A stretch of DNA of 64,000 bases from NCBI GenBank assembly GCA_031213475.1, contig JARUPZ010000014.1:4612556-4676555 (forward strand), given 5' to 3'. A program made the translations under genes and the position numbers. This DNA comes from Nereocystis luetkeana (Eukaryota; Sar; Phaeophyceae; Laminariales; Laminariaceae). Every line of letters starts with the position of its first letter. The stretch's first letter is position 1. Positions 1-64,000 of this stretch are shown piece by piece. A model generated the notes under the pieces. The model ran no database searches, had not been told where the DNA came from, and saw only the letters and a list, made by a program, of their open reading frames with translations.

Positions 1-115
1 GAAGAAAAAAACGCTACCCCCTTCGGAAAAATTGTTCTGCCTGGACCATACCGCACCTGGGCACAAAATGCCCTGCACATCATGAAGGGGTCCGGACACT
101 GGTACACTTATATAC

Positions 116-123
116 TATTAATA
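116..123. repeat. TA-TTAA-TA scar with empty paralog
   Basis: The word TATTAATA stands here where the duplicated segment at 35,025-35,026 has a lone TA in matching flanks (tatatacTAcga). The difference is exactly a TTAA insertion plus a duplicated TA. I infer an excision scar of a TA-targeting element with TT...AA ends. Confidence 0.6.
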
Positions 124-168
124 CGAACTAAATATCAGCACCGTCCTAATGATCTCCGACCATCATGC

Positions 169-280
169 GCAAATAGTGTTTGTTCTGCGATGCACCTTCA
201 ACGCACACTTGCATGGCCGACTTCGCAAATAGTGTTTGTTCTGCGATGCACCTTCAACGCACACTTGCATGGCCGACTTC
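169..280 (+). repeat. Perfect 56-bp tandem duplication
   Basis: Positions 169-224 and 225-280 are identical 56-mers beginning GCAAATAGTG. The paralogous segment near 35,078-35,130 has a single copy, so the duplication arose in copy A and is recent. Confidence 0.9.
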
Positions 281-743
281 CTTCATTCATATCAGGTACC
301 TGGTATGCCCTTACGAAAGCCAGTTTTGGCCGGCGCAGGTTGGTACTACGGAAGGAGGGGGGTCACTTCAAGGTCCTTGCTTTGCACCCGCGCAGAGCCA
401 CTCGGCCGAGTAACTATCCGATTGATTTTAGTCATGAGGTTTCATTATTTTGGTTTCGCGATATGCACCACCGTTGTTTTGTTTGTTACTGGGTATGTTG
501 CACCATCAAATTGTTTTCCAGTCCAAGCGTGAGCGAGGTACAAGGACACTCGCCTGAGTGGCCTAAACGCGGCACATAGTGGGAAGTGAATATACTGCGA
601 TGCTTCAATCCTTTTCATAACACGCGAGCCACACGCGAGCCACACCATATTCCCCTATTTCCATACTCGATCCTAGACAACATTGCATGGGTGCGATAAA
701 GGCGACTCAAGAAGAGAGACATATGGGTTGGAATGGAGGGGAA

Positions 744-860
744 CGGAGGGGGGGGGGGGGGGGTATGATTATATGAGGTGGAGGGTTTCGCCTTCGAGGA
801 GGGATGGGTTTGAAGGGGGGGGAGGGGGAGGGAGGGGAGGTAGGGGGGGGGAACATCTCG
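744..860 (+). repeat. Poly-G and G-rich tracts
   Basis: A run of about 18 G is followed by GGGGGAGG-type G-rich sequence to about 855. A matching G-rich block lies at 35,577-35,680. Apparent ORFs on both strands here are compositional artefacts. Confidence 0.8.
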
Positions 861-1149
861 TCGTTGGTGCTTCCTTCAGCGTACTCTTCTAACTGGACGA
901 AGATCACCGACATATCCGAAGGACCATATATTGCACGGAGAGCTGTAGTAGCAGTTGCGTAAACACCAGACCGCTTGCGTGGCGAGGGGAGAGGGGGGCG
1001 GTGCGTCAGGATGCCTTAGTATTTTTTTTTCTGTGTCGGAGTCCTCTGAATACAAGGCGACCGCCCCCCTTTTATGCATATAGAGCGAGTCTTCTCATGT
1101 ATGTACGTACGGTGCCTATATTAGGCGAATCGTTTTCAATAAGCTCCTA

Positions 1150-1279
1150 TTACGGGGGACCATAGTAAATAGGACCGAGTATTGTTATAATAGTAAAAAT
1201 GGGGAAAAATAAACCGGTACCTGGTATGTTTTTGAGTATACTGTACCAGGTAGGCCCTATTTACTATAGTCCCCCGTGA
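1150..1279. mobile_element. TA-targeting MITE, TTACGGGGG family, copy 1
   Basis: Terminal inverted repeats run from TTACGGGGGACCATAG to its complement ending CCCCCGTGA. The element is flanked by TA at 1148-1149 and 1280-1281. The paralog near 36,000-36,015 lacks it (only short TA-rich sequence between matching flanks). It has no coding capacity. Two TACCWGGTA words lie inside (1218-1226 and 1244-1252); the second replaces a plain TA in the related copy at 2337-2338. TA duplications suggest Tc1/mariner mobilisation. Confidence 0.85.
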
Positions 1280-1311
1280 TAGTCGTGCTACGCCAATTTC
1301 GGTCGCCTTAA

Positions 1312-1400
1312 CCCTTCTAGAACTGCAGTCCCGCTTTGGGGACAAAGCACTCAAATTTCAAGTAGTTTATCCCCAAAACGGGACTGCGGTTCTAAAGGGG
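1312..1400. mobile_element. TTAA-flanked palindromic MITE (piggyBac-like), copy 1
   Basis: An 89-bp near-palindrome begins CCCTTCTAGAACTGCAG and ends with the complementary sequence, flanked by TTAA at 1308-1311 and 1401-1404. The paralogous segment has a single TTAA at 36,042-36,045 in matching flanks, which is a clean empty site. TTAA target duplication and CCCTT termini are hallmarks of the piggyBac superfamily. There is no ORF. Confidence 0.88.
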
Positions 1401-1568
1401 TTAAAGCCGTACTCGCCTCATACAGACAGTACCTATGCCTGAGAAAACGGGACCACCACCGCAGTCTCTCCATACGTCTGCACCCCCTATTTCTGCCTCT
1501 ATTTTTAAGATGAAGACAAAGTCGAAGACGACAAAGAAACGTTCGAAGTGAGGTTCGAACCCGAGATC

Positions 1569-1880
1569 TGTGTGTGTGTGTTCTTCACATTAGATTAAAC
1601 CGTTCTTTCTACCCGTCGACATCCAGCACAACTAGTGTCCGTGCCGATTCTTCAATCCTAGAAGATATAAAAGTTCTGAGGTCACAAAGCTGCGCCACAG
1701 AGATACTACGTTGCCACGTACCTGGTATGCAGTAAGCACAGCAGTGGGCAATGCAATGCCATATCATACCTGGTACTATTAATAGATAGGACAGGCACGA
1801 CATACACATTCTATGAAACAGAGAAACGAAAGGAAACGATCATAGAGAAAACAAAAATAAAGAAGACAAATCGAGAGAGA
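1569..1880 (+). repeat. Dispersed repeat family A, copy 1
   Basis: The repeat starts in a GT-rich stretch, continues through TTCTTTCTACCCGTCGAC and ends in a purine-rich segment near 1880. Other copies are at 40,068-40,255 plus 41,528-41,720 (split by a LINE), 61,388-61,785, and a diverged one at about 56,010-56,140. This copy carries TACCTGGTA at 1767-1775 followed by TATTAATA at 1777-1784; both are absent from the other copies. No conserved ORF was seen. Confidence 0.8.
1767..1775. repeat. TA-CCTGG-TA scar with empty paralogs
   Basis: In two other family-A copies the same position is a single TA (61,585-61,586 and 40,255-40,256). The insertion is exactly CCTGG plus a duplicated TA. I infer a transposon excision scar. 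Confidence 0.65.
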
Positions 1881-2108
1881 AAAAGAAAAAGGACGACGTC
1901 AAATGTGAAGGTGTTACCAAGTGAGCTATAGGGGTAAAATATCGATCGATTACCCAGCTCAGGGTAATCCTTATAGCAGTAGCCCACGGACATGAGAAAC
2001 GACCTCTACTACGAGCCCTCCGTCGTAGTAATAACCCACGATGCCCCCTAAACCGGTACATCATCGTATGTTTCGCACACGATAGTCGGTTATGGTTACT
2101 TAAAAATA

Positions 2109-2124
2109 TACCAGGTACCTGGTA
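2109..2124. repeat. Stacked scar TACCAGGTACCTGGTA
   Basis: Two TACCWGGTA words overlap by one TA (2109-2117 and 2116-2124). This is expected if a second insertion and excision used the TA created by the first. Similar stacks lie at 3703-3718, 39,226-39,241 and 43,341-43,356. Confidence 0.55.
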
Positions 2125-2131
2125 AATAGTA

Positions 2132-2238
2132 TCACGGGGAATCATGTTAAATAACATGGTAGGACCAGACCCAAAAACCTATATATTGCGCTATTTTTAC
2201 TAACAATATTTGGTCCTGTTCACTATGGTCTCCCGTAA
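2132..2238. mobile_element. TTACGGGGG-family MITE, copy 2 (diverged)
   Basis: The right end TCTCCCGTAA and the internal AAAACCTATATATT and AATATTTGGTCC segments match the family. The left end is diverged. TA flanks are at 2130-2131 and 2239-2240. Confidence 0.7.
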
Positions 2239-2256
2239 TAGTATGTTCACCGCGTA

Positions 2257-2365
2257 GCAATGGGGAGTACCATAGTAAATAGGACCGAATATTGTTCGGA
2301 AAAATAGGTAAAATATATAGGTTTTTGAGTGTACCGTAGGTCCTATTAACTATGGCCCCCCGTAA
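2257..2365. mobile_element. TTACGGGGG-family MITE, copy 3
   Basis: This copy is in inverted orientation relative to copy 2. ACCATAGTAAATAGGACC is on the left and GGTCCTATTAACTATGG plus CCCCCGTAA on the right; the extreme left end is degenerate. Its plain TA at 2337-2338 is the empty counterpart of the scar at 1244-1252. Confidence 0.75.
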
Positions 2366-2490
2366 TAGTAGAGAAACATCCCTTTTGGGGGGGGCGCGGC
2401 TTAAAACAAGTGGATTGAGAAATCATGCTCAACGGCGAGTGTTATACTTGAAGTAAGAATGGTGTCACAACAAGGCTTCAGGGCTTGCTA

Positions 2491-2595
2491 TTACGGGAGA
2501 CCATAGTTAATAGGACCTATGGTATACATAAAGACCTATATATTTAACCATTTTTACTAACAATATTTGGTCCTATTAACTATGGTCCTCCGTAA
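2491..2595. mobile_element. TTACGGGGG-family MITE, copy 4, with exact empty site
   Basis: The 105-bp element has ends TTACGGGAGACC and GGTCCTCCGTAA, flanked by TA (2489-2490, 2596-2597). At 36,904-36,915 the duplicated segment reads gcttgcTAagatattt with one TA and identical flanks. That proves a TA target duplication and fixes the element ends to the base. Confidence 0.92.
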
Positions 2596-2720
2596 TAAGA
2601 TATTTCAGGATATTCGGGTGCTTTCTCGTGGGCTGGGGGGCATATATCAGTACTTATTGCTGTGAACATACCCTGGTGGAACATAGCCAGTCTAGAGAGT
2701 CAAGATGAGGCTGTATACGG

Positions 2721-3240
2721 CACGACTCGTGCTACACCCGCTAAGCCTATACCAGGTATGTATGTACCATGTACGTCGTTACGTGATTATTTATGTAGAC
2801 TACCTAAACACAAGTGTCCAAAAGACGGCTCGGGGACGAGGGGTACTCATTTGTTGCTTTTGCCTCGAGTCATCTGACCATTGACCACGCCTCCTTCGAG
2901 GCGGAGAGTACCGTTCCTACTCCTACTGCTGTGATAGAGAGATCTCCAACAGTCAGTCGTTGGGCGCTCACTACTCGTATGTTGTTCGCATACCTGGTAT
3001 ATTTATGTTACATCGGGGGGGGGCGAGAAAGAGAGACATCCCAGAATGAAGGAGGTTCGCGTTGGTATATCGATAAATAGAGCTTTACGAAACAGCAGTC
3101 AGTATACGACGCGTGTAGCTGAACTATATCCAACTACAAAGCGAGACGTTTAGAGCAGACGCCGTCTGAGCGTACGTACATACCTCGTACCTACTATTAA
3201 CACTATACGTGGCCTATTTTATCAACTACATATGTAGAGC
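2721..3240. other. No gene recognised
   Basis: Only two TACCWGGTA words (2750-2758, 2991-2999) stand out. Short ORFs lack any recognisable domain. Confidence 0.6.
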
Positions 3241-3244
3241 CGGT

Positions 3245-3560
3245 CGCCCCGGTGGTTCAAATGGTTAAGCTCGAATTCTACTTGTGTTTGAGTCCTGGGT
3301 TCGAGCCCGAGGTGGGTCGGACTTTGACTTTATTTGCAAAAATAAAAAAGGATTCAATTGTTGAGAGCGCCTTGCAGCGTGGGTAGGCACAATTCGATGC
3401 GAGTCGACGAGGGAAGAAAAGGCTGAAATCTTCTCGCGATAAAAATGAAGGCACGTGCCGTAGCGGGAAATGGGGAGAAGAGCCTGCTATGTGACCCCGG
3501 ATCTGAGTTACGAGTTGGAAGGAGAGAGAGAAGAAGATGTGCGAAGATAATGAATGGGAC
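3245..3560 (+). mobile_element. tRNA-headed SINE-like repeat
   Basis: The 5' part contains an A-box-like TGGTTCAAATGG and a B-box GGTTCGAGCCC about 45 bp apart, the internal RNA polymerase III promoter layout of tRNA-derived SINEs. The body (about 3,340-3,540) is related in reverse complement to 47,690-47,960, which also has a B-box (GAGTTCGATCCCC on the minus strand). The head does not fold into a complete tRNA that I can verify, so I do not call a tRNA gene. Confidence 0.5.
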
Positions 3561-3899
3561 GAGAAAAAAAAAAAGTATAACAGAAGTACCAGGTATGATA
3601 TTAATAGTACACGCATACGTACGCTTCAACCATTTCGTACGTAGTGAAGAAGACACACACACGTAGCAGAACCGCAGAAATGGCCAACGGCAAGCAAAAC
3701 CATACCTGGTACCTGGTAGATATTGGACATGTACCAGGTATGCGGTACTGCTGCTGCATCATGATTCAGATCATGGAACTCTCGTATAATATGAATACTC
3801 TTGGTCTGTATAATCAGACGATAATAATTCGTAGGACAGCATAAAAGTGCCAATAATCCCCGAAACCAGGTACACCGGCTGTACCTGGTGCTACAATGT
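3561..3899. other. Gene-free stretch with scar cluster
   Basis: Contains TACCAGGTA at 3587-3595, TATTAATA at 3599-3606, a stacked TACCTGGTACCTGGTA at 3703-3718 and TACCAGGTA at 3732-3740. No coding signal was seen. Confidence 0.6.
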
Positions 3900-4275
3900 G
3901 TAGTAGACCATAGGTCGTCCCGCGTCCACAGGCAAGCAACAAGCTTCCACAAGATGACTCCGCGGGGATGCACGAGAGGGCACACTCACCAGAATGGACG
4001 ATCGTCGCGGTCGTAGAGCTTGGCCCATGATGGGCCTGAGACTGATGCTGGAGTCCTTGGACTCGCTGTGAGCGGAAGGCGAACCAAAAACAGACAACAA
4101 CAAAACGTTGTGAGGAGCTTGCGTGCTGTTTCAAAAAATGTAAGAACCATGTGAGTATTAGTTTTGATAAACAAAAGGCTTTTTACATTTCGGGACAGAT
4201 GGTACAGCAGGAGCATATAAGGTGCGCGAGACATCGATGGTTGTTCGTAGGACGGAAAGGAGAGAGGCATCCCAA
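3900..4275 (+). repeat. Dispersed repeat family B, copy 1
   Basis: Aligns to 41,935-42,400 over its whole length (shared CCACAGGCAAGCAAC and TGGGCCTGAGACTGATG blocks). Diverged fragments are at 37,640-37,830 and, inverted, near 44,520-44,640. The copy at 42 kb carries an extra AT-rich insertion where this copy has a bare TA (4248-4249). No protein is recognisable. Confidence 0.75.
4122..4202. mobile_element. 81-bp MITE, CCACTCTGTCC family (diverged)
   Basis: The right end TTTACATTTCGGGACAGATGG-TA faces the left GTGCTGTTTCAAAAAATGTAAG. The same family is at 42,207-42,294, 45,408-45,488, 56,241-56,319, 56,346-56,430 and 58,217-58,297. Confidence 0.6.
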
Positions 4276-4479
4276 CGTAGCTCCTGCACCGCGATCGTAG
4301 ATGACATGGCCTACAGGCTCTGGTGCAGCTTGCGGCAGGTATACAGCAGCCTACGACACGAAATGATGTTTGTTCTATGTTGCAATTGCACTCGCGTTCG
4401 CCAAAGGAACGTCTTCCAGAATCATCCTGCTGGGGTATTTTTGTGTTGTCTCTGGTTGTCTTGCATTGCTTTTCGTACG

Positions 4480-4870
4480 AGCCAGGGCTGAAAAAGATGC
4501 CGCATCAACAGCTGTTGCGGCCCAGACTCTCGCCGTGTACGTTTGCTTGCAAGAGATCTCCCACAGACACGGGCGGGGCCATCACTGGTACCACCCGACA
4601 AACACTTGAGAGCTTGTCCACCCACAGGGTGCCTGCAAACAGGCACCGGTTATTATTCTCATCCTTTGACAACGCTAACTGCTGTCATGATGCATCCAGG
4701 AACCCGAGTTGCCTGCTGCTCGCAGTCCTACGTTTTCCAGGCCTTTCTCGCTAGCCACCGCCAAGGGCGGAGTCATCACACTGGTACCCCCCGACACAAC
4801 CCTAGAGATTCTCCAACCTCAGGGTGCCGGCAAGCAAGCATCGTGGTTGTTGTCTTGTTCCTGCCATTGT
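4480..4870 (+). repeat. Imperfect ~205-bp direct duplication
   Basis: Both halves share a CTGGTACC(A/C)CCCGACA segment and a CAGGGTGCC segment about 205 bp apart (4,585 and 4,790). In one frame the second half reads as a plausible peptide (GGVITLVPPDTTLEI), but frames differ between halves and no family is recognised. Confidence 0.5.
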
Positions 4871-4922
4871 TTTGCTCACCTTCTTCTGTAGTTTCAACCC
4901 AAGCTGTGGCGATTATCGTCTC

Positions 4923-4924
<2 letters not shown>

Positions 4925-4968
<44 letters not shown>

Positions 4969-4971
4969 AGC
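4925..4971 (+). repeat. (TGC)n microsatellite
   Basis: A run of TGTTGC then TGC triplets; the apparent alanine- or leucine-rich ORFs across it are low complexity. Confidence 0.8.
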
Positions 4972-5099
4972 CTGCTATGGTTGCGTCTGGTGGACAACCG
5001 ACAACCCATTGGGGTGGTGCTTGCTTGGTTGTTGGGTGGTGAGCTTGTTGTGGTTGCGGTTAGAGTGGTTTGCTTCTCTGGTGTGGTGTTGTGAGACTG

Positions 5100-6770
5100 A
5101 GAGGAGGTTTGTTCCGTTCTGGCTCTTCCTTGACGAGTCCCTCTTAGTTGGGCAGTGGGCTGTTCCAGGTGCCTACCGCCGTCGGAAATTTGGGCCGCCG
5201 TCGGATAACCGGAAACTTGAAATTGTTCGTCGCAACCCCTGAAGACCGAGACTGTAAACCCCAGACCATGCTGTAGTTCCTGTTTGCACGATGTTCAGAT
5301 GGGTGCAATGCGCCGCGCGGGTCGACACCGAGGAGCCGCCTTTACCACTGCTGTCCTGTATTATCAAGGATGAAGTACAGGAACGGAGGAATGCCATGTG
5401 GTTCCATCATTACAAAGGGGGTGTTCGAATCAAATAGGGCTAATTTATCCGGGGGGGTGATTGTGAAAGCCCCGAAAACGCGGCGGGATTTTGATTTTAG
5501 TTTTTCAGCTGCTGAGCGCTGCACGCTGCCACGCTGCCAGTTGCCGGCCCTGGCTCTCTTTCCCCGCAGTGACCACGAGGGTATACTGAACGAACTGACC
5601 AGGTAGCAAACAGCATTGCTGTCGTGCATTTTGTGAACTAGTTACTATGTATTTCTTTTAAGGTCGAGCTGTGACAACGACCTGTGTTGTTGCACGTTGC
5701 TGCTGCTGCTGTATGTCAACCCACACCAAGTGGCTGCCCTGAACGGCTGCTTGCTTTTACATCGCCTATTAACAGTTGTATGGTTATTGTAGTCCTGGGT
5801 TCCTGCTACAGTCTGTATGTATACTGCTGCTGTACAAAATATCGACTACCGGTAGGTGCGAAAGACCGGGTCGATGTCGTAGGTGTGGATGTTGCCTTGA
5901 ACTACTTCTTCTCTACGTATGTACCTGCCATGTACACAACAAACTACAGTAAAAGTACCCAGTACGTACGACTCCCGCGACCATCCTTGCGGCCCACGAT
6001 GTGGACAGTGGACAGAGTTGCATCTACTACTGCTGTAACGGCACAGCATAAGATGTATTCGAAATCCATGTATTGCAGCTATGGCTCAACATCCCATAGT
6101 TATACGCTCTTCGTTGTGCTGTTATGTGTAGTCGTATCAGGTACCAGGGTATCAGCTAATTTTTTTTTTTTTTTTTTTTTATCCTCCGGCTGATTGGTAA
6201 AAATAAAGCTTAAGGTATCAGCTAATAATAAAACATCTAACACCGCCAGAACACCGCCGCCGTATCGGGTACAGCTCGTACGTCGTACCTGGTATTATTA
6301 CGGGTATGCACATATCCACTGCTCTGTACTGAAGAAGGTAAGACACCGCCCGCCAATATTTTCCGAGCCAGGTATCTTCATTACAAGCGCGGCAAACACG
6401 CGCGAAAACCAGGTATGGTGCATTTTCAAGCAAATAACTCGCCGAGACCTTTCCATGGGCGCATCGCACTTTGAGTTTGCAATCTCCCTGTCGTCGAGAA
6501 GATCAGCCTGGAGGAAAGCCCTGTTCGCGGCGGCGCCTGGGGCACCCGCGAGATGTAAAACTAAAACTATGGGATGCACCAAGCCAGAACAACTCCCATC
6601 GATGATACGCGAGCAGTACTGGTGAATTGAAAATTTGGGTTGTTGTTTGTACCGCCCAACCAGTGGGCGTGCCCGTAGTGACAAATAATCGCGTGTATCG
6701 AAGCAAGTGCAATCAAGCTCCGCGGCGTAGTACAACAAAGGAACAAAGGAAAGGTTTCAGGTTATTTTGG
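5100..6770. other. No gene recognised
   Basis: ORFs reach about 170 codons (for example 5,684-6,193) but show no domain and run into an approximately 20-nt poly-T at 6,160-6,181. One TACCTGGTA lies at 6,286-6,294. This may be decayed intergenic sequence. Confidence 0.5.
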
Positions 6771-7440
6771 AGTGTCCGGATACATGACCCCATGCTACCG
6801 ATAATGTTGGTGGTCAATCATCATACCCACGCCGTTCAGTATTGGGTCGAGAAAACTCTCCTACGCCGCGATAGATACCCGCAAGGACAAGGAATCGCAC
6901 GCACCTTATTACATGATAGAGCTCTGCGGAGGCGCGATTGAACCGAAATCGCCGATATTTTTACGTTTGTGTCGAGTGTGCACGGACACATGACGCGATA
7001 TTATCGTCACTGTTGGTGGTCAACACTCATACCCGCGCCGCTCTACTAAAATCGCCAGTTTTAGTTCGTAAAACCTCCTACGCCAAAACATACCGGCAAG
7101 GATAAGGAACAGGTTGCATCGGGCTGTAAGAAGTCTGGGATGGAATTAAAGTGATTATGCCACAGTTTGGCGTAAAGTTATCCAAATGTGTACGGATACT
7201 TGACGCCGACCTGGCGTCGATTTCGGTGTTCAATCGTCATACCTGTCCCGTCGTTCTCATCGGTTTAAGCGAAAGCAATCACGCCAAAATTAATGCGCTC
7301 GAAAACGACAAATCACATGCGTACCGTTTTCCAAACCGTATGCGCGGCGGAAAACAAAAATCCGCGCCTGACATTCGAGGACCTTCAACACGACATTCAA
7401 CGCTTTTGTGCGAGGTATGCGGGTCAATCTTGCCCGATGA
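6770..7440 (+). repeat. Diverged tandem repeat, ~205-230 bp units
   Basis: Three units share a GGACACATGACGC-like block, a TTGGTGGTCAAxxxTCATACC block and a CCTACGCC block (around 6,775-6,900, 6,985-7,115 and 7,195-7,300). They are too diverged for an exact period. Confidence 0.6.
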
Positions 7441-7489
7441 TGTGTGCATGTAGTAAGAAAAACACTAAAATTTGTCGGCCAATCGACAT

Positions 7490-8046
7490 GAGCGCGCCCC
7501 TCACCAATTTCTCAACAGTAGTTACGAATATTATTATAACGGAAAATTGGTAAGTTAACGGGTAAAAACGTGTTCTCAACCTGGTTTCAGCACGCCGTAC
7601 GAACAAGCGAGCGCATATTTGGAGCTCTTGCCGCCAGAGAAAGTCAACGTAGATAATGAAGAGCACGACGTTTGTTGGTCTATCGATATGGAAGCGCCGA
7701 TCACAAGTTAGTCAACAGAGTGCCAAATATTATCCTACGGACCACCAGCGGTAGGGTAACGGGTAGAAACGTGTTTTCGACTTGATTCCCCACCATTAGC
7801 GCGCCGTACGAACAAGCGAGCGTGTATTTGGAGCTTTTGTCGCCCGAGCATGTCAACGAGGAGTGTGAAAAACACAAATAAATGTTGTTGGTCGATCGAC
7901 ATAGAAACGCCGATCACAACTTAATCAACAGTGCCGAATATTATCCTACGGACTACTAGCCATAGCTATTAGAGTGAGGGGCACAAACGTGTTCTCGACT
8001 TGGTTTACGACCTTTCTTTAGCGCGTCGGACGAATACGCGAGTGGT
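7490..8046 (+). repeat. Tandem repeat, ~210-bp units
   Basis: Units begin near 7,500, 7,708 and 7,921. Shared words include ACGAACAAGCGAGCG, ATTTGGAGCT and CGCCGATCACAA. A fourth related unit lies at about 17,090-17,360, beyond the composite Copia insertion, so that element landed inside or beside this array. Confidence 0.75.
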
Positions 8047-8049
8047 ATG

Positions 8050-8375
8050 AGACTTAGATTAGGTAGGCGATTGGTTAACCCTTTACCTTTTGCCCAACGG
8101 CCTAAGACCTTAGCAAATGACGACGACGGCAGAACATGGGTCGTTGGTCGTGAGTTCGAATCTCACGTCCACCATGAAATCGCTTTTTATAATGAATAGT
8201 GAATTTCCTCATGTCAAGAATCTGAAAAAATACTCCTGGATCCCCAGAAATTGGAACCGCGTGTTGGTGTCACGCGTCGACCCGTATATCCGGCCCGTTC
8301 CTGGGGGGGAGAGTGTTATGAGGCTCATATTGGGTAGGCTTTTGGTTAACCTTTTACCTTTAGCCCAACGGACTA
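8050..8375 (+). repeat. Target repeat of the Copia insertion
   Basis: Two similar blocks containing GGTTAACC-TTTACCTTT and GCCCAACGG lie at about 8,060-8,115 and 8,325-8,375. The first continues into CCTAAGACCTTA and is the uninterrupted version of the second, whose continuation (GACTAAGACCTTA) now lies at 16,894. A B-box-like GAGTTCGAATCTC at about 8,152 hints at a tRNA-derived origin. Confidence 0.6.
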
Positions 8376-8633
8376 TGTTCGTAGAGTCCAAACCTGGATG
8401 CCCTGACCACCACGTGGTCTGATGAGATTCTTTATAGTCGTTATATTAGAGGACAGAGGAGGAGAGAGAGAGCGGAGCCTAGCTCGTAGCTCGGAGCGGA
8501 GAACGGAGAGCGGAGAACGGAGTGCTCGAACTCTCCTCATGAACACACGGCAAAATTCACAATAACGCCAGCGAAGATATACGCAACCCTCTACAACTTG
8601 TAACCGTCGCTGCTGGAACGATCCAAACGAACA
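8376..8633 (-). repeat. LTR 1 (3' LTR of the left unit)
   Basis: 258 bp, TG...CA ends on both strands. It is followed on the plus strand by CCCTCCC, which on the minus strand is the purine tract GGGAGGG immediately before the LTR, matching a polypurine tract. It differs from LTR 2 at only a handful of positions. Confidence 0.9.
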
Positions 8634-8947
8634 CCCTCCCTGGCTCTTCACAGCAGTGACGAGACCGAAGAGACATTCAAGACTTGCTCGGACCTAAGAA
8701 CAGCCAACGACAGCCCTGCAGGAGGAAACCCGGCCACCGGGTAAAAATCCCCTGTATAACACATATACTCCAAACCATTGCAATTGAACAACGGCCGCAT
8801 TCCGAAGGATGACCATGGCCAGAAAATAAAATGCCAAGCTGTGCCCTACTCCCCCATGCCCCTCAAAGTAGCGCAGGGTTGGCGACCTGACAAATTATTC
8901 CTCGCATCACTCAAACATGGTACTCATCGAACAATGCCCATACCCCC

Positions 8948-10699
8948 TTATTCGCCGTCCAAGGGCAGATTCAACAAGAACCTACGATGAGACTTAAAAG
9001 GGGTCGCAGCAAGGGATTTCGTCAAAATATCCGCGTGCTGCTCTTCCGAAGCTACGAACTGAATGTCGATCTTCTTAGCACGAAGTAGCTCTCTGACAAA
9101 ATGAAAACGCACGTCAATATGCTTACTCCGCGCAGAACTAAGAGGGTTCTCAGCCAACGCTATGGCCCCCTGGTTATCCTCGAAAACCCGAACACATGAT
9201 CCGTTTAGCTCTGGACAAATAAACGACAACACCGCGCCCGTAAACAAAGCTTCCTTCACCCCTTCACCCAGGGCGACATACTCTGCTTCTGCTGTCGACA
9301 ACGTAACACACCTCTGCGTGCTACTTGCCCAACTGACGGCCGCACCCCCTAGAGTAATTACCGTCCCCGATACCGAGCGCCTATCGTTCGACTTACCGGC
9401 ATAATCAGCATCACTATACGCTGTCAAATCCAATCCCGAACCCCGCACAAAAGTCAATCCCATAAACCTGGTCCCATGGAGGTAAGCCATTATCTTCAAA
9501 ACTGCCTTCCAGTGCCTCTCCGTTGGGTTGTGGGAGTGGCGCGCCACAGCACGCACAGCGTTCGAGATGTCCGGCCTCGTCATGTTCGACAGCCACATCA
9601 AGCTGCCCACAGCCTCCCTATACGGCCAGTCTCCTCCAATTTCGCCCTCCTCTCTTGGACCTAGTTCCACACCGGGGGTCGCGGGGATGTCAGAGGATGA
9701 GTTAACACCAAAACGATTCATCATGCTCTCTATAAACGCCTTCTGCGTAATCTCTAATGTTCCCAACTCCCAGTCGCGTTTGAAAGCACAACCAGTATAC
9801 CAAGTCAGTTCGCCGAGGTTATTTGTGGGGAATTTCGTAACTAGCGCGGTATGGAAATCTCTGCATGTCTCGTCCGATCCTGCGATCACGATGTCATCTA
9901 CATGGACGGCCATGATCAGTTCTGCCTTGCCGTCCACAACCATGCGAAAAACACACGGGTCAGACCTACACTGCTCCATACCGTACTCTACCACGGTTTC
10001 CACCAATAATCCGGCCCACTGCCGTCCGCTCTGCTTTAGACCATACAGTGATCTGTTCAAGCGGACGATCCTTCCTGACATGTCACCACACCCACCGGGT
10101 AGTTTCATGTATATCTCGGCGTCGAGTTTCGCGCGAACAAAAGCTTGCGCGACGTCTAGATGAAAAATCTTCAGACCATATTCGTTGGCAACAGCCGCCA
10201 GAATTTTAACTGACGCTGACGAAGGAGTTGGTGCAAACGTTTGAAAGTAATCTACGTCCTGCACCTGGCTAAAACCCTTAGCCACAAGTCTGGCCTTTGT
10301 CTTTACTATCATACCCTCCTTATCCGTCTTGTAGGTGAACACCCACTTCGCGCCTACAGGTTTCCGCCCTCGTGGCGGTGTCGCGGCTTCATATGTACCG
10401 GTCGTTTTGTGACCGTCCAACTCAATTTGCATGGCCTCGTGCCACGCCGCTTTATATCGGGAACGCTCTACATCTGCTACGGACTGCGGGGGCGGTTCTA
10501 CGTCTTCCGGGAAACCACTCGGCATGCACACGCTCAACTCCCCTATATTCTCCACGGCAGGTCCTCCGGCCATCAAGGCCACTGCGTCCTCCGTCGTCCA
10601 TGACGTACGATTCAGGATACTCCCAGGCGTCGTCGACCACTCGTACGCTGCCGCAAGCAGCGCGTCTGCGGCTCCTCTGTCCATCTTTAGCTGGCTCAC
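8948..10699 (-). pseudogene. pol: Copia reverse transcriptase and RNase H
   Basis: A 583-codon reading frame, the 3' part of a Copia polyprotein. The reverse transcriptase (about residues 105-345) shows the first catalytic aspartate in LDVAQAF (D182) and the VDD pair (D268, D269). RNase H (about 425-575) shows SDAD (429-432), STAEAEY (468-474) and EDN (507-509); the usual Copia end HADILTKSL follows. All catalytic residues are present, so this domain is recently active in sequence terms. The frame is cut from the upstream integrase by a 1-base deletion near 10,880 (seen by comparison with 15,560-15,600). The listed methionine is simply the first in frame; the native protein continues upstream. 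Confidence 0.93.
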
Positions 10700-11043
10700 A
10701 GCAGGTTCACCCTCCAGGCGTTGGCTCTGACCCCGGGTCCGGCCCCGTACTGTTGGAGGGAGCCGTCCCCAGCTGCTGAGCTCGTGTGCTGGCCTGCCCG
10801 ACAGGATCGCGGGAGGGCCCTCACCGTTCCCTTGGCCGGTGTCGGAGACTGATGCTGCACCCGGGTCGCTTTTGGCCCTCCGGACGGGACCGAGGAGGCG
10901 TCCACGGCGCCCCCTTGAGACGAACCCATCGTCTCGGCTGTTTCGGCCCTCCCCCTCGGGGCCGAGGAGGCGTCCATGGCGCCCCCTTGAGACGAACCCA
11001 TCGTCTCGGGTGTTTCATCGCCGGCCTCGCCGGCGACAGGTGT
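10696..11043 (-). pseudogene. Copia integrase-RT linker with frameshift
   Basis: A serine/alanine-rich linker with two near-identical repeats (each begins MGSSQGGA). It is in frame with the integrase but separated from it by a TAG at 11,044-11,046. It loses the RT frame through a 1-base deletion near 10,880: the right-hand unit has CCTCCCTGACGGG where this one has CCTCCGGACGGG, and there the linker reads straight into the RT start. Confidence 0.8.
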
Positions 11044-11931
11044 CTAATGTCTGCGCTCCTGCATAAACGCGTCCAGGTCAAAACCCCACGTCACGTCGAG
11101 GTCGTTCAAGTGAGCCAGACCGTCGTCCAGCTCATTCACCGACCCCCCACCACCTCGGTCCGACGTGCTCACGTCGTCCGCCTCGGACCCCCCCTTTTCC
11201 GTAGACAGGGAGTCATTCGCCTGGGCAGGTACAGGTGGTGCAGGCGACACGCGTTGCCAGGTGACATTTCGCGTGATTAGCACAGTGCGTTGCCTCGTCA
11301 ATACTCGTACTGAGTCTTGGGGGTAGTTGGGTGCAGGGCCAAGGTAAAAGCACTCTTGTGTTTTCACCTGTGACTTGTTTTCCCTCTTCACCTTGCAGTA
11401 GCCAGGCTTGAGAAAAGGTAGTAATACTACCGGGGGGGGGCTACCATGCCACATCTCATGCGGCGACTTGCTCTCAGGGTTAGCTGTCGTTGCAGTGCGG
11501 TTCAAGGCGTCACACGCCCAGTGGGACGCTTCCGCCCACAATGACGCAGTGGCCGGGAGTTGCGTGCCGGGAAAAAGCTCTTTAGCCTGGATTCGGCCCG
11601 CCATTGCGGCCGTCTCGATCAAACCCAGCGCGCGCTCTGCTACTCCATTAAATTGGGGGCTGTCGGCTATCGTAAATTCCTGCTTGATCCCTCGTGATCT
11701 ACACAGGTCGCCAGACTTGTCTCCGCGGAATTCGCCACCTCCATCAGATCGGACGATTACCACAGTAGAAGGGACACCATCTGCACGAGAATCCGCAAGA
11801 AACTGCTCGAACAATTCCGTGGCGTCCGACTTGTGGCGCATGAAGTACACCCACGTATACCGTGAAAAATCGTCGCGCACTATCAGAGTATACCGCTTTC
11901 TTCCGAGAGACTCTACCACCTTAAGGTCCAC
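11044..11931 (-). pseudogene. Copia integrase core
   Basis: A 295-codon frame with the integrase catalytic core. Asp63 (RSDGGGEF) and Glu99 (NGVAERALG) are separated by 35 residues, as in the D,D35E signature. The first aspartate sits just upstream in VFVDLSGP, now in another frame because one extra T near 11,922 disrupts the join. A TAG ends the frame at 11,044. Minus strand, between protease and RT, which is the Copia gene order. Confidence 0.9.
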
Positions 11932-12778
11932 TCAAATCCACAAAAACCCTCCCAAGCTTCTTAGCTGCTCGTGTGTGTGTGGACTGCTTGATACCTTTGC
12001 GGAGACCCTTTGCCATGGAGCACCCTCTGCACTCCAGCAGCTTCCCCTCGAGGACAATCCCTTGCTGCTCCGCGGTCTTGCGGAGTAGTACCTCATGGGA
12101 GTGTCCAGCCGCGCAGTGGAAATCATTGATGTTGATCGCAGACTTGTGGGGCGGTTGCCCCGGGGCGAGTACAGCACAGGCAGTTTCCCCACAACTTCGG
12201 TCGACCCGGTAGCCGTACAGGCTGAAAAGGGTCCCACTCAGCGGAAACACGATCGAACGCTCTGACTTGAGCCTGACTACAACCCCCGTGGGGCGCCCTT
12301 CGAAAGTGTGACCGTTTTTGACGAGAGTGGGCAGGGAAAACAGGTGGTAGCGGAGATCCGGCACGTGCGCAACATTCGTAAGCAGCACTTGCACGAGACC
12401 ATTTCCGGACCGAAAGACAACGCTTATTTCACCGTAACCTTCAATTGATCGAGTGGATCCATCGGCGATTCGCAGCTCCAGGTTGCATTCTCTATAGTTG
12501 ATCATGTAGTCTGCTGAGGGCGTCATGTGAGTAGATGCACCACTATCGCATATCCATGCCTCGTCTCCTACCTGCCAACCAGGTTCCCCTTCCCCCGAAC
12601 CATCACCGTTCTTGCTTGCTTCCTCGGCCTTGAATGCTGAGGTCTGGACCGTACCTTTCTCTTGGTCGTCGTCCCTTGCCCCAACCTCGCTCGCCACCGC
12701 CATGACAGCTTCTTCTTTGGATGAGGGGCAGACATCAGCAGCGTGCCCCAGCCCGTTGCATCGACTGCAGTGGTCCAT
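11921..12778 (-). pseudogene. Copia protease and GAG-pre-integrase
   Basis: A 285-codon frame containing a CCHC zinc knuckle (C4, C7, H12, C17), an aspartic protease active site CDSGAS (D78) with the hydrophobic flanks of retropepsins, and a His/Cys GAG-pre-integrase zinc region near residues 220-268. It is in the same frame as gag upstream, separated only by a TGA at 12,854-12,856. A frameshift at about 11,922 separates it from the integrase core. Confidence 0.88.
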
Positions 12779-12853
12779 GGACGTGGGACAGGCCTCCGCA
12801 GAGTGCCCTCGTCCTTGGCATCGGCTGCATAGCTTCGCCGTGCAGTCGCTCTT

Positions 12854-14185
12854 TCAATGGCCCTTCTTGCCACACCTATGACACTTGCCCACTGGAGTAC
12901 TTCCGCTGGTGGCTTTGGCGCTGCGGCCATTGCCACCAGCAGCCGCGGCTGAACCACCACCGGCCTCGTTGGTGCCTCTTCCACCTCGTCTAGGCTGTCG
13001 TCGCCGTCCGCCTTTTTCTCTGCCATTGCCTCCACCTTGTCTGCGACCACCGCCACTGCCGCCGGCGTACATAGCATGACCTGCGTGGCCAGCGTTGGAC
13101 CCCTTCTTCCTGTTTCCAGAAAGTCGGTGATGCCGTTCTCGAACAGCCTTGATGATGTCATCACGGCCGATGCTGTCACGTGATGCCAGGTTCCGAGCCT
13201 CCACCTCGTATTCAGCAGGCAGAGCGTCAATAAAAATGGTGTACATCATATGGTCGTCTACTGACATTCCTGCTGCGCGCATTTCCGCGGCAAGATCCTC
13301 GATCCTGCCCATCTCCTCGAGCGGGTTGCTCCCCGGCGCTATCCTAAAGCCATTTAAGCGCCTCGAGAGGTCCGACTTGGCCCCCGTCGTTTGAGGGCCG
13401 TACCACGCAAGGAGAGCGTCCCACGCTTGCCTCGGCGAGGTACACCTGTGTAAAATGCTCTTGTCGCTCTTGCTTTTGAGCGCAGTCGACAGGAAATTCC
13501 ACGCCAGAGTATGCACGTGCACAATTTCGCGGCTAAACCCCCTAGCGACAAGCATCGAGTTCTCAGTGTCAAATTCCCCTACGGGAATGTACTGCGGTGG
13601 ATCTGACACGAAAGCAGACAAGAAACCAACTCCTTTGGCGTAATACCTAGCGTCTCTTGTCCAGGAGTTGAACTCAGGCTTCAGCCCACTAAACGATGGC
13701 ACAGGAGTATGTTTAAATGCCAAATGACGCGAGAGAGGTAGATCAAATCCACCATCCAACTCACCGCCAGGGTATGCACCCCATTCTCCAGTCCTCCCAG
13801 GCTGGTCTGGCTGACCCCTCGGTGGGCCAACCTCGACAGGCAACGCAGTTCTTCCGCTTCCAGTCATTCCCAAATCTGGCGAGGCGCCCTCACGCAAATT
13901 TGTCTGATGTTCTGCTGCAATATCCCGTGCCATGCCTACAGCAGCAGCAGGGGTTTCTCTTACAGCAGCGGGCACTATCCCACGCGGGATTTGCCCAACA
14001 GCAGCGCTTCCCTCAGCGCTGCCGGACCCCGATCGCCCGTTGTTCCTCGTGAACTCGGCCATCATTTTCCTCATGGCGTTCATCATCGACGCCTGACTGT
14101 GCTCAATCGCCAGCTCTACCTCGCGCCTCAGATCTTGCTCACCCGGAGAATCGTGCTTCATGTGAGCCGACCTCTCCGAAGGCAT
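12854..14185 (-). pseudogene. gag: Copia gag with in-frame stop in zinc knuckle
   Basis: A 443-codon frame starting 44 bp inside the 5' LTR boundary. It has a Copia-type capsid region at about residues 150-330, a Gly/Arg-rich basic stretch at about 355-420, then a CCHC knuckle (CHRCGKKGH) interrupted by TGA right after its histidine. Beyond the stop the same frame resumes with KSDC and two further knuckles. The right-hand unit has arginine (AGG) there, so the stop is most likely a mutation and not programmed readthrough. Confidence 0.88.
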
Positions 14186-14188
14186 CTT

Positions 14189-14229
14189 GGCTTCTGGTAC
14201 CAGACCTCAAACGTTCAAGCACACTAGTG
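14189..14229 (-). promoter_or_regulatory. Possible displaced primer-binding site
   Basis: On the minus strand the sequence between the 5' LTR and gag contains TCTGGTACCAGAAGCC, similar to the initiator-Met primer site used by many Copia elements, but about 24 nt from the LTR and not adjacent to it. The same arrangement is kept beside LTR 3 (about 16,600-16,639). No TGG directly abuts the LTR. Confidence 0.3.
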
Positions 14230-14487
14230 TGTTCGTAGAGTCCAAACCTGGATGCCCTGACCACTACGTGGTCTGATGAGATTCTTTATAGTCGTTGCAT
14301 TAGAGGACAGAGGAGGAGAGAGAGAGAGGAGCCTAGCTCGTAGCTCGGAGCGGAGAACGGAGAGCGGAGAACGGAGTGCTCGAACTCTCCTCATGAACAC
14401 ACGGCAAAATTCACAATAACGCCTGGGAAGATATACGCAACCCTCTACAACTTGTAACCGTCGCTGCTGGAACGATCCAAACGAACA
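14230..14487 (-). repeat. LTR 2 (middle LTR)
   Basis: 258 bp; it serves as 5' LTR of the left unit and 3' LTR of the right unit. Its plus-strand right edge joins directly to an inverted pol fragment with no polypurine tract. Confidence 0.9.
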
Positions 14488-15136
14488 CGGACGAGACATG
14501 CAGAGATTTCCATGGCGCGCTAGTTACGAAATTCCCCACAAATAACCTCGGCGAACTGACTTGGTATACTGGTTGTGCTTTCAAACGCGACTGGGAGTTG
14601 GGAACATTGGAGATTACGCAGAAGGCGTTTATAGAGAGCATGATGAATCGTTTTGGTGTTAACTCATCCTCTGACATCCCTGCGACCCCCGGTGTGGAAC
14701 TAGGTCCAAGAGAGGAGGGCGAAATTGGAGGAGACTGGCCGTACAGGGAGGCTGTGGGCAGCTTGATGTGGCTGTCGACCATGACGAGGCCGGACATCTC
14801 GAACGCTGTGCGTGCTGTGGCGCGCCACTCCCACAACCCAACGGAGAGGCACTGGAAGGTAGTTTTGAAGATAATGGCTCACCTCCATGGGACCAGGTTT
14901 ATGGGATTGACTTTTGTGCGGGGTTCGGGATTGGATTTGACAGCGTATAGTGATGCTGATTATGCCGGTAAGTCGAACGATAGGTACTCGGTATCGGGGA
15001 CGGTAATTACTCTAGGGGGTGCGGCCGTCAGTTGGGCAAGTAGCACGCAGAGGTGTGTTACGTTGTCGACAGCAGAAGCAGAGTATGTCGCCCTGGGTGA
15101 AGGGGTGAAGGAAGCTTTGTTTACGGGCGCGGTGTT
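14488..15136 (+). pseudogene. Inverted Copia RT/RNase H fragment
   Basis: This 649-bp piece is the reverse complement of about 9,227-9,876 and lies opposite to the rest of the element. Translated on the plus strand it keeps the C-terminal RT and the first RNase H motifs (SDAD, STAEAEY) without stops. It begins at the base after LTR 2 and ends at a junction with minus-strand pol (equivalent to 10,440) that has a few filler bases (CGA). This could be a template-switch or self-priming product of reverse transcription. Confidence 0.88.
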
Positions 15137-15139
15137 GCG

Positions 15140-16597
15140 ATGCCACGCCGCTTTATATCGGGAACGCTCTACATCTGCTACGGACTGCGGGGGCGGTTCT
15201 ACGTCTTCCGGGAAACCACTCGGCATGCCCACGCTCAACTCCCCTATATTCTCCACGGCAGGTCATCCGGCCATCAAGGCCACTGCGTCCTCCGTCGTCC
15301 ATGACGTACGATTCAGGATACTCCCAGGCGTCGTCCACCACTCGTACGCTGCCGCAAGCAGCGCGTCTGCGGCTCCTCTGTCCATCTTTAGCTGGCTCAC
15401 AGCAGGTTCACCCTCCAGGCGTTGGCTCTGACCCCGGGTCCGGCCCCGTACTGTTGGAGGGAGCCGTCCCCAGCTGCTGAGCTCGTGTGCTGGCCTGCCC
15501 GACAGGATCGCGGGAGGGCCCCCACCGTTCCCTTGGCCGGTGTCGGAGACTGATGCTGCACCCGGGTCGCTTTCGGCCCTCCCTGACGGGACCGAGGAGG
15601 CGTCCACGGCGCCCCCTTGAGACGAACCCATCGTCTCGGGTGTTTCGGTCCCCCCCCTCGGGGCCGAGGAGGCGTCCATGGTGCCCCCTTGAGACGAACC
15701 CATCGTCTCGGGTGTTTCGTCGCCAGCCTCGCCGTGACAGCTTCTTCTTTCGACGTGGGGCAGACATCAGCAGCGTGCCCCCGTCCGTTGCATCCATTGC
15801 ACAGCTTCACCGTGCAGTTCGCAACCCTGTGGCCCTTCTTGCCACATTTGAAGCACCTCCCTGCGAAGGTGCTACCTTCGGCGGTGTTGGCACTGTTGCC
15901 ATTGCCACCGGCAGTCGCGGTCGAGTCACCACTGGACTCACCTCTGAGGTATGGACCTCTCTCTCCAGCCCTCCCAGGCTGGTCTGGCTGACCCCTCCGT
16001 GGGCCAACCTCGACAGACAAACGCAGTTTCGCCGCGTCCCGTCGCTGCGAAATTACGCAGAGCATTATCCCGCAAAAACGTATCATTTCCTGCTGTAGTG
16101 TCTCGTACAGCAGTGGGTACTGCCCCTCGTGGGCTCTCCCCTACAGCAGCGGTACCCTCAGCGCGGCCGGACTCCGATCGACCAATGCCTGCTTCAACAG
16201 CAGCAGTAGTGTCTCGTACAGCAGTGGGTACTGCCCCTTGTGGGCTCTCCCCTACAGCAGCGCTACCGTCAGCGCTGCCGGACTCCGATCGACCAATGCC
16301 TTCTTCAACAGCAGCATTAGTCTCTCGTACTTCAGCAGTGGGTACTGCCTCTCGTGGGCTTTCCCCTACGGCAGTGGTTCCCACCTCTGCTGGGCTCTCT
16401 CTTCCAGCAACGCTGCCTTCAGCGCCGCCTGGCTCCGATCGGCCGTTGTTCCTCATGAACTCGGTCATCATGCTCCTCATGGTACATATCACCAATGCCT
16501 CGCTGTGCTCCAACGCCAGCTTGACCTCGCGTCGAAGCTTTTGAACTTCACTCGAAGAATAGTGCTCCACGCGAGCCGACCTCTCCGAAGACATCAT
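15140..16597 (-). pseudogene. Deleted Copia gag-pol derivative
   Basis: The minus-strand coding remnant of the right-hand unit. Gag (219-codon frame from 16,597) lacks the capsid core. A zinc-knuckle segment with two CCHC motifs (CFKCGKKGHRVANC; CNGCNGRGHAADVC) follows in a 229-codon frame (15,397-16,086). The sequence then jumps near 15,735 from a position equivalent to about 12,700 straight to the linker equivalent to about 11,030, removing protease and integrase. The linker reads intact into the RT N-terminus in the frame 15,263-15,703. Gag carries three tandem ~111-bp units. As built it could only move in trans. Confidence 0.85.
16090..16420 (-). repeat. Three ~111-bp tandem repeats in gag
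   Basis: Repeats start near 16,098, 16,209 and 16,321 (shared GTCTCGTACAGCAGTGGG). Each encodes about 37 residues with a GRSESG core. The left unit has one copy. Confidence 0.8.
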
Positions 16598-16639
16598 TGG
16601 CTTCCGGTACCAGACCTCAAACGTTCAAGCACACTAGTG

Positions 16640-16893
16640 TGTTCGTAGAGTCCAAGCCTGGATGCCCTGACCACCACGTGGTCTGATGAGATTCTTTATA
16701 GTCGTTGTATTAGAGGACAGAGGAGGAGAGAGAGAGAGCGGAGCCTAGCTCGGAGCGGAGAACGGAGAGTGGAGAACGGAGTGCTCAAACTCTCCTCATG
16801 AACACACGGGCAAAATTCACAATAACGCCTGCGAAGATATACGCAACCCTCTACAACTTGTAACCGTCGCTGCTAGAACGATCCAAACGAACA
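16640..16893 (-). repeat. LTR 3 (outer 5' LTR)
   Basis: 254 bp. It is followed by GACTA (16,894-16,898), which repeats the bases before LTR 1. Confidence 0.9.
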
Positions 16894-17370
16894 GACTAAG
16901 ACCTTAACAAGGCGCTGGGGACAACTTTGCCCAACCCCCATAGACCATCGCCGAATCGCCTTCCAGCTCCGAGAAGCCGCCCTGACCGTTGGCGCTCCTG
17001 TAAGCTCGTTTTCACCCAGCGTATAAGGATTACCCTGGGCTGGGTAATCGATCGGTCGTTTACCCCTATAGCTCAATAGGTAACACCTTCACACGAGCGC
17101 GTATTTGGAGATCTTGTCGCCCGAGAATGTCCACGTGGAATATGAAAAACACAAATGTTGTTGGTCAATTACGCGCCGGCCACAACTTAACTTGCAGTTA
17201 CTATATACGGGGGACCATAGTTAATAGCACCTATGGTAATACATAAAAACCTATATGTTTAACATGTTTTACTAACTATATTTGGTCCTATGAACTATGG
17301 TCCCCCGCAACATTGTTATCCTGCGGACAAGTGGTAGGCAACGGGTAAACACATGTTGGCATACGATTCA
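16894..17370 (+). repeat. Target repeat and array remnant right of the Copia insertion
   Basis: Begins with the continuation of the interrupted target (AAGACCTTAACAAGG). It carries an A-box-like TAGCTCAATAGG at about 17,060 in a block that also occurs inverted at 1,905-1,975, and then a unit of the 7.5-8.0 kb array (17,090-17,360) split by a MITE. Confidence 0.65.
17205..17310. mobile_element. TTACGGGGG-family MITE, copy 5
   Basis: Ends ATACGGGGGACC and GGTCCCCCGCAA; left flank TA, right flank CA (mutated TA). It interrupts the tandem unit whose intact form is seen at about 7,915-7,945. Confidence 0.8.
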
Positions 17371-17657
17371 AGCGAGATTATTGATGAGAGGCTTCTGCTT
17401 TGTGGCCCCTGAGAAGCTCACCATACACTGGTGATTCGTTTTTTTCGGTGACCGTGGGTGTATCGTATGGCTCATGGTCCTCGCCCATTGGGGGTTTTGA
17501 GGAGGTGTACTTGCTCACATTCATTCATGCTTACACGGTGCCACCACAACAATAAACCAAAGTTTCAATTGTACTTCTCTGGATACACGAGAATCGCGCA
17601 AACATAACCTACAACAGAAGCCCAGACCATGCATCCTACCCACCAGGCCGTGCCCGG

Positions 17658-18107
17658 CTACGGTGCATCCTGCCGGTTCAGGCGTTGGTCCTCTGACCTG
17701 CGTACCGCAGCATCTACCACCGAGCCCAAGAAAACAACATCTACCCGCCCGAACAAGTCAAATACGCGAATGGTGGGCTTCAAGCAAAAGCATCGCCCGC
17801 AGAGCCAAAGCGACGTGTGGCAGGAGTCGATAGTCCCTACCGGGTGTTGTTCGAGATGAGTAACAACCTCTCGAGCGTTTTCCGGTGGATGCCTTCGTTT
17901 TAGAGCTCGTTGATCACCCTCAAGGCGAAGGTGAAGTTCGGAAACGCCATTGTGTTGATCGACCGCAAAGTAGACCGTCTTTTGGGCATGGTCTTGCTCA
18001 TGGGAATTGAGATTCACCCCTGCGATCTCCGAGCTTTTTGAGAGGCCGCTGTGGTCACGCGTACACTGAGGATTATGATTTTTTTTCATGGGGGCCATCT
18101 GGCCCAA
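17658..18107 (-). CDS. Hypothetical ORF, 149 codons
   Basis: An uninterrupted minus-strand frame of mixed composition (no low-complexity bias) but with no motif I recognise. Plus-strand frames overlap it at 17,629-17,859. It may be an exon, a TE fragment or chance. No splice sites, signal peptide or membrane segment are evident. Confidence 0.2.
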   Translation of the reverse strand: MGQMAPMKKNHNPQCTRDHSGLSKSSEIAGVNLNSHEQDHAQKTVYFAVDQHNGVSELHLRLEGDQRALKRRHPPENAREVVTHLEQHPVGTIDSCHTSLWLCGRCFCLKPTIRVFDLFGRVDVVFLGSVVDAAVRRSEDQRLNRQDAP

Positions 18108-18339
18108 AACATTATCCCGGATGTACGGCCTAGGTACGGGTAAGTAAGGGCGAGGTCCTTCCCCGGGTACCGCGACGTCGGAGTCATCGAAGGTGGGGTC
18201 GTGGAAAATCGCATCGTATCCGGCGACCTTGTCGTCGTTATTTCCATTGAATTATCCGCATTTATTTCATAATGGAGTATCTTTTATTCTGAAGTCCGAA
18301 AGTATCCTGTCTCGCCGGCTGAGGGGGATACTTCGGGCA

Positions 18340-18560
18340 CAGGCACTCACTTTACACATTTGCATTGCTGCTCGGTATGCTGTTGTGTACACAGCACTTG
18401 CGGTCCATGCCAGTATTGAAGCCGTGCTTGCCTCTCATGTGGCTCGCGCTCACCCACCGCTCGCACGTAGCGGATTGAGGACAAAGCTTCCTCCTTTGCC
18501 TGCAGACTTCTTGCTTTTGGTAGCACTGGCTGCACCTTTCCAGATACACACGTACGTGAA
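18340..18560 (-). CDS. Possible cysteine-rich exon
   Basis: One minus-strand frame reads CSQCYQKQEVC followed by further cysteines (CPQSATC, then KCC). The first half has the C-X2-C-X6-C spacing of zinc-binding Cys clusters, but the second half does not complete a known pattern. The frame is closed by a TAG upstream and a TAA downstream. Weak call. Confidence 0.2.
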
Positions 18561-18771
18561 GTTTTACCTCCGCTTTGTGCTGCTAGCAGATCCCCCACCC
18601 GCAACAGTCTGCCTGCCATGTTCGTCTTGATTGGGCACTTCGCTCGCGCGTTGGCTCCGAAACTGCAGCAGCAGCAGCGGATTCCCCAGCTCCACCAGCT
18701 TCATCACCGAGTCCGCCGGTTACACCGTCAAGGTGATGGTTGCTTCGCCCGCTCCCTAATGCTGTCGCTGG

Positions 18772-18872
18772 TGGTAGTGGTGGTGGTGGTGTTGGTGTTG
18801 GTGGTGGTGGTGGTTGTGATGGTGGTGGTTGTGGTGGTTATGGTGGTGGCGGTGGTGGTGGGGGTGCATCTG
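18772..18872 (+). repeat. GGT-rich triplet repeat
   Basis: About 100 bp of GGT/GTT triplets with scattered changes. Valine- and glycine-rich ORFs across it are artefacts. Confidence 0.75.
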
Positions 18873-19329
18873 TGCCGTCCATACTATTTATGGTTTTGCC
18901 CCCAGTTGTTCTGCTGTTTGTTGCGGCCGCGCCCAATGAAGCGAAATACTTTCCGTACAGAGTACTACCACCAGTGCTACGAGTACAGCTAGCAGTACGA
19001 ATTTGAAAATCGAAGAAACACGATCTGTTGTGACATGTTGTCCAGCCGCCGGTAGATCAGAACGCAAAATGGTAGATCTGCATGTGTCTACCTACATCAT
19101 TTTTCATTCCCCGATTATTAATCTTTATCCAGTATAATAATTCAGGTTTCTCGTATAGGCTACTGAAGATGACGCGTCATCCCTATCAATGTGTCTCTAG
19201 TCTCGGGGTTTCGTTACAAAGAAGCGGAATGGGAGGCCAAACGCCAACAGACCACTATTAACAACAAAAAAACGAGCCAATCAGCGGGCATCGGGCCCAG
19301 CAATGGGACATTAATTAGGCCCTATATAG

Positions 19330-20620
19330 GCTTTTAGCCACACGCCGCAGGTAGGTGCTTTCAGGCATGCTGAGATAGGCACGCCGCAGGCTAGAAAAAA
19401 AGAGATAGGCAAAAAGATAGGCATGCATGACGTGCCTTAATTTGCCTTAAACGTGCCTGTTTAAGGCATTTGCCTTAAAAAATGCCTGAGACGTACCTGA
19501 AACCTTTTCGGCGCCCCACGACAAATCTTATACTAGTTTAAACCGGAACCATTACATCACCCGAACACGAGCGTTGTAAATCCTGCGAGGGGGTCCGTCC
19601 GGTTGAAGTTGATCCTTGACCCTGCAAGCTCCAAGCCGCAGTTGTTTTCGTTGCCCCCGACTCCCCACTCTCCCCACTCTCCTCACCCCCCACACACCAA
19701 CACGTCCCTACCCCCGCGCACTCCATAACACGCCCGCACTCTGTCGGGAACGAACATCGGACATGTCTATATCTGAGCCACAGCAGGGACCATCCTGTCG
19801 ACTGCTGCTATCATCCTCGTTCGTGCCTGTCGCCACATCCCACAAAACACATGGTTTGTCCCGGTCCGTGCTTCGCCCAGACATTTCATGTTTTTCCTTC
19901 TTCTCTCTCGTCACGTCCTCCATGATGAGCAGCTGGCAGCGCATATAGTGAAGCGCGAGTCCTCCTCTAGCCGCACAGACAACCGACTTATTGCGACAGG
20001 CTGCCGCTCGGTGCGGCTGAGGGCCTGCTAGGCACTGTCCTCCTCAAGATTTTGCATGCGGACACGGCACTTCACATCGCAGGTCGGGCGTGGCCCTCGT
20101 CCGCAACAAATGCGGGCTGTCTACATTTTTTCGGGAGGCGGAGCAACCCATTCTACGAAGAAAGCGTAGGTTCAGTTCTGTGTACCAGGTAATTTTTTTT
20201 TTCTGAATAATTTTCTCGGAAAAATCGTTGAACTTTCAGCTAAACTTCGGGCAAGAACGTTCGTGGAAAATCATCATCCATATTTTCTCGGAATTTTCAT
20301 TTTCATATGTTCTCAATATGTTGGTGGGAAAAAAGTAAGAAGGGTTGCCACAAATAGCAAAAGCTTTCTCCCTAGCCGACATCGAAGGCGTTATCCATTC
20401 TCGAAGTTTCAAGTAGTTTTGTGTGAATGGGCAAAATGCCTGAAAAAGTGCCTGAAACTTGTTCAACGCCCCAACGTAAATCTTAGACTAACTTCAAGTA
20501 GTTTGGTTTCAGGTAGGAGGTGGTAAAAGGCGTGAAAAAATGCCTGAAACCTATTCACCACAGTAAGGAGAAACCCTATATATACTAACATCGAGTATAG
20601 TTAGTTTTCGAGAGGTAAAA
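19330..20620. repeat. Region rich in short TGCCTGA/TGCCTTA words
   Basis: Many degenerate copies of GCCTGAAA, GTGCCTG and TTAAGGCA words cluster at 19,340-19,510, 20,430-20,560 and on to 21,120 and 21,870-21,990. They read like a degenerate minisatellite. Between them (19,510-20,160) I see no supported gene. Confidence 0.5.
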
Positions 20621-21120
20621 TGCCCGAGATAATGCTCGTGAACGTACGCACAAGGGTATTTTGCTGGGTTGTCGTGAAGTAGATGGCATAATCATGCGTC
20701 GTTACACTATGTTTTTTATGAAGGCACAACTTGCAGCATACAACTAACGCCACGAAGAAATCTACGTTGCTCAAAGGGGGGTTGTGAGCACGAACAAACA
20801 AGCAATGATGTGGGGAGACAGCATTGTCACCCCTTGACAGACAGCACAGCAACTTTTGACTTGATGAGCCTTGACTGACACCCAACTACTAGGTTTTAGT
20901 GTGGAACACTCGGCCGTACACCCTTGACAGCGCAAGTTTGGCCTTGCTTGACGTGTCTCTTGACACCTTCTTGCGAACAAGCGCTGTGCGGTGGCTACAA
21001 AACAAGGCTACTAGGACTGCGGGGGCTCTTAAAAAAAAGGTATCCCCTTTCCCCTGATTTTGGGAGTTCCAGACTAACGGCGTTATGTTTTTATGCCTTA
21101 AATGCCTGAAAGCGTGCCTG

Positions 21121-21872
21121 AGGGTGTGTCTAAACAGAATCGAAATCGAAAATCGAAAATCGAAATGAAAATAAACAAGGTGCTGATTGATCCCTGCTCA
21201 ACACGTGTTCCCCTTCGTTTTTTAGGTTCCGAGGAAATGAGCGTTTTTTTTACATCCCATTGCCAAAATAAACAAGTTGACGGCTGGAAACCGAATAATT
21301 CAGCGCGTCCTACTGGTCAGCGCAGCCACGTCAAAATATCTATCAGGACCGCAGCACACAGCATCCAAAGCACAGCTAGCACGGCAACACAGCCGCGCAG
21401 ACCCCCCGTAAACAGCCAGCAGGCGAACCACAACCCCAGCCCCGACGTTCTCGGGGCTTTGTTTCCCTGCGTTCGAGACTAAGCGAATATAGATAGTTCG
21501 AGGAAAATTGAGGATGATACACCCGAGAACGAGGTCGGAAGTTCGTTCTCAGCATAATTTCAAGTTTGATCTCGGGGCGTCAACGTTGGACACGCCACCA
21601 CCTCCATGGGAGGCCCAACGACCTCCCGGAATCGAATTGCCGTCGGGCTTGTCTGCTTCTGTGGTGGATCTGTGTTGCCGAGCGCTAGATTGCCGGCATA
21701 TATATCTGCACAGTTGCGCACGGCCTAGTAGGTTACGCTGTCCGTTGCCTTTCGCCTGGATTTTTATTTTCACTTGTCGATTCTGTCCGGGCACCCCGAC
21801 CAATTTTTATCGAAATCGAAATGAATTCGATTTTCGATTGAGCTTTTTTTCGATTCTGTGTAGACACACCCT
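21121..21872. mobile_element. 752-bp terminal-inverted-repeat element
   Basis: The left end AGGGTGTGTCTAAACAGAAT is matched at the right end by its near-perfect inverse (ATTCTGTGTAGACACACCCT), extended by (ATCGAAA)-type repeats on both sides for about 45 bp. An 11-bp direct repeat AAGCGTGCCTG flanks it (21,110-21,120 and 21,874-21,884). A 9-11-bp duplication points to a Mutator-like element. No transposase frame is inside, so it is non-autonomous. Confidence 0.75.
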
Positions 21873-22741
21873 GAAGCGTGCCTGGAAAATATAGGCAAGG
21901 TAGGCACGAAAAGAGTAGTTCAGGCACGCCTGTTTTAGAAACAAACAGCAGTTTAGCTAGGCATTTTTTCAGGCATGGCTAGGGCCTAACATGAATACAG
22001 GTACATGAAATGAATACGTAGGACACAATGATGGCTGTAATTGGCCAACAGCGCCGTTACATTACTGCTGCTTCCTGAGTACAAACATCTTAATGAGCGT
22101 GCTACGAGTAGGAGTACAACAAGCAGGCTGGATTTGGGCTGTTGTTGCACATCGCTGCAACCGTGCAGCAGCAGCAGGCGAAACCATGCGCGTGAGGTGG
22201 CACATATATCCGCAGTATACGTACTCTTTCTATCGTGCGTTGCATGTATGCGTCGGAGCCTCTGCGATGCATCACGGAATAATATTTATATTAGGTAGGT
22301 AGAGCTTGGGGCGCGGGCGCCTGTATCCCGACTCCGAACCACACCTACGACGACAACACCAATAACAAGCGCCACACCGGAAAACTACTCCCCCTTTCTG
22401 ATGTTGCCGAGCAGTAGCAAACAGGCAAAACCAGCGCGTGAGGTGGCACAGCGACGACGACATCAGATTTTTTTTTTTATTAAAACCGTCCCGTTCCGTC
22501 ATAAAAGAATATCACTGCTGTTGTTGTTCCTGGTTGTTCGGTCCTGTCGTGAAATAAATACCTGGTATAGTACTGCTGTACTTACTTACACTCCCGTCGT
22601 GCAACAAAATCCTTTGTAGTGCTGTCCCGTCCCGTCGTGAAAGTCTACACCCCTATGAAATTTACCGTGCCGCCCCGTTGAAAAATGGTGCACCCACTGT
22701 ACCTTCCCGTCCCGTTCCGCCGACTGAAGGGGCGTTATTAA

Positions 22742-22872
22742 CCCTTTCAGGGCCGCAGTCCCGTTTTGGGGGCAAACTGCTTGGATTTGGGGGCAAACTG
22801 CTTGGACTTGGGGACAAACTGCTTGAAATTTGAGTGTTTTGTCCCCAAAACGAGGCTGCGTATCTAAAAGGG
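22742..22872. mobile_element. TTAA MITE (piggyBac-like), copy 2
   Basis: TTAA at 22,738-22,741 and 22,873-22,876 bound ends CCCTTTCAGGGCCGCAG and ...CTGCGTATCTAAAAGGG. It is longer than copy 1 (131 against 89 bp) because a GGGGCAAACTGCTTGGA-type segment is repeated three times in the left arm. Confidence 0.85.
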
Positions 22873-23059
22873 TTAAGGGTCGTTCCTAACGAACCGAAAA
22901 AAATCACGATTCGTGACTTTTTGGCATGCGAAAAAATCATGCACGATCCGTGACATTTCAGTTCAATGTGATAGAGTATACCTTGGTCGACCAGACCTTG
23001 GGACACCTATTATACTCGTTCGTGGATGCGGAGGCGTTCTCGCCGTGATGTACGAAGCA

Positions 23060-23570
23060 CACTGGGTGGGACTCCTTAACCCCTCTTGGGAACACGAACG
23101 AGACCTACAGCTCAACCGACCCCACATCCTCCGCTATTGGTTGGGCACCCCTTCACAGCACCGCCAGACCAACCGTTTATACCGCCAGGTGCGCATCGGG
23201 GCCGCTCACCGCGAACATCGCGGCCCCAGGGCGAAATCTTCCTCTCCCCCGGGTACAGCCTCGTACCACGCACCCTCTGGCTTCACCGCTTCAGCTCTTC
23301 ACCTCTACCCGCTGGGGCGCACCTCTGGTACAAGGCCCGCGATGGCCTTCGGTGGTTGGGCAAAGTTTCCCCCCGCGCCTTGACCGACACCTCCTCCACT
23401 GACTCCTACATCGCCCGCTTCCTCGACGACCCGGGCCCGATCAAGAGTACTCAACTTCCGTCTCTATACACCACTTCACCGAGCGCGACCCAAGGACCCT
23501 GGTGCCTTCAGCGTCATCAGGCCGGAGGACTATTAATAGCACGCGGTGTATTACGTAATGCCAATGCCCC
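23060..23570 (+). pseudogene. Decayed transposable-element coding relic
   Basis: Two overlapping plus frames read consecutively as one protein: the first from about 23,060 to 23,220 (contains HILRYWLGTPSQHRQTNRLY), the second from about 23,200 to 23,570 (contains FLSPGYSLVPRTLWLHRF and ARFLDDPGPI). A frameshift lies between them. From memory, similar sequences recur in oomycete and algal retroelement annotations, but I cannot name the domain. No start codon or complete 5' end is present. Confidence 0.5.
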
Positions 23571-23789
23571 CCCCCCCCCCCCGACTCGTCCGCTCGGCCA
23601 GTAACCGTAGCTCATGGTCGGCGGGTGCGTTAGATTATCGTACACTTTCGGGACCGGGATATTCTGTGCGTCCGCTGTCTTTGACACGCGTTCGCCTTGC
23701 GGGTTGATTCCATCTAGCACCTCACGCTTCGTTTGTTTCGCTAGGGCGCAATTCGCAACAAAAAAATGTTCTTGTACCTCCGGGCTCTA

Positions 23790-24010
23790 CCTTTCTGTTG
23801 CACCTCCTTTTTACCTTTTCTTCGGGGCGGTCTTTCACTCTTCCGGTCTTTAGGTCTTTTTTTGGTCTTTCGGTCTTGACTTGCCTTTTTTTCTTCTTCT
23901 TTCTTGTTTTCCTTTCCTTCTTGTATTTCTTGCTTTCTGTTTCTATCCTTTTGTTTCCTTGTTTTTTTTTGTTCCTCTTCTTCGTTGTTGTTTTGGTTAA
24001 AAGCACGTAG
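23790..24010 (+). repeat. Polypyrimidine tract
   Basis: About 200 bp almost entirely T and C on the plus strand. Lysine-rich minus-strand ORFs here are compositional. Confidence 0.7.
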
Positions 24011-24539
24011 GGGCCTTGTTGTGTCCTTCTCGCTCTAGCTTCATGTGGACTCCACCCTACATCAAGCCTATTGCTGGATTTTTCATCAGCTTCCTAGTTC
24101 GTGCCTTACCTTGCTCGGTCTCTCCCGCTTTTCTCGTAGGCCTACACCGCGGACAGCCACGACTTGTTACATCGGGCCTACAGTTGCCGACCGCCCCTTG
24201 GCATTTCTGGCTTCGTATTTCTACCACGAGAAACATCCCTTTGTGTCATTACTCTTTCGTTTCCTTTGCGTTTTCCTTCTCTAGCACGAATGCTGCCCCT
24301 AACAGAGGCGTCTTAGCCTCATTTACGAGGTGTGGGTTGGTCTGTGGTCTCATCGGGCTGTCGTTTGTTTTGAATAGCAGTATCTTGGGCCCCCTCTTGC
24401 GATTCATCATATGAATAAGTAGCCATCTCCGTATCGTCGTGGGATCTGCATTTACGGCTATTCAGGGTGGGCTAATGTGATAGAGTACCTTGGTTTATAG
24501 TAAAAAGACAAACCAGCAGTAGTGGCCGTTAGATGCCAT

Positions 24540-24715
24540 TCTGGCAATCGGATCTTACTCCTTTTACCGTCTGGAATCAGATATCTCGTATTTGTCAGAC
24601 CGGTACGCAGGCTAGTATTCCCTTGTACACGTACTCCCTTTACCGTCTGGAATAACATATTAGCATTTTTTATTTTCAAAACGGATACGCAGGGTAGTAT
24701 CTAAGTAGCCGAGGA
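24540..24715 (+). repeat. Direct repeat with TACCGTCTGGAAT
   Basis: Two ~80-bp units (about 24,545-24,620 and 24,625-24,705) share CTCC(C)TTTTACCGTCTGGAAT and a ACGCAGG(C/G)TAGTAT end. Confidence 0.65.
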
Positions 24716-25564
24716 GACAGAGATGTACGCACGTCGTATGTTCATACGTCAGGTTTTACGGGGTGTTGCGCTATTGAAGATGAGGGTGACGCGTGCACCC
24801 TTGCCAGTAGATTGTAGCCGGTTGAAGCCAGAAGATACTTCTGGCTTCAAAAACCATCTGCTCCCCCCCCCCCCCCCCTTCATTCTCAGTCGTCTCACTT
24901 GCCCCTTCAAACAAGCCGCACATCAAGAATATAAGAGGACGTCAATACGAACTGCGTCTGAGTTCGGCCAAGCTCAGACACCTATGTCACGCTTCTTCTG
25001 TGGATCATCACCTCTGGCACCCTTGCCCTCTCTCCACATCACATCAAACGAAAAAAAAAAAAAACGTCACGTTTTTTTGTGATATTTTCAAATCGTAAGA
25101 ATTCCGATATTTCGAACCCCACGGTTTTTGCGGGTGGTTCCAACCCTCGCGAGTGGGGCGCGGCCAGCACGGCCAGGCCGCGCGCGACCGACCGCACCTG
25201 GCCCGCCCCGTCGTATATTCGAATCACGGGCCGAAGCCTGACCCAGCCTGCGAGATTCCTATTTCACCGACCGTCGGCCAAGCCCGGTTCGCGGCATTCC
25301 ATCTCGCAGGGCGTCTGCCCGGGCGGGCCTGTGACATACTCAGGTCATTTTCGCGTTTGTTTGCCTTCGAACTGTGGCTCCTCCTCCTCGAAATTTCGAG
25401 GCCATAACCTGCTCGTGAGCCCGTACCCAGCGGTGTCTTTGGGTAGCCGCCGGTTGTCCACAAGCGGCGTACGAGTCTGCCATGCCCCTATACCGACCTT
25501 CGGATACCGTTGGTGCGCGTGGGTTGCGTAGTGCCTTGATCAGGCGTGATTGGAGACACATAAA

Positions 25565-25740
25565 ATGTCACGAATCGTGATTTTGTTTTTTTTACGGAAA
25601 AGCTAAAAACAATGGCGTCATGAATCGTGTTTTTTTTTGTCGTGATTCACGACAAAAAACACACGTATCACGACAAAAGTCATCACGACAAAAAACACAC
25701 GTATCACGACAAAAATCTCACCAATCGTATTTTTTTTTGT
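25565..25740. repeat. Hairpin-rich TCACGACAAAAA repeats
   Basis: Contains the inverted pair TTGTCGTGATTCACGACAA and two direct copies of a 30-bp unit starting TCACGACAAAAAACACACG. Strong stem potential at the right end of the 2.9-kb unit. Confidence 0.75.
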
Positions 25741-25759
25741 CCGTTAGGAGCGGCTTTAA

Positions 25760-26245
25760 CTGCACGCTTTTTTTCGCGTTTCGGGGAAAATTCCCGGATT
25801 TAATTTTCCGTTTCGGGGATTTTTTTCAAACCCCCGCAAGGTGAGGGTAAAAAACTGGACCCACACTACCCCCCCCCCCCTCTCCCTCCCCCCCCTCCCT
25901 TGGCCGGCCCAATTCCCCCCCCCCCCCCTCCAAACTAAATAATGCGTATTTGGGTTTATTTCGAAGCCCTATCAACCTTTTTGATCGATACAAGTATACG
26001 TACCACATCTAAACCGTACCGACGTGCGCTTTTTTGTTGTTGTTTCGTTTTCTAAATCTGCGTTCCAACTTGACCAAACCAGCGCTCACATCAAGCTCAT
26101 ATGTACATTTACATATATGTACGCATGTGCCCCAGTGTGTCCGCAAAAAAAGTTGGCGAAAAGGCTTGCTTGACAGAGAGTATATTTGATCAAATCTGGT
26201 GCGTATTGCAACAATCACACCAATGGCGTGGGGATGGAGCTTGGT
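25760..26245. other. No gene recognised
   Basis: C-rich homopolymer blocks at about 25,868-25,930 and otherwise unremarkable sequence. Confidence 0.5.
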
Positions 26246-26500
26246 TGCGGCTTAGGATTTCATAATATAACGTAAAGAGTACACATTGAGATAGAGGAAG
26301 GAGAAATGACAACAGAGTATCGTAGATAAAACATCGGGAGAAGTAGCCATAGAAGGCAAATAGACCTTGTGCATACGCGTACAGTAGGTTTCCTTTGTTT
26401 CCGGGGTTTTCTTCTTATAGGGATATTTTGAGTGATCACCGTTCAAGCTCATGCTGCACATTGTCAGATGGCAAGCATAACAATAATAATAATATGTTTG
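26246..26500 (+). repeat. Dispersed repeat family C, copy 1
   Basis: Ends at TTGTCAGATGGCAAGCATAA followed by an ATA-type microsatellite tail, like the 3' end of a non-LTR element or SINE. Related copies: 48,385-48,610 (full), 38,640-38,800 and 39,670-39,960 (3' ends), 42,405-42,520 and 48,630-48,720 (inverted), 32,560-32,655 (inverted). No ORF recognised. Confidence 0.7.
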
Positions 26501-26539
26501 TATGGCGCATAGACTTCAACCAAGATAAGGTCAGAGTTT

Positions 26540-27280
26540 CTACTCAAGTACATCAGCAATGGTGGGTGTGCGGCGGCGGCGGTGTGTGTGTGTGTGTGTG
26601 TTTTTTTTTTCTTCTGTTTTTGGCAGGGGAGATAGAACCGTCCACTCCACAACCTGCGCTACTTGAACGTACGCCTGAAAGGCAGAGGACACATCCATAC
26701 TTACAGTAGCTATGTCTATACCTCCGACCACTTCATGCGGACCCCCTCGGCCAAGTTTCGGCCGTCGCAATTATCCCGCCCTGTCCCGTCCCTGGCAGGG
26801 CGCCGCCCCCTACCCCTACGTCCCCTGCCTCTACCTTGCATGATGTTGATTCGTGGTACTCGACGGATTGTGTGTCAGCTTCTTCTTCATTCTGAACGAA
26901 TAATGGCCTCCCTGCGCAGTGCCGGAAGAAAAAGGAATTTTCATTTTTTTTTTACAAATACACATCGGGTGCAAAGACGTTGGTCTTGTCAGCGAGAGAG
27001 AATCTTTGGGCTCCAAAGTGTAAACTTTACCCCATCCACGGGGGGAACAGCGTATTCATAGCCAAATATGGTGTCAGAACGTAACGGGGTACACGTCAGG
27101 GGTGACCATCGTGGGTTCTGATCACTGCGCGCCCCCTCTCCGTAGCACCTGGTAGTGTCTACGTAGCCGCTTTCTCGTTTGGCGCTGCTGGGAGCTCAAA
27201 CATGCTCATTAAATATCGCGAGAGTTTCTTCCACTTGCAAACATTAGATGTCATACCAGCCTTGGACGCAGACATGCGCG
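26540..27280. other. No gene recognised
   Basis: Holds a (GT)n tract at 26,581-26,600 and a poly-T. ORFs up to about 130 codons have no recognisable motif. Confidence 0.5.
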
Positions 27281-27285
27281 CTCCA

Positions 27286-27286
<1 letters not shown>

Positions 27287-27334
<48 letters not shown>
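27287..27334 (+). repeat. Poly-C tract, about 44 nt
   Basis: One of the longest homopolymers in the window; shorter ones lie at 23,568-23,582, 24,866-24,878, 28,255-28,271 and 30,624-30,641. Lengths may be unreliable in assembly. Confidence 0.85.
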
Positions 27335-27337
<3 letters not shown>

Positions 27338-27379
27338 ACCCTCCTGCCCCTCCAGTAAACGACGGGTTTCACACGAACT

Positions 27380-28320
27380 AACCCAGGACAACAGCCCCCG
27401 GCAAAATCTCCGCAATAGATGTTCCCGCACGAATATCTCGCAGGTGTCGCGGGATTTATGCGGGATTTTATCCCGTTCCCTTGAAAATGTCGCTCCCGCG
27501 GTCACATCCAAACAGTTACAGCCTCCGTGGACATCGTAATATATTCCATTCCCATCATCCAAACGATTCCTGCGGAATCATCGCTCTTGTATCTGCCATA
27601 TGAAAAACGTGCAGAGCTTGTTCCAGGCATACCATCCAAACGTAAAAAAGGAAACTATAGTCCAACTACTTCAAATATCATCACTCACACCCAACAAACA
27701 TTCCGCGCTTCAACGTACCCCCCCCCCATATTTCAGCGCGGGGTAGCAACAACACTACAAAACAATTTTAAACATGGCAGTCCTAAGAAAAAAAACATGA
27801 ATAGCGGAGAAAAAACCCGCAAGGGTTCCACGGGATACGTGGGAAACCTTCCCGCTCTATTCCCGCTCCGATGCAAATACCGTTTTCCCAAGGCCCCACC
27901 CAACCGATCCCGTGGAAGTCTTGATTTCCCATTCCCACCCGTACGGTTCCCGTGGAAAAATTGATTGCCAATCCTCCTCAAGAGCATGCGCGCTTCATCG
28001 CACCCCCCCCACACACTACGGCTCTACCTGGTATATCATGGAGGGTGAAAACAACAATACAAATAAAATTCCGGGGCGTTCCCGCGGGAGTCCACAGGAT
28101 ATGGGAAATATGCCTGCCCCGGTGCAAAATATCCTCCCCACGGTTTCATCCAAACAGTTTCAATTACCGCGGAAACCCTGATTTCCCATTCCCACGCAAA
28201 AGGTTCCCGTGGAAACACTGATTTTCAATTCGCACCCTAACACATGCGCGCTTCACCCCCCCCCCCCCCCCAAATATCGGCGGGGGGGTGACAACTCCTC
28301 ACCAATTACCGCTACCTTGA
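27380..28320 (+). repeat. Imperfect tandem repeats with GGTTCCCGTGGAA
   Basis: Repeated words include CATCCAAACAGTT (27,506 and 28,148), TTCCCATTCCCACxCG with GGTTCCCGTGGAAA (27,926-27,958 and 28,180-28,216), GCATGCGCGCTTCA, and a GCGGGG tail after a C-run. The units are diverged. No protein is supported. Confidence 0.6.
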
Positions 28321-28831
28321 TTACAACCCTTGAGTACAACTGCTCTGGATGAAGCCCAAAACGTGCACACATCGGTTAACCCTGACCAATTTTAGACGTG
28401 TTTCCCCTTTTACGTCGCTTGTGAAGGCGACAGTCGTCTATAAGACAACCTCTTTCGGCTGAAAGAGTAGAGCTCGTTCATCCCAAACTTTCGATATCAT
28501 CAAGAAATGTTTCAATCTCACTGCACCCCCCCCCGTATCCTCCCACCCCTTCCTATCTCGACCACTTCCCTATCACCCCCCCCCCTTCCCGTGAACCTTC
28601 GTCCCCTCTCCGCCCCCCACTCCCCTTATCACCCCGCTCGTTTGCCTCGTGGACAGCCATGCACATGAAATCAACACCTTTTAACAAGAAAGGTAGCAAC
28701 TGCTGTTTTTTTCCCACCGCGGCGCCAATAGACGACCCTGCTGGCTGGCTACAACTATCGTTGGTCATGGAGCGGTTGCTCGTTCACCAACGACGTCAAG
28801 CGGATATCCCCATCACCCCCCTCCGCATCGA

Positions 28832-28915
28832 CGAAAACCCGACTTGTTCCGCACCGGCACTTTAGGGATGCGAGGGTCTACAGTCATACGATTACACCTA
28901 TGCATGGCATGAGTG
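28832..28915 (+). repeat. Family D fragment
   Basis: Matches the GGGATGCGAGGGTCTA core of the family seen at 46.8, 47.1, 56.8, 62.5 and 63.0 kb. 28,320-28,830 has no supported gene. Confidence 0.65.
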
Positions 28916-29186
28916 CAACCCCCCACCCTATTACCCCGTTTGCCCCTCTGGGGAACACCCGAGCCCACGAAAGCAGCAATTTGAAACAGGAAAAAGCGAA
29001 ACGCACTGTTTTGTTCATCGCAGCCCGAGGAAACGTGCCCGGGTTGTCTATCATAGCACTGGACTGCTGGCATGGAGTGCCTGCTTTGTGACATATGTAT
29101 GGGAAAAAACTAAAAACGAAGCTAAAAACTGTTGTTTGTTTGTCGCAGCACGAATAAACGACACTTAGTATTGGCTACCTTCTACC

Positions 29187-30404
<1,218 letters not shown>

Positions 30405-31516
30405 ACCTACTGCTGATCATGGTGTGCTTGTTGAAAATATTCTCGACATGAACCACAAGAAAAGGTTTAACGGAAAAACGGCACTTCACTACTTGCTGTC
30501 GACGATGGAATGCGTGCCTGCCAAATACTTTCCTGGCACGCACCGCCAACAACAAATCGTGTTTTTCGCAGCGTGAAAAACAGACACTGCCTGATAGGTT
30601 ACTACTACTGCTTACACAGGTACCCCCCCCCCCCCCCCCCCGTGCAGAATGTGTGGGCGTAGAACAGTCCCTGTGGAGACGTGGAACAATGTAGCAAACT
30701 GTACAAGGCGTCAACAACCTCTCAATTCAAACCGCCCAATGGTGTGCTACATTGTCCAGAGTCTCATCAAGGGGCTGTTTGCGCCCTTTTTGTGCTTGGG
30801 GGGGGATTCCGGCCGCCTGTGTATTGCTGGTGATGGGGGGTGTGCCTGTCAGGTACGCCCCTGATACGCACCACGAACAAGAAAAGGGACAGCAACGCTG
30901 TGTGCTTGGTTGTCGCGCCCTTCAAGAAAAACGACACTGAATTTGGCTGGGTACTACTGAACGCCCTACTGCCATACCAGGGCTACTGCTGACTGCTGCT
31001 CATTGTGTGTGTACTCGCCGATTGGTTTCCTGTGCTAAACCAGTGCCATAGGTACCTGCTGCCTTTACGAACAGCTAACCACCACCACCACCACCACCCC
31101 TACCACCGCTCGTGGGCACGAGATAGTGTACCAGGGTATGCGCACATGCGACTCGAGAGAGGTAGAGGCTTAAGATAAGAGACTGACTAATATTTTATCG
31201 GCATACTATACGAACCAGGGTGCTAAATATTACAACCAAAAACGTGTTGTACCCCACCACAATAACCGCACGTGAAGGATGCAGGCACTTTGACGGAACA
31301 AAATCCTGGTGTAGTACGGTACAGGGCTTCCCCCCCACCCCCGCATATCTAAGCGGCGACCAAAAGCCAACCCCGACGGCCCGCCCCCCCTCCCCCCCCC
31401 CCCCCAAGCGGGGGTGGCAGCGACAGCAGCATAGACGGCGGGATCGTGGTAACCATTACCGTGCTGGAAGGGCTGCACAGTGGTCGCTATTGCTGTTGTT
31501 AATGGTGGCGTAGCGA
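30405..31516. other. No gene recognised
   Basis: Several short ORFs, a poly-C at 30,624-30,641 and a CCA-triplet tract at 31,079-31,096. The fragment around 30,420-30,760 has mixed composition but no domain. Confidence 0.5.
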
Positions 31517-32692
<1,176 letters not shown>

Positions 32693-32819
32693 GTCAGATA
32701 TATCAGATATATCAGATAACCAGATACATCTGATATATCAGATGGATTAGATATACCAGATAGATTCTAACCTGCAGTTATGAGGTGTTGTGTAGGATCT
32801 GCAAACATTTACCCTATTA

Positions 32820-32939
32820 TTACGGGGGACCATAGCTAATAGGACCAAATATTGTTACGGTATTAATAATAGTAGAAATGGTTAAATATACAGGTTTTTT
32901 ATGTATACCACAGGTCCTATTGACTATGGTCCCCCGTAA
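32820..32939. mobile_element. TTACGGGGG-family MITE, copy 6
   Basis: Ends TTACGGGGGACCATAG and CTATGGTCCCCCGTAA, flanked by TA at 32,818-32,819 and 32,940-32,941. It contains TATTAATA (32,861-32,868) where copy 1 has a single TA. Confidence 0.92.
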
Positions 32940-33171
32940 TAGTGGTGCAGGTCCAACTTAGGCAACACGGTCTACAGTAGATCATGCAGGCTATACACGG
33001 CTCCCACCCGGCAACATGAGCTATAGATCATGCGGACTATCTATCGATCTGCCCTAAGGTATCTAGACCATGAACTGGGAAACGATGATCTGTCCCATGT
33101 GTGAAATATGGACTATTTTGACTTGATTGTAGTGCGGCGACAACCGTATAAGCTATCGGCACTGAAATATC

Positions 33172-34064
33172 CGAGGCTGTTCGCGGGTTAGGAAGTGTTC
33201 AAAGCTTCATGGGTCGGGTCGGGTCGCATCAAAACTTTTTCAAATCTCGCGGGCCGGGTCAGGTCGGTCAACAGTGTTTCGAATCTCTCACGGGTCGGGT
33301 CCGGTCGGGCCAAGAATTTTGAAATATCATGAGTCGGGTCGGGTCAGTTCAAGAGTCGATAAAAAGCTTACGGGTCGGGTCGGGTCGGGTCGGGCCGGTT
33401 CAAGAGGCGATGAAAAGCTTACTGGTCGGGTCAGGTCATGACTCGCGAGAAACGGGTCATTCGCGGATCGGACCAGCATGACCCGCGAGTTTTTCTCTGT
33501 TGACCCGCTGATCGGACCCGCGCATCCGGCCCGCGAACCCGCCATTTCAAAAAGTACCCGCTCTCTGCCCCAAGGCTTCTCTCGTACCAAGGCTGAATAC
33601 TGCTCTGTTGGTATCATATTCGATAACTGAAACACCGCCAAATCCGTATACGTGTGTCCTCATCCATCCATACCCACTACAGCCAGGTCACATATCACTG
33701 TGGAGTACAAAATGAAGAGCAACTTCCTTTTGAAGTGTCGAACCTCGGGCCGGATTCGTGGGTCGAACCCGCGGGTCAAGAGAGATGGTCTAGCGGGTTG
33801 AGGTGACCTGACCCGCGATACGATCCGTATCTCACGGGTCAATCGCAACTTGGCGGGTCGGGTCGGGTCAGGCCAGGAGGTCTTCGAAATCTCACGGGTC
33901 GGGTCGGGTCGGGTCAGGTCATAAGGTTTTCAAATCTCCCGGGTTGGGTCGGGTCCGGTCCGGCTCGGTCGGGTCCGGTCCGGCCCGGTCGGGTCAGGAG
34001 GTCTCGCCGGTCAGACTGACCCGACCCGACCCGAGAAGTTTGATCTGACCCTCGAACAGCCCTG
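33172..34064. mobile_element. hAT-like element with GGGTC arrays, copy 1
   Basis: The ends (CGAGGCTGTTCGCGGGT and ACCCTCGAACAGCCCTG) are related to the ends of copy 2 (38,802-39,655). Flanking 8-mers GAAATATC (33,164-33,171) and GAAGTATC (34,065-34,072) differ at one base, fitting the 8-bp hAT target duplication. Both subterminal arms are packed with GGGTCGGGTC repeats around a ~400-bp unique core. No transposase, so non-autonomous. Confidence 0.75.
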
Positions 34065-34940
34065 GAAGTATCTAGATCGTGAAGTGGGAAACGATTGTCT
34101 GGATGTGAAATGTTAACCCTTTGGGCTTGATTACAGGTGTAGTGACAACCGGACAAACACCACCACCATGCCGTGCGTGCATGTGTGGTACAGCTCATCG
34201 CATTCGCAGTCCGGACGCACGCCCTGGGGCCCCGAGAGCTCGGGCTGTGCTTCGAGCAGCCAATGCCGTAGTAATCGTCATTTGGTTTCGATACTTTCTC
34301 TCCTCTGATTCCCCTAGGTAGGGGTGTATACCTTACAGTCGATCACCCAGGCAAAAAAAAAAAAGTGGTGGTAGTCCTAGAGGCGGTGGTGGTAGTGCTG
34401 GTATCGGACGGGACTTTTTGCCTCTGTTTCCCCGGATGAAGGCAGAGACAATTAATTGCGCAGATTTCACACGACGCCGAGGTTCAGCACCATACGAGTA
34501 CATCGTAGGCTTACGGACAAGAGATGACCTATTTTTGCGAGGGCCCATATATACTACTAGTAACCACCCAAAAACCATGTACTGTGGCGGTCCTGTCATA
34601 AGGCGACCTAATGTGGTGACAAGCGGCGCGGAGTCGCCTCGCAGTCACACTCGCCTGATAGCCGAATTACACCTATATAAGGCGCATCGCCTTAGTGCCA
34701 GTACTATTCAGCCGTGCAGCGCACTCGGCACCTTATTGAGAGCCAGCTTTTAGGTTTGGGCCTGCGATAGAACGTGCGTTCTAACGTGTTCCTAGGCCAT
34801 AATTGTTTCTCGCGAGCTTGACGTCCAGCTTCAACAGCATGACGTCGGGATACTCTGAGGTAGAGGGTAGCTGTAGACTTATACGAAGTATACTGGGGAG
34901 TCCGCTACCTTCATCAGATTATTGCCGTTTGTTTCAGCAT
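34065..34940. other. No gene recognised
   Basis: An ORF of 111 codons (34,418-34,753) has mixed composition but no recognisable motif. The short poly-A at 34,352 is not obviously a retroelement tail. Confidence 0.5.
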
Positions 34941-37013
34941 CGTACCGCATGCACCTACCTGGGTACAAAATACAAAATACCTTGCGCATCAGGAAGGGCG
35001 CCGGACACTGATACACCTATATACTACGAGCTAAATAAACATCAGTACCGCCCTAATGATCTCCGAACATGATGCGCAAACAGGTTTTCGCTCTGCGATA
35101 CACTTCCAACGCACACTTACTTGGACGATCTTCTACGTATATATATGCCCTCATGAAAAGCCACTCTTGGCCGGCGCAGACTGGTACTACGGAGGGAGGG
35201 GGGTCACTCTAAGGTCCTCGCTTTGCAGCCGCGCAGAGCCTCTCGGACGAGTATCTACCCGTCTTATTCCAGCCATGACGTTTCATGATTTTTGGTTTCG
35301 CGATAATATGTACCATCATTGGTTTGTTTGTTATGTTGCACCAACATGGTATTCTCCAGTCCAAGCTTGAGTGGGGTGCAGGGACACTCGCCCGATTGGC
35401 CTAAACGCGGCACGCAGTGGGAAGTGAATAGACTGCAATGCTGTATTCCTTCTCATACCACTGGAACCAGACGCGGGCCCCACCAAACTCCCCGATTTCC
35501 ATACTTGATCCTAGACAACATTTCATGGGTGCGGTAAAGGCGGCTCAGGAAGAGATATTTGGGTTGGAAGGGGGGGGAACGGAGGGGGGGGGGGGGGGGG
35601 GGTACGATTTTATGATGTGGAGGGTTTCGTCTTCGAGGAGGGATGGGTTTGAAGGGGGGGGGAAGGGGAGGGGGGGGGTACGCATAGTATCTCGTCGTCG
35701 GTGCTTCCTTCAGCGTACTCTTCCAACTGGCCGAAGGTCACCCACATATCTGAAGGACTACATATTGCACGGAGAGCTGTAGTACAAGTTGCGTAAACAC
35801 TGGACCGCCTGCGTGGGCGAGGGGAGAGGGGGGCGGTGCGTCAGGATATCTTGGTACTTTGTGTTTCTTTTTTCTGTGCCGGAGTTGTCTGAATACAAGG
35901 CGATCACCCGCCTTATCTATGGTACCTATATTATAGAGCGAGTTGCCTTATTATATAGGTACGGTGCCCATCTATGCGAGGCGGCTCGCCTTGTATAAGC
36001 TCCTAGTAATAATAGTCGTGATAAAGTTATTTTAGGTCGCCTTAAAGCCGTACTCGCTCTAAAAAGTATGCCTGAAAAGCGGGGCCGCCGCTCTTTATCC
36101 CCGTGCGTTGGCGCCCACGCCACTGCCTCTATTTTCAACATGAAGACAAAGACGGAGACGACGCAGATTCCACCAAAAACAGACAAATCGGAAAAATGGG
36201 AACGAAACAAAAAATGAGAACGGACGTTTTTTTTTTAGAAAGCAGACCAACTGTGTACAACTCCAAGAAAAAAAGTTGACAGTCCTGTGGGGCTGTACAG
36301 CAGCCTTCGAATGAGCTGTCGCTCAGGGTGGGGGTCCTCGGCATCGCCGCGGTAGCCAGCATCTAGAGAAATCACAATAATAGAGCCAGCGTATATCGCT
36401 TTTTGCGCCCACCCGAAGGCACGAGATGGAGCATGACCGTTCTGACGAGCTCCTCTCACAGGGCTGGCCAAGGGGTTTCGCAGGATCATTTTGGTTATCT
36501 GATACACCACATGGTTCTGGAGATTCGGCTTGGTTCTCATTTTAGGCTTCGTTCCCATTTTTCCGATTTGTCTGTTCAAACCCTACACAGTTCAGCGCAC
36601 CACATTGTAGTCCCACGGGCATGATAAACAGCCTCTACTACGAGGCCCCGTCGTGATCAGAACTCACGATGGGCCCCTAAACCCATGCATGATCGTATGC
36701 TTTTTTTGCACACCGTAATCGATTCTGAATACTACTTACTTACTGCTGAAATACAAATATTAATTAGTATGTCGCCCCCGTAACAAACAGTAGAGAATTA
36801 TCACTTTGGGGGGGACGCGGCTTAAAACAAGTGGATTGAGAAATCATGCTCAACGGCGAGTGTTATACTTGAAGTAAGAGTGGTGTCACAACAAGGCTTC
36901 AGGGCTTGCTAAGATATTTTAAGGGTATTCGGGTGCTTTCACGTGGGTGGGGGGGCATACAGCAGTATTGCTGTATACATAGAACATAGCCAGTCAAACT
37001 GAGGCTAGACACT
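34940..37013 (+). repeat. Duplicated segment, copy B
   Basis: Counterpart of 1-2720 without that copy's MITEs. It supplies empty sites for the TTAA MITE (36,042-36,045), MITE copy 4 (about 36,910) and the TATTAATA scar (35,025-35,026). It has its own insertion at 36,178-36,576. Confidence 0.7.
36178..36576. mobile_element. ~400-bp TIR element
   Basis: Left AACAGACAAATCGGAAAAAT and right ATTTTTCCGATTTGTCTGTT are perfect inverts and the match extends to about 44 bp with few changes. A possible CAAA direct repeat flanks it. The internal sequence has no transposase. Confidence 0.75.
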
Positions 37014-37419
37014 GTACTTACTTGTTCTTGTTTCTGTTCTACACCCCTCGCGTGGCGTGCGAGCCTGCAATCTGCGAAACTATGCGCTTTCTCTTGTGCG
37101 TTTCCTTTCTTGATTTCTTGCTTTCTGTTGCTTCCTTGCCTGAATTGAACTTTTATCTCTCTCTTCTTACCTTTTGGATACTGGTATGTGATTTTTTCGA
37201 TTTTGATTTCGATTTTTCGACGTCGAGTTGTTACTTTCATCCTGTCTATTATTTCTGGGTAGTATGTGGTCTTCTCGGTTTCTGTGGCGACTTGTACAGC
37301 GTACCGCATGTATCTGATACTTACGCGCGAGGACCTCACTTTTTTTTATTTTTTGTCTCAGGACCTGGTGTAGATTATATGTGCTTCAGTTATCACGTGT
37401 ACTATTCTTTGCTTGTTCT

Positions 37420-37526
37420 ATTTTTACCGAGGTATCTCTTCCAAACTCCAGAGTTGTTATTGAAGCCTGTCCTGCGACCACGGACTGCATAGTATTGTGG
37501 CGATGAGTTAATGTGAGAACCACAAC

Positions 37527-37592
<66 letters not shown>
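37420..37592 (+). mobile_element. LINE 3' end fragment with (AAC)n tail
   Basis: Shares GCCTGTCCTGCGACCACGG and GAGTTAATGTGAGAAC with 41,430-41,505, then ends in a pure AAC array (37,526-37,592). Microsatellite tails are usual for some non-LTR elements. The pyrimidine-rich 37,020-37,420 may be its 3' UTR. Confidence 0.7.
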
Positions 37593-37639
37593 CTGTACGA
37601 CTTGTGCTACAGGTACCAGGTGCATAGTTACGTGAATAT

Positions 37640-37830
37640 GTAGACTGTGAATCGTGGGTAGTGAGTGCTAAACAACCAAAATACAAGCAACCAAATACAA
37701 GAAGAGTTTCCACAAGACGGCCATGAGGGGGGTGAGAGAGAAACTCGCCAGAATCAACGAGGGTCGTGGTGGTATACCGGGACATGGAGCTTTTCAAAAC
37801 AGCAGTAGTAGTAGTAGCTGAAAATATCCA
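37640..37830 (+). repeat. Family B fragment
   Basis: Diverged copy of the CCACAAGA(C/T)G to GGAGCTT part of 3,940-4,062. Confidence 0.5.
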
Positions 37831-38104
37831 CAACGACAAAGTCAGAGTACAGAGCAGACGCCGGCTACGCGTACTTATATTTTAGTACACGTAATACGCT
37901 TGGAGGGCGTCGTGGCAGAACCGCAGAAATGGCCAACGGCAAGCAACAACACCGTAGATACCGGAATCGTTTACATGTAAACGGTGCTGCTCGTGTCAGA
38001 TCACGAAGTATGTACTGCAGTATACTCGTGTATCCATACAATCGTACCAGTGGCACAAACATGCAGGGTCATGGGTGCGGGAGGTAAAGACAGTGGTAAT
38101 ACGT

Positions 38105-38590
38105 AGCGGGTTGGAGAATAATAAGGGAGGAGAGCTACAGAGAGAGCGAGACGGCAGGGGCTCTCTCATAGGTACTACCGATAGCAGTGCAGACCGGCAA
38201 CACCGCACGACCTTCTGCGCGTCGAAACATGGGCGTAGCAGTTATAAACCAGCCATTTTTAAGGACAGCGGGTTTTCGGTAGATGATGCTGCTTCGGGAG
38301 TGCTTGGGGGGGAGGACTGGGCCCTAGCGGTTGGAGGTGGCAGGGTCAGGGGTACGAGAAGTAGGAGTGGTTGTGGTATTAGTATGTGGGGGGGGGGGGT
38401 TGGAGAAAGTAGAAGAGCTACAGAGAGAGCAAGAAGGCAGGGACTCTTGCCGAGGTACTGCCGATGGCATCGTAGACCAGCAACACCGCGCGACCTTCTA
38501 CGCGTTGAAACATGCGCGTATCAGTTATAAACCGACCGTTTTGATGGGCCGCGGGTTTTTGGTAGATAGATGCTTCTCAGGGGGTCTTAA
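38105..38590 (+). repeat. Imperfect ~295-bp tandem duplication
   Basis: Two units (about 38,105-38,395 and 38,399-38,590) share GAGCTACAGAGAGAGC, CAGCAACACCGC-like and CAGTTATAAACC segments. Confidence 0.75.
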
Positions 38591-38639
38591 GGAGATAAGT
38601 TGATGTTTCTCTGGAGGATGATATGGAAGGATGTTGGTT

Positions 38640-38801
38640 GTGGTACGTAATCTTCATGTGCGTCACATCGGTTTTGATTTGTCGTATGATACTGCCGCGC
38701 TTTTATTCTGGCGAGTTCTTCACTTTCTGTTTCTTAGTCTTTCTTAGAACAAAACTACACATTAATTATCGGATGGCAAGCATAATAATGATAATAACAA
38801 T
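38640..38801 (+). repeat. Family C-like 3' end, first tandem copy
   Basis: Contains CACATCGGTTTTGATTTGTCG and ends CGGATGGCAAGCATAATAATG. A second copy begins at 39,690 after the hAT-like insertion. Confidence 0.7.
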
Positions 38802-39655
38802 CAGGGCTTTTCGCGGGTCAGGTCAAACCTCACGGGTCGGGTCGGGTCAGCTGACCGGACCCGACCCGCGAAAAAATTGAGGCATGTTGACTTGACCCGA
38901 CCCGACCCGCGAGATTTTGAAAGCCTTTTGATCCGACCGGACCAGACCCGACCCTTGAGATTAAAAAATCTCCTGACCCGACCCGACCCGTGAGATTTCA
39001 AACTTTCCTGGCCTGACCCGACCCAACCCGACCCGCCACCTTCCGATTGACCCGTGAGACACAGGTTTCATGCGGGTCGGGTCACCTTGACCCGCGAGAC
39101 CATTTATCTGGTTCGACCCGCGGATTTGGCCCGTGGATCGGCACTTCAAAAACCATAAAATGTTCATTTTAGTGCCCCGCAGCGATATATAGCCTGGCTG
39201 TAGTGGGTATGGATGGATGCGGGCATACCTGGTACCAGGTATGAATTTGGCGGTGTTTTAATGTTTGAATATGATACCAAAGGAGTATTACTAGCATTGA
39301 GTATTGGTACGAGAGAAACATTTTGGTGAGAGAGCGGGAGGTGATTCGAGTGTCGGATCCGCGAGCCGAATGCGCGGGTCGGACCCACGGGTCAGTAGAA
39401 AACAACTCGCGGGTCATGCTGGCCCGACCCGCGAGTGACCCGCTTCTCGCGGGTCATGACCTGACCCGACCCGTGAGCTTTTCATCACCTCTTGACCCGA
39501 CCCGACCTGACCCGTGATATTTGAAAAAACTCTTGAACCCCACGAGATTTGAAAACCTCTTGACCCGACCCGACCCGTGAGATTTTTAACACTTACTTCC
39601 TGACCGGACCCGACCCGTGACATTTTGAACACCACGTGACCCGCGACAAGCCCTG
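38802..39655. mobile_element. hAT-like element with GGGTC arrays, copy 2
   Basis: Ends CAGGGCTTTTCGCGGGTC and GACCCGCGACAAGCCCTG are inverted. Flanks ATAACAAT and ATAATAAT match 7 of 8, though in an AT-rich microsatellite. Its arms and core are largely the reverse complement of copy 1 (shared TAGTGGGTATGGATGGATG core). CAGGG termini fit the hAT superfamily. A stacked scar lies at 39,226-39,241. Confidence 0.78.
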
Positions 39656-39689
39656 ATAATAATAGTAGCAATCCTGTTGTGGCCGTAGT

Positions 39690-39960
39690 CTTCATGTGTG
39701 CGTCACATCGGTTTTGATTTGTCGTATATACTGAAGTATGATACTGCCGCGCTTTTATTCAGGAGAGTTCTTTCTGTTTCTTTTTTAGAACAACACTAAT
39801 TACTAATACGGGGGACACAAATATTGTAAAAATGGTTACATGTACCAAGGTGTAGGTTTTCATACCAGGTATGTACCATAGGTCCTCTATTAATAGTATT
39901 AACTATGGTCCCCCGTACTAAATAATTCCACATACATTGTCGGATGGCAAGCATGATAAT
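39690..39960 (+). repeat. Family C-like 3' end, second tandem copy with MITE
   Basis: Repeats 38,650-38,790 and is interrupted by a TTACGGGGG-family MITE before its CATTGTCGGATGGCAAGC end. Confidence 0.7.
39806..39918. mobile_element. TTACGGGGG-family MITE, copy 7
   Basis: Ends ATACGGGGGAC and GGTCCCCCGTAC, with TA flanks. It contains TACCAGGTA (39,863-39,871) and TATTAATA (39,888-39,895), both absent from other copies at those positions. Confidence 0.8.
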
Positions 39961-40255
39961 AATAATCCTAGGGACCAGGTACACACAACTGCTGTACCTT
40001 GGTCACCTGCACCATGGACGGAAATTCCGTTTCGTATTCATATTATCTACCAGTACCTGGTACCAGGTGTGTGTGTGTTCTTCACATTAAACCGTTCTTT
40101 CTACCCGTCGACATCCAGCACAACCAGTGTCCGTGCCGATTCTTCAATCCTAGAAGAGATACAAGTTCTGTGGTCGCAAAGCTACGCCACAGAGATACTA
40201 CGTTGCCACGTGTGCAGTATGCAATGCAGTGGGCAATGCAAAGCCATGTCATCAT

Positions 40256-41028
40256 ACAGAAGTGTCGAGGTAACGCGTCGACTCCAGAGGGCATGGGCAT
40301 GCTTCGGACGGTATAAGATGGAAATTTATGACCGCCCGGGTGTGCGCCTACGCCTGAAGGTGCGAATGCTGAGAGCCGAGGTGATCGAAACGTTGCTCTA
40401 CGGTTGCGTTACTTGGAGCCCGAGCAAGACTGATTACGGTAGGCTACGGGAGGTCCACCACAAGATGCTCCTCCGATGCATCGGGTGGCGAAAACGAAAG
40501 CGCGAAGACCACATTATATCCTATGCTAGCGCGCTTCTCAGGACAACATCTGAAAGCGCTGAGACGACGGTACGCAGACGTAGGCTCTTGTTTGCGGGCT
40601 TTGTGACACGAATGGGAGAGGAGCGTCTGCCGAGGAGGGTGATGTTTGGGGAGATGGTTGGGGGTAAGGGTTACTCCGGAGGACAGGAGTGGGACTGGAT
40701 GAGGTACCTTGAGGAGGACCTCAAGGAGTTCGGCATCAAGCTCGAAGGGTGGCGCGAGACAGCACAGAAAGCCGGCAGATGGTTCCAACGGGTCGAGGAA
40801 GGGGCGGAGGCCTTCATGCGGAAATGGCATACAGATGAGAAGGAGGCATCGGCAGAACGGCATAGAATAGCTGCAACCACGACCACAGCCGTTGACGCCA
40901 ACGCGAGTGTGCAGAATGGCAGGGAAGAGGGGGGGGGCGAAAGGGGGACGAGGGGGAATGGCGGGGGGGGGGAGGGGAGGCGGTCTGCCCAACAGACTGA
41001 AGCCTGGTTATGGCCATCATCGTCATGA
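40256..41028 (+). pseudogene. LINE reverse transcriptase C-terminal region
   Basis: About 257 codons. Motifs typical of LINE RT tails: LLYGCVTWSP, a CIGWRKRKREDHIISY segment, and RRRRLLFAGFVTRM. These follow the RT fingers/palm, which are missing, so this is a 5'-truncated copy. The 106 codons upstream in the same frame (39,937-40,255) come from the host repeat and are fortuitous. The C-terminal tail becomes Gly/Glu/Arg-rich. Confidence 0.8.
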
Positions 41029-41527
41029 TGCACTCCTTTCTTTGGGACCCAAGTAACTAGCATGGTGCCATCTGGGCAACTTTGCGTGTCTGTATGCTCC
41101 AGTGCCTGCCTTTGGTATTTTCTTTCCCCCCCGCCCGTGATTATCGCTTTTTTGTCCCTTCTTTGTTTTCATTTTTCTTTCATTCCCGTTTGTACCTCTT
41201 TGTGTCTTTGTTAGTATGGTCCGTTTTGCCTTGCCTTTTTTTCGCGTTTTGCTATCTGCGTCTGTTTTAGTTTTGTTTTTGTTTTTGTTTTGCTTAGCTT
41301 CATCTTCTTTTTTTAGGTTTTTGTCTGCTATTAATAGTCTCCTTTTTGCTTCCCTGGTGTCCGCAGTGGTGGAGTGCGTATGCCTGTTCTTTGTTTTTTT
41401 TTGCATCTGTTTTTACTTGAGGTATTTCTTCCACTCCAGAGTTATTGGAGCCTGTCCTGCGACCACGGACTGCATTGTATTGTGAGTTAATGTGAGAACA
41501 ACAACAAACAACAACAACAACAACAAC
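40256..41527 (+). mobile_element. 5'-truncated LINE insertion
   Basis: Begins within RT C-terminal coding sequence and ends in GAGTTAATGTGAGAACAAC plus a short AAC tail. The empty copies fix the ends. No long target duplication is visible at the junction (CATCATAC / TAGATACGAC). Confidence 0.85.
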
Positions 41528-42206
41528 TAGATACGACAGGCACGACATACGCAATCTATGAAATAGTGAAACGAAAAGAAACAATCAAAGAGAAAACAAA
41601 AACAAGGTAGACAAATCGAAAGAGAAAAAGAAGAAAAATGAAAGCAAAATCTAGGAGAAACAATCTGTCGTGCCCCCCCCCCGCAGGCGAGGTGGCCAAC
41701 ACTTAAAAAAGAACGAGCTGGAAAAAAAGGAAGAAAAATAATAACAAAAAACACCACTTCTTGTAAACAGAGTAAGACAAAGAACCAAGGAAAAGAGTAA
41801 CAAGGAAAAATAAAAAAGGGGAAATAACAGGCAGACCAAACCAGGTATCAACCAACCAACCAACCTCGTACCGTACGATGGATACGTTTACTTGTAGAGC
41901 GACTCTGCGCTGGGCGTGCTCTTCCGACGAATATTATTAGGCGTACGGCGTACGTCGTCCCGCGTCCACAGGCAAGCAACACGTTTCCACAAGAAGACTC
42001 CGCGGGGGTGCACGAGAGGGCGCGCTCACCAGAACGGACGATCGTCGCGGTCGTAGAGCTTGGTCCATGATGGGCCTGAGACTGATGCTGGAGTCCTCGA
42101 ACTCCCTGACGAGCGAACGACGAACAAAAAACAGACTTGAAAAAAAAACGTTGTCGAGGTGATTGAGGAAGGGGTGTACGTACCAGGTATATAAATGCGT
42201 CAAAAA

Positions 42207-42294
42207 AGTGCTGGTTTCAAAAGGTAAGAACCATTTGGTTACCAATATGAATGTATCAAAATGATCCTTACATTTATTTCCGGACAGAGTGTGG
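42207..42294. mobile_element. CCACTCTGTCC-family MITE
   Basis: Right end TTATTTCCGGACAGAG with TGTGG then TA; the left end is diverged (GTGCTGGTTTCAAAAGGTAAG). Confidence 0.55.
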
Positions 42295-42346
42295 TACAGC
42301 AGGAGCATATATATATAGGTGAGCGAGACATCGATGATTGTTCGTA

Positions 42347-42373
42347 CTATTAATATTATTTTTATTATTAATA
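42347..42373. repeat. AT-rich insertion built of two TATTAATA words
   Basis: TATTAATA at 42,348-42,355 and 42,366-42,373 surround TTATTTTTAT. Copy 1 of family B has only TA (4248-4249) in identical flanks (gttcgTAggacgg). Confidence 0.6.
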
Positions 42374-42404
42374 GGACGGAAAGGAAAGCGGCATCCTAAC
42401 CCTA

Positions 42405-42520
42405 ACCGACAATGTGCAGCATGATCTTCAACATTGATCACTCCCAACTTTCCCGAAAGAAGAAAGCCTCGGGAACCAAAGGAAACCCACGCACATATAT
42501 ATTCGTGCACCAGCAGTCCA
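42405..42520 (-). repeat. Family C fragment, inverted
   Basis: Starts CGACAATGTGCAGCATGATC, the reverse of the family C 3' part at about 48,545-48,585. Confidence 0.65.
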
Positions 42521-42559
42521 TGTACTTCCGTCAAGAAGGGTACACCCAGCTCGATTCTC

Positions 42560-43425
42560 GTTCCGTACCCATCACTACTACTATTCTTAATAGCTACGCG
42601 ATGTAATGTGTAGGAAGTTTACCGCGTCGTTGTTGCTCTCACGTTAACTCGTGTCCAGGATATTGATTGAGTCCGTTGCCACAGGACACAGGCACAAACA
42701 CTGGAGCGGAATGATATCTCAGGGGAAAAAACAACAAGTCAAACCAAAAAACGAAAAAACTGTCAGGTACACATCATAAACTGATCCACGTTGCACGCCT
42801 CAAACAGGAAAAAGTCAAGTCGTTGAGAAACCTTCGCACGTTCGTTAATTCTTCTAGTAGTAGTCCTGTAGTAGTCCCGTTGCGGGAACAATTCACTCAA
42901 ATTCCAAGCAGTTTTGTGCCGAAAACGATGGCCCTAAAGAACGCAAATACAATCGCAGAAACCCGGCGCGACGACTAGAACGTTCTTCTTTTTCGACACC
43001 TGCCAGCCTTCTAGAGCGGAAGGGAACAACTAACCGGAGTTAAAACTCCTGGAAGCCACCGCCCACCCTCACCACACGTAACCTCACTACGCCTCATCAC
43101 CCAGAAACAAGCACCACACCACCAGCGTTGGTTTATATGATGGGCTGTAGCTTGTCCGCCGGCCGAAATGACGGGTCTCCCGCCACTACCACAGCAGCAC
43201 CAGCACCACCAGGCGTAGCAGCAGCAGAGAGAAACACCACCATGAAAGCTTGGGTTGAGGAAGATGATGAAGAAGAAGAAAGCCAAGAAGAAGGAGAAGA
43301 GGAGGAAGGTGGGTCGACAAACAGGAAATAAATATGTGTATACCAGGTACCAGGTACACCTGGTGGTAACATTTTTTGGCACGTTTAGTGAGAGACGTTG
43401 GGCTTATCATTCTGAGATCAAAACG
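42560..43425. other. No gene recognised
   Basis: A diverged TTAA-MITE-like relic may lie at 42,860-42,945 (AGTCCCGTTGCGGGA and TTCCAAGCAGTTTTGTGCCGA). A GAA-rich tract is at 43,255-43,315 and a stacked scar at 43,341-43,356. No protein is supported. Confidence 0.45.
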
Positions 43426-43433
43426 GTCCTTAA

Positions 43434-43526
43434 CCCCTTTATTTAGAACCGCAGTCCCGTTTGGGGACAAAACTACTTGAAATTTGACTGGTTTGTCCCC
43501 AGAACGGGACTGCGGTGCTAAAAGGG
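43434..43526. mobile_element. TTAA MITE (piggyBac-like), copy 3
   Basis: TTAA at 43,430-43,433; right flank TTGA (43,527-43,530), a one-base change. Ends CCCCTTTATTTAGAACCGCAG and ...CTGCGGTGCTAAAAGGG. Confidence 0.82.
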
Positions 43527-43579
43527 TTGACAGTTTTCCTGTCCATAGTGGAGCTAATAATGGTGTATCTACGCTATTA

Positions 43580-43684
43580 TTGCGGGAGACCATATTAAAT
43601 AGGACATACGGTGCACACAAAAACCAATATATTTCCCTGTTTTTACTAGCATTATTTGTTCCTGTTAACGACGGTCCCCCGCGA
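43580..43684. mobile_element. TTACGGGGG-family MITE, copy 8
   Basis: Ends TTGCGGGAGACC and GGTCCCCCGCGA; left flank TA, right flank TG. It lies 53 bp from the TTAA MITE. Confidence 0.75.
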
Positions 43685-43689
43685 TGGTC

Positions 43690-44074
43690 CGTGCGTAAAT
43701 ATCAAAGCCGTGTATGCCTTAAAAACTAATATCAAAGAGTTCTTGACATAAACGGGCAGAGTTATGTTTTAGAAAACAGGACTGCCAGACTACACAGTAC
43801 GTACGCACTGCTCTGCCGAACTCGGCTTTCCGTGGACGGTGTTCATATCAGAGCTACGAGTATTCCTTTACCATCACGATAGCGCTGCGGGAGGTTGCCA
43901 AACTCGCAGACACCCCTATGGGTGGAGAAGCTACAGGAAGCGTACGGGGTGATATCAGAAGCGGGTTCGCCCGTGGTCATCACAGCGAGGGGGCAAGTAT
44001 GTGCAAGTACACGGGCAGTCAGAACCGCGACTTTTTCTAGAAACAACGGTGATGATTCTCGTATATATATATGC

Positions 44075-44114
<40 letters not shown>

Positions 44115-44400
44115 TTCTTGCGAATAGAGCGTGATTCAGTCCAGGCAACAACTGGGTTACTGGTGCTGCAAACTACTTACCTGCTACAAGTCGCATATCT
44201 GCCAGAGGCTCTCAGACCCTAAGCGCCGTGTCCCCCGAGTAAGGTCGTGGCGCAGGGACTCCGTCTGATGTCTCCCTACTGCCTCGCCATATCACTTTCT
44301 CCCTCGCTCTTTCCCCCTCTCGTGCTCGCTCCGTACACGCGTGCACTCCCCTGGGTGATATATATGCATGATTTATGAGACGAACATAGACGGATGACGT
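43690..44400. other. No gene recognised; (AT)n tract
   Basis: An AT dinucleotide array occupies about 44,063-44,115. Otherwise only short ORFs. Confidence 0.55.
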
Positions 44401-44519
44401 CATGCGGTATGCCCTACTGTGCACCACACGAACTGTTGCGGCTGCCGTACGTTTTTTTTCGTGACAACATCACCCTTGCCCCATCCCCGTCGATGGCAAT
44501 CTTTCCTCTTATTTTTATT

Positions 44520-44640
44520 TCGTCACGGCACAGAGAGTCCTTGGACTTCCGCTTCAGTTTCACAACCGTCATGGGCCAAGTTCTACGACCGTCATGGTCG
44601 TCCATTCTGGTGAGTGTGGTGTCTCTTCCCTTCAACCCCG
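44520..44640 (-). repeat. Family B fragment, inverted
   Basis: Contains GAGTCCTTGGACT, CATGGGCCAAG and GTCCATTCTGGTGAGTGTG, the reverse complement order of 3,990-4,065. Confidence 0.6.
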
Positions 44641-45009
44641 AGTCGTCTCGTGTAAATTTCGTCCGCGGCGACCGTCTGGTTGAATGAACGAGTACAACAA
44701 CAACAGCCGATGAAGATACATCGTGTGTGACGTGACGCAAAACGTTCGTTTCGCTCCCAAGAGATTTGGCGGTTGTATTTTTCGTGCTGTAGGCAGGTAC
44801 TACTGCTGTAGCCCCTTTTTTTAAAGAGACCCCTACGCATGGCACCGTAGAGGTGCACCTACCGGCTATTTTCTGAGAATTCTCTGAGGCTCCTCGCCTT
44901 AGGAGGTCTACTACATCTCACCCCAAAAAGCTGGCTTTACGAATAAAAAGAGGACCTCACCCGATGAGCAGCCCAAGGCCTGTAACGAAAATGACAGTGA
45001 AAACATACG

Positions 45010-45366
45010 ATGTTTGGTAGTTCCCCAGTCGAGAAGCCCCATCAGTCAGAAAACTGCCTCAGAAGGCAAAAAAGTCCTGTCCCCGTCGTAGAACGCCCCC
45101 CTGCCATGAAGGGAAGACGGTATACAAGGGACTTAGCTGGCCCCCTAGAGTGGGCGTGGCGCTCAACCTGCGGCCGGCGTACCCTGGCTCACATTTCAGA
45201 GAAAATAGCGCGGAGGGTTCCAGGAAAAAAACCAATCACTACAGTACGTGCTCGCCAACCCAAACCTCGTGTGCCGTCTCCGCACCCTCTACTATTCAGC
45301 GTGCCGGCGTGTCCACCGTCCGTAAAGGACGTTTGTTCCGTTGAAATGATCGGGTCTACTTTGTAG
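45010..45366 (+). CDS. Hypothetical ORF, 118 codons
   Basis: Mixed-composition basic frame (many Arg, Lys and Pro) starting at an ATG. No known domain, signal peptide or membrane segment. It could be an exon or chance. It ends 42 bp before a MITE. Confidence 0.2.
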   Translation: MFGSSPVEKPHQSENCLRRQKSPVPVVERPPAMKGRRYTRDLAGPLEWAWRSTCGRRTLAHISEKIARRVPGKKPITTVRARQPKPRVPSPHPLLFSVPACPPSVKDVCSVEMIGSTL

Positions 45367-45407
45367 GATCTACTACTACTGTACTGCAGGTCCCTCGAGT
45401 TGGGCCA

Positions 45408-45488
45408 CACCCCTCTGTTCCAAAATGTAAGCACTATCTTAAAATAAATATTGAATCCGAGCAATCCTTACTTTTGGGCACAGAGTTG
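45408..45488. mobile_element. CCACTCTGTCC-family MITE, 81 bp
   Basis: Left CACCCCTCTGTTCCAAAATG and right CTTACTTTTGGGCACAGAG are imperfect inverts. Length matches the copy at 58,217-58,297. Confidence 0.65.
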
Positions 45489-45489
45489 T

Positions 45490-46506
45490 TTCTGATTAGG
45501 AAACGTTGGCATACAAGGGACCCCTAATCCCGAACGCACTCAGGGTCCCTCAAACCAGGCTTTTTACTGACTGCTGCACCGTTGGTAGTGTACAATGGTA
45601 TGGCGTCTATTCTCGCTTCTCGCTGGCCACCTCAGCTCAGTGGTTCTACAAAGATAAACAGTAGACTACAGCTTGTGGTACGTACGTAGGTGGCGTCTTG
45701 TTTGTTGTTGGCTGCCACCGGCGGTTCGTATTGTATCCAGTCAGTGCTAGCGTTGCGTCTTCGGGCCCCTTGTCGAGGTGGTGTCTGCTGCGTTCGCACA
45801 ACGCGTTTCGCAGCTTGAAAAACAAAAGCAAACATCAAGGCTCCTGACACGAAAGACAATCGCAAAAACTCACGATTTTTAACATTAATAAATTTTATAG
45901 TGTTTCATATCAAATAAATAAATGCTGTACACATCATCAGCAGCAAAGGAATAGCAAAAAAACGGGACGCTGGCCAAGTCTGGATTCCTGATGCTGGTCC
46001 ACCCTGATCCCAGGTCGACTTGGTCCTACTCCTGAGCCTTTTGAGCTGACTATGGATAAGTAATTAGCCGTCGGCAGAGCCTCCCAAGCACCGTGATCCT
46101 ACGCGAATTAATCCACCCAAATCGGGGTTTCAATCAGAACAGGTCCACAGCAAAAGCGGGAACAGCACTGAAACTACAGTAGCATCGTAGAGTTTGAGCT
46201 GTTGTTGTCTCCAACAGGCTTGTGTCTACAAACAGTACTACTAAAAGTTGCGCCCAATCAATGGCTAGGGGGGGGGGGGGGTGGATTTATTTGCCCTTGC
46301 GGTCGGAGGTGGCAGGGTAGCGGGAAAAGGGAGATACCGAAGCTTTTTCACACGGGGGAAGCGTGAAAAGAGTGGGCAAAAGCGACTTTGAGGGAATATC
46401 ACTGAACGTCAGAGTACCTCATAGCTCGAAAGAAAACACCCCCCCCGGGATGGATAACACACTCTCCGGGGCAAATAACCCCCCCCTTCCGGTATATCAT
46501 ACATAC
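45490..46506. other. No gene recognised
   Basis: Short ORFs only; poly-G at 46,268-46,281. Confidence 0.5.
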
Positions 46507-47245
46507 GTTGGGTTGGCGTCGGTTGGTAACGACACTGAAAAAACATGACGCTCCCTACTTGAGCTAGACAGCCTGGGTACCGTTTTTGTTTTGGCGGTCG
46601 GTCACAGCTAGTGGTCGAGTTGGATTATTTGTACGAGGCGGAGAAACGTTACTCCGCACAACAAGGAGAATGATCGTATCAGCTAGTAGTGTTCAAGGTA
46701 ATGCACCCAAGAGGCAGTTACATAGTATTCCCACTGCTGTCTCTGGGAATGGTTACACCGGAGATTAAAGGAAGTCATTGGATCCTACATATATATACAG
46801 GTCCGCCTCACAAGCGGTTCTTAGTAAGATGTAGCTCACCCTTCATGCGACTCGCCGGACATCTCACGGCGCTTCGCGCTTGGTGCAAGCAATGTCTGCC
46901 CTGTCGGTGAAAACCTGACATGCTCCGTCCCGGCATTGTAGGGATGCGAGGGTCTATGGTCATACGACTACGGCCATGCATGAGATCGAGTACATCTCTC
47001 CTATTGACCACATCCCCCCCCTCCGATCAATCATTTGACGTTGTCACCCGTATGCAAGAAAATCCGCCTCACAAGCGGTTCTTAGTATGATGAAGCTCAC
47101 CCTTCATCCGAATCGCCCAACATCTCACGGCGCTTCGCGCTTGGTGCAAGCAATGTCTGCCTGGTCGGTGCAAACCCGACCTGTTCCGTCCCGACATTGT
47201 AGGGGTGCGAGGGTTTATGGTCATACGACTACGGCCATGAATGAT
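46507..47245 (+). repeat. Family D: one full and one partial ~505-bp unit
   Basis: The full unit 46,507-47,010 runs from TTGGGTTGGCGTCGGTTGG to the conserved core at 46,815-46,998. A second core follows at 47,070-47,245. The core contains CACGGCGCTTCGCGCTTGG (stem-forming) and GGATGCGAGGGT(C/T)TATGGTCATAC. Each core keeps a minus-strand frame ending TKNRL. Confidence 0.8.
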
Positions 47246-47689
47246 AATCAGTACCCCCCGCCCCCCCCCCACCCCCCTCCCTGAGAATGGATCACACGCC
47301 CCCCTGGAGGGATTACATACGCCTTGGAATGGATAGCGCACCCCCCTGGGTTGTATACCACACCCCTCAGGAGGTATGACACACCCTTTGAGATATATAA
47401 TAATCTCCTTGGCGTGGGATAACACACTGACTGGGGGATAATATAATACACCACCGAGGAAAAATCGTCCAGCCGATTTTTCCCCTGAATAACGAGGGAC
47501 GCACACACAATAAGAGAACAATATATTTCCATATAAACCGCATCGCTCGGCGTATGTTTGCATTATCTCCGTTTCCGAAACGATCAAAAGCTTGAAAGTT
47601 CGTCCGAGCGACCGTTTTTTCCCAAATTTAATTTTTCCATCCCATCCCACATAAGACATAATGTATACCAAGCATATTATCTTTGCGCT

Positions 47690-47960
47690 GCTTTCTCCAT
47701 CTCTGTCCCTGTTTGACGTAACTCAGACCCGGGGTGACACTGCACGCACGCACTCTTCCGCCCTCCCTCCTTCTACGGTGCGAGCCTTCTTTTTTATCAC
47801 GAAAAGGGTTCTGAGTTTTATTCCCTCGTCGACTCGCAGCGGAATATGCATGCACACGCCATGTATGTATAAATATGCGCTTCCTGTGAATCACTTTTTT
47901 TGCCCGAGAAAAATCCTTGAGGGGGATCGAACTCGTGAAACCGAATCGGTCTTTCTTACA
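47690..47960 (-). mobile_element. SINE-like repeat, inverted copy
   Basis: Reverse-complement relative of 3,245-3,560 (shared GAGTCGACGAGGGAA on the minus strand), with a B-box GAGTTCGATCCCC. The right end is near 47,960. Confidence 0.5.
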
Positions 47961-48384
47961 GTAAGTAGTGGTTTCGAGGTTTACTACTACTGTTACTAGA
48001 CCACCGGAGATTCGGGCACTAGAGAAACATGCGTCGTTTAGATACAGGCTCACGGCGGAGTGGAGATACTGTAGTGGAGAAGCTTAACGCGGCCACACTT
48101 GCCTTCGTTCAACCATCGTCGATGGTGCAAGTTTGTTACAGCAGTCATCACCAATCATCCCGCCTATGGTTTATGCATGACGCGAGTTTAGTTAATCTCA
48201 ACGTGGGGAAACACTCAAAATAATTTGGTGATCCAATCAAATTGCCAAATTGCTAGCCTACAAGATCTACGCGTAGGTCTCGAGCAGTAGTTTGACGACA
48301 AAAAGTACGGTGTAGCTTCGATTTTTCTTCACACAACAGTATACCAGGGTATATATACCTTTTATTTCTATCAATATTGAATAT

Positions 48385-48610
48385 TATGGATGCAGTTTAG
48401 GATTTAAGGATAAAACGTAATGAGAAGGAAGGAGCAAATACAGCAAATAGAGTAGACAAGCTGAAAGTTGGCACGGAAGGGAGGTAGACTTGGTGCATGG
48501 GTTTCCTTTTGTTTCCGAGGTTTTCTTCTTTCGGGAAAGTTATGAGTGATCCATGTTGAAGATCATGCTGCACATTGTCGGATGGCAAGAAGAGAAATAA
48601 TAATATCATA
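48385..48610 (+). repeat. Dispersed repeat family C, copy 2
   Basis: Aligns with 26,246-26,500; ends CATTGTCGGATGGCAAG then an AATAATAAT tail. An inverted fragment follows at about 48,638-48,720. Confidence 0.7.
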
Positions 48611-49063
48611 CCATTGGTGTTATCATGTTCGCTATTCGACAATGTGCGGCATAACCCCCGACGTCGATCAGGCGCAAACGCTCCCATAAATAAATATGAA
48701 GGCAGCCAAGGGAAACCGAAAAAGAAAATCTACTGTATATATGCTCGGCGTCTCTTCTAGCTCCCTTCTCAACCAACTCCCGGCCTAATACCGATATACC
48801 ACTTTTTCTGCCCTTACTCCACCCTCCCTTCTCACTGCGTGCTCACCACTGTAAATAGTAGTGTTGTATATGTACTTCGTAGACATATATTTATGAGGGA
48901 TCGACGTTTCAAGTTTATGCCGCACGCTGCTGTCCAATGACAAAACACGTAATAATGCCGACACGATTAAAACGATACCTGGTACCCTGGTATGTATTTG
49001 ACAAATAACCTCCTGTTATAGACCACCCCGGAGATATTCGCGCTACGTACTGGGGAAGAAAAG

Positions 49064-49417
49064 TTGCACCGCAGCAGCAGCAGTACGTACGCACAGCAGT
49101 GTCAACACGAAATTGATCTTGCCTTTCACAAACCCTCTACAAGCAGGTGCAATATAAGGGCTGGCAAGTTGACCTACGAGTACGACGGCGCAGGTTCTAG
49201 CGGCATTCTCGCCACGGCAATCACCGGTATAGACTGCCCGAACGGCCGTCGCGCCGATCTAACCTCACCAACAAGGCGGTTGAACAGCGGCGCCAGAACT
49301 GACGACAGCGCTGAAGGCGGCGCAGTTCTTGTATTCCACGCTCTCCCCGAGTCATCAGCCCCCCCAGACAACTTCTCGCGCAGTCGTCTCGGGCCACAGC
49401 TACATCAACAGCAACAG

Positions 49418-49450
<33 letters not shown>

Positions 49451-50065
49451 GAAGAGCAGCGGCAGCAACAGCAGCAACAACAACTGCTACTACTATTACT
49501 ACAACAAAAACAAGTCCAACTACTACTACAGCAACAACAACAACAACAACATCAGCTCTTCACGTACGCCCAACCCGGCTTTAGGTACTACGATTCTGCC
49601 CCCTACTCCACCGCTCACCATGACCCGTGGCGTCCCACCCCCTTCGTCGGCACATCAGTACCAGCGTGTCCTCACCACCAGCAGCAGCAGCAGCAGCAGC
49701 AGAAATCACTGCAGCCCAGGCCATACGTCCGACCCGCTACCGGGTACTACTATCCCGGCACCTATGCTGCCGCCGACGCCGCTTACACCCACTGCGAGTC
49801 AGACCACCACCATCAGCAGCAGCACCACCATCAGCCGCCGCCGCAGTGCTGTTGCTGTGTCCAACCCACTGTCGCGTGCCATGCTTCCGGCCCCTATGCC
49901 ACCACCCACGGTGAACGCCACCATCACCACCACCACCACTACCACCACCAGCACATCTGGGCGCCTCCCCCCTCCTCAAAATCGTACCAGGAACGATTCC
50001 TGGAACATTTGCTCGAACGTTTCACAGAGCGGTACCAGAAACGATTTCTGGCACATCCTCCATGA
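49064..50065 (+). CDS. Glutamine/histidine-rich protein, member 2
   Basis: A 333-codon frame from ATG to TGA. The N-terminal ~115 residues are non-repetitive (contains ILATAITGID). Then come Q tracts (about 115-170, mostly CAG/CAA mixed), a QLFTYAQPGF segment, a second short Q tract (about 205-213), a Tyr/Ala-rich part, two His-rich runs (about 250-260 and 284-295), a CCCC cluster, and a C-terminus of repeated ERF-L/RF units. The unique segments align with the minus-strand ORF at 31,517-32,692. Mixed codons in the Q tracts argue for selection on protein over simple slippage. It may be a nuclear low-complexity regulator; function unknown. Confidence 0.45.
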
Positions 50066-50500
50066 TTATCGTAGCACATTGTTGCAACTTTGACAAGGGA
50101 AAACACTTCCGAGACGGGGGTGCTGGCGAGACTGACGGACTTCGCGATACCGAAAGTTGTGGGTGTAGGAACTCAACTCTTCTCCCGTTTGTCAAAGGCT
50201 TTCATGTACGATTGTCACATACCCTACGTAACGGCAAAAAAAGAAGAAACATGAATCTCATGCATGCGAGGTGGCGCGAGACAACGGGCGTGCAGTTCTT
50301 TTGGGCTTCACCCCGAGCAGTCACTACATATAAGATCGATGTAATTGCACGTATTTTAGGTAGACTAAGTGGTACAGTCGGAAACGGACATTTTCGGTGG
50401 TGGGTATACAAGGTTGTGGAACTGTCGCAAAGTCACATTTTTGGGCGCTTTCTAACTCGTACTGTACCTACAGTAGTTCTCGGTCATAAATCCTAGGAGG
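50066..50500. other. No gene recognised
   Basis: A 144-codon plus frame (50,062-50,496) overlaps the end of the Q-rich ORF and has no motif. Confidence 0.4.
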
Positions 50501-50674
50501 TCGATCTTGTGGGGGCGCTCGTCAAGGCCTCTTATTGGCCCGAGCAAACGAGTTTCGGTGTAGGGAAGAGGTCAGATGCGGCCAATCAAGGGGTTAAAGC
50601 GTCTTGATATACTAGGTTTAGCGTAGGGGCGATCAGGTGCGGCTCAGTCAAGGCGTGAAGCCACCTCAATATAC

Positions 50675-50682
50675 TATTAATA
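50675..50682. repeat. TA-TTAA-TA scar with exact empty site
   Basis: atatacTATTAATAggtagtttttgttg here; atatacTAggtagtttttgttg at 50,869-50,890 (TA 50,874-50,875). The difference is exactly TTAATA. Confidence 0.75.
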
Positions 50683-50938
50683 GGTAGTTTTTGTTGTAGT
50701 GGGGCGGTCAGGTGCTGCTATATCAAGGGGTCAAAACTTCTTGACATACTATTTTTAGTGTCGAGGACGACCAGGAGCTGTCAGTCAAGGGGTCAAGCAG
50801 TCTTGATATGCTAGGTCTAGTGCAGGGAGCGGTCAGGTGTGGTCAGTCAAGGCGTCAAGCCGCCTCGATATACTAGGTAGTTTTTGTTGTGGGGGGGCGG
50901 TCAGGTGCTGTCAGTCAAGGGGTCAAACCGTCTTGTGA

Positions 50939-50947
50939 TACCAGGTA
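50939..50947. repeat. TA-CCAGG-TA scar with exact empty site
   Basis: cttgtgaTACCAGGTActattttta here; cttgacaTActattttta at 50,740-50,756 (TA 50,747-50,748). The difference is exactly CCAGGTA. Confidence 0.75.
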
Positions 50948-50975
50948 CTATTTTTATGTAGGAGGGGCGATCCGC

Positions 50976-53095
50976 CTGTGGAGGTTAAACCGGGGTGTCC
51001 TAGCGTATTTGCTACCACTACATCGATAAGATACGATGGCCTGCCGGAACGAGTAGGTGGGTAGTGTTTGCTGTACGTACAGAGTTTTTGAATGTTTGTT
51101 ACAGACGCTTGGGACATACATCTCAGCCCTCTCTCTGTATCCTGCGTCTATCACGAAGGCGGTTCAAGCGAGGGCTGCACTCCACACCATCCACCCAATT
51201 GTTTAGCAGCGTTCGGGAAACACGGTGCTTTTACCGAAGCCCGAAATTTTAATAAGAGTGTTGGTGTTGTTTCCCCCGGCCGGAATATCGGGTGGGGGCG
51301 GGGGGCGGTGGTGAGGTCTGGAGCGCGCGTGCTTTTGTTCGTTGCAAGTATTGCACCTATCTATGCTTGCAGCGAAATGTGTCGGGTTTTAATAATTCTA
51401 TTTAGTCCCAGCAACGCCAAGCGAGAAAACGGCTATGTGCATAAAGCCAGCGTGAGCGAAACCTTGCTGCGGAGTCGACGCTTGGAGCGTATGTAGCCCT
51501 CCACGTTTTGGTACTAGCACGCGTGAGTGATTGTTTAGCGACGTTCGAGTGTTTTTAGTGCTGTTTGAGCGAGTTTTGAGTGGTTTCCGTGTTCATGTTG
51601 TTGCGTTGCCACGATTCTTCTGCAGCGCATCATTGTGTCAGATATTACGCTTTGACATATGATCTACATGTACTGAAGCAAAGTGTTTCAGGTTGTACCG
51701 CATTTATATCAGGTTGTACCGCAATTTGTTTGTATCTCATCTTTTTATATATGTACAAGTCTTGTTTGGCTAACGACCTCAGTTCTTCTTCCGTCCACCT
51801 TGAGATGGCACCATGCTTCGTCTACCTTTCCTTGGTTGGAACATCTAGCTTAACCGAGAGGATTTTCTACTGCGGTGACATAGGACGAGCGTTATCGCAG
51901 GTATCACCACGTTAGTTTGGTGAAAGGTCAAGTTAAGTGAAATGTGACAGGCATCAAGGCATCGTGCTCGAACGAGTATTTGGTTCTCTTCTGTTGAACT
52001 GCAGCTGTGGTATCATCCGCACACCCGCAGGCGCCTGTTCTGTTGTGGCGCTTGGATCTGTCCTTGTTGGCTGCTCTAGAGAGGCGACACAGAGAGCTAC
52101 AACATGGCGGTAGGTTATGAGCCTCGTTCCGCGAGGACTTTCAGTATATTTGCCCACTCTCGGTTTCTCCGTTGTTCCTCAAAATATAATAATCGACGGA
52201 TCTTACAGTGGTAGTCGAATCCATCTACTACGAGATGCACCCGGATTTGGCAGTGAACAGGCACCCTGGGTAGGCTATCAGGAAAAAAATGGAGGACATC
52301 CTGTTCTTCCACAGCAGTGCTCTCCGCGAAGCATTGCGGGGGCAAGCGCGGGCAGAAAATTATTGCTTGTTTCAACTGACATAGCAGCGTACGTAGAGTT
52401 CCCACGACGCGACAGATTCACGAGGCAGATCCCACCCCCGAGCAATGAAGAGTGATTGCCGAGAGAGGGACCCCGTAGGTCGCAGGTCAGGATATAGCAC
52501 GAGCAGCAGCAAAACTCGTAGGGTCAGTGACGCCTGCATGAGTACTGCTTGCTCTACTGTGGTAGCAGTGGAAGCAGTAGATAGTGCTGGTTTCACCAGT
52601 CAGAATGTATAACAGGTGTCTACGCCCACGGGTTTTGCTCTGCACATTGCGGTTCTGAGTGAGGATATTTACAAGACGCCGTGGTGTGATTGAATGATCG
52701 TAAGGAGGGATTGCGTGCGTGTTGCGCGTGGGGCAGTGTGACGAGAGACAAGCCGATACGAAGCGAAAGCAAAAATGAGTAGTACTAGTATTTGGAATCA
52801 CTGAAAACGAAACATTATTCATAATTTTTAGTCCTGATAAAATCATACTCATATCAAAGAAGGGTATTGATTTTACGATTTATTTGTTGTTTGAGCTGTG
52901 TGGCTTTTCGTATGGTATACTAAACACCATACAAAAAAAGTGTATTTGTTTTCGAATGCCGACTATGTTTAAATTCTCAGTTTGTAGAACTGAGTCCCTG
53001 TTTTGGTAAATCCAAATCTGTCTGTCTGTCTGTCTGTCCGCAAGGCTTACATTTTCGAACACTTTCCAGTGGGCGGCGATACGTAAGCTCGTTAC
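50976..53095. other. No gene recognised
   Basis: Frames up to about 134 codons (51,092-51,496) and 121 codons (minus, 52,487-52,852) show no known motif. A TCTG tetranucleotide tract lies at 53,019-53,038. Confidence 0.45.
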
Positions 53096-53139
53096 AGGTG
53101 ATATTGTACGACGTATTCGACCCTTGCGGGCCTTATATA

Positions 53140-53360
53140 CTGAAACATACCATATCACCAGGCATATTTAGCCATATAATACATCCACGACATTGTACCA
53201 TGGTACCTTACCACAAACGTACCATACCATATACCTGGTACTGTGTTTTTCCCGTACCATACCGTCAACGCATACCATACCACATACGGTGGTTTTCCCA
53301 TACTCCCATATACCATACCACCAACATATCCCATATCCCATACTCGTACCGTGTAAGGCA
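53140..53360 (+). repeat. CATAC(C)-rich degenerate repeat
   Basis: CCATAC, ACCATA and CATATACC words recur throughout. It contains TACCTGGTA at 53,232-53,240. Confidence 0.65.
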
Positions 53361-53389
53361 GTCAGAGTTGGGGAGACGTCTATACACCA

Positions 53390-54375
53390 GACCAGGTGCC
53401 TGCTACTACTGCTGTAGTGCCGTGTTGTTGCGCGAGGGTGGCGATAAATACAGAGTATGTACGTCGAGCACTGCTGTTCGCCAGACCAAAGAAAGGCAGT
53501 CAGAGTTGGCCCAGGCGCTTGGGTCCTACGCACAGTGCAGCGCATTGGCCGCTGGTGTGCACACAATACATGAAAAACATTATCTGCGAGTACCACTGCT
53601 GTATCCGTCTCGAACGGCAAAACATGTTTTTTTTTTCAGATTTGGGAGGATACCGTAGGACGCCGCCGGCAAGCTCTTGCCCCCTAGAGCATGCATCCAC
53701 CTCATTTCTTCGAGCCCGTCATCTATACTAGTTGATTTTGCCCGCCACAGAGCGGGTTGGTCGTGGTCTGAGTCTCTGTCGAGATCGAGCGTCTATGGTC
53801 GCACGAGCTGAAAGAAAATGTTTGTGTAGTTCGCGTTTTCATTCGCACACTATAGCAGGTATTTTACAGTACAACAACAGGAGTGAATTACTTCTTGTAC
53901 GACAGCGAAATTATCTACGAGTACTGCTAGTAACAGTTAACTGCTGTATCCGTCTCGAATGGCAAAACAATTGCATACTACCAGGTATTATTGGTCTTTT
54001 ACAACAGCAGAGGATTACTTCCTGCTTTTCGCCTTTATTTGTATTTTACGATCCTCGTCGTATGTTTCGGTACTCGCAAATAATAACCAGTTGAAAATAC
54101 ATGTCAATCTGTAGAATGTGTAACAACCCGCAACATGTTTTTCATTGGCCAACAAAGCGTCCTCGTCAGCTCTCGGACCGCTTGTTGGGGGTCTCAAATG
54201 TTTATCTCTACAATAATAGTAACCTCGCTGTTTTTACTTCGCTTTCATGTTGCGGTCCTCGTGTCAATCTTCGGTACTCTCTCTTGTCCATGTGATCTGT
54301 CGTTTTTGCCCCCTGGAGCACGCATCCACCTCATTTTTTCGAGCCCGTCATCTATACTTGTTGATCTTGCTGTGA
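53390..54375 (+). repeat. Imperfect repeats, no gene recognised
   Basis: CTGCTGTATCCGTCTCGAA occurs at about 53,598 and 53,941. A 60-bp block with CATCCACCTCATTT and CCCGTCATCTATACT occurs at 53,693-53,738 and 54,323-54,365. No protein is supported. Confidence 0.6.
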
Positions 54376-54785
54376 GCTGTATGCTGTACGGCGTGCCACA
54401 CCATGAAAACAAATGCCCAGAAAACCTTTGCTACCCAATATATTCATCTCGAGTATACTGCTGTACGTGCTTGTTCGGAAAAGTTCCCAAGTACATATTT
54501 TGGGAAAACCATATTTCACGCTGATCGTTGCATATATATTTTGGCAATGTTGTGTAGACTCGATTGACGTTTTTTTTCTAATAATCAATACCCAAATAAA
54601 GTACATATTCAATTCGTATGATATTAATAGTACGACCACGGGTATAGTGTTGATTACTTTGTAACCGTCGTGCGCACAAGCGCAATACCTGGTACACGTC
54701 AAGAAACCCCGCGGCATACCACTGCTTGCTGTGTGCCACAGTCGACCTATCACTTTCGTCATTCCCACGGCCCTCAAGCATAATA

Positions 54786-54885
54786 TTACGGGGGACCATA
54801 TATAGTAAATAGGACCTACGGTAAAGGCAAAAACCTATATATTTACCTATTTCTACCAGCATCTATTTACTACCGTCCCCCGTAG
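54786..54885. mobile_element. TTACGGGGG-family MITE, copy 9
   Basis: Ends TTACGGGGGACCATA and CGTCCCCCGTAG, TA flanks at 54,784-54,785 and 54,886-54,887. Confidence 0.85.
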
Positions 54886-55484
54886 TAGTAGGCTGTGAAA
54901 GGGTCTGGTGCATCATCACTGCTTACTACCCTGGTACTGTTAGTAGCAGCACGAAAAAGTCTAATTCGCATCAACTTCAAGAAGACAAGTAACTCGCTTT
55001 TACTTTTCAATCCTCTGTGTGGTGCAGACATGTGTGTTCAGAATCTGTCTTTAATCGTCAGTCGATCACTTTGTTACCGTCGTCGTGTATTTTGTCTTCT
55101 CGATTTCAGAAAATGAATACCTGCTCAACACTCAATATATTGTTCCTTGCAAGCTGTACCTACTGATCCACCACCACCTGGACTCTACATGACGTTACAA
55201 TAGCAGCATGCTTCGTAAAAGGAGGGTGTCTTTCCGTACGTCGGGGCGGGCAAGCTTCCGGCTTACATTGCCGCTCGAAACCGGAGCCGTGAGCCGTGGG
55301 CTTTCTTAGAGGCGAGGGGCGACATTCGGCGATATACAGATATCGGCAGACGAGCTTCCCCGTAAACACTACGGTACCACCGCCGTATGGACCAGGCAAA
55401 CCACAACCTATTATTGGTGGCTGTTGGGGGGCGGGGCGTCCTGCTCCCGCCGTGCTATCGTACTGCTGCTGCTGTGCTGGCATA

Positions 55485-55505
55485 CCACTCTGTCCCGTAA
55501 TATAG
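55485..55505 (+). mobile_element. CCACTCTGTCC-family MITE left end
   Basis: TA followed by CCACTCTGTCCCGTAATATA. No matching right end was found nearby, so it is a truncated copy. The flanking 54,890-55,480 has a Q/P/G-rich minus-strand frame (55,160-55,483) with no domain. Confidence 0.5.
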
Positions 55506-56009
55506 TAATCGTGTTTAACGGGCGCGCGAGCGCGAAGCGCGTGCCTTTTGTTCTTGGTTTTCCAAGGAAAAGAAACAGACGTTCAGTCTGAGCCAAACCT
55601 CGCCTGTTGTTGGGGTGCCGTCTGTGCTGGTACCGACTGGTCTCTCTCCACACTCCCACCAACTCCAACTAACTGCGACTTCGCAAAAAAGAAGACAAGC
55701 AAACTGAGAACATCGCTCGAATGCATTTCATCGAGGGCAATAACAATCTAAAATACAACAGATGATAAGTTTTAGTGTATGTAGTAATATATCGTACCGG
55801 TCTGTGTTTCAGTCACTAAAATGACATGAAACATATGCATACAGGTTTTAGTATGCCCATACTAAAGGCCTTACAAGCTAAATAATCAAATAATCATGAT
55901 CAACCAACCAGAAGAACAGGCCCAAGAGAATCAATGATCAAGCCCTTTTTTTGGTTGATTACCAAAAACGCTAATAATAATAGGCAGGTATAACAGCTAC
56001 GGGACATCA

Positions 56010-56140
56010 GGTCCCGTGCCGATTCCTGATTCCTAGGGAGGTACCTGGTACAAGCTCTATGGTCACAACAGTACGACACAGATCATATATGCTACATGAA
56101 AACGCGGTAAGCAGTGTTGACCGTGCAATGCCGTGCCATC
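56010..56140 (+). repeat. Family A, diverged copy 4
   Basis: GTGCCGATTC, TACAAGCTCTATGGTCACAA and CAGTATGC-like words occur in the same order as at 40,130-40,235. Confidence 0.5.
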
Positions 56141-56240
56141 GTACTGGATACGATACTGTCTCTCTCGTTCGCTGCAGAGCTTTCTCGTGCACGGGATGTG
56201 CCTGTGGCGTACACAAACGAGTTACTTTGTAGTAGGGATA

Positions 56241-56319
56241 CACCGCTCTGTCCGTAATTAAAACGACCGTTGGAAAAATAAGATAAAACAAAAGGTGCTT
56301 ATTTTTCCGGACAGAGCGG
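56241..56319. mobile_element. CCGCTCTGTCC-type MITE, 79 bp
   Basis: Left CACCGCTCTGTCCGTAAT, right ATTTTTCCGGACAGAGCGG. Right flank TA (56,320-56,321), left TA at 56,239-56,240 or a CA derivative. Confidence 0.8.
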
Positions 56320-56345
56320 TACCAGGAGACGGGGATGACATCACG

Positions 56346-56430
56346 ACTCCTCTGGCCGTAAATGTAAGAAGATTTTGAGTATCAGCATGAGTGCTCAAAC
56401 GGCGCTTACATTTATTTCCGGAGAGGGTGG
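56346..56430. mobile_element. CCACTCTGTCC-family MITE
   Basis: Left CTCCTCTGGCCGTAAATGTAAG and right CTTACATTTATTTCCGGAGAG are inverts over more than 20 bp. It sits 26 bp from the previous member. Confidence 0.7.
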
Positions 56431-56756
56431 CGCGAGATTTACCTCTTTCCGGGCGTGTCGCCTCTATTTACAGGAGCAGCTGATACATGCTGTTGTCGCA
56501 CTCCTTTGGCACACTATACATGGCACTATCACACTGGGTAATGAGATAACACACCCCCTGGGACGAATTTCAGACCCGATTTCCTCCTCCAAAACATGCC
56601 TTAAGGGGCACACACAACGAAAATAGTGGCTTTGGAAATATTTCTTCGAGAAGGTATGCATAGACGCATCATCGCTCGTCGTATTCAGTACGCCCTACAC
56701 TCCCCGTTGCCGAGAAACCCATCACAGCTTCGAAAATCGTCTGAGGGGGGGGGGTG

Positions 56757-56930
56757 TTCTCGGTATCATGCATGGCCGTAGTCGTATGACCATAGACCCT
56801 CGCATCCCTACAATGCGGGGACGAAGCACGTCGGGTTTTCAACGACCAGACATACACATTGCTTGCACCAAGCGCGAAGCGCCGTGAGGTGTTGGGCGAG
56901 TCGCCGCGGGGGTGGGCTATCTTGCGAGTT
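56757..56930 (-). repeat. Family D core, inverted
   Basis: Reverse complement of the 46,815-46,998 core, with a small length change near 56,845-56,855 that breaks the frame kept in other copies. Confidence 0.8.
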
Positions 56931-57019
56931 ATACGGCTGCCCACGCCGGACACATCTCAACCTTCCTGACTTAGGCGGAAATATAAGGACCCTTTAGAGG
57001 GGGATGCACAGCATTGTCC

Positions 57020-57360
57020 TTTTTCGCGGCGTGCCGAGGCACCACCTGCGGCAAACCTTCCACGGTATCTTCCACGGCATACCACCGAACCCTCCACGGA
57101 CCTCCACGGCATACGATGGAACCCTAACCCTAACCCTAACCCCAACGTAGGTGCCGTGAACATTGGGGTGCCGTGGGGGTTGCCATGACATTCCGTGGGG
57201 TTCCCATGGAGTGCCGTGGCGGTTGCCACGGGGGTTGCCATGGTACCACCGGCGGCATGCCACGGCACTCCCCACGGCGTGCCATGAAATCATATGCCAC
57301 ACCATGGGATGCCGTGGGGATGCCATGGTATACCATGGGTGTTACCATGGCCATGTCACG
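57020..57360. repeat. GCCATGG/GCCGTGG-rich palindromic stretch
   Basis: About 340 bp dense in GCC(A/G)TGG and CCACGGC words on both strands, giving many alternative hairpins. Proline/histidine/tryptophan-rich minus frames are compositional. Confidence 0.7.
57121..57143 (+). repeat. Interstitial telomere-type (CCCTAA)n
   Basis: Slightly over three perfect CCCTAA units, within the palindromic stretch. TTAGGG is a telomere repeat in many eukaryotes, including several algae. Confidence 0.8.
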
Positions 57361-57718
57361 CAAAATTCTTAATAGTGTAGAACCCTGCCTTTAGACATTA
57401 CTGTGAGGACCAATCGGTCCTTAACACTTCCGCCCAGAGCGGTATTTACTTCTCGCGATAGAGGTATCCCATTTTGGCGGGGGGGGAAAAGCTTCTAAGC
57501 CTCCACACCGTGCATCCTTACCGGGCGCCAGTTGAAGGATAACTATGTGACGTGTGCTCTACATTATTGGGCACAATGCGTACGTACACGTACCAGATGC
57601 GTGTACGAAGCATCAGTCGTTTTCATATGCCCATAATATCCCCGTTGAACTCCGGACTATACCTCAAGGGGGTATATAGGAGCCTCTGTTTGTTTGGGTG
57701 AGCCTCTATCGTAGAACG

Positions 57719-57803
57719 CCTCCATCCTGCCCCCAAATAGATGGATCGTTTTGAATGAAAATGAAATATGCAAAAGTATCCCTATATTTACGGACAGAGT
57801 GGT
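57719..57803. mobile_element. CCACTCTGTCC-family MITE
   Basis: Right end CTATATTTACGGACAGAGTGG then TA (57,804-57,805). The left end is degenerate (CCTCCATCCTGCCCCCAAATA). Confidence 0.5.
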
Positions 57804-58216
57804 ATCAAATATTGATCGCCCATATCAGTGGGTTGGGACACGTGCACAGCATAGATCATGAGCATCCTACGGAACATCACGTGGAAACATGTACCAGGTA
57901 GATACTACACAGAACCACGGGTATCTACGATCTACGACCAGATCAGTAAAATAACCCGGGCACGCGCATGACATCATGACCACACTACCCCCGAATCGTT
58001 CGCCAGACATGCAGCTCATTCAGATCCTGTACGATCAATCCTGTCAGTGTGGAAAGTTGTGTACAGGTGACGCAGGTCCTTGAAAGTGATCGATGTGATC
58101 TGTCGACTGGCTTCGTCAGGGCGACGTGCGGGATATCGCATGCTGCTGTGTGCACGATGTTGCTCGCTCACCGTTGCCCGTTTCTATTGCTTTAACCGGT
58201 AGATACTCTATCAGTA

Positions 58217-58297
58217 CCACTCTGGCCGGAAATATAGTTTGACATGTTGGGTGTTGAGATTGATACCCGTTGTTCCTTACACCTTCGGGCAGATTAG
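58217..58297. mobile_element. CCACTCTGTCC-family MITE, 81 bp
   Basis: Left TA-CCACTCTGGCCGGAAATA; right TTCGGGCAGATTAG-TA. TA at 58,215-58,216 and 58,298-58,299. Confidence 0.65.
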
Positions 58298-58299
58298 TA

Positions 58300-59079
58300 C
58301 GTAGGTACGTACCCGACACACATATATACCTGGTTAAGTATTCGGCGAGACTACAGAGTGGTAGACTCCAGAGTACCTACCTGGAATATTATACGTACAC
58401 GCATTTTACTCTGGAAAAAATCGCACTCGAGCAGAAGCACTTTGCAAAAAAATAGCGACCAAACTCTTCCGCCAAACCGCACCAACAAAGCAGGTTCGAC
58501 ATCATATTTGACGAGGGCGTCGACGACGGCGGAACTCTTTCTTACGACGCTCCCCCTACTGCAACGACCCCCATGGCGACTTCCCTCACGAATATGGTCC
58601 CCACGGCAACGGTCTTCACGGCAACGGTCCTCACGACGACGCTCCAAAGGTGCGTTTGGTAGGGTGTATGCTTTGGGGTGCCCAGGTATCCTATCCGGAT
58701 ATCGTTTAGCTGTATTACCGCCCCCCAACACCATACCCGTCGTAGGATAGAGCACCGTGGTACTGGTAGATATAAGTAATGCTATATTTTGGATAAGGCA
58801 CCCGGGTGGTCGGGTAGCCCTTACCTACGCCAAATACCTACGTAATTAAACCTGTTTAACATGCGTTTCTACCCGGCTGTAGTCGGGTTTCCACCGGGGT
58901 AGAACGGCGTAGAACTTACACCAACGACCATACACTACCCATATTACAGCCCCCCAACGGCATATATATCCGTCTCCACATTGTGTCATATGATGTTAAG
59001 GACAATGTACCTCCGGGTTGTCAGTGGTATTGGTATTGACCCAAGCACCATGCAATGGACGCGAAACTAATGTATCTAC
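58300..59079. other. No gene recognised
   Basis: A 130-codon plus frame (58,358-58,750) with repeated CACGGCAACGG and CTCACGACGACG words has no known domain. Confidence 0.4.
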
Positions 59080-59612
59080 TTGACTCCACACAGCCTTACA
59101 ACGTTGCTCCCGAGAGAAGACTCGTACAGCCGCAGCGAGGCACACCTACGACGACAACTACGGCAAAAAATTGAGGAGCTGCTCTCCGAGTACCCCCTGG
59201 CCGCCGGTGGATGCTACGGCCCAGACCCTTGCACCGCCGAAACACGACCCGTTGCCCGCCGGCCTCTTATTCAGAGCAGCTCCAGTGGGGCCAACACTAG
59301 CAGCAGCAGCAGCAGCAGCAGTAGCCACCGCAGCTCTTCCCGAATACCCAGCCCGCTGTCGGGTACGGCGGTCCAGGCGTCTACGCTACGCCACCGCACA
59401 CATCGATCGGTTTCATGTCACCTGCGAAGCACTACCAGGGCGGGCGCACCTACAGCAACCATCATGGCAATTCTTCCCGTAATTCCCACCCCCTGTGGGG
59501 TACGACCATCTCGGCGCAAATGCTGTCGCCCGCAACCACCGTTGGCGTGCCACTAGCGTCTTCACCGCGGTAGTCCCATGGGGGGGGTGCCACCACCATC
59601 ACGACCACCACT

Positions 59613-59659
<47 letters not shown>

Positions 59660-60480
59660 TCACCGCAGCTCTCCCGGTACGCTCCACCTGGAAAAGGGTG
59701 CCACGGCCCTGGCAGCCAGGCTGCTACCGCTGCCGCTTGCAGCCACTGCAGGCCACACCGCCGACAGCAGCAGCAGGAGCAAGAGCAACCACAGTTCGTA
59801 CGCAACGGCCGACCCGCTGTCGTGTGCTGTCTTTCCGGCCCCTTCGCCACTACCACTACCACCACCACCCAGCGCATGCCGACCCCTTCGTCAGAATAGT
59901 ACCAGGAACCGTCGCTGGAACGGGTTCGGGAACGGTTCGCGAAGGAGTTCCTTGAACAATTCCTGCAACAGTGCTAGAAACGATTCCTGGGAAAAAAAAC
60001 TTGGATCAGTTTCGGGAACATAAAAATATTCTTGCTAAATTCCCACAACATCGACGTGAAGGGTTCCTGGTTTCTGGCTCACCCTTGCCTACTCGTCCAT
60101 ATCCTGGCAATATTGGGGACGTCGACGAGATAAATAACGCATTCAGAGCGGTCAGCGAGGACGATGCAATGGTAGACCTAGAGGAATGGAAACCTGGAAC
60201 AGTTGCTGGTACAGCTCCTGGAATGTTGCCAGGAATGGTTCCTGGCACACTCTCCGCGCCTAGCCTAGCACGTTCTCACAAGTTTGAGGATGTAGACAAG
60301 GGAAGTAACGCGGTCAGCCCCCCGTGACCGATCGGCGAGGGCGGCCCAGCTGCAGGCCAAGAGCAACGAAGCCCTGAAACAATTCCTGGAACAATGCCTG
60401 GAACTGCTCCTGGCACACCCTCCGTGGTTTTCCTAGCACGTTCTCCAACTTTGAGATTGTTTTGACCAGGGAAACAACGC
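59080..60480 (+). pseudogene. Decayed Q-rich locus, member 3
   Basis: CAG arrays at about 59,301-59,325 and 59,611-59,657, fragments such as LSGPFATT (like ASGPYATT of member 2), and a tail of GGAACxxTTCCTGGAAC-type 12-bp repeats (59,895-59,990, 60,190-60,245, 60,380-60,420) followed by GACAAGGGAA as after member 2 at 50,091. The matching pieces fall in different frames with stops between, so either exons of a spliced gene or a pseudogene. Confidence 0.4.
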
Positions 60481-61304
60481 AGTCAACCTGCAATGTGCCG
60501 TCGGCGAGGCCGAACCCGTCGCATGGCTAGAGGAATCCAAACCCTAGGACTGGATCTCGGGAAATGTTTTGCAAAGGGTAGATTCTCGGCTCGGGGCGGG
60601 GCGAGGCGGATGGGGGGGACGAAGATGGGACAAAGCGGGCGGTGCGGGTTAACCAGGTGGCCGCGAAATGTTGGCGGCGGGGGGGAAACCTACAGTAGTA
60701 GTGAAGTAGGAACCTTGCTCTATAAAACAAAAACTATTATCCTGTGTCGTTACGGTACATGTGTTTTAATTTTTATTCCGTCGTCAGTACCCCGGTTCGT
60801 ATATCATGCCAATAATGTCTGTCAATATCTCAGCCTGTGTCTCTCTTGAGTCGCATACGCACATACATGCATGCATCTGGTGCAGACGGTGGTGATGGTG
60901 GTGATTTGTAGTGTCTAAATGTCAGCAGGAGGAGCCTCTATTTTCTTAGTGCTTTGGTAGTGCAGTGCACATAAATAGGTAAGCACGCCATGATCAGCAG
61001 GGAGTGGGTAGTGGTGGCAATCAAAATTGTAGACAGTTAGGTCAGTGTCGTTTATTTTCGCTGCGGCATACAAACAGCAAGTTTCCCTGTCCTTGTGGTT
61101 TAAACTTCGTTGAACGGATGTGACCGGTTGTCGACGAGACTGGCTAGAGGAACGAGCTGACAAACTTACTGCTGACAAGCGATTTTTTATGATGAGCACA
61201 TACGCAAACGGCAAGATCAGGGAAACCTAAAAGTCTCCAGATTGCAACCATCTAAAGTTTCACCCAACGCACTTACGCCTCGTCGAATCGTTGTGAAGTA
61301 GGTA
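60481..61304. other. No gene recognised
   Basis: Short ORFs without motifs. Confidence 0.5.
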
Positions 61305-61387
61305 TTACGGGGGGCCATAGCAACTATTGTTAGAACCAAGTGTTATTGTTAGCAAAAATAGCGAAATATATAGGTTTTTGTATGTAT
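61305..61387. mobile_element. TTACGGGGG-family MITE, copy 10, truncated
   Basis: Left end TTACGGGGGGCCATAG with TA at 61,303-61,304 and the internal AAATATATAGGTTTTTG segment. The right half is replaced by family A from 61,388. Confidence 0.75.
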
Positions 61388-61785
61388 GGTGTGTGTGTTC
61401 TTCACAATAAACCGTTCTTTCTACCCGTTGACATCCAGCACAACCAGTGTCCGTGCCGATTCTTTAACCCTAGAAGAGGTACAAGTTCTTTGGTAACAAA
61501 ACCACGCCACAGCAGAGATACTACGTTGCCACGTAGCTGGTATGCAGTAAGCACAGTAGTGGGCAATGCAATGCCATGTCATCATACTATAGATACGACA
61601 CAGGCACAAGACATACATGTTCTATGAAATAGAGAAACGAAAGAAAACCAAGGAGAAACAAATACAAAAGAGACAAATAAGTAGAAAGAGAAAACGTCGA
61701 AAAGAAAAAATATAGAAGGAACAAACAAACTGTCGCGCCCCCCCCCGCAGGGGATGTGGCAGACACTTGAAAAAAAAAAGGAAGA
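61388..61785 (+). repeat. Dispersed repeat family A, copy 3
   Basis: Uninterrupted version of the LINE-split copy: CATCATAC continues directly into TATAGATACGAC at 61,581-61,597. It extends to the CGCCCCCCCCCGCAGG block that is also present at 41,671-41,690. Confidence 0.85.
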
Positions 61786-62019
61786 AGGACACCAAGGTAT
61801 GCGAAACAGTAAGAAACCTACCCATACACATACATGAAGAAACCTTATTTATTGTCCTCCTTTCGGCTAAACATCGATCTTCTCCAAATAATGCCGCCTT
61901 TTCTCACGTTGCCCTCTCATTGCACGTTCACCCACCGTCTACTCTTTAGTCCACTCCGGGTCCGGGCTCCATCTCCACGGCATGAGTGCGGGTGTGTTGC
62001 CCCTCCCTCCGTGCTTTGC

Positions 62020-63135
62020 CCCGTCTCGAAAGGGATGCGAGGTTAATGGTCACATACATGACTATGGCAAGCAAAAAATGAGTACCCCCCCCCCCTGTAA
62101 TATACACCTGGTGCGTATATTATAAGTTGGGTTGGCGTTGGTTGGCGGCGGGGCTACACAACACGCCTTTCACTACGTGAGCTAGACAACCAGGGCACCG
62201 TTTGTTTTTCGCGGTCACCAAGGCTGGCGGTCGTGTTGAGCGGGGACAACCTTAACTCCGCATAATAAGAGGGATGATCGTATCACGTAGTGTGTACATA
62301 CATGGTAAGGCACCCGCGTGGCAGCTGAAGAGTAAACCCATTGCTGTCTCTGGAAGTGACCGCACCACAAAATCAATAAATTCATTGACGCTGTTACCCT
62401 TATAATATGCGAGAAGTTCCGCCTCAAAAGCGGTTCTTCGTAGGATGCACCTCACCCTTCATGCGACTCGCCCAACACCTCACGGCGCTTCGCGCTTGGT
62501 GCCAGCAATGTCTTCCTGGTCGGTGAAAACCCGACGTGGTCGGCCCCGGCATTGTAGGGATGCGAGGGTCTATGGTTATACAACTACGGCCATACATGAT
62601 AATGAGTACACCCCCCCCCCCCCTTATTATATGGGTTGGGTTGGCGTCGGTTGGCAACGACACTGTAAAACATGCCGCTCACTATGTGAGCTAGACAACT
62701 AGGGTACCGTTGTTTTGTTTTTGGCGGTCGCCCACAGCTGGTCGTCGAGTTAGATCATTGTGCGAGGTATATAAAATTTACTTCGTGCTAGGGAATTGAT
62801 TGTATCACGCAGTGTATAAGGTAAGACACCCAACAAGCAGTTACATAGTACTTCCATTGCTGCCTGGAAATGCCTACGACCGGAAATTAAATTAATTCAT
62901 TGAAGCTGTCATCCATATACAAGTCCATTTTACAAGCGGTTCTTAGTAGGATGCCGCTCACCCTTCATGCGACTCGCCAGACACCTCACGGCGCTTCGCG
63001 CTTGGTGCAAGTAATGTCTGCCTGGTCGGTGAAAACCCGACATGCTCCGTCCCGGTATTGTAGGGATGCGAGGGTCTACGGTCATACGACTACGGCCATG
63101 CATAAGATCGAGCACACCTCTCCTATCGAGTACAC
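62020..63135 (+). repeat. Family D tandem array, ~505-bp units
   Basis: A partial core at 62,020-62,075, then units 62,123-62,631 and 62,632-63,135, each GGGTTGGCGT(C/T)GGTTGG to core. Cores at 62,430-62,610 and 62,930-63,110 preserve the minus-strand ~57-codon frame ending TKNR(L/F). Confidence 0.85.
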
Positions 63136-63145
63136 CCCCTCCTCC

Positions 63146-64000
63146 ATGTCGGCGAACGCCAAGAAATGCGCGGTAGTTGCTTGTAACGAAGATAAGGTGA
63201 GCCCGATAAATTTCTGTTGGAAGTGGGGAGAAGATGAATTGCTGATCGTAGACCAGTATACGTACCTTGGCGTAGAGATCTCAAAAGACTGCTCTTGGGA
63301 TACACACATATATATAGCAAAAGTAATAGGAAAGGGTAAACCACACATAGATAGGCAAGATGGATGCGATCCTAACAGACTCGCACCTTGACACCAGGAT
63401 TAAGAGACGTATCCTGATGAATGTGATAGTACCAAAGCTAGAGTATGCAGGAGAAGTATGGGAAGGGGACGCGAAACTCGTAAAACAGTTGGAAACAGTA
63501 CATACATATGGCAGCAGCTAAAAAAAACTTGAGACGCTCAAGTACGACTAGTAATAGAGTATTAAGAGCAGAATTGGGAATGCACCCACTCAAGACAAAC
63601 AGGGATATATATATATATATATGAGAAAGTTGAAATGGCAGTATAAAGTAAGGAACATGCCAAAAAAGAGCTTGCCAGCCATACCCGGTAGTTGATAGAG
63701 CGGTATGGGAGAGAGTAACGAAAAGGCGAGCTGGAGTAAGGTGGGATAGCGTAGTTGAGAAAGTATGGAAGGATATAGGGGGAAACCAAAAAGGTGATGT
63801 CCGCCGGGAAGTTTGGGGAGTACAAGGCAGAAGTAGAAGAAATGAACGGGAACGCTAGCGCTACGAAACAAGGTGGAATCGGAAAAAAACACTTAGATAT
63901 ATACGGAGGATTGAGCGAAGGCATAGGAATGAAAACATATTTGCACGGCCCAATGGACTTCGCGAAAACGCTGAAACTGCGCTTTCGTGTAGGTGACCAG
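63146..64000 (+). pseudogene. LINE reverse transcriptase C-terminal fragment
   Basis: Starts in family D and runs off the right edge. The first frame (63,146-63,391) contains DQYTYLGVEISKDCSWDTHI, the conserved region after the RT palm of many LINE pols. The match then continues in other frames (words such as KLEYAGEVWEGD, GRYGRE-like and KTYLHGPMD), so at least two frameshifts and an AT-microsatellite insertion (about 63,606-63,622) have disabled it. It is a different LINE lineage from the 40-kb copy. Confidence 0.75.

What the first reader, a model, noticed from the sequence alone, without database searches (positions are those of the whole stretch)
1..64000. TACC(A/T)GGTA words as excision scars of a TA-targeting MITE family
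I count about 31 exact TACCWGGTA 9-mers (for example 297, 1218, 1244, 1719, 1767, 2109, 2750, 2991, 3587, 3732, 6286, 20183, 22559, 28025, 42181, 48976, 53232, 53979, 54686, 56042, 57892), against about 0.5 expected for equal base use. Paralogous repeats show the empty state as a lone TA at three places with clear alignments (50,939 vs 50,747; 1767 vs 61,585; 1244 vs 2337). The inserted CC(A/T)GG is what would remain if an element with ends CCA...TGG left a few terminal bases whose central A/A mismatch resolves to A or T, as Tc1-type scars do. An MITE family with just those ends (CCACTCTGTCC) is present here. The family and its scars would let past excisions be counted.
Basis: partly seen in the sequence, partly recalled or inferred. 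Interest (0 to 1): 0.88.

Follow-up and report, generated by a model that had tools for sequence, protein, structure and literature searches.

The report
Fossil scars of a vanished transposon
A nine-letter DNA word repeated some 180,000 times in this large genome is best read as the scar left each time a jumping gene cut itself out, so the genome keeps a countable record of past jumps by an element that we could not find.

Summary
The window has 31 TACCWGGTA (0.51 expected in shuffles); the 465-Mb eukaryotic genome has 182,395, against 1,744 for the reversed control. Paralogous repeats carry a lone TA where others carry TA-CCWGG-TA, an exact 7-bp insertion. The flanks form a palindromic target, WAnnATR-TA-YATnnTW. 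The words are best read as excision footprints of a TA-targeting cut-and-paste transposon.

Minor 4- and 6-nt footprints with similar flanks (TACCAGTA, TACCAGGGTA/TACCCTGGTA) imply lost ends beginning CCAGGG, not CCACTC. In-register annealing of 5-nt 3' overhangs around an A/A mismatch would give CCWGG, as Sleeping Beauty's 3-nt CAG ends do. No intact element was found, including at 22 sites read in copies of one repeat.

A second footprint, TATTAATA (93,112 vs 10,689), fits an abundant resident MITE (about 105 bp, TTACGGGGG...CCCCCGTAA) with a matching TACTAGTA-like target, an internal positive control. No transposase is tied to either family.

The parts
297..305 (.). F1 scar TACCTGGTA
   Evidence: exact word
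1218..1226 (.). F1 scar TACCTGGTA
   Evidence: exact word
1244..1252 (.). F1 scar TACCAGGTA inside a resident-MITE (R1) copy; lone TA in an R1 copy of L026
1719..1727 (.). F1 scar TACCTGGTA; lone TA in L007 and L019, lone TG in window 40212 and a second L019 copy
1767..1775 (.). F1 scar TACCTGGTA; lone TA in paralog at 61585
2109..2124 (.). two chained F1 scars TACCAGGTACCTGGTA
2750..2758 (.). F1 scar TACCAGGTA
   Evidence: exact word
2991..2999 (.). F1 scar TACCTGGTA
   Evidence: exact word
3587..3595 (.). F1 scar TACCAGGTA
   Evidence: exact word
3703..3718 (.). two chained F1 scars TACCTGGTACCTGGTA
3732..3740 (.). F1 scar TACCAGGTA
   Evidence: exact word
6286..6294 (.). F1 scar TACCTGGTA
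   Evidence: exact word
20183..20191 (.). F1 scar TACCAGGTA
   Evidence: exact word
22559..22567 (.). F1 scar TACCTGGTA
   Evidence: exact word
28025..28033 (.). F1 scar TACCTGGTA
   Evidence: exact word
39226..39241 (.). two chained F1 scars TACCTGGTACCAGGTA
39863..39871 (.). F1 scar TACCAGGTA
   Evidence: exact word
40054..40062 (.). F1 scar TACCTGGTA
   Evidence: exact word
42181..42189 (.). F1 scar TACCAGGTA
   Evidence: exact word
43341..43356 (.). two chained F1 scars TACCAGGTACCAGGTA
48976..48984 (.). F1 scar TACCTGGTA, followed by the 6-nt variant at 48983
50939..50947 (.). F1 scar TACCAGGTA in a tandem repeat of about 62-bp units; lone TA in another unit near 50747
53232..53240 (.). 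F1 scar TACCTGGTA
   Evidence: exact word
53979..53987 (.). F1 scar TACCAGGTA
   Evidence: exact word
54686..54694 (.). F1 scar TACCTGGTA
   Evidence: exact word
56042..56050 (.). F1 scar TACCTGGTA
   Evidence: exact word
57892..57900 (.). F1 scar TACCAGGTA
   Evidence: exact word
6142..6151 (+). 6-nt F1 variant TACCAGGGTA
   Evidence: the class carries F1-like flanks on average
31129..31138 (+). 6-nt F1 variant TACCAGGGTA
48342..48351 (+). 6-nt F1 variant TACCAGGGTA
48983..48992 (-). 6-nt F1 variant (TACCCTGGTA)
54927..54936 (-). 6-nt F1 variant (TACCCTGGTA)
53196..53205 (.). possible 6-nt F1 variant TACCATGGTA (weaker class)
116..123 (.). F2 word TATTAATA
1777..1784 (.). F2 scar TATTAATA; lone TA in paralog near 61585
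3599..3606 (.). F2 word TATTAATA
23531..23538 (.). F2 word TATTAATA
32861..32868 (.). TATTAATA inside an R1 copy, within a 14-bp insertion
39888..39895 (.). F2 word TATTAATA
41329..41336 (.). F2 word TATTAATA
42348..42355 (.). F2 word TATTAATA
42366..42373 (.). F2 word TATTAATA
50675..50682 (.). F2 scar TATTAATA; 6-bp insertion against a paralog
54622..54629 (.). F2 word TATTAATA
1150..1279 (+). R1 MITE copy carrying F1 scars
   Evidence: both ends
2491..2595 (+). R1 MITE copy, TA-flanked, 105 bp
17205..17310 (+). R1 MITE copy, diverged ends
   Evidence: both ends
32820..32939 (+). R1 MITE copy, TA-flanked
39806..39918 (+). R1 MITE copy, diverged
   Evidence: both ends
43580..43684 (+). R1 MITE copy, diverged
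   Evidence: both ends
54786..54885 (+). R1 MITE copy, diverged
   Evidence: both ends
55485..57802 (.). outer pair of CCACTCTGTCC ends flanked by TA (may be two separate elements)

Best explanation
TACCWGGTA is the excision footprint of a Tc1/mariner-type cut-and-paste transposon that inserts at TA in the palindromic context WAnnATR-TA-YATnnTW and duplicates the TA. On leaving, the non-transferred strand would be cut about 5 nt inside each end (CCAGG...). The two 5-nt 3' overhangs anneal in register as C:G, C:G, A/A mismatch, G:C, G:C, and ligation plus repair of the mismatch to A or T gives CCAGG or CCTGG. Cuts at 4 or 6 nt give CCAG/CTGG/CCGG and CCAGGG/CCCTGG. Shown: the insertion with TA duplication at the scars that could be aligned, the target logo, the spectrum of minor footprints, and no filled site among 22 read in one repeat family. 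Inferred: the excision event itself, the transposase, the overhang length, and ends starting CCAGGG. Scars accumulate as a one-way record while the element stays rare or has died out. A parallel family, TATTAATA, fits the resident R1 MITE (ends TTACGGGGG) as source.
For: 182,395 vs 1,744 genome-wide. Exact 7-bp insertions at six distinct scars: L026_7056 (lone TA in 14 R1 places), window 1719 (lone TA in two paralogs, lone TG in two), window 1244, window 1767, L009 near 5267 and L012 near 3808. Palindromic target logo from 125 copies, no asymmetry when oriented by W (956 of 1000 permutations at least as asymmetric). Chained scars TA(CCWGGTA)2, 8 in the sample. 6-nt variants: the 20 places read have a mean target score of 1.70, vs 1.81 for scars and -2.37 for any TA, 0 of 5000 resamples. 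In an oriented hot spot the 6-nt words are CCAGGG 73 vs CCTGGG 8 among the 100 listed of 373 and CCCTGG 65 vs CCCAGG 5 among the 100 listed of 151, although the 5-nt W there is A in 74 of 100 listed. A scan of 339 TA-X-TA words also picks TACCAGTA, TACCAGGGTA and TACCGGTA. Positive control: F2 words and R1 share a target.
Against: No intact element with CCWGG ends was found: in the sample no family starts at a non-scar TACCWGG, TIR scans give none, and 0 of 22 R1 places hold one. Not every aligned scar fits: L030_6350 differs from most R1 copies by 5 bp, L033_7520 has CCTGG where R1 has CCA, window 39233 is offset by one base, and most of the 125 scars have no alignable paralog. Tc1/mariner footprints are described as 2-4 bp (PMC7913693, passages), so 5 is long. 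PF13358 and PF01359 have 0 matches; PF03184 has 28, but three loci read show no TIR. CCATGG, also predicted, has only intermediate flank support (mean -0.25) and CCCGGG none (-1.05), yet both are nearly as frequent as CCCTGG in the listed 100. AT-rich and R1 words also score in the flank scan.
Confidence: 0.8

Rival explanations
1. One reading: the CC(A/G)CTCTGTCC MITE is the source; 3-nt overhangs CCA/CCA meet with a one-base A/A overlap to give CCWGG.
For: The MITE is present with TA flanks. Its ends have a purine before TA in 10 of 10 with up to 2 mismatches, as most scars do. TACCATGGTA, its full fill-in product, is mildly enriched (4 in the sample, 0.36 expected). Slippage by one G during fill-in could mimic CCAGGG.
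Against: A CCAC end predicts CCACGG/CCGTGG; 0 and 2 of 100 listed. CCAG, CCGG, CCAGGG and CCCTGG with scar-like flanks need G as the fourth base or a special slip. The rest of the target logo fits poorly.
Confidence: 0.12
2. The word is a functional site (regulatory or protein-binding) kept or spread by selection.
For: It is a near-perfect palindrome and very frequent.
Against: It sits inside MITEs and other repeats as a 7-bp insertion with lone-TA alleles, is chained at 7-bp steps, has length variants with similar flanks, and seems to decay (124 one-mutant words vs 65 expected).
Confidence: 0.02
3. Programmed excision: the assembly shows a somatic genome from which TA-bounded germline elements are removed at every generation, leaving CCWGG.
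For: About 180,000 scars and no filled site among the 22 R1 places read.
Against: Scars appear to decay as ordinary sequence (about 5.7% per site if the excess one-mutant words are decayed scars), some are shared with mutations between repeat copies (window 61535 TAGCTGGTA vs 1719), and scars are chained.
Confidence: 0.03
4. The scars come from a known kind of pogo-like (DDE_1) element now reduced to a few coding copies; the footprint is ordinary for it. This is a special case of the best explanation.
For: 28 PF03184 matches, 15 without internal stops; pogo-like proteins, judged by eye, at three loci.
Against: No CCAGG ends or TIRs within about 1.7 kb of three high-scoring matches.
Confidence: 0.25

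Closest known systems
Sleeping Beauty footprint (Tc1/mariner superfamily)
   Same: TA target duplicated; tips of the transposon left between two TAs; 3' overhangs joined by end joining. PMC7827188 (passages): first nick 3 nt inside, 3-nt 3' overhangs; PMC8151067 (passages): CAG footprint. That the middle base resolves to A or T is recalled, not read.
   Different: Here 5 nt (CCWGG) with 4-, 6- and a few 7-nt variants; ends inferred, element not found; about 180,000 scars in one genome.
Stowaway MITE / rice OsMar 14T32 excision
   Same: 2-bp target duplication, and footprints holding element sequence plus both TSDs (PMC4561436, abstract and passages). R1 has this anatomy.
   Different: The F1 source has no resident MITE found.
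Passer and ZB transposons
   Same: pogo- and Tc1-type with small footprints; ZB prefers a palindromic AT repeat (PMC9976928 and PMC7913693, passages).
   Different: Their footprints are 0-4 and 0-3 bp; the main one here is 5.
Paramecium IESs (removed during development)
   Same: Tens of thousands of excision sites per genome (PMC8354472 and PMC4132734, start of abstracts); that they are TA-bounded is recalled.
   Different: Recalled: IES removal leaves a lone TA. Here CCWGG plus a second TA remain, and scars seem to decay as germline sequence.

Membership tests
Tc1/mariner superfamily (source of F1) | TA target site, duplicated on insertion | tested here: met
   TA to TA-CCWGG-TA, exact 7-bp insertions at six alignable scars
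Tc1/mariner superfamily (source of F1) | palindromic AT-rich target preference | tested here: met
   logo WAnnATR-TA-YATnnTW
Tc1/mariner superfamily (source of F1) | excision footprint of 2-4 bp from the element tips | tested here: not met
   main footprint 5 nt; 4-nt forms are minor; range from PMC7913693 passages
Tc1/mariner superfamily (source of F1) | intact element with terminal inverted repeats | tested here: inconclusive
   none in the sample nor at 22 R1 places; most of the genome was not read
Tc1/mariner superfamily (source of F1) | DDE/D transposase linked to those ends | tested here: inconclusive
   PF13358 0, PF01359 0, PF03184 28 matches, no TIR at three loci
Stowaway-like (Tc1/mariner) MITE: R1 | short, inverted ends, TA duplication | tested here: met
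   about 105 bp, ends TTACGGGGG/CCCCCGTAA, flanked by TA
Stowaway-like (Tc1/mariner) MITE: R1 | footprint with element tips between two TAs | tested here: met
   TATTAATA with the R1 target logo and TA-only paralogs; that R1 made them is inferred
Stowaway-like (Tc1/mariner) MITE: R1 | mobilised by a mariner-type transposase | not tested
   needs G, has C; one-base slippage is an escape
   11 ends, half-site score -0.22 vs +1.11 for scars and -1.18 for background

The most novel reading that the evidence does not exclude
A scar-only transposon lineage: a TA-targeting element with an unusual 5-nt stagger jumped on the order of 180,000 times in this germline without building up copies. Scars would far outnumber resident elements, so its history can be read only from footprints.
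Probability: 0.4. Interest if true: 0.82.

Novelty: new variant of a known kind. Interest (0 to 1): 0.72.

Why it matters
DNA transposon activity is usually counted from copies that stayed. Here departures are recorded: one scar per 2.5 kb on average, datable in principle by decay and by which repeats contain it. This makes testable how often elements leave versus stay, what overhang a transposase leaves, how a host joins such ends (the 4/5/6-nt spectrum), and how much a genome is changed by elements no longer present. Two families with distinct footprints and targets in one genome allow an internal comparison.

Tried and rejected
Chance and base composition: rejected by shuffles, Markov counts, word permutations and the reversed control. 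Intact source element in the sample: non-scar TACCWGG (130; 136 with flanks, which adds L113-L115). Two small sets of three copies each do recur there, but they are similar on both sides of TACC, so it is not their edge; one member, L019 2482, lacks the left part because about 350 bp stand between. TA-flanked TIR scans found no CCWGG-ended element; the first output was cut, so I reran it. Hot-spot trick (AAAACCTA plus CCWGG not followed by T): 373 sites vs 29 in the control. I read 39 of the 100 listed: 20 G-type and all 19 A/C-type. 22 of the 39 lie in R1, and in them R1 goes on at once or within some tens of bases, so no element is there (21 by alignment, plus L055 by eye; the alignment also counts L035, whose R1 is a second copy further on). 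The other 17 have no known right flank and tell nothing. Blunt fill-in of 4-nt ends predicts TACCAGCTGGTA: 38 vs 39, rejected. CCCGGG as a footprint: not supported (7 of 14 listed read). W tied to flanks: no, except that A is favoured in the R1 hot spot (74 of 100 listed), which may reflect scarred R1 copies that multiplied. Transposases: PF13358 0 (control rang in 3 of 14), PF01359 0 (control rang nowhere, so weak), PF03184 28 without TIR at three loci. Organism: not identified; a brown alga is a guess from size, 50% G+C and repeats. My notes after overstated some tallies; the report uses a recount. Literature: the two words occur in 217 papers, 30 listed, by their titles none about transposons; others (no paper) listed, by title and start of abstract, no paper on such scars in this kind of genome; the Ectocarpus transposon paper has 0 mentions of footprint, excision or MITE in its main text.

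Full report
Observation. The window holds 31 exact TACCWGGTA, at the coordinates given; dinucleotide shuffles give 0.51 on average and never more than 3 in 100 trials. The window lies in a 465-Mb, 1,987-contig eukaryotic genome where the word occurs 182,395 times against 1,744 for the reversed pattern. In a 311.5-kb sample (the window plus 25 stretches of 10 kb, L009-L033), it is by far the leading ordering of its letters between two TAs (125; next 10). Counts per 10 kb vary more than Poisson (mean 4.0, variance 9.0). The window has none in 8000-17400, which holds Ty1/copia-like reading frames (judged by eye).

It is an insertion. Separate alignment of left and right flanks to other repeat copies shows copies with exactly one TA where the scar copy has TA-CCWGG-TA. 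The best case is L026_7056, inside a MITE of about 105 bp here called R1: 14 R1 places have a lone TA there, two more are altered. Window 1719 has a lone TA in two paralogs and a lone TG in two. An all-against-all alignment of the sample (with L001-L003 and L006-L008) found 64 gap events of 7 bp, of which 8, from five distinct scars, contain the exact word; with window 1767 that makes six scars with an exact 7-bp difference. Most of the 125 scars had no alignable paralog. Exceptions: L030_6350 differs by 5 bp in a TATA run; L033_7520 has CCTGG where R1 copies have CCA; window 39233 is offset by one base; window 61535 has TAGCTGGTA, a shared and mutated scar.

It has a target. The flanks of 125 copies give a palindromic logo: purine before TA, T at -2, A at -3, A at -6, A/T at -7, mirrored on the other side. 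Scars oriented by the middle base show no left-right asymmetry (956 of 1000 permutations at least as asymmetric). Scars reuse their own TA: 8 chains TA(CCWGGTA)2 in the sample. Tc1/mariner elements are known for TA targets, palindromic AT preference and tip-containing footprints (PMC7913693, PMC8151067, PMC7827188, PMC4561436; passages read).

Minor footprints tell the ends. TACCNNGGTA occurs 28,845 times against 4,918 in control. By hand tally of the 100 listed places: AG 18 (8 in one array), CT 16, CG 14, AT 13, TC 8, GA 8, GG 6, AA 3, CC 3, TG, CA, TT, GC and GT 2 each, TA 1. I read 20 of the 26 AG/CT places outside the array: their flanks score 1.70 on average with the scar target (single places range from -2.28 to 5.38), against 1.81 for scars and -2.37 for any TA (0 of 5000 resamples). 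All 13 AT places average -0.25 (24 of 5000; several from one repeat); 7 of 14 CG places average -1.05 (641 of 5000, not supported). In the oriented R1 hot spot, CCAGGG beats CCTGGG 73 to 8 (first 100 of 373), and on the other side CCCTGG beats CCCAGG 65 to 5 (first 100 of 151), even though the ordinary scar there has A in 74 of 100 listed. A scan of 339 TA-X-TA words for scar-like flanks returns TACCWGGTA (z 16.5), TACCAGTA (5.6), TACCAGGGTA (4.2), TACCGGTA (4.0) and TACCATGGTA (2.9, n=4), besides AT-rich and R1 words that score by composition or ancestry. Most of these are products expected if 4-, 5- or 6-nt 3' overhangs beginning CCAGGG anneal in register and central mismatches are settled to one strand. 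The 8-nt fill-in product CCAGCTGG is absent (38 vs 39).

Where is the element? In the sample no family begins at a non-scar TACCWGG: the two small sets that recur there are similar on both sides. TA-flanked inverted-repeat scans find none with such ends. Of 39 hot-spot-word places read, 22 lie in R1 and in none of these is there an element; 17 lie elsewhere and say nothing. The same left flank carries 3,530 exact scars (control 0), beside 9,787 empty sites counted with a longer pattern. Scars look moderately old: 124 one-mutant words against 65 expected, or about 5.7% decay per site if the excess is decayed scars. Of three transposase families, only DDE_1 (pogo type) matches, 28 times, 15 without internal stops; the three loci read encode pogo-like proteins (by eye) but show no TIRs.

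A second family as positive control. TATTAATA occurs 67 times in the sample (1.9 expected) and 93,112 times genome-wide (control 10,689); AT-rich tracts add some. Repeat alignments show it as a 6-bp insertion into TA, and its flanks read TAC-[TATTAATA]-GTA. The MITE R1, ends TTACGGGGG...CCCCCGTAA, sits in the same target. TTAA fits 3-nt overhangs TTA/TTA overlapping by two bases, or 2-nt ends filled in; this is inference. So this genome appears to keep footprints of a TA-targeting MITE whose copies are still present, which supports reading TACCWGGTA as the footprint of one whose copies were not found.

Verdict. Observation confirmed; excision-scar reading supported; the named source not supported. 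The kind is known (Tc1/mariner-type footprints); the 5-nt footprint, the number and the missing source are unusual. Papers were seen as search listings or passages only. No paper describing these scars was listed, which cover open-licence papers only.

Noticed in passing
window 116-54629 (11 sites) and genome-wide: A second TA-duplicating footprint, TATTAATA, with target TAC-TA-GTA, matching the resident MITE R1.
   Followed up: yes
L009-L028 and window: TACAGTA and TACTGTA (a Sleeping Beauty-like CAG footprint) are about twice as frequent as expected, but CAG and CTA repeats confuse this; possibly a third scar family.
   Followed up: no
L055: At an R1 hot spot a decayed scar is followed by several CCCTAA telomere-type repeats.
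   Followed up: no
window near 57120-57145: A few interstitial CCCTAA telomere-type repeats.
   Followed up: no
G000 C1:1304145-1308353: Eight TACCAGGGTA, seven of them at 528-bp steps, point to a tandem array carrying one scar per unit.
   Followed up: no
window 8948-16648: Ty1/copia-like frames (8948-14206, minus strand) with a second partial, rearranged copy beside them (by eye), and no TACCWGGTA in 8000-17400, as if young or protected.
   Followed up: partly
G000 C2:7920664, C809, C872, C1099, C1378: Five equally scoring pogo-like matches, each with three TAG inside: a recent duplication or assembly copies.
   Followed up: no
window 29189-30403 and 31678-32113: Very long CTA and GTT trinucleotide arrays (404 and 145 units).
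   Followed up: no
L033 7520: TACCTGGTAGG stands where R1 copies read TACCATAGG, so this scar-like word is not a simple insertion into TA.
   Followed up: partly
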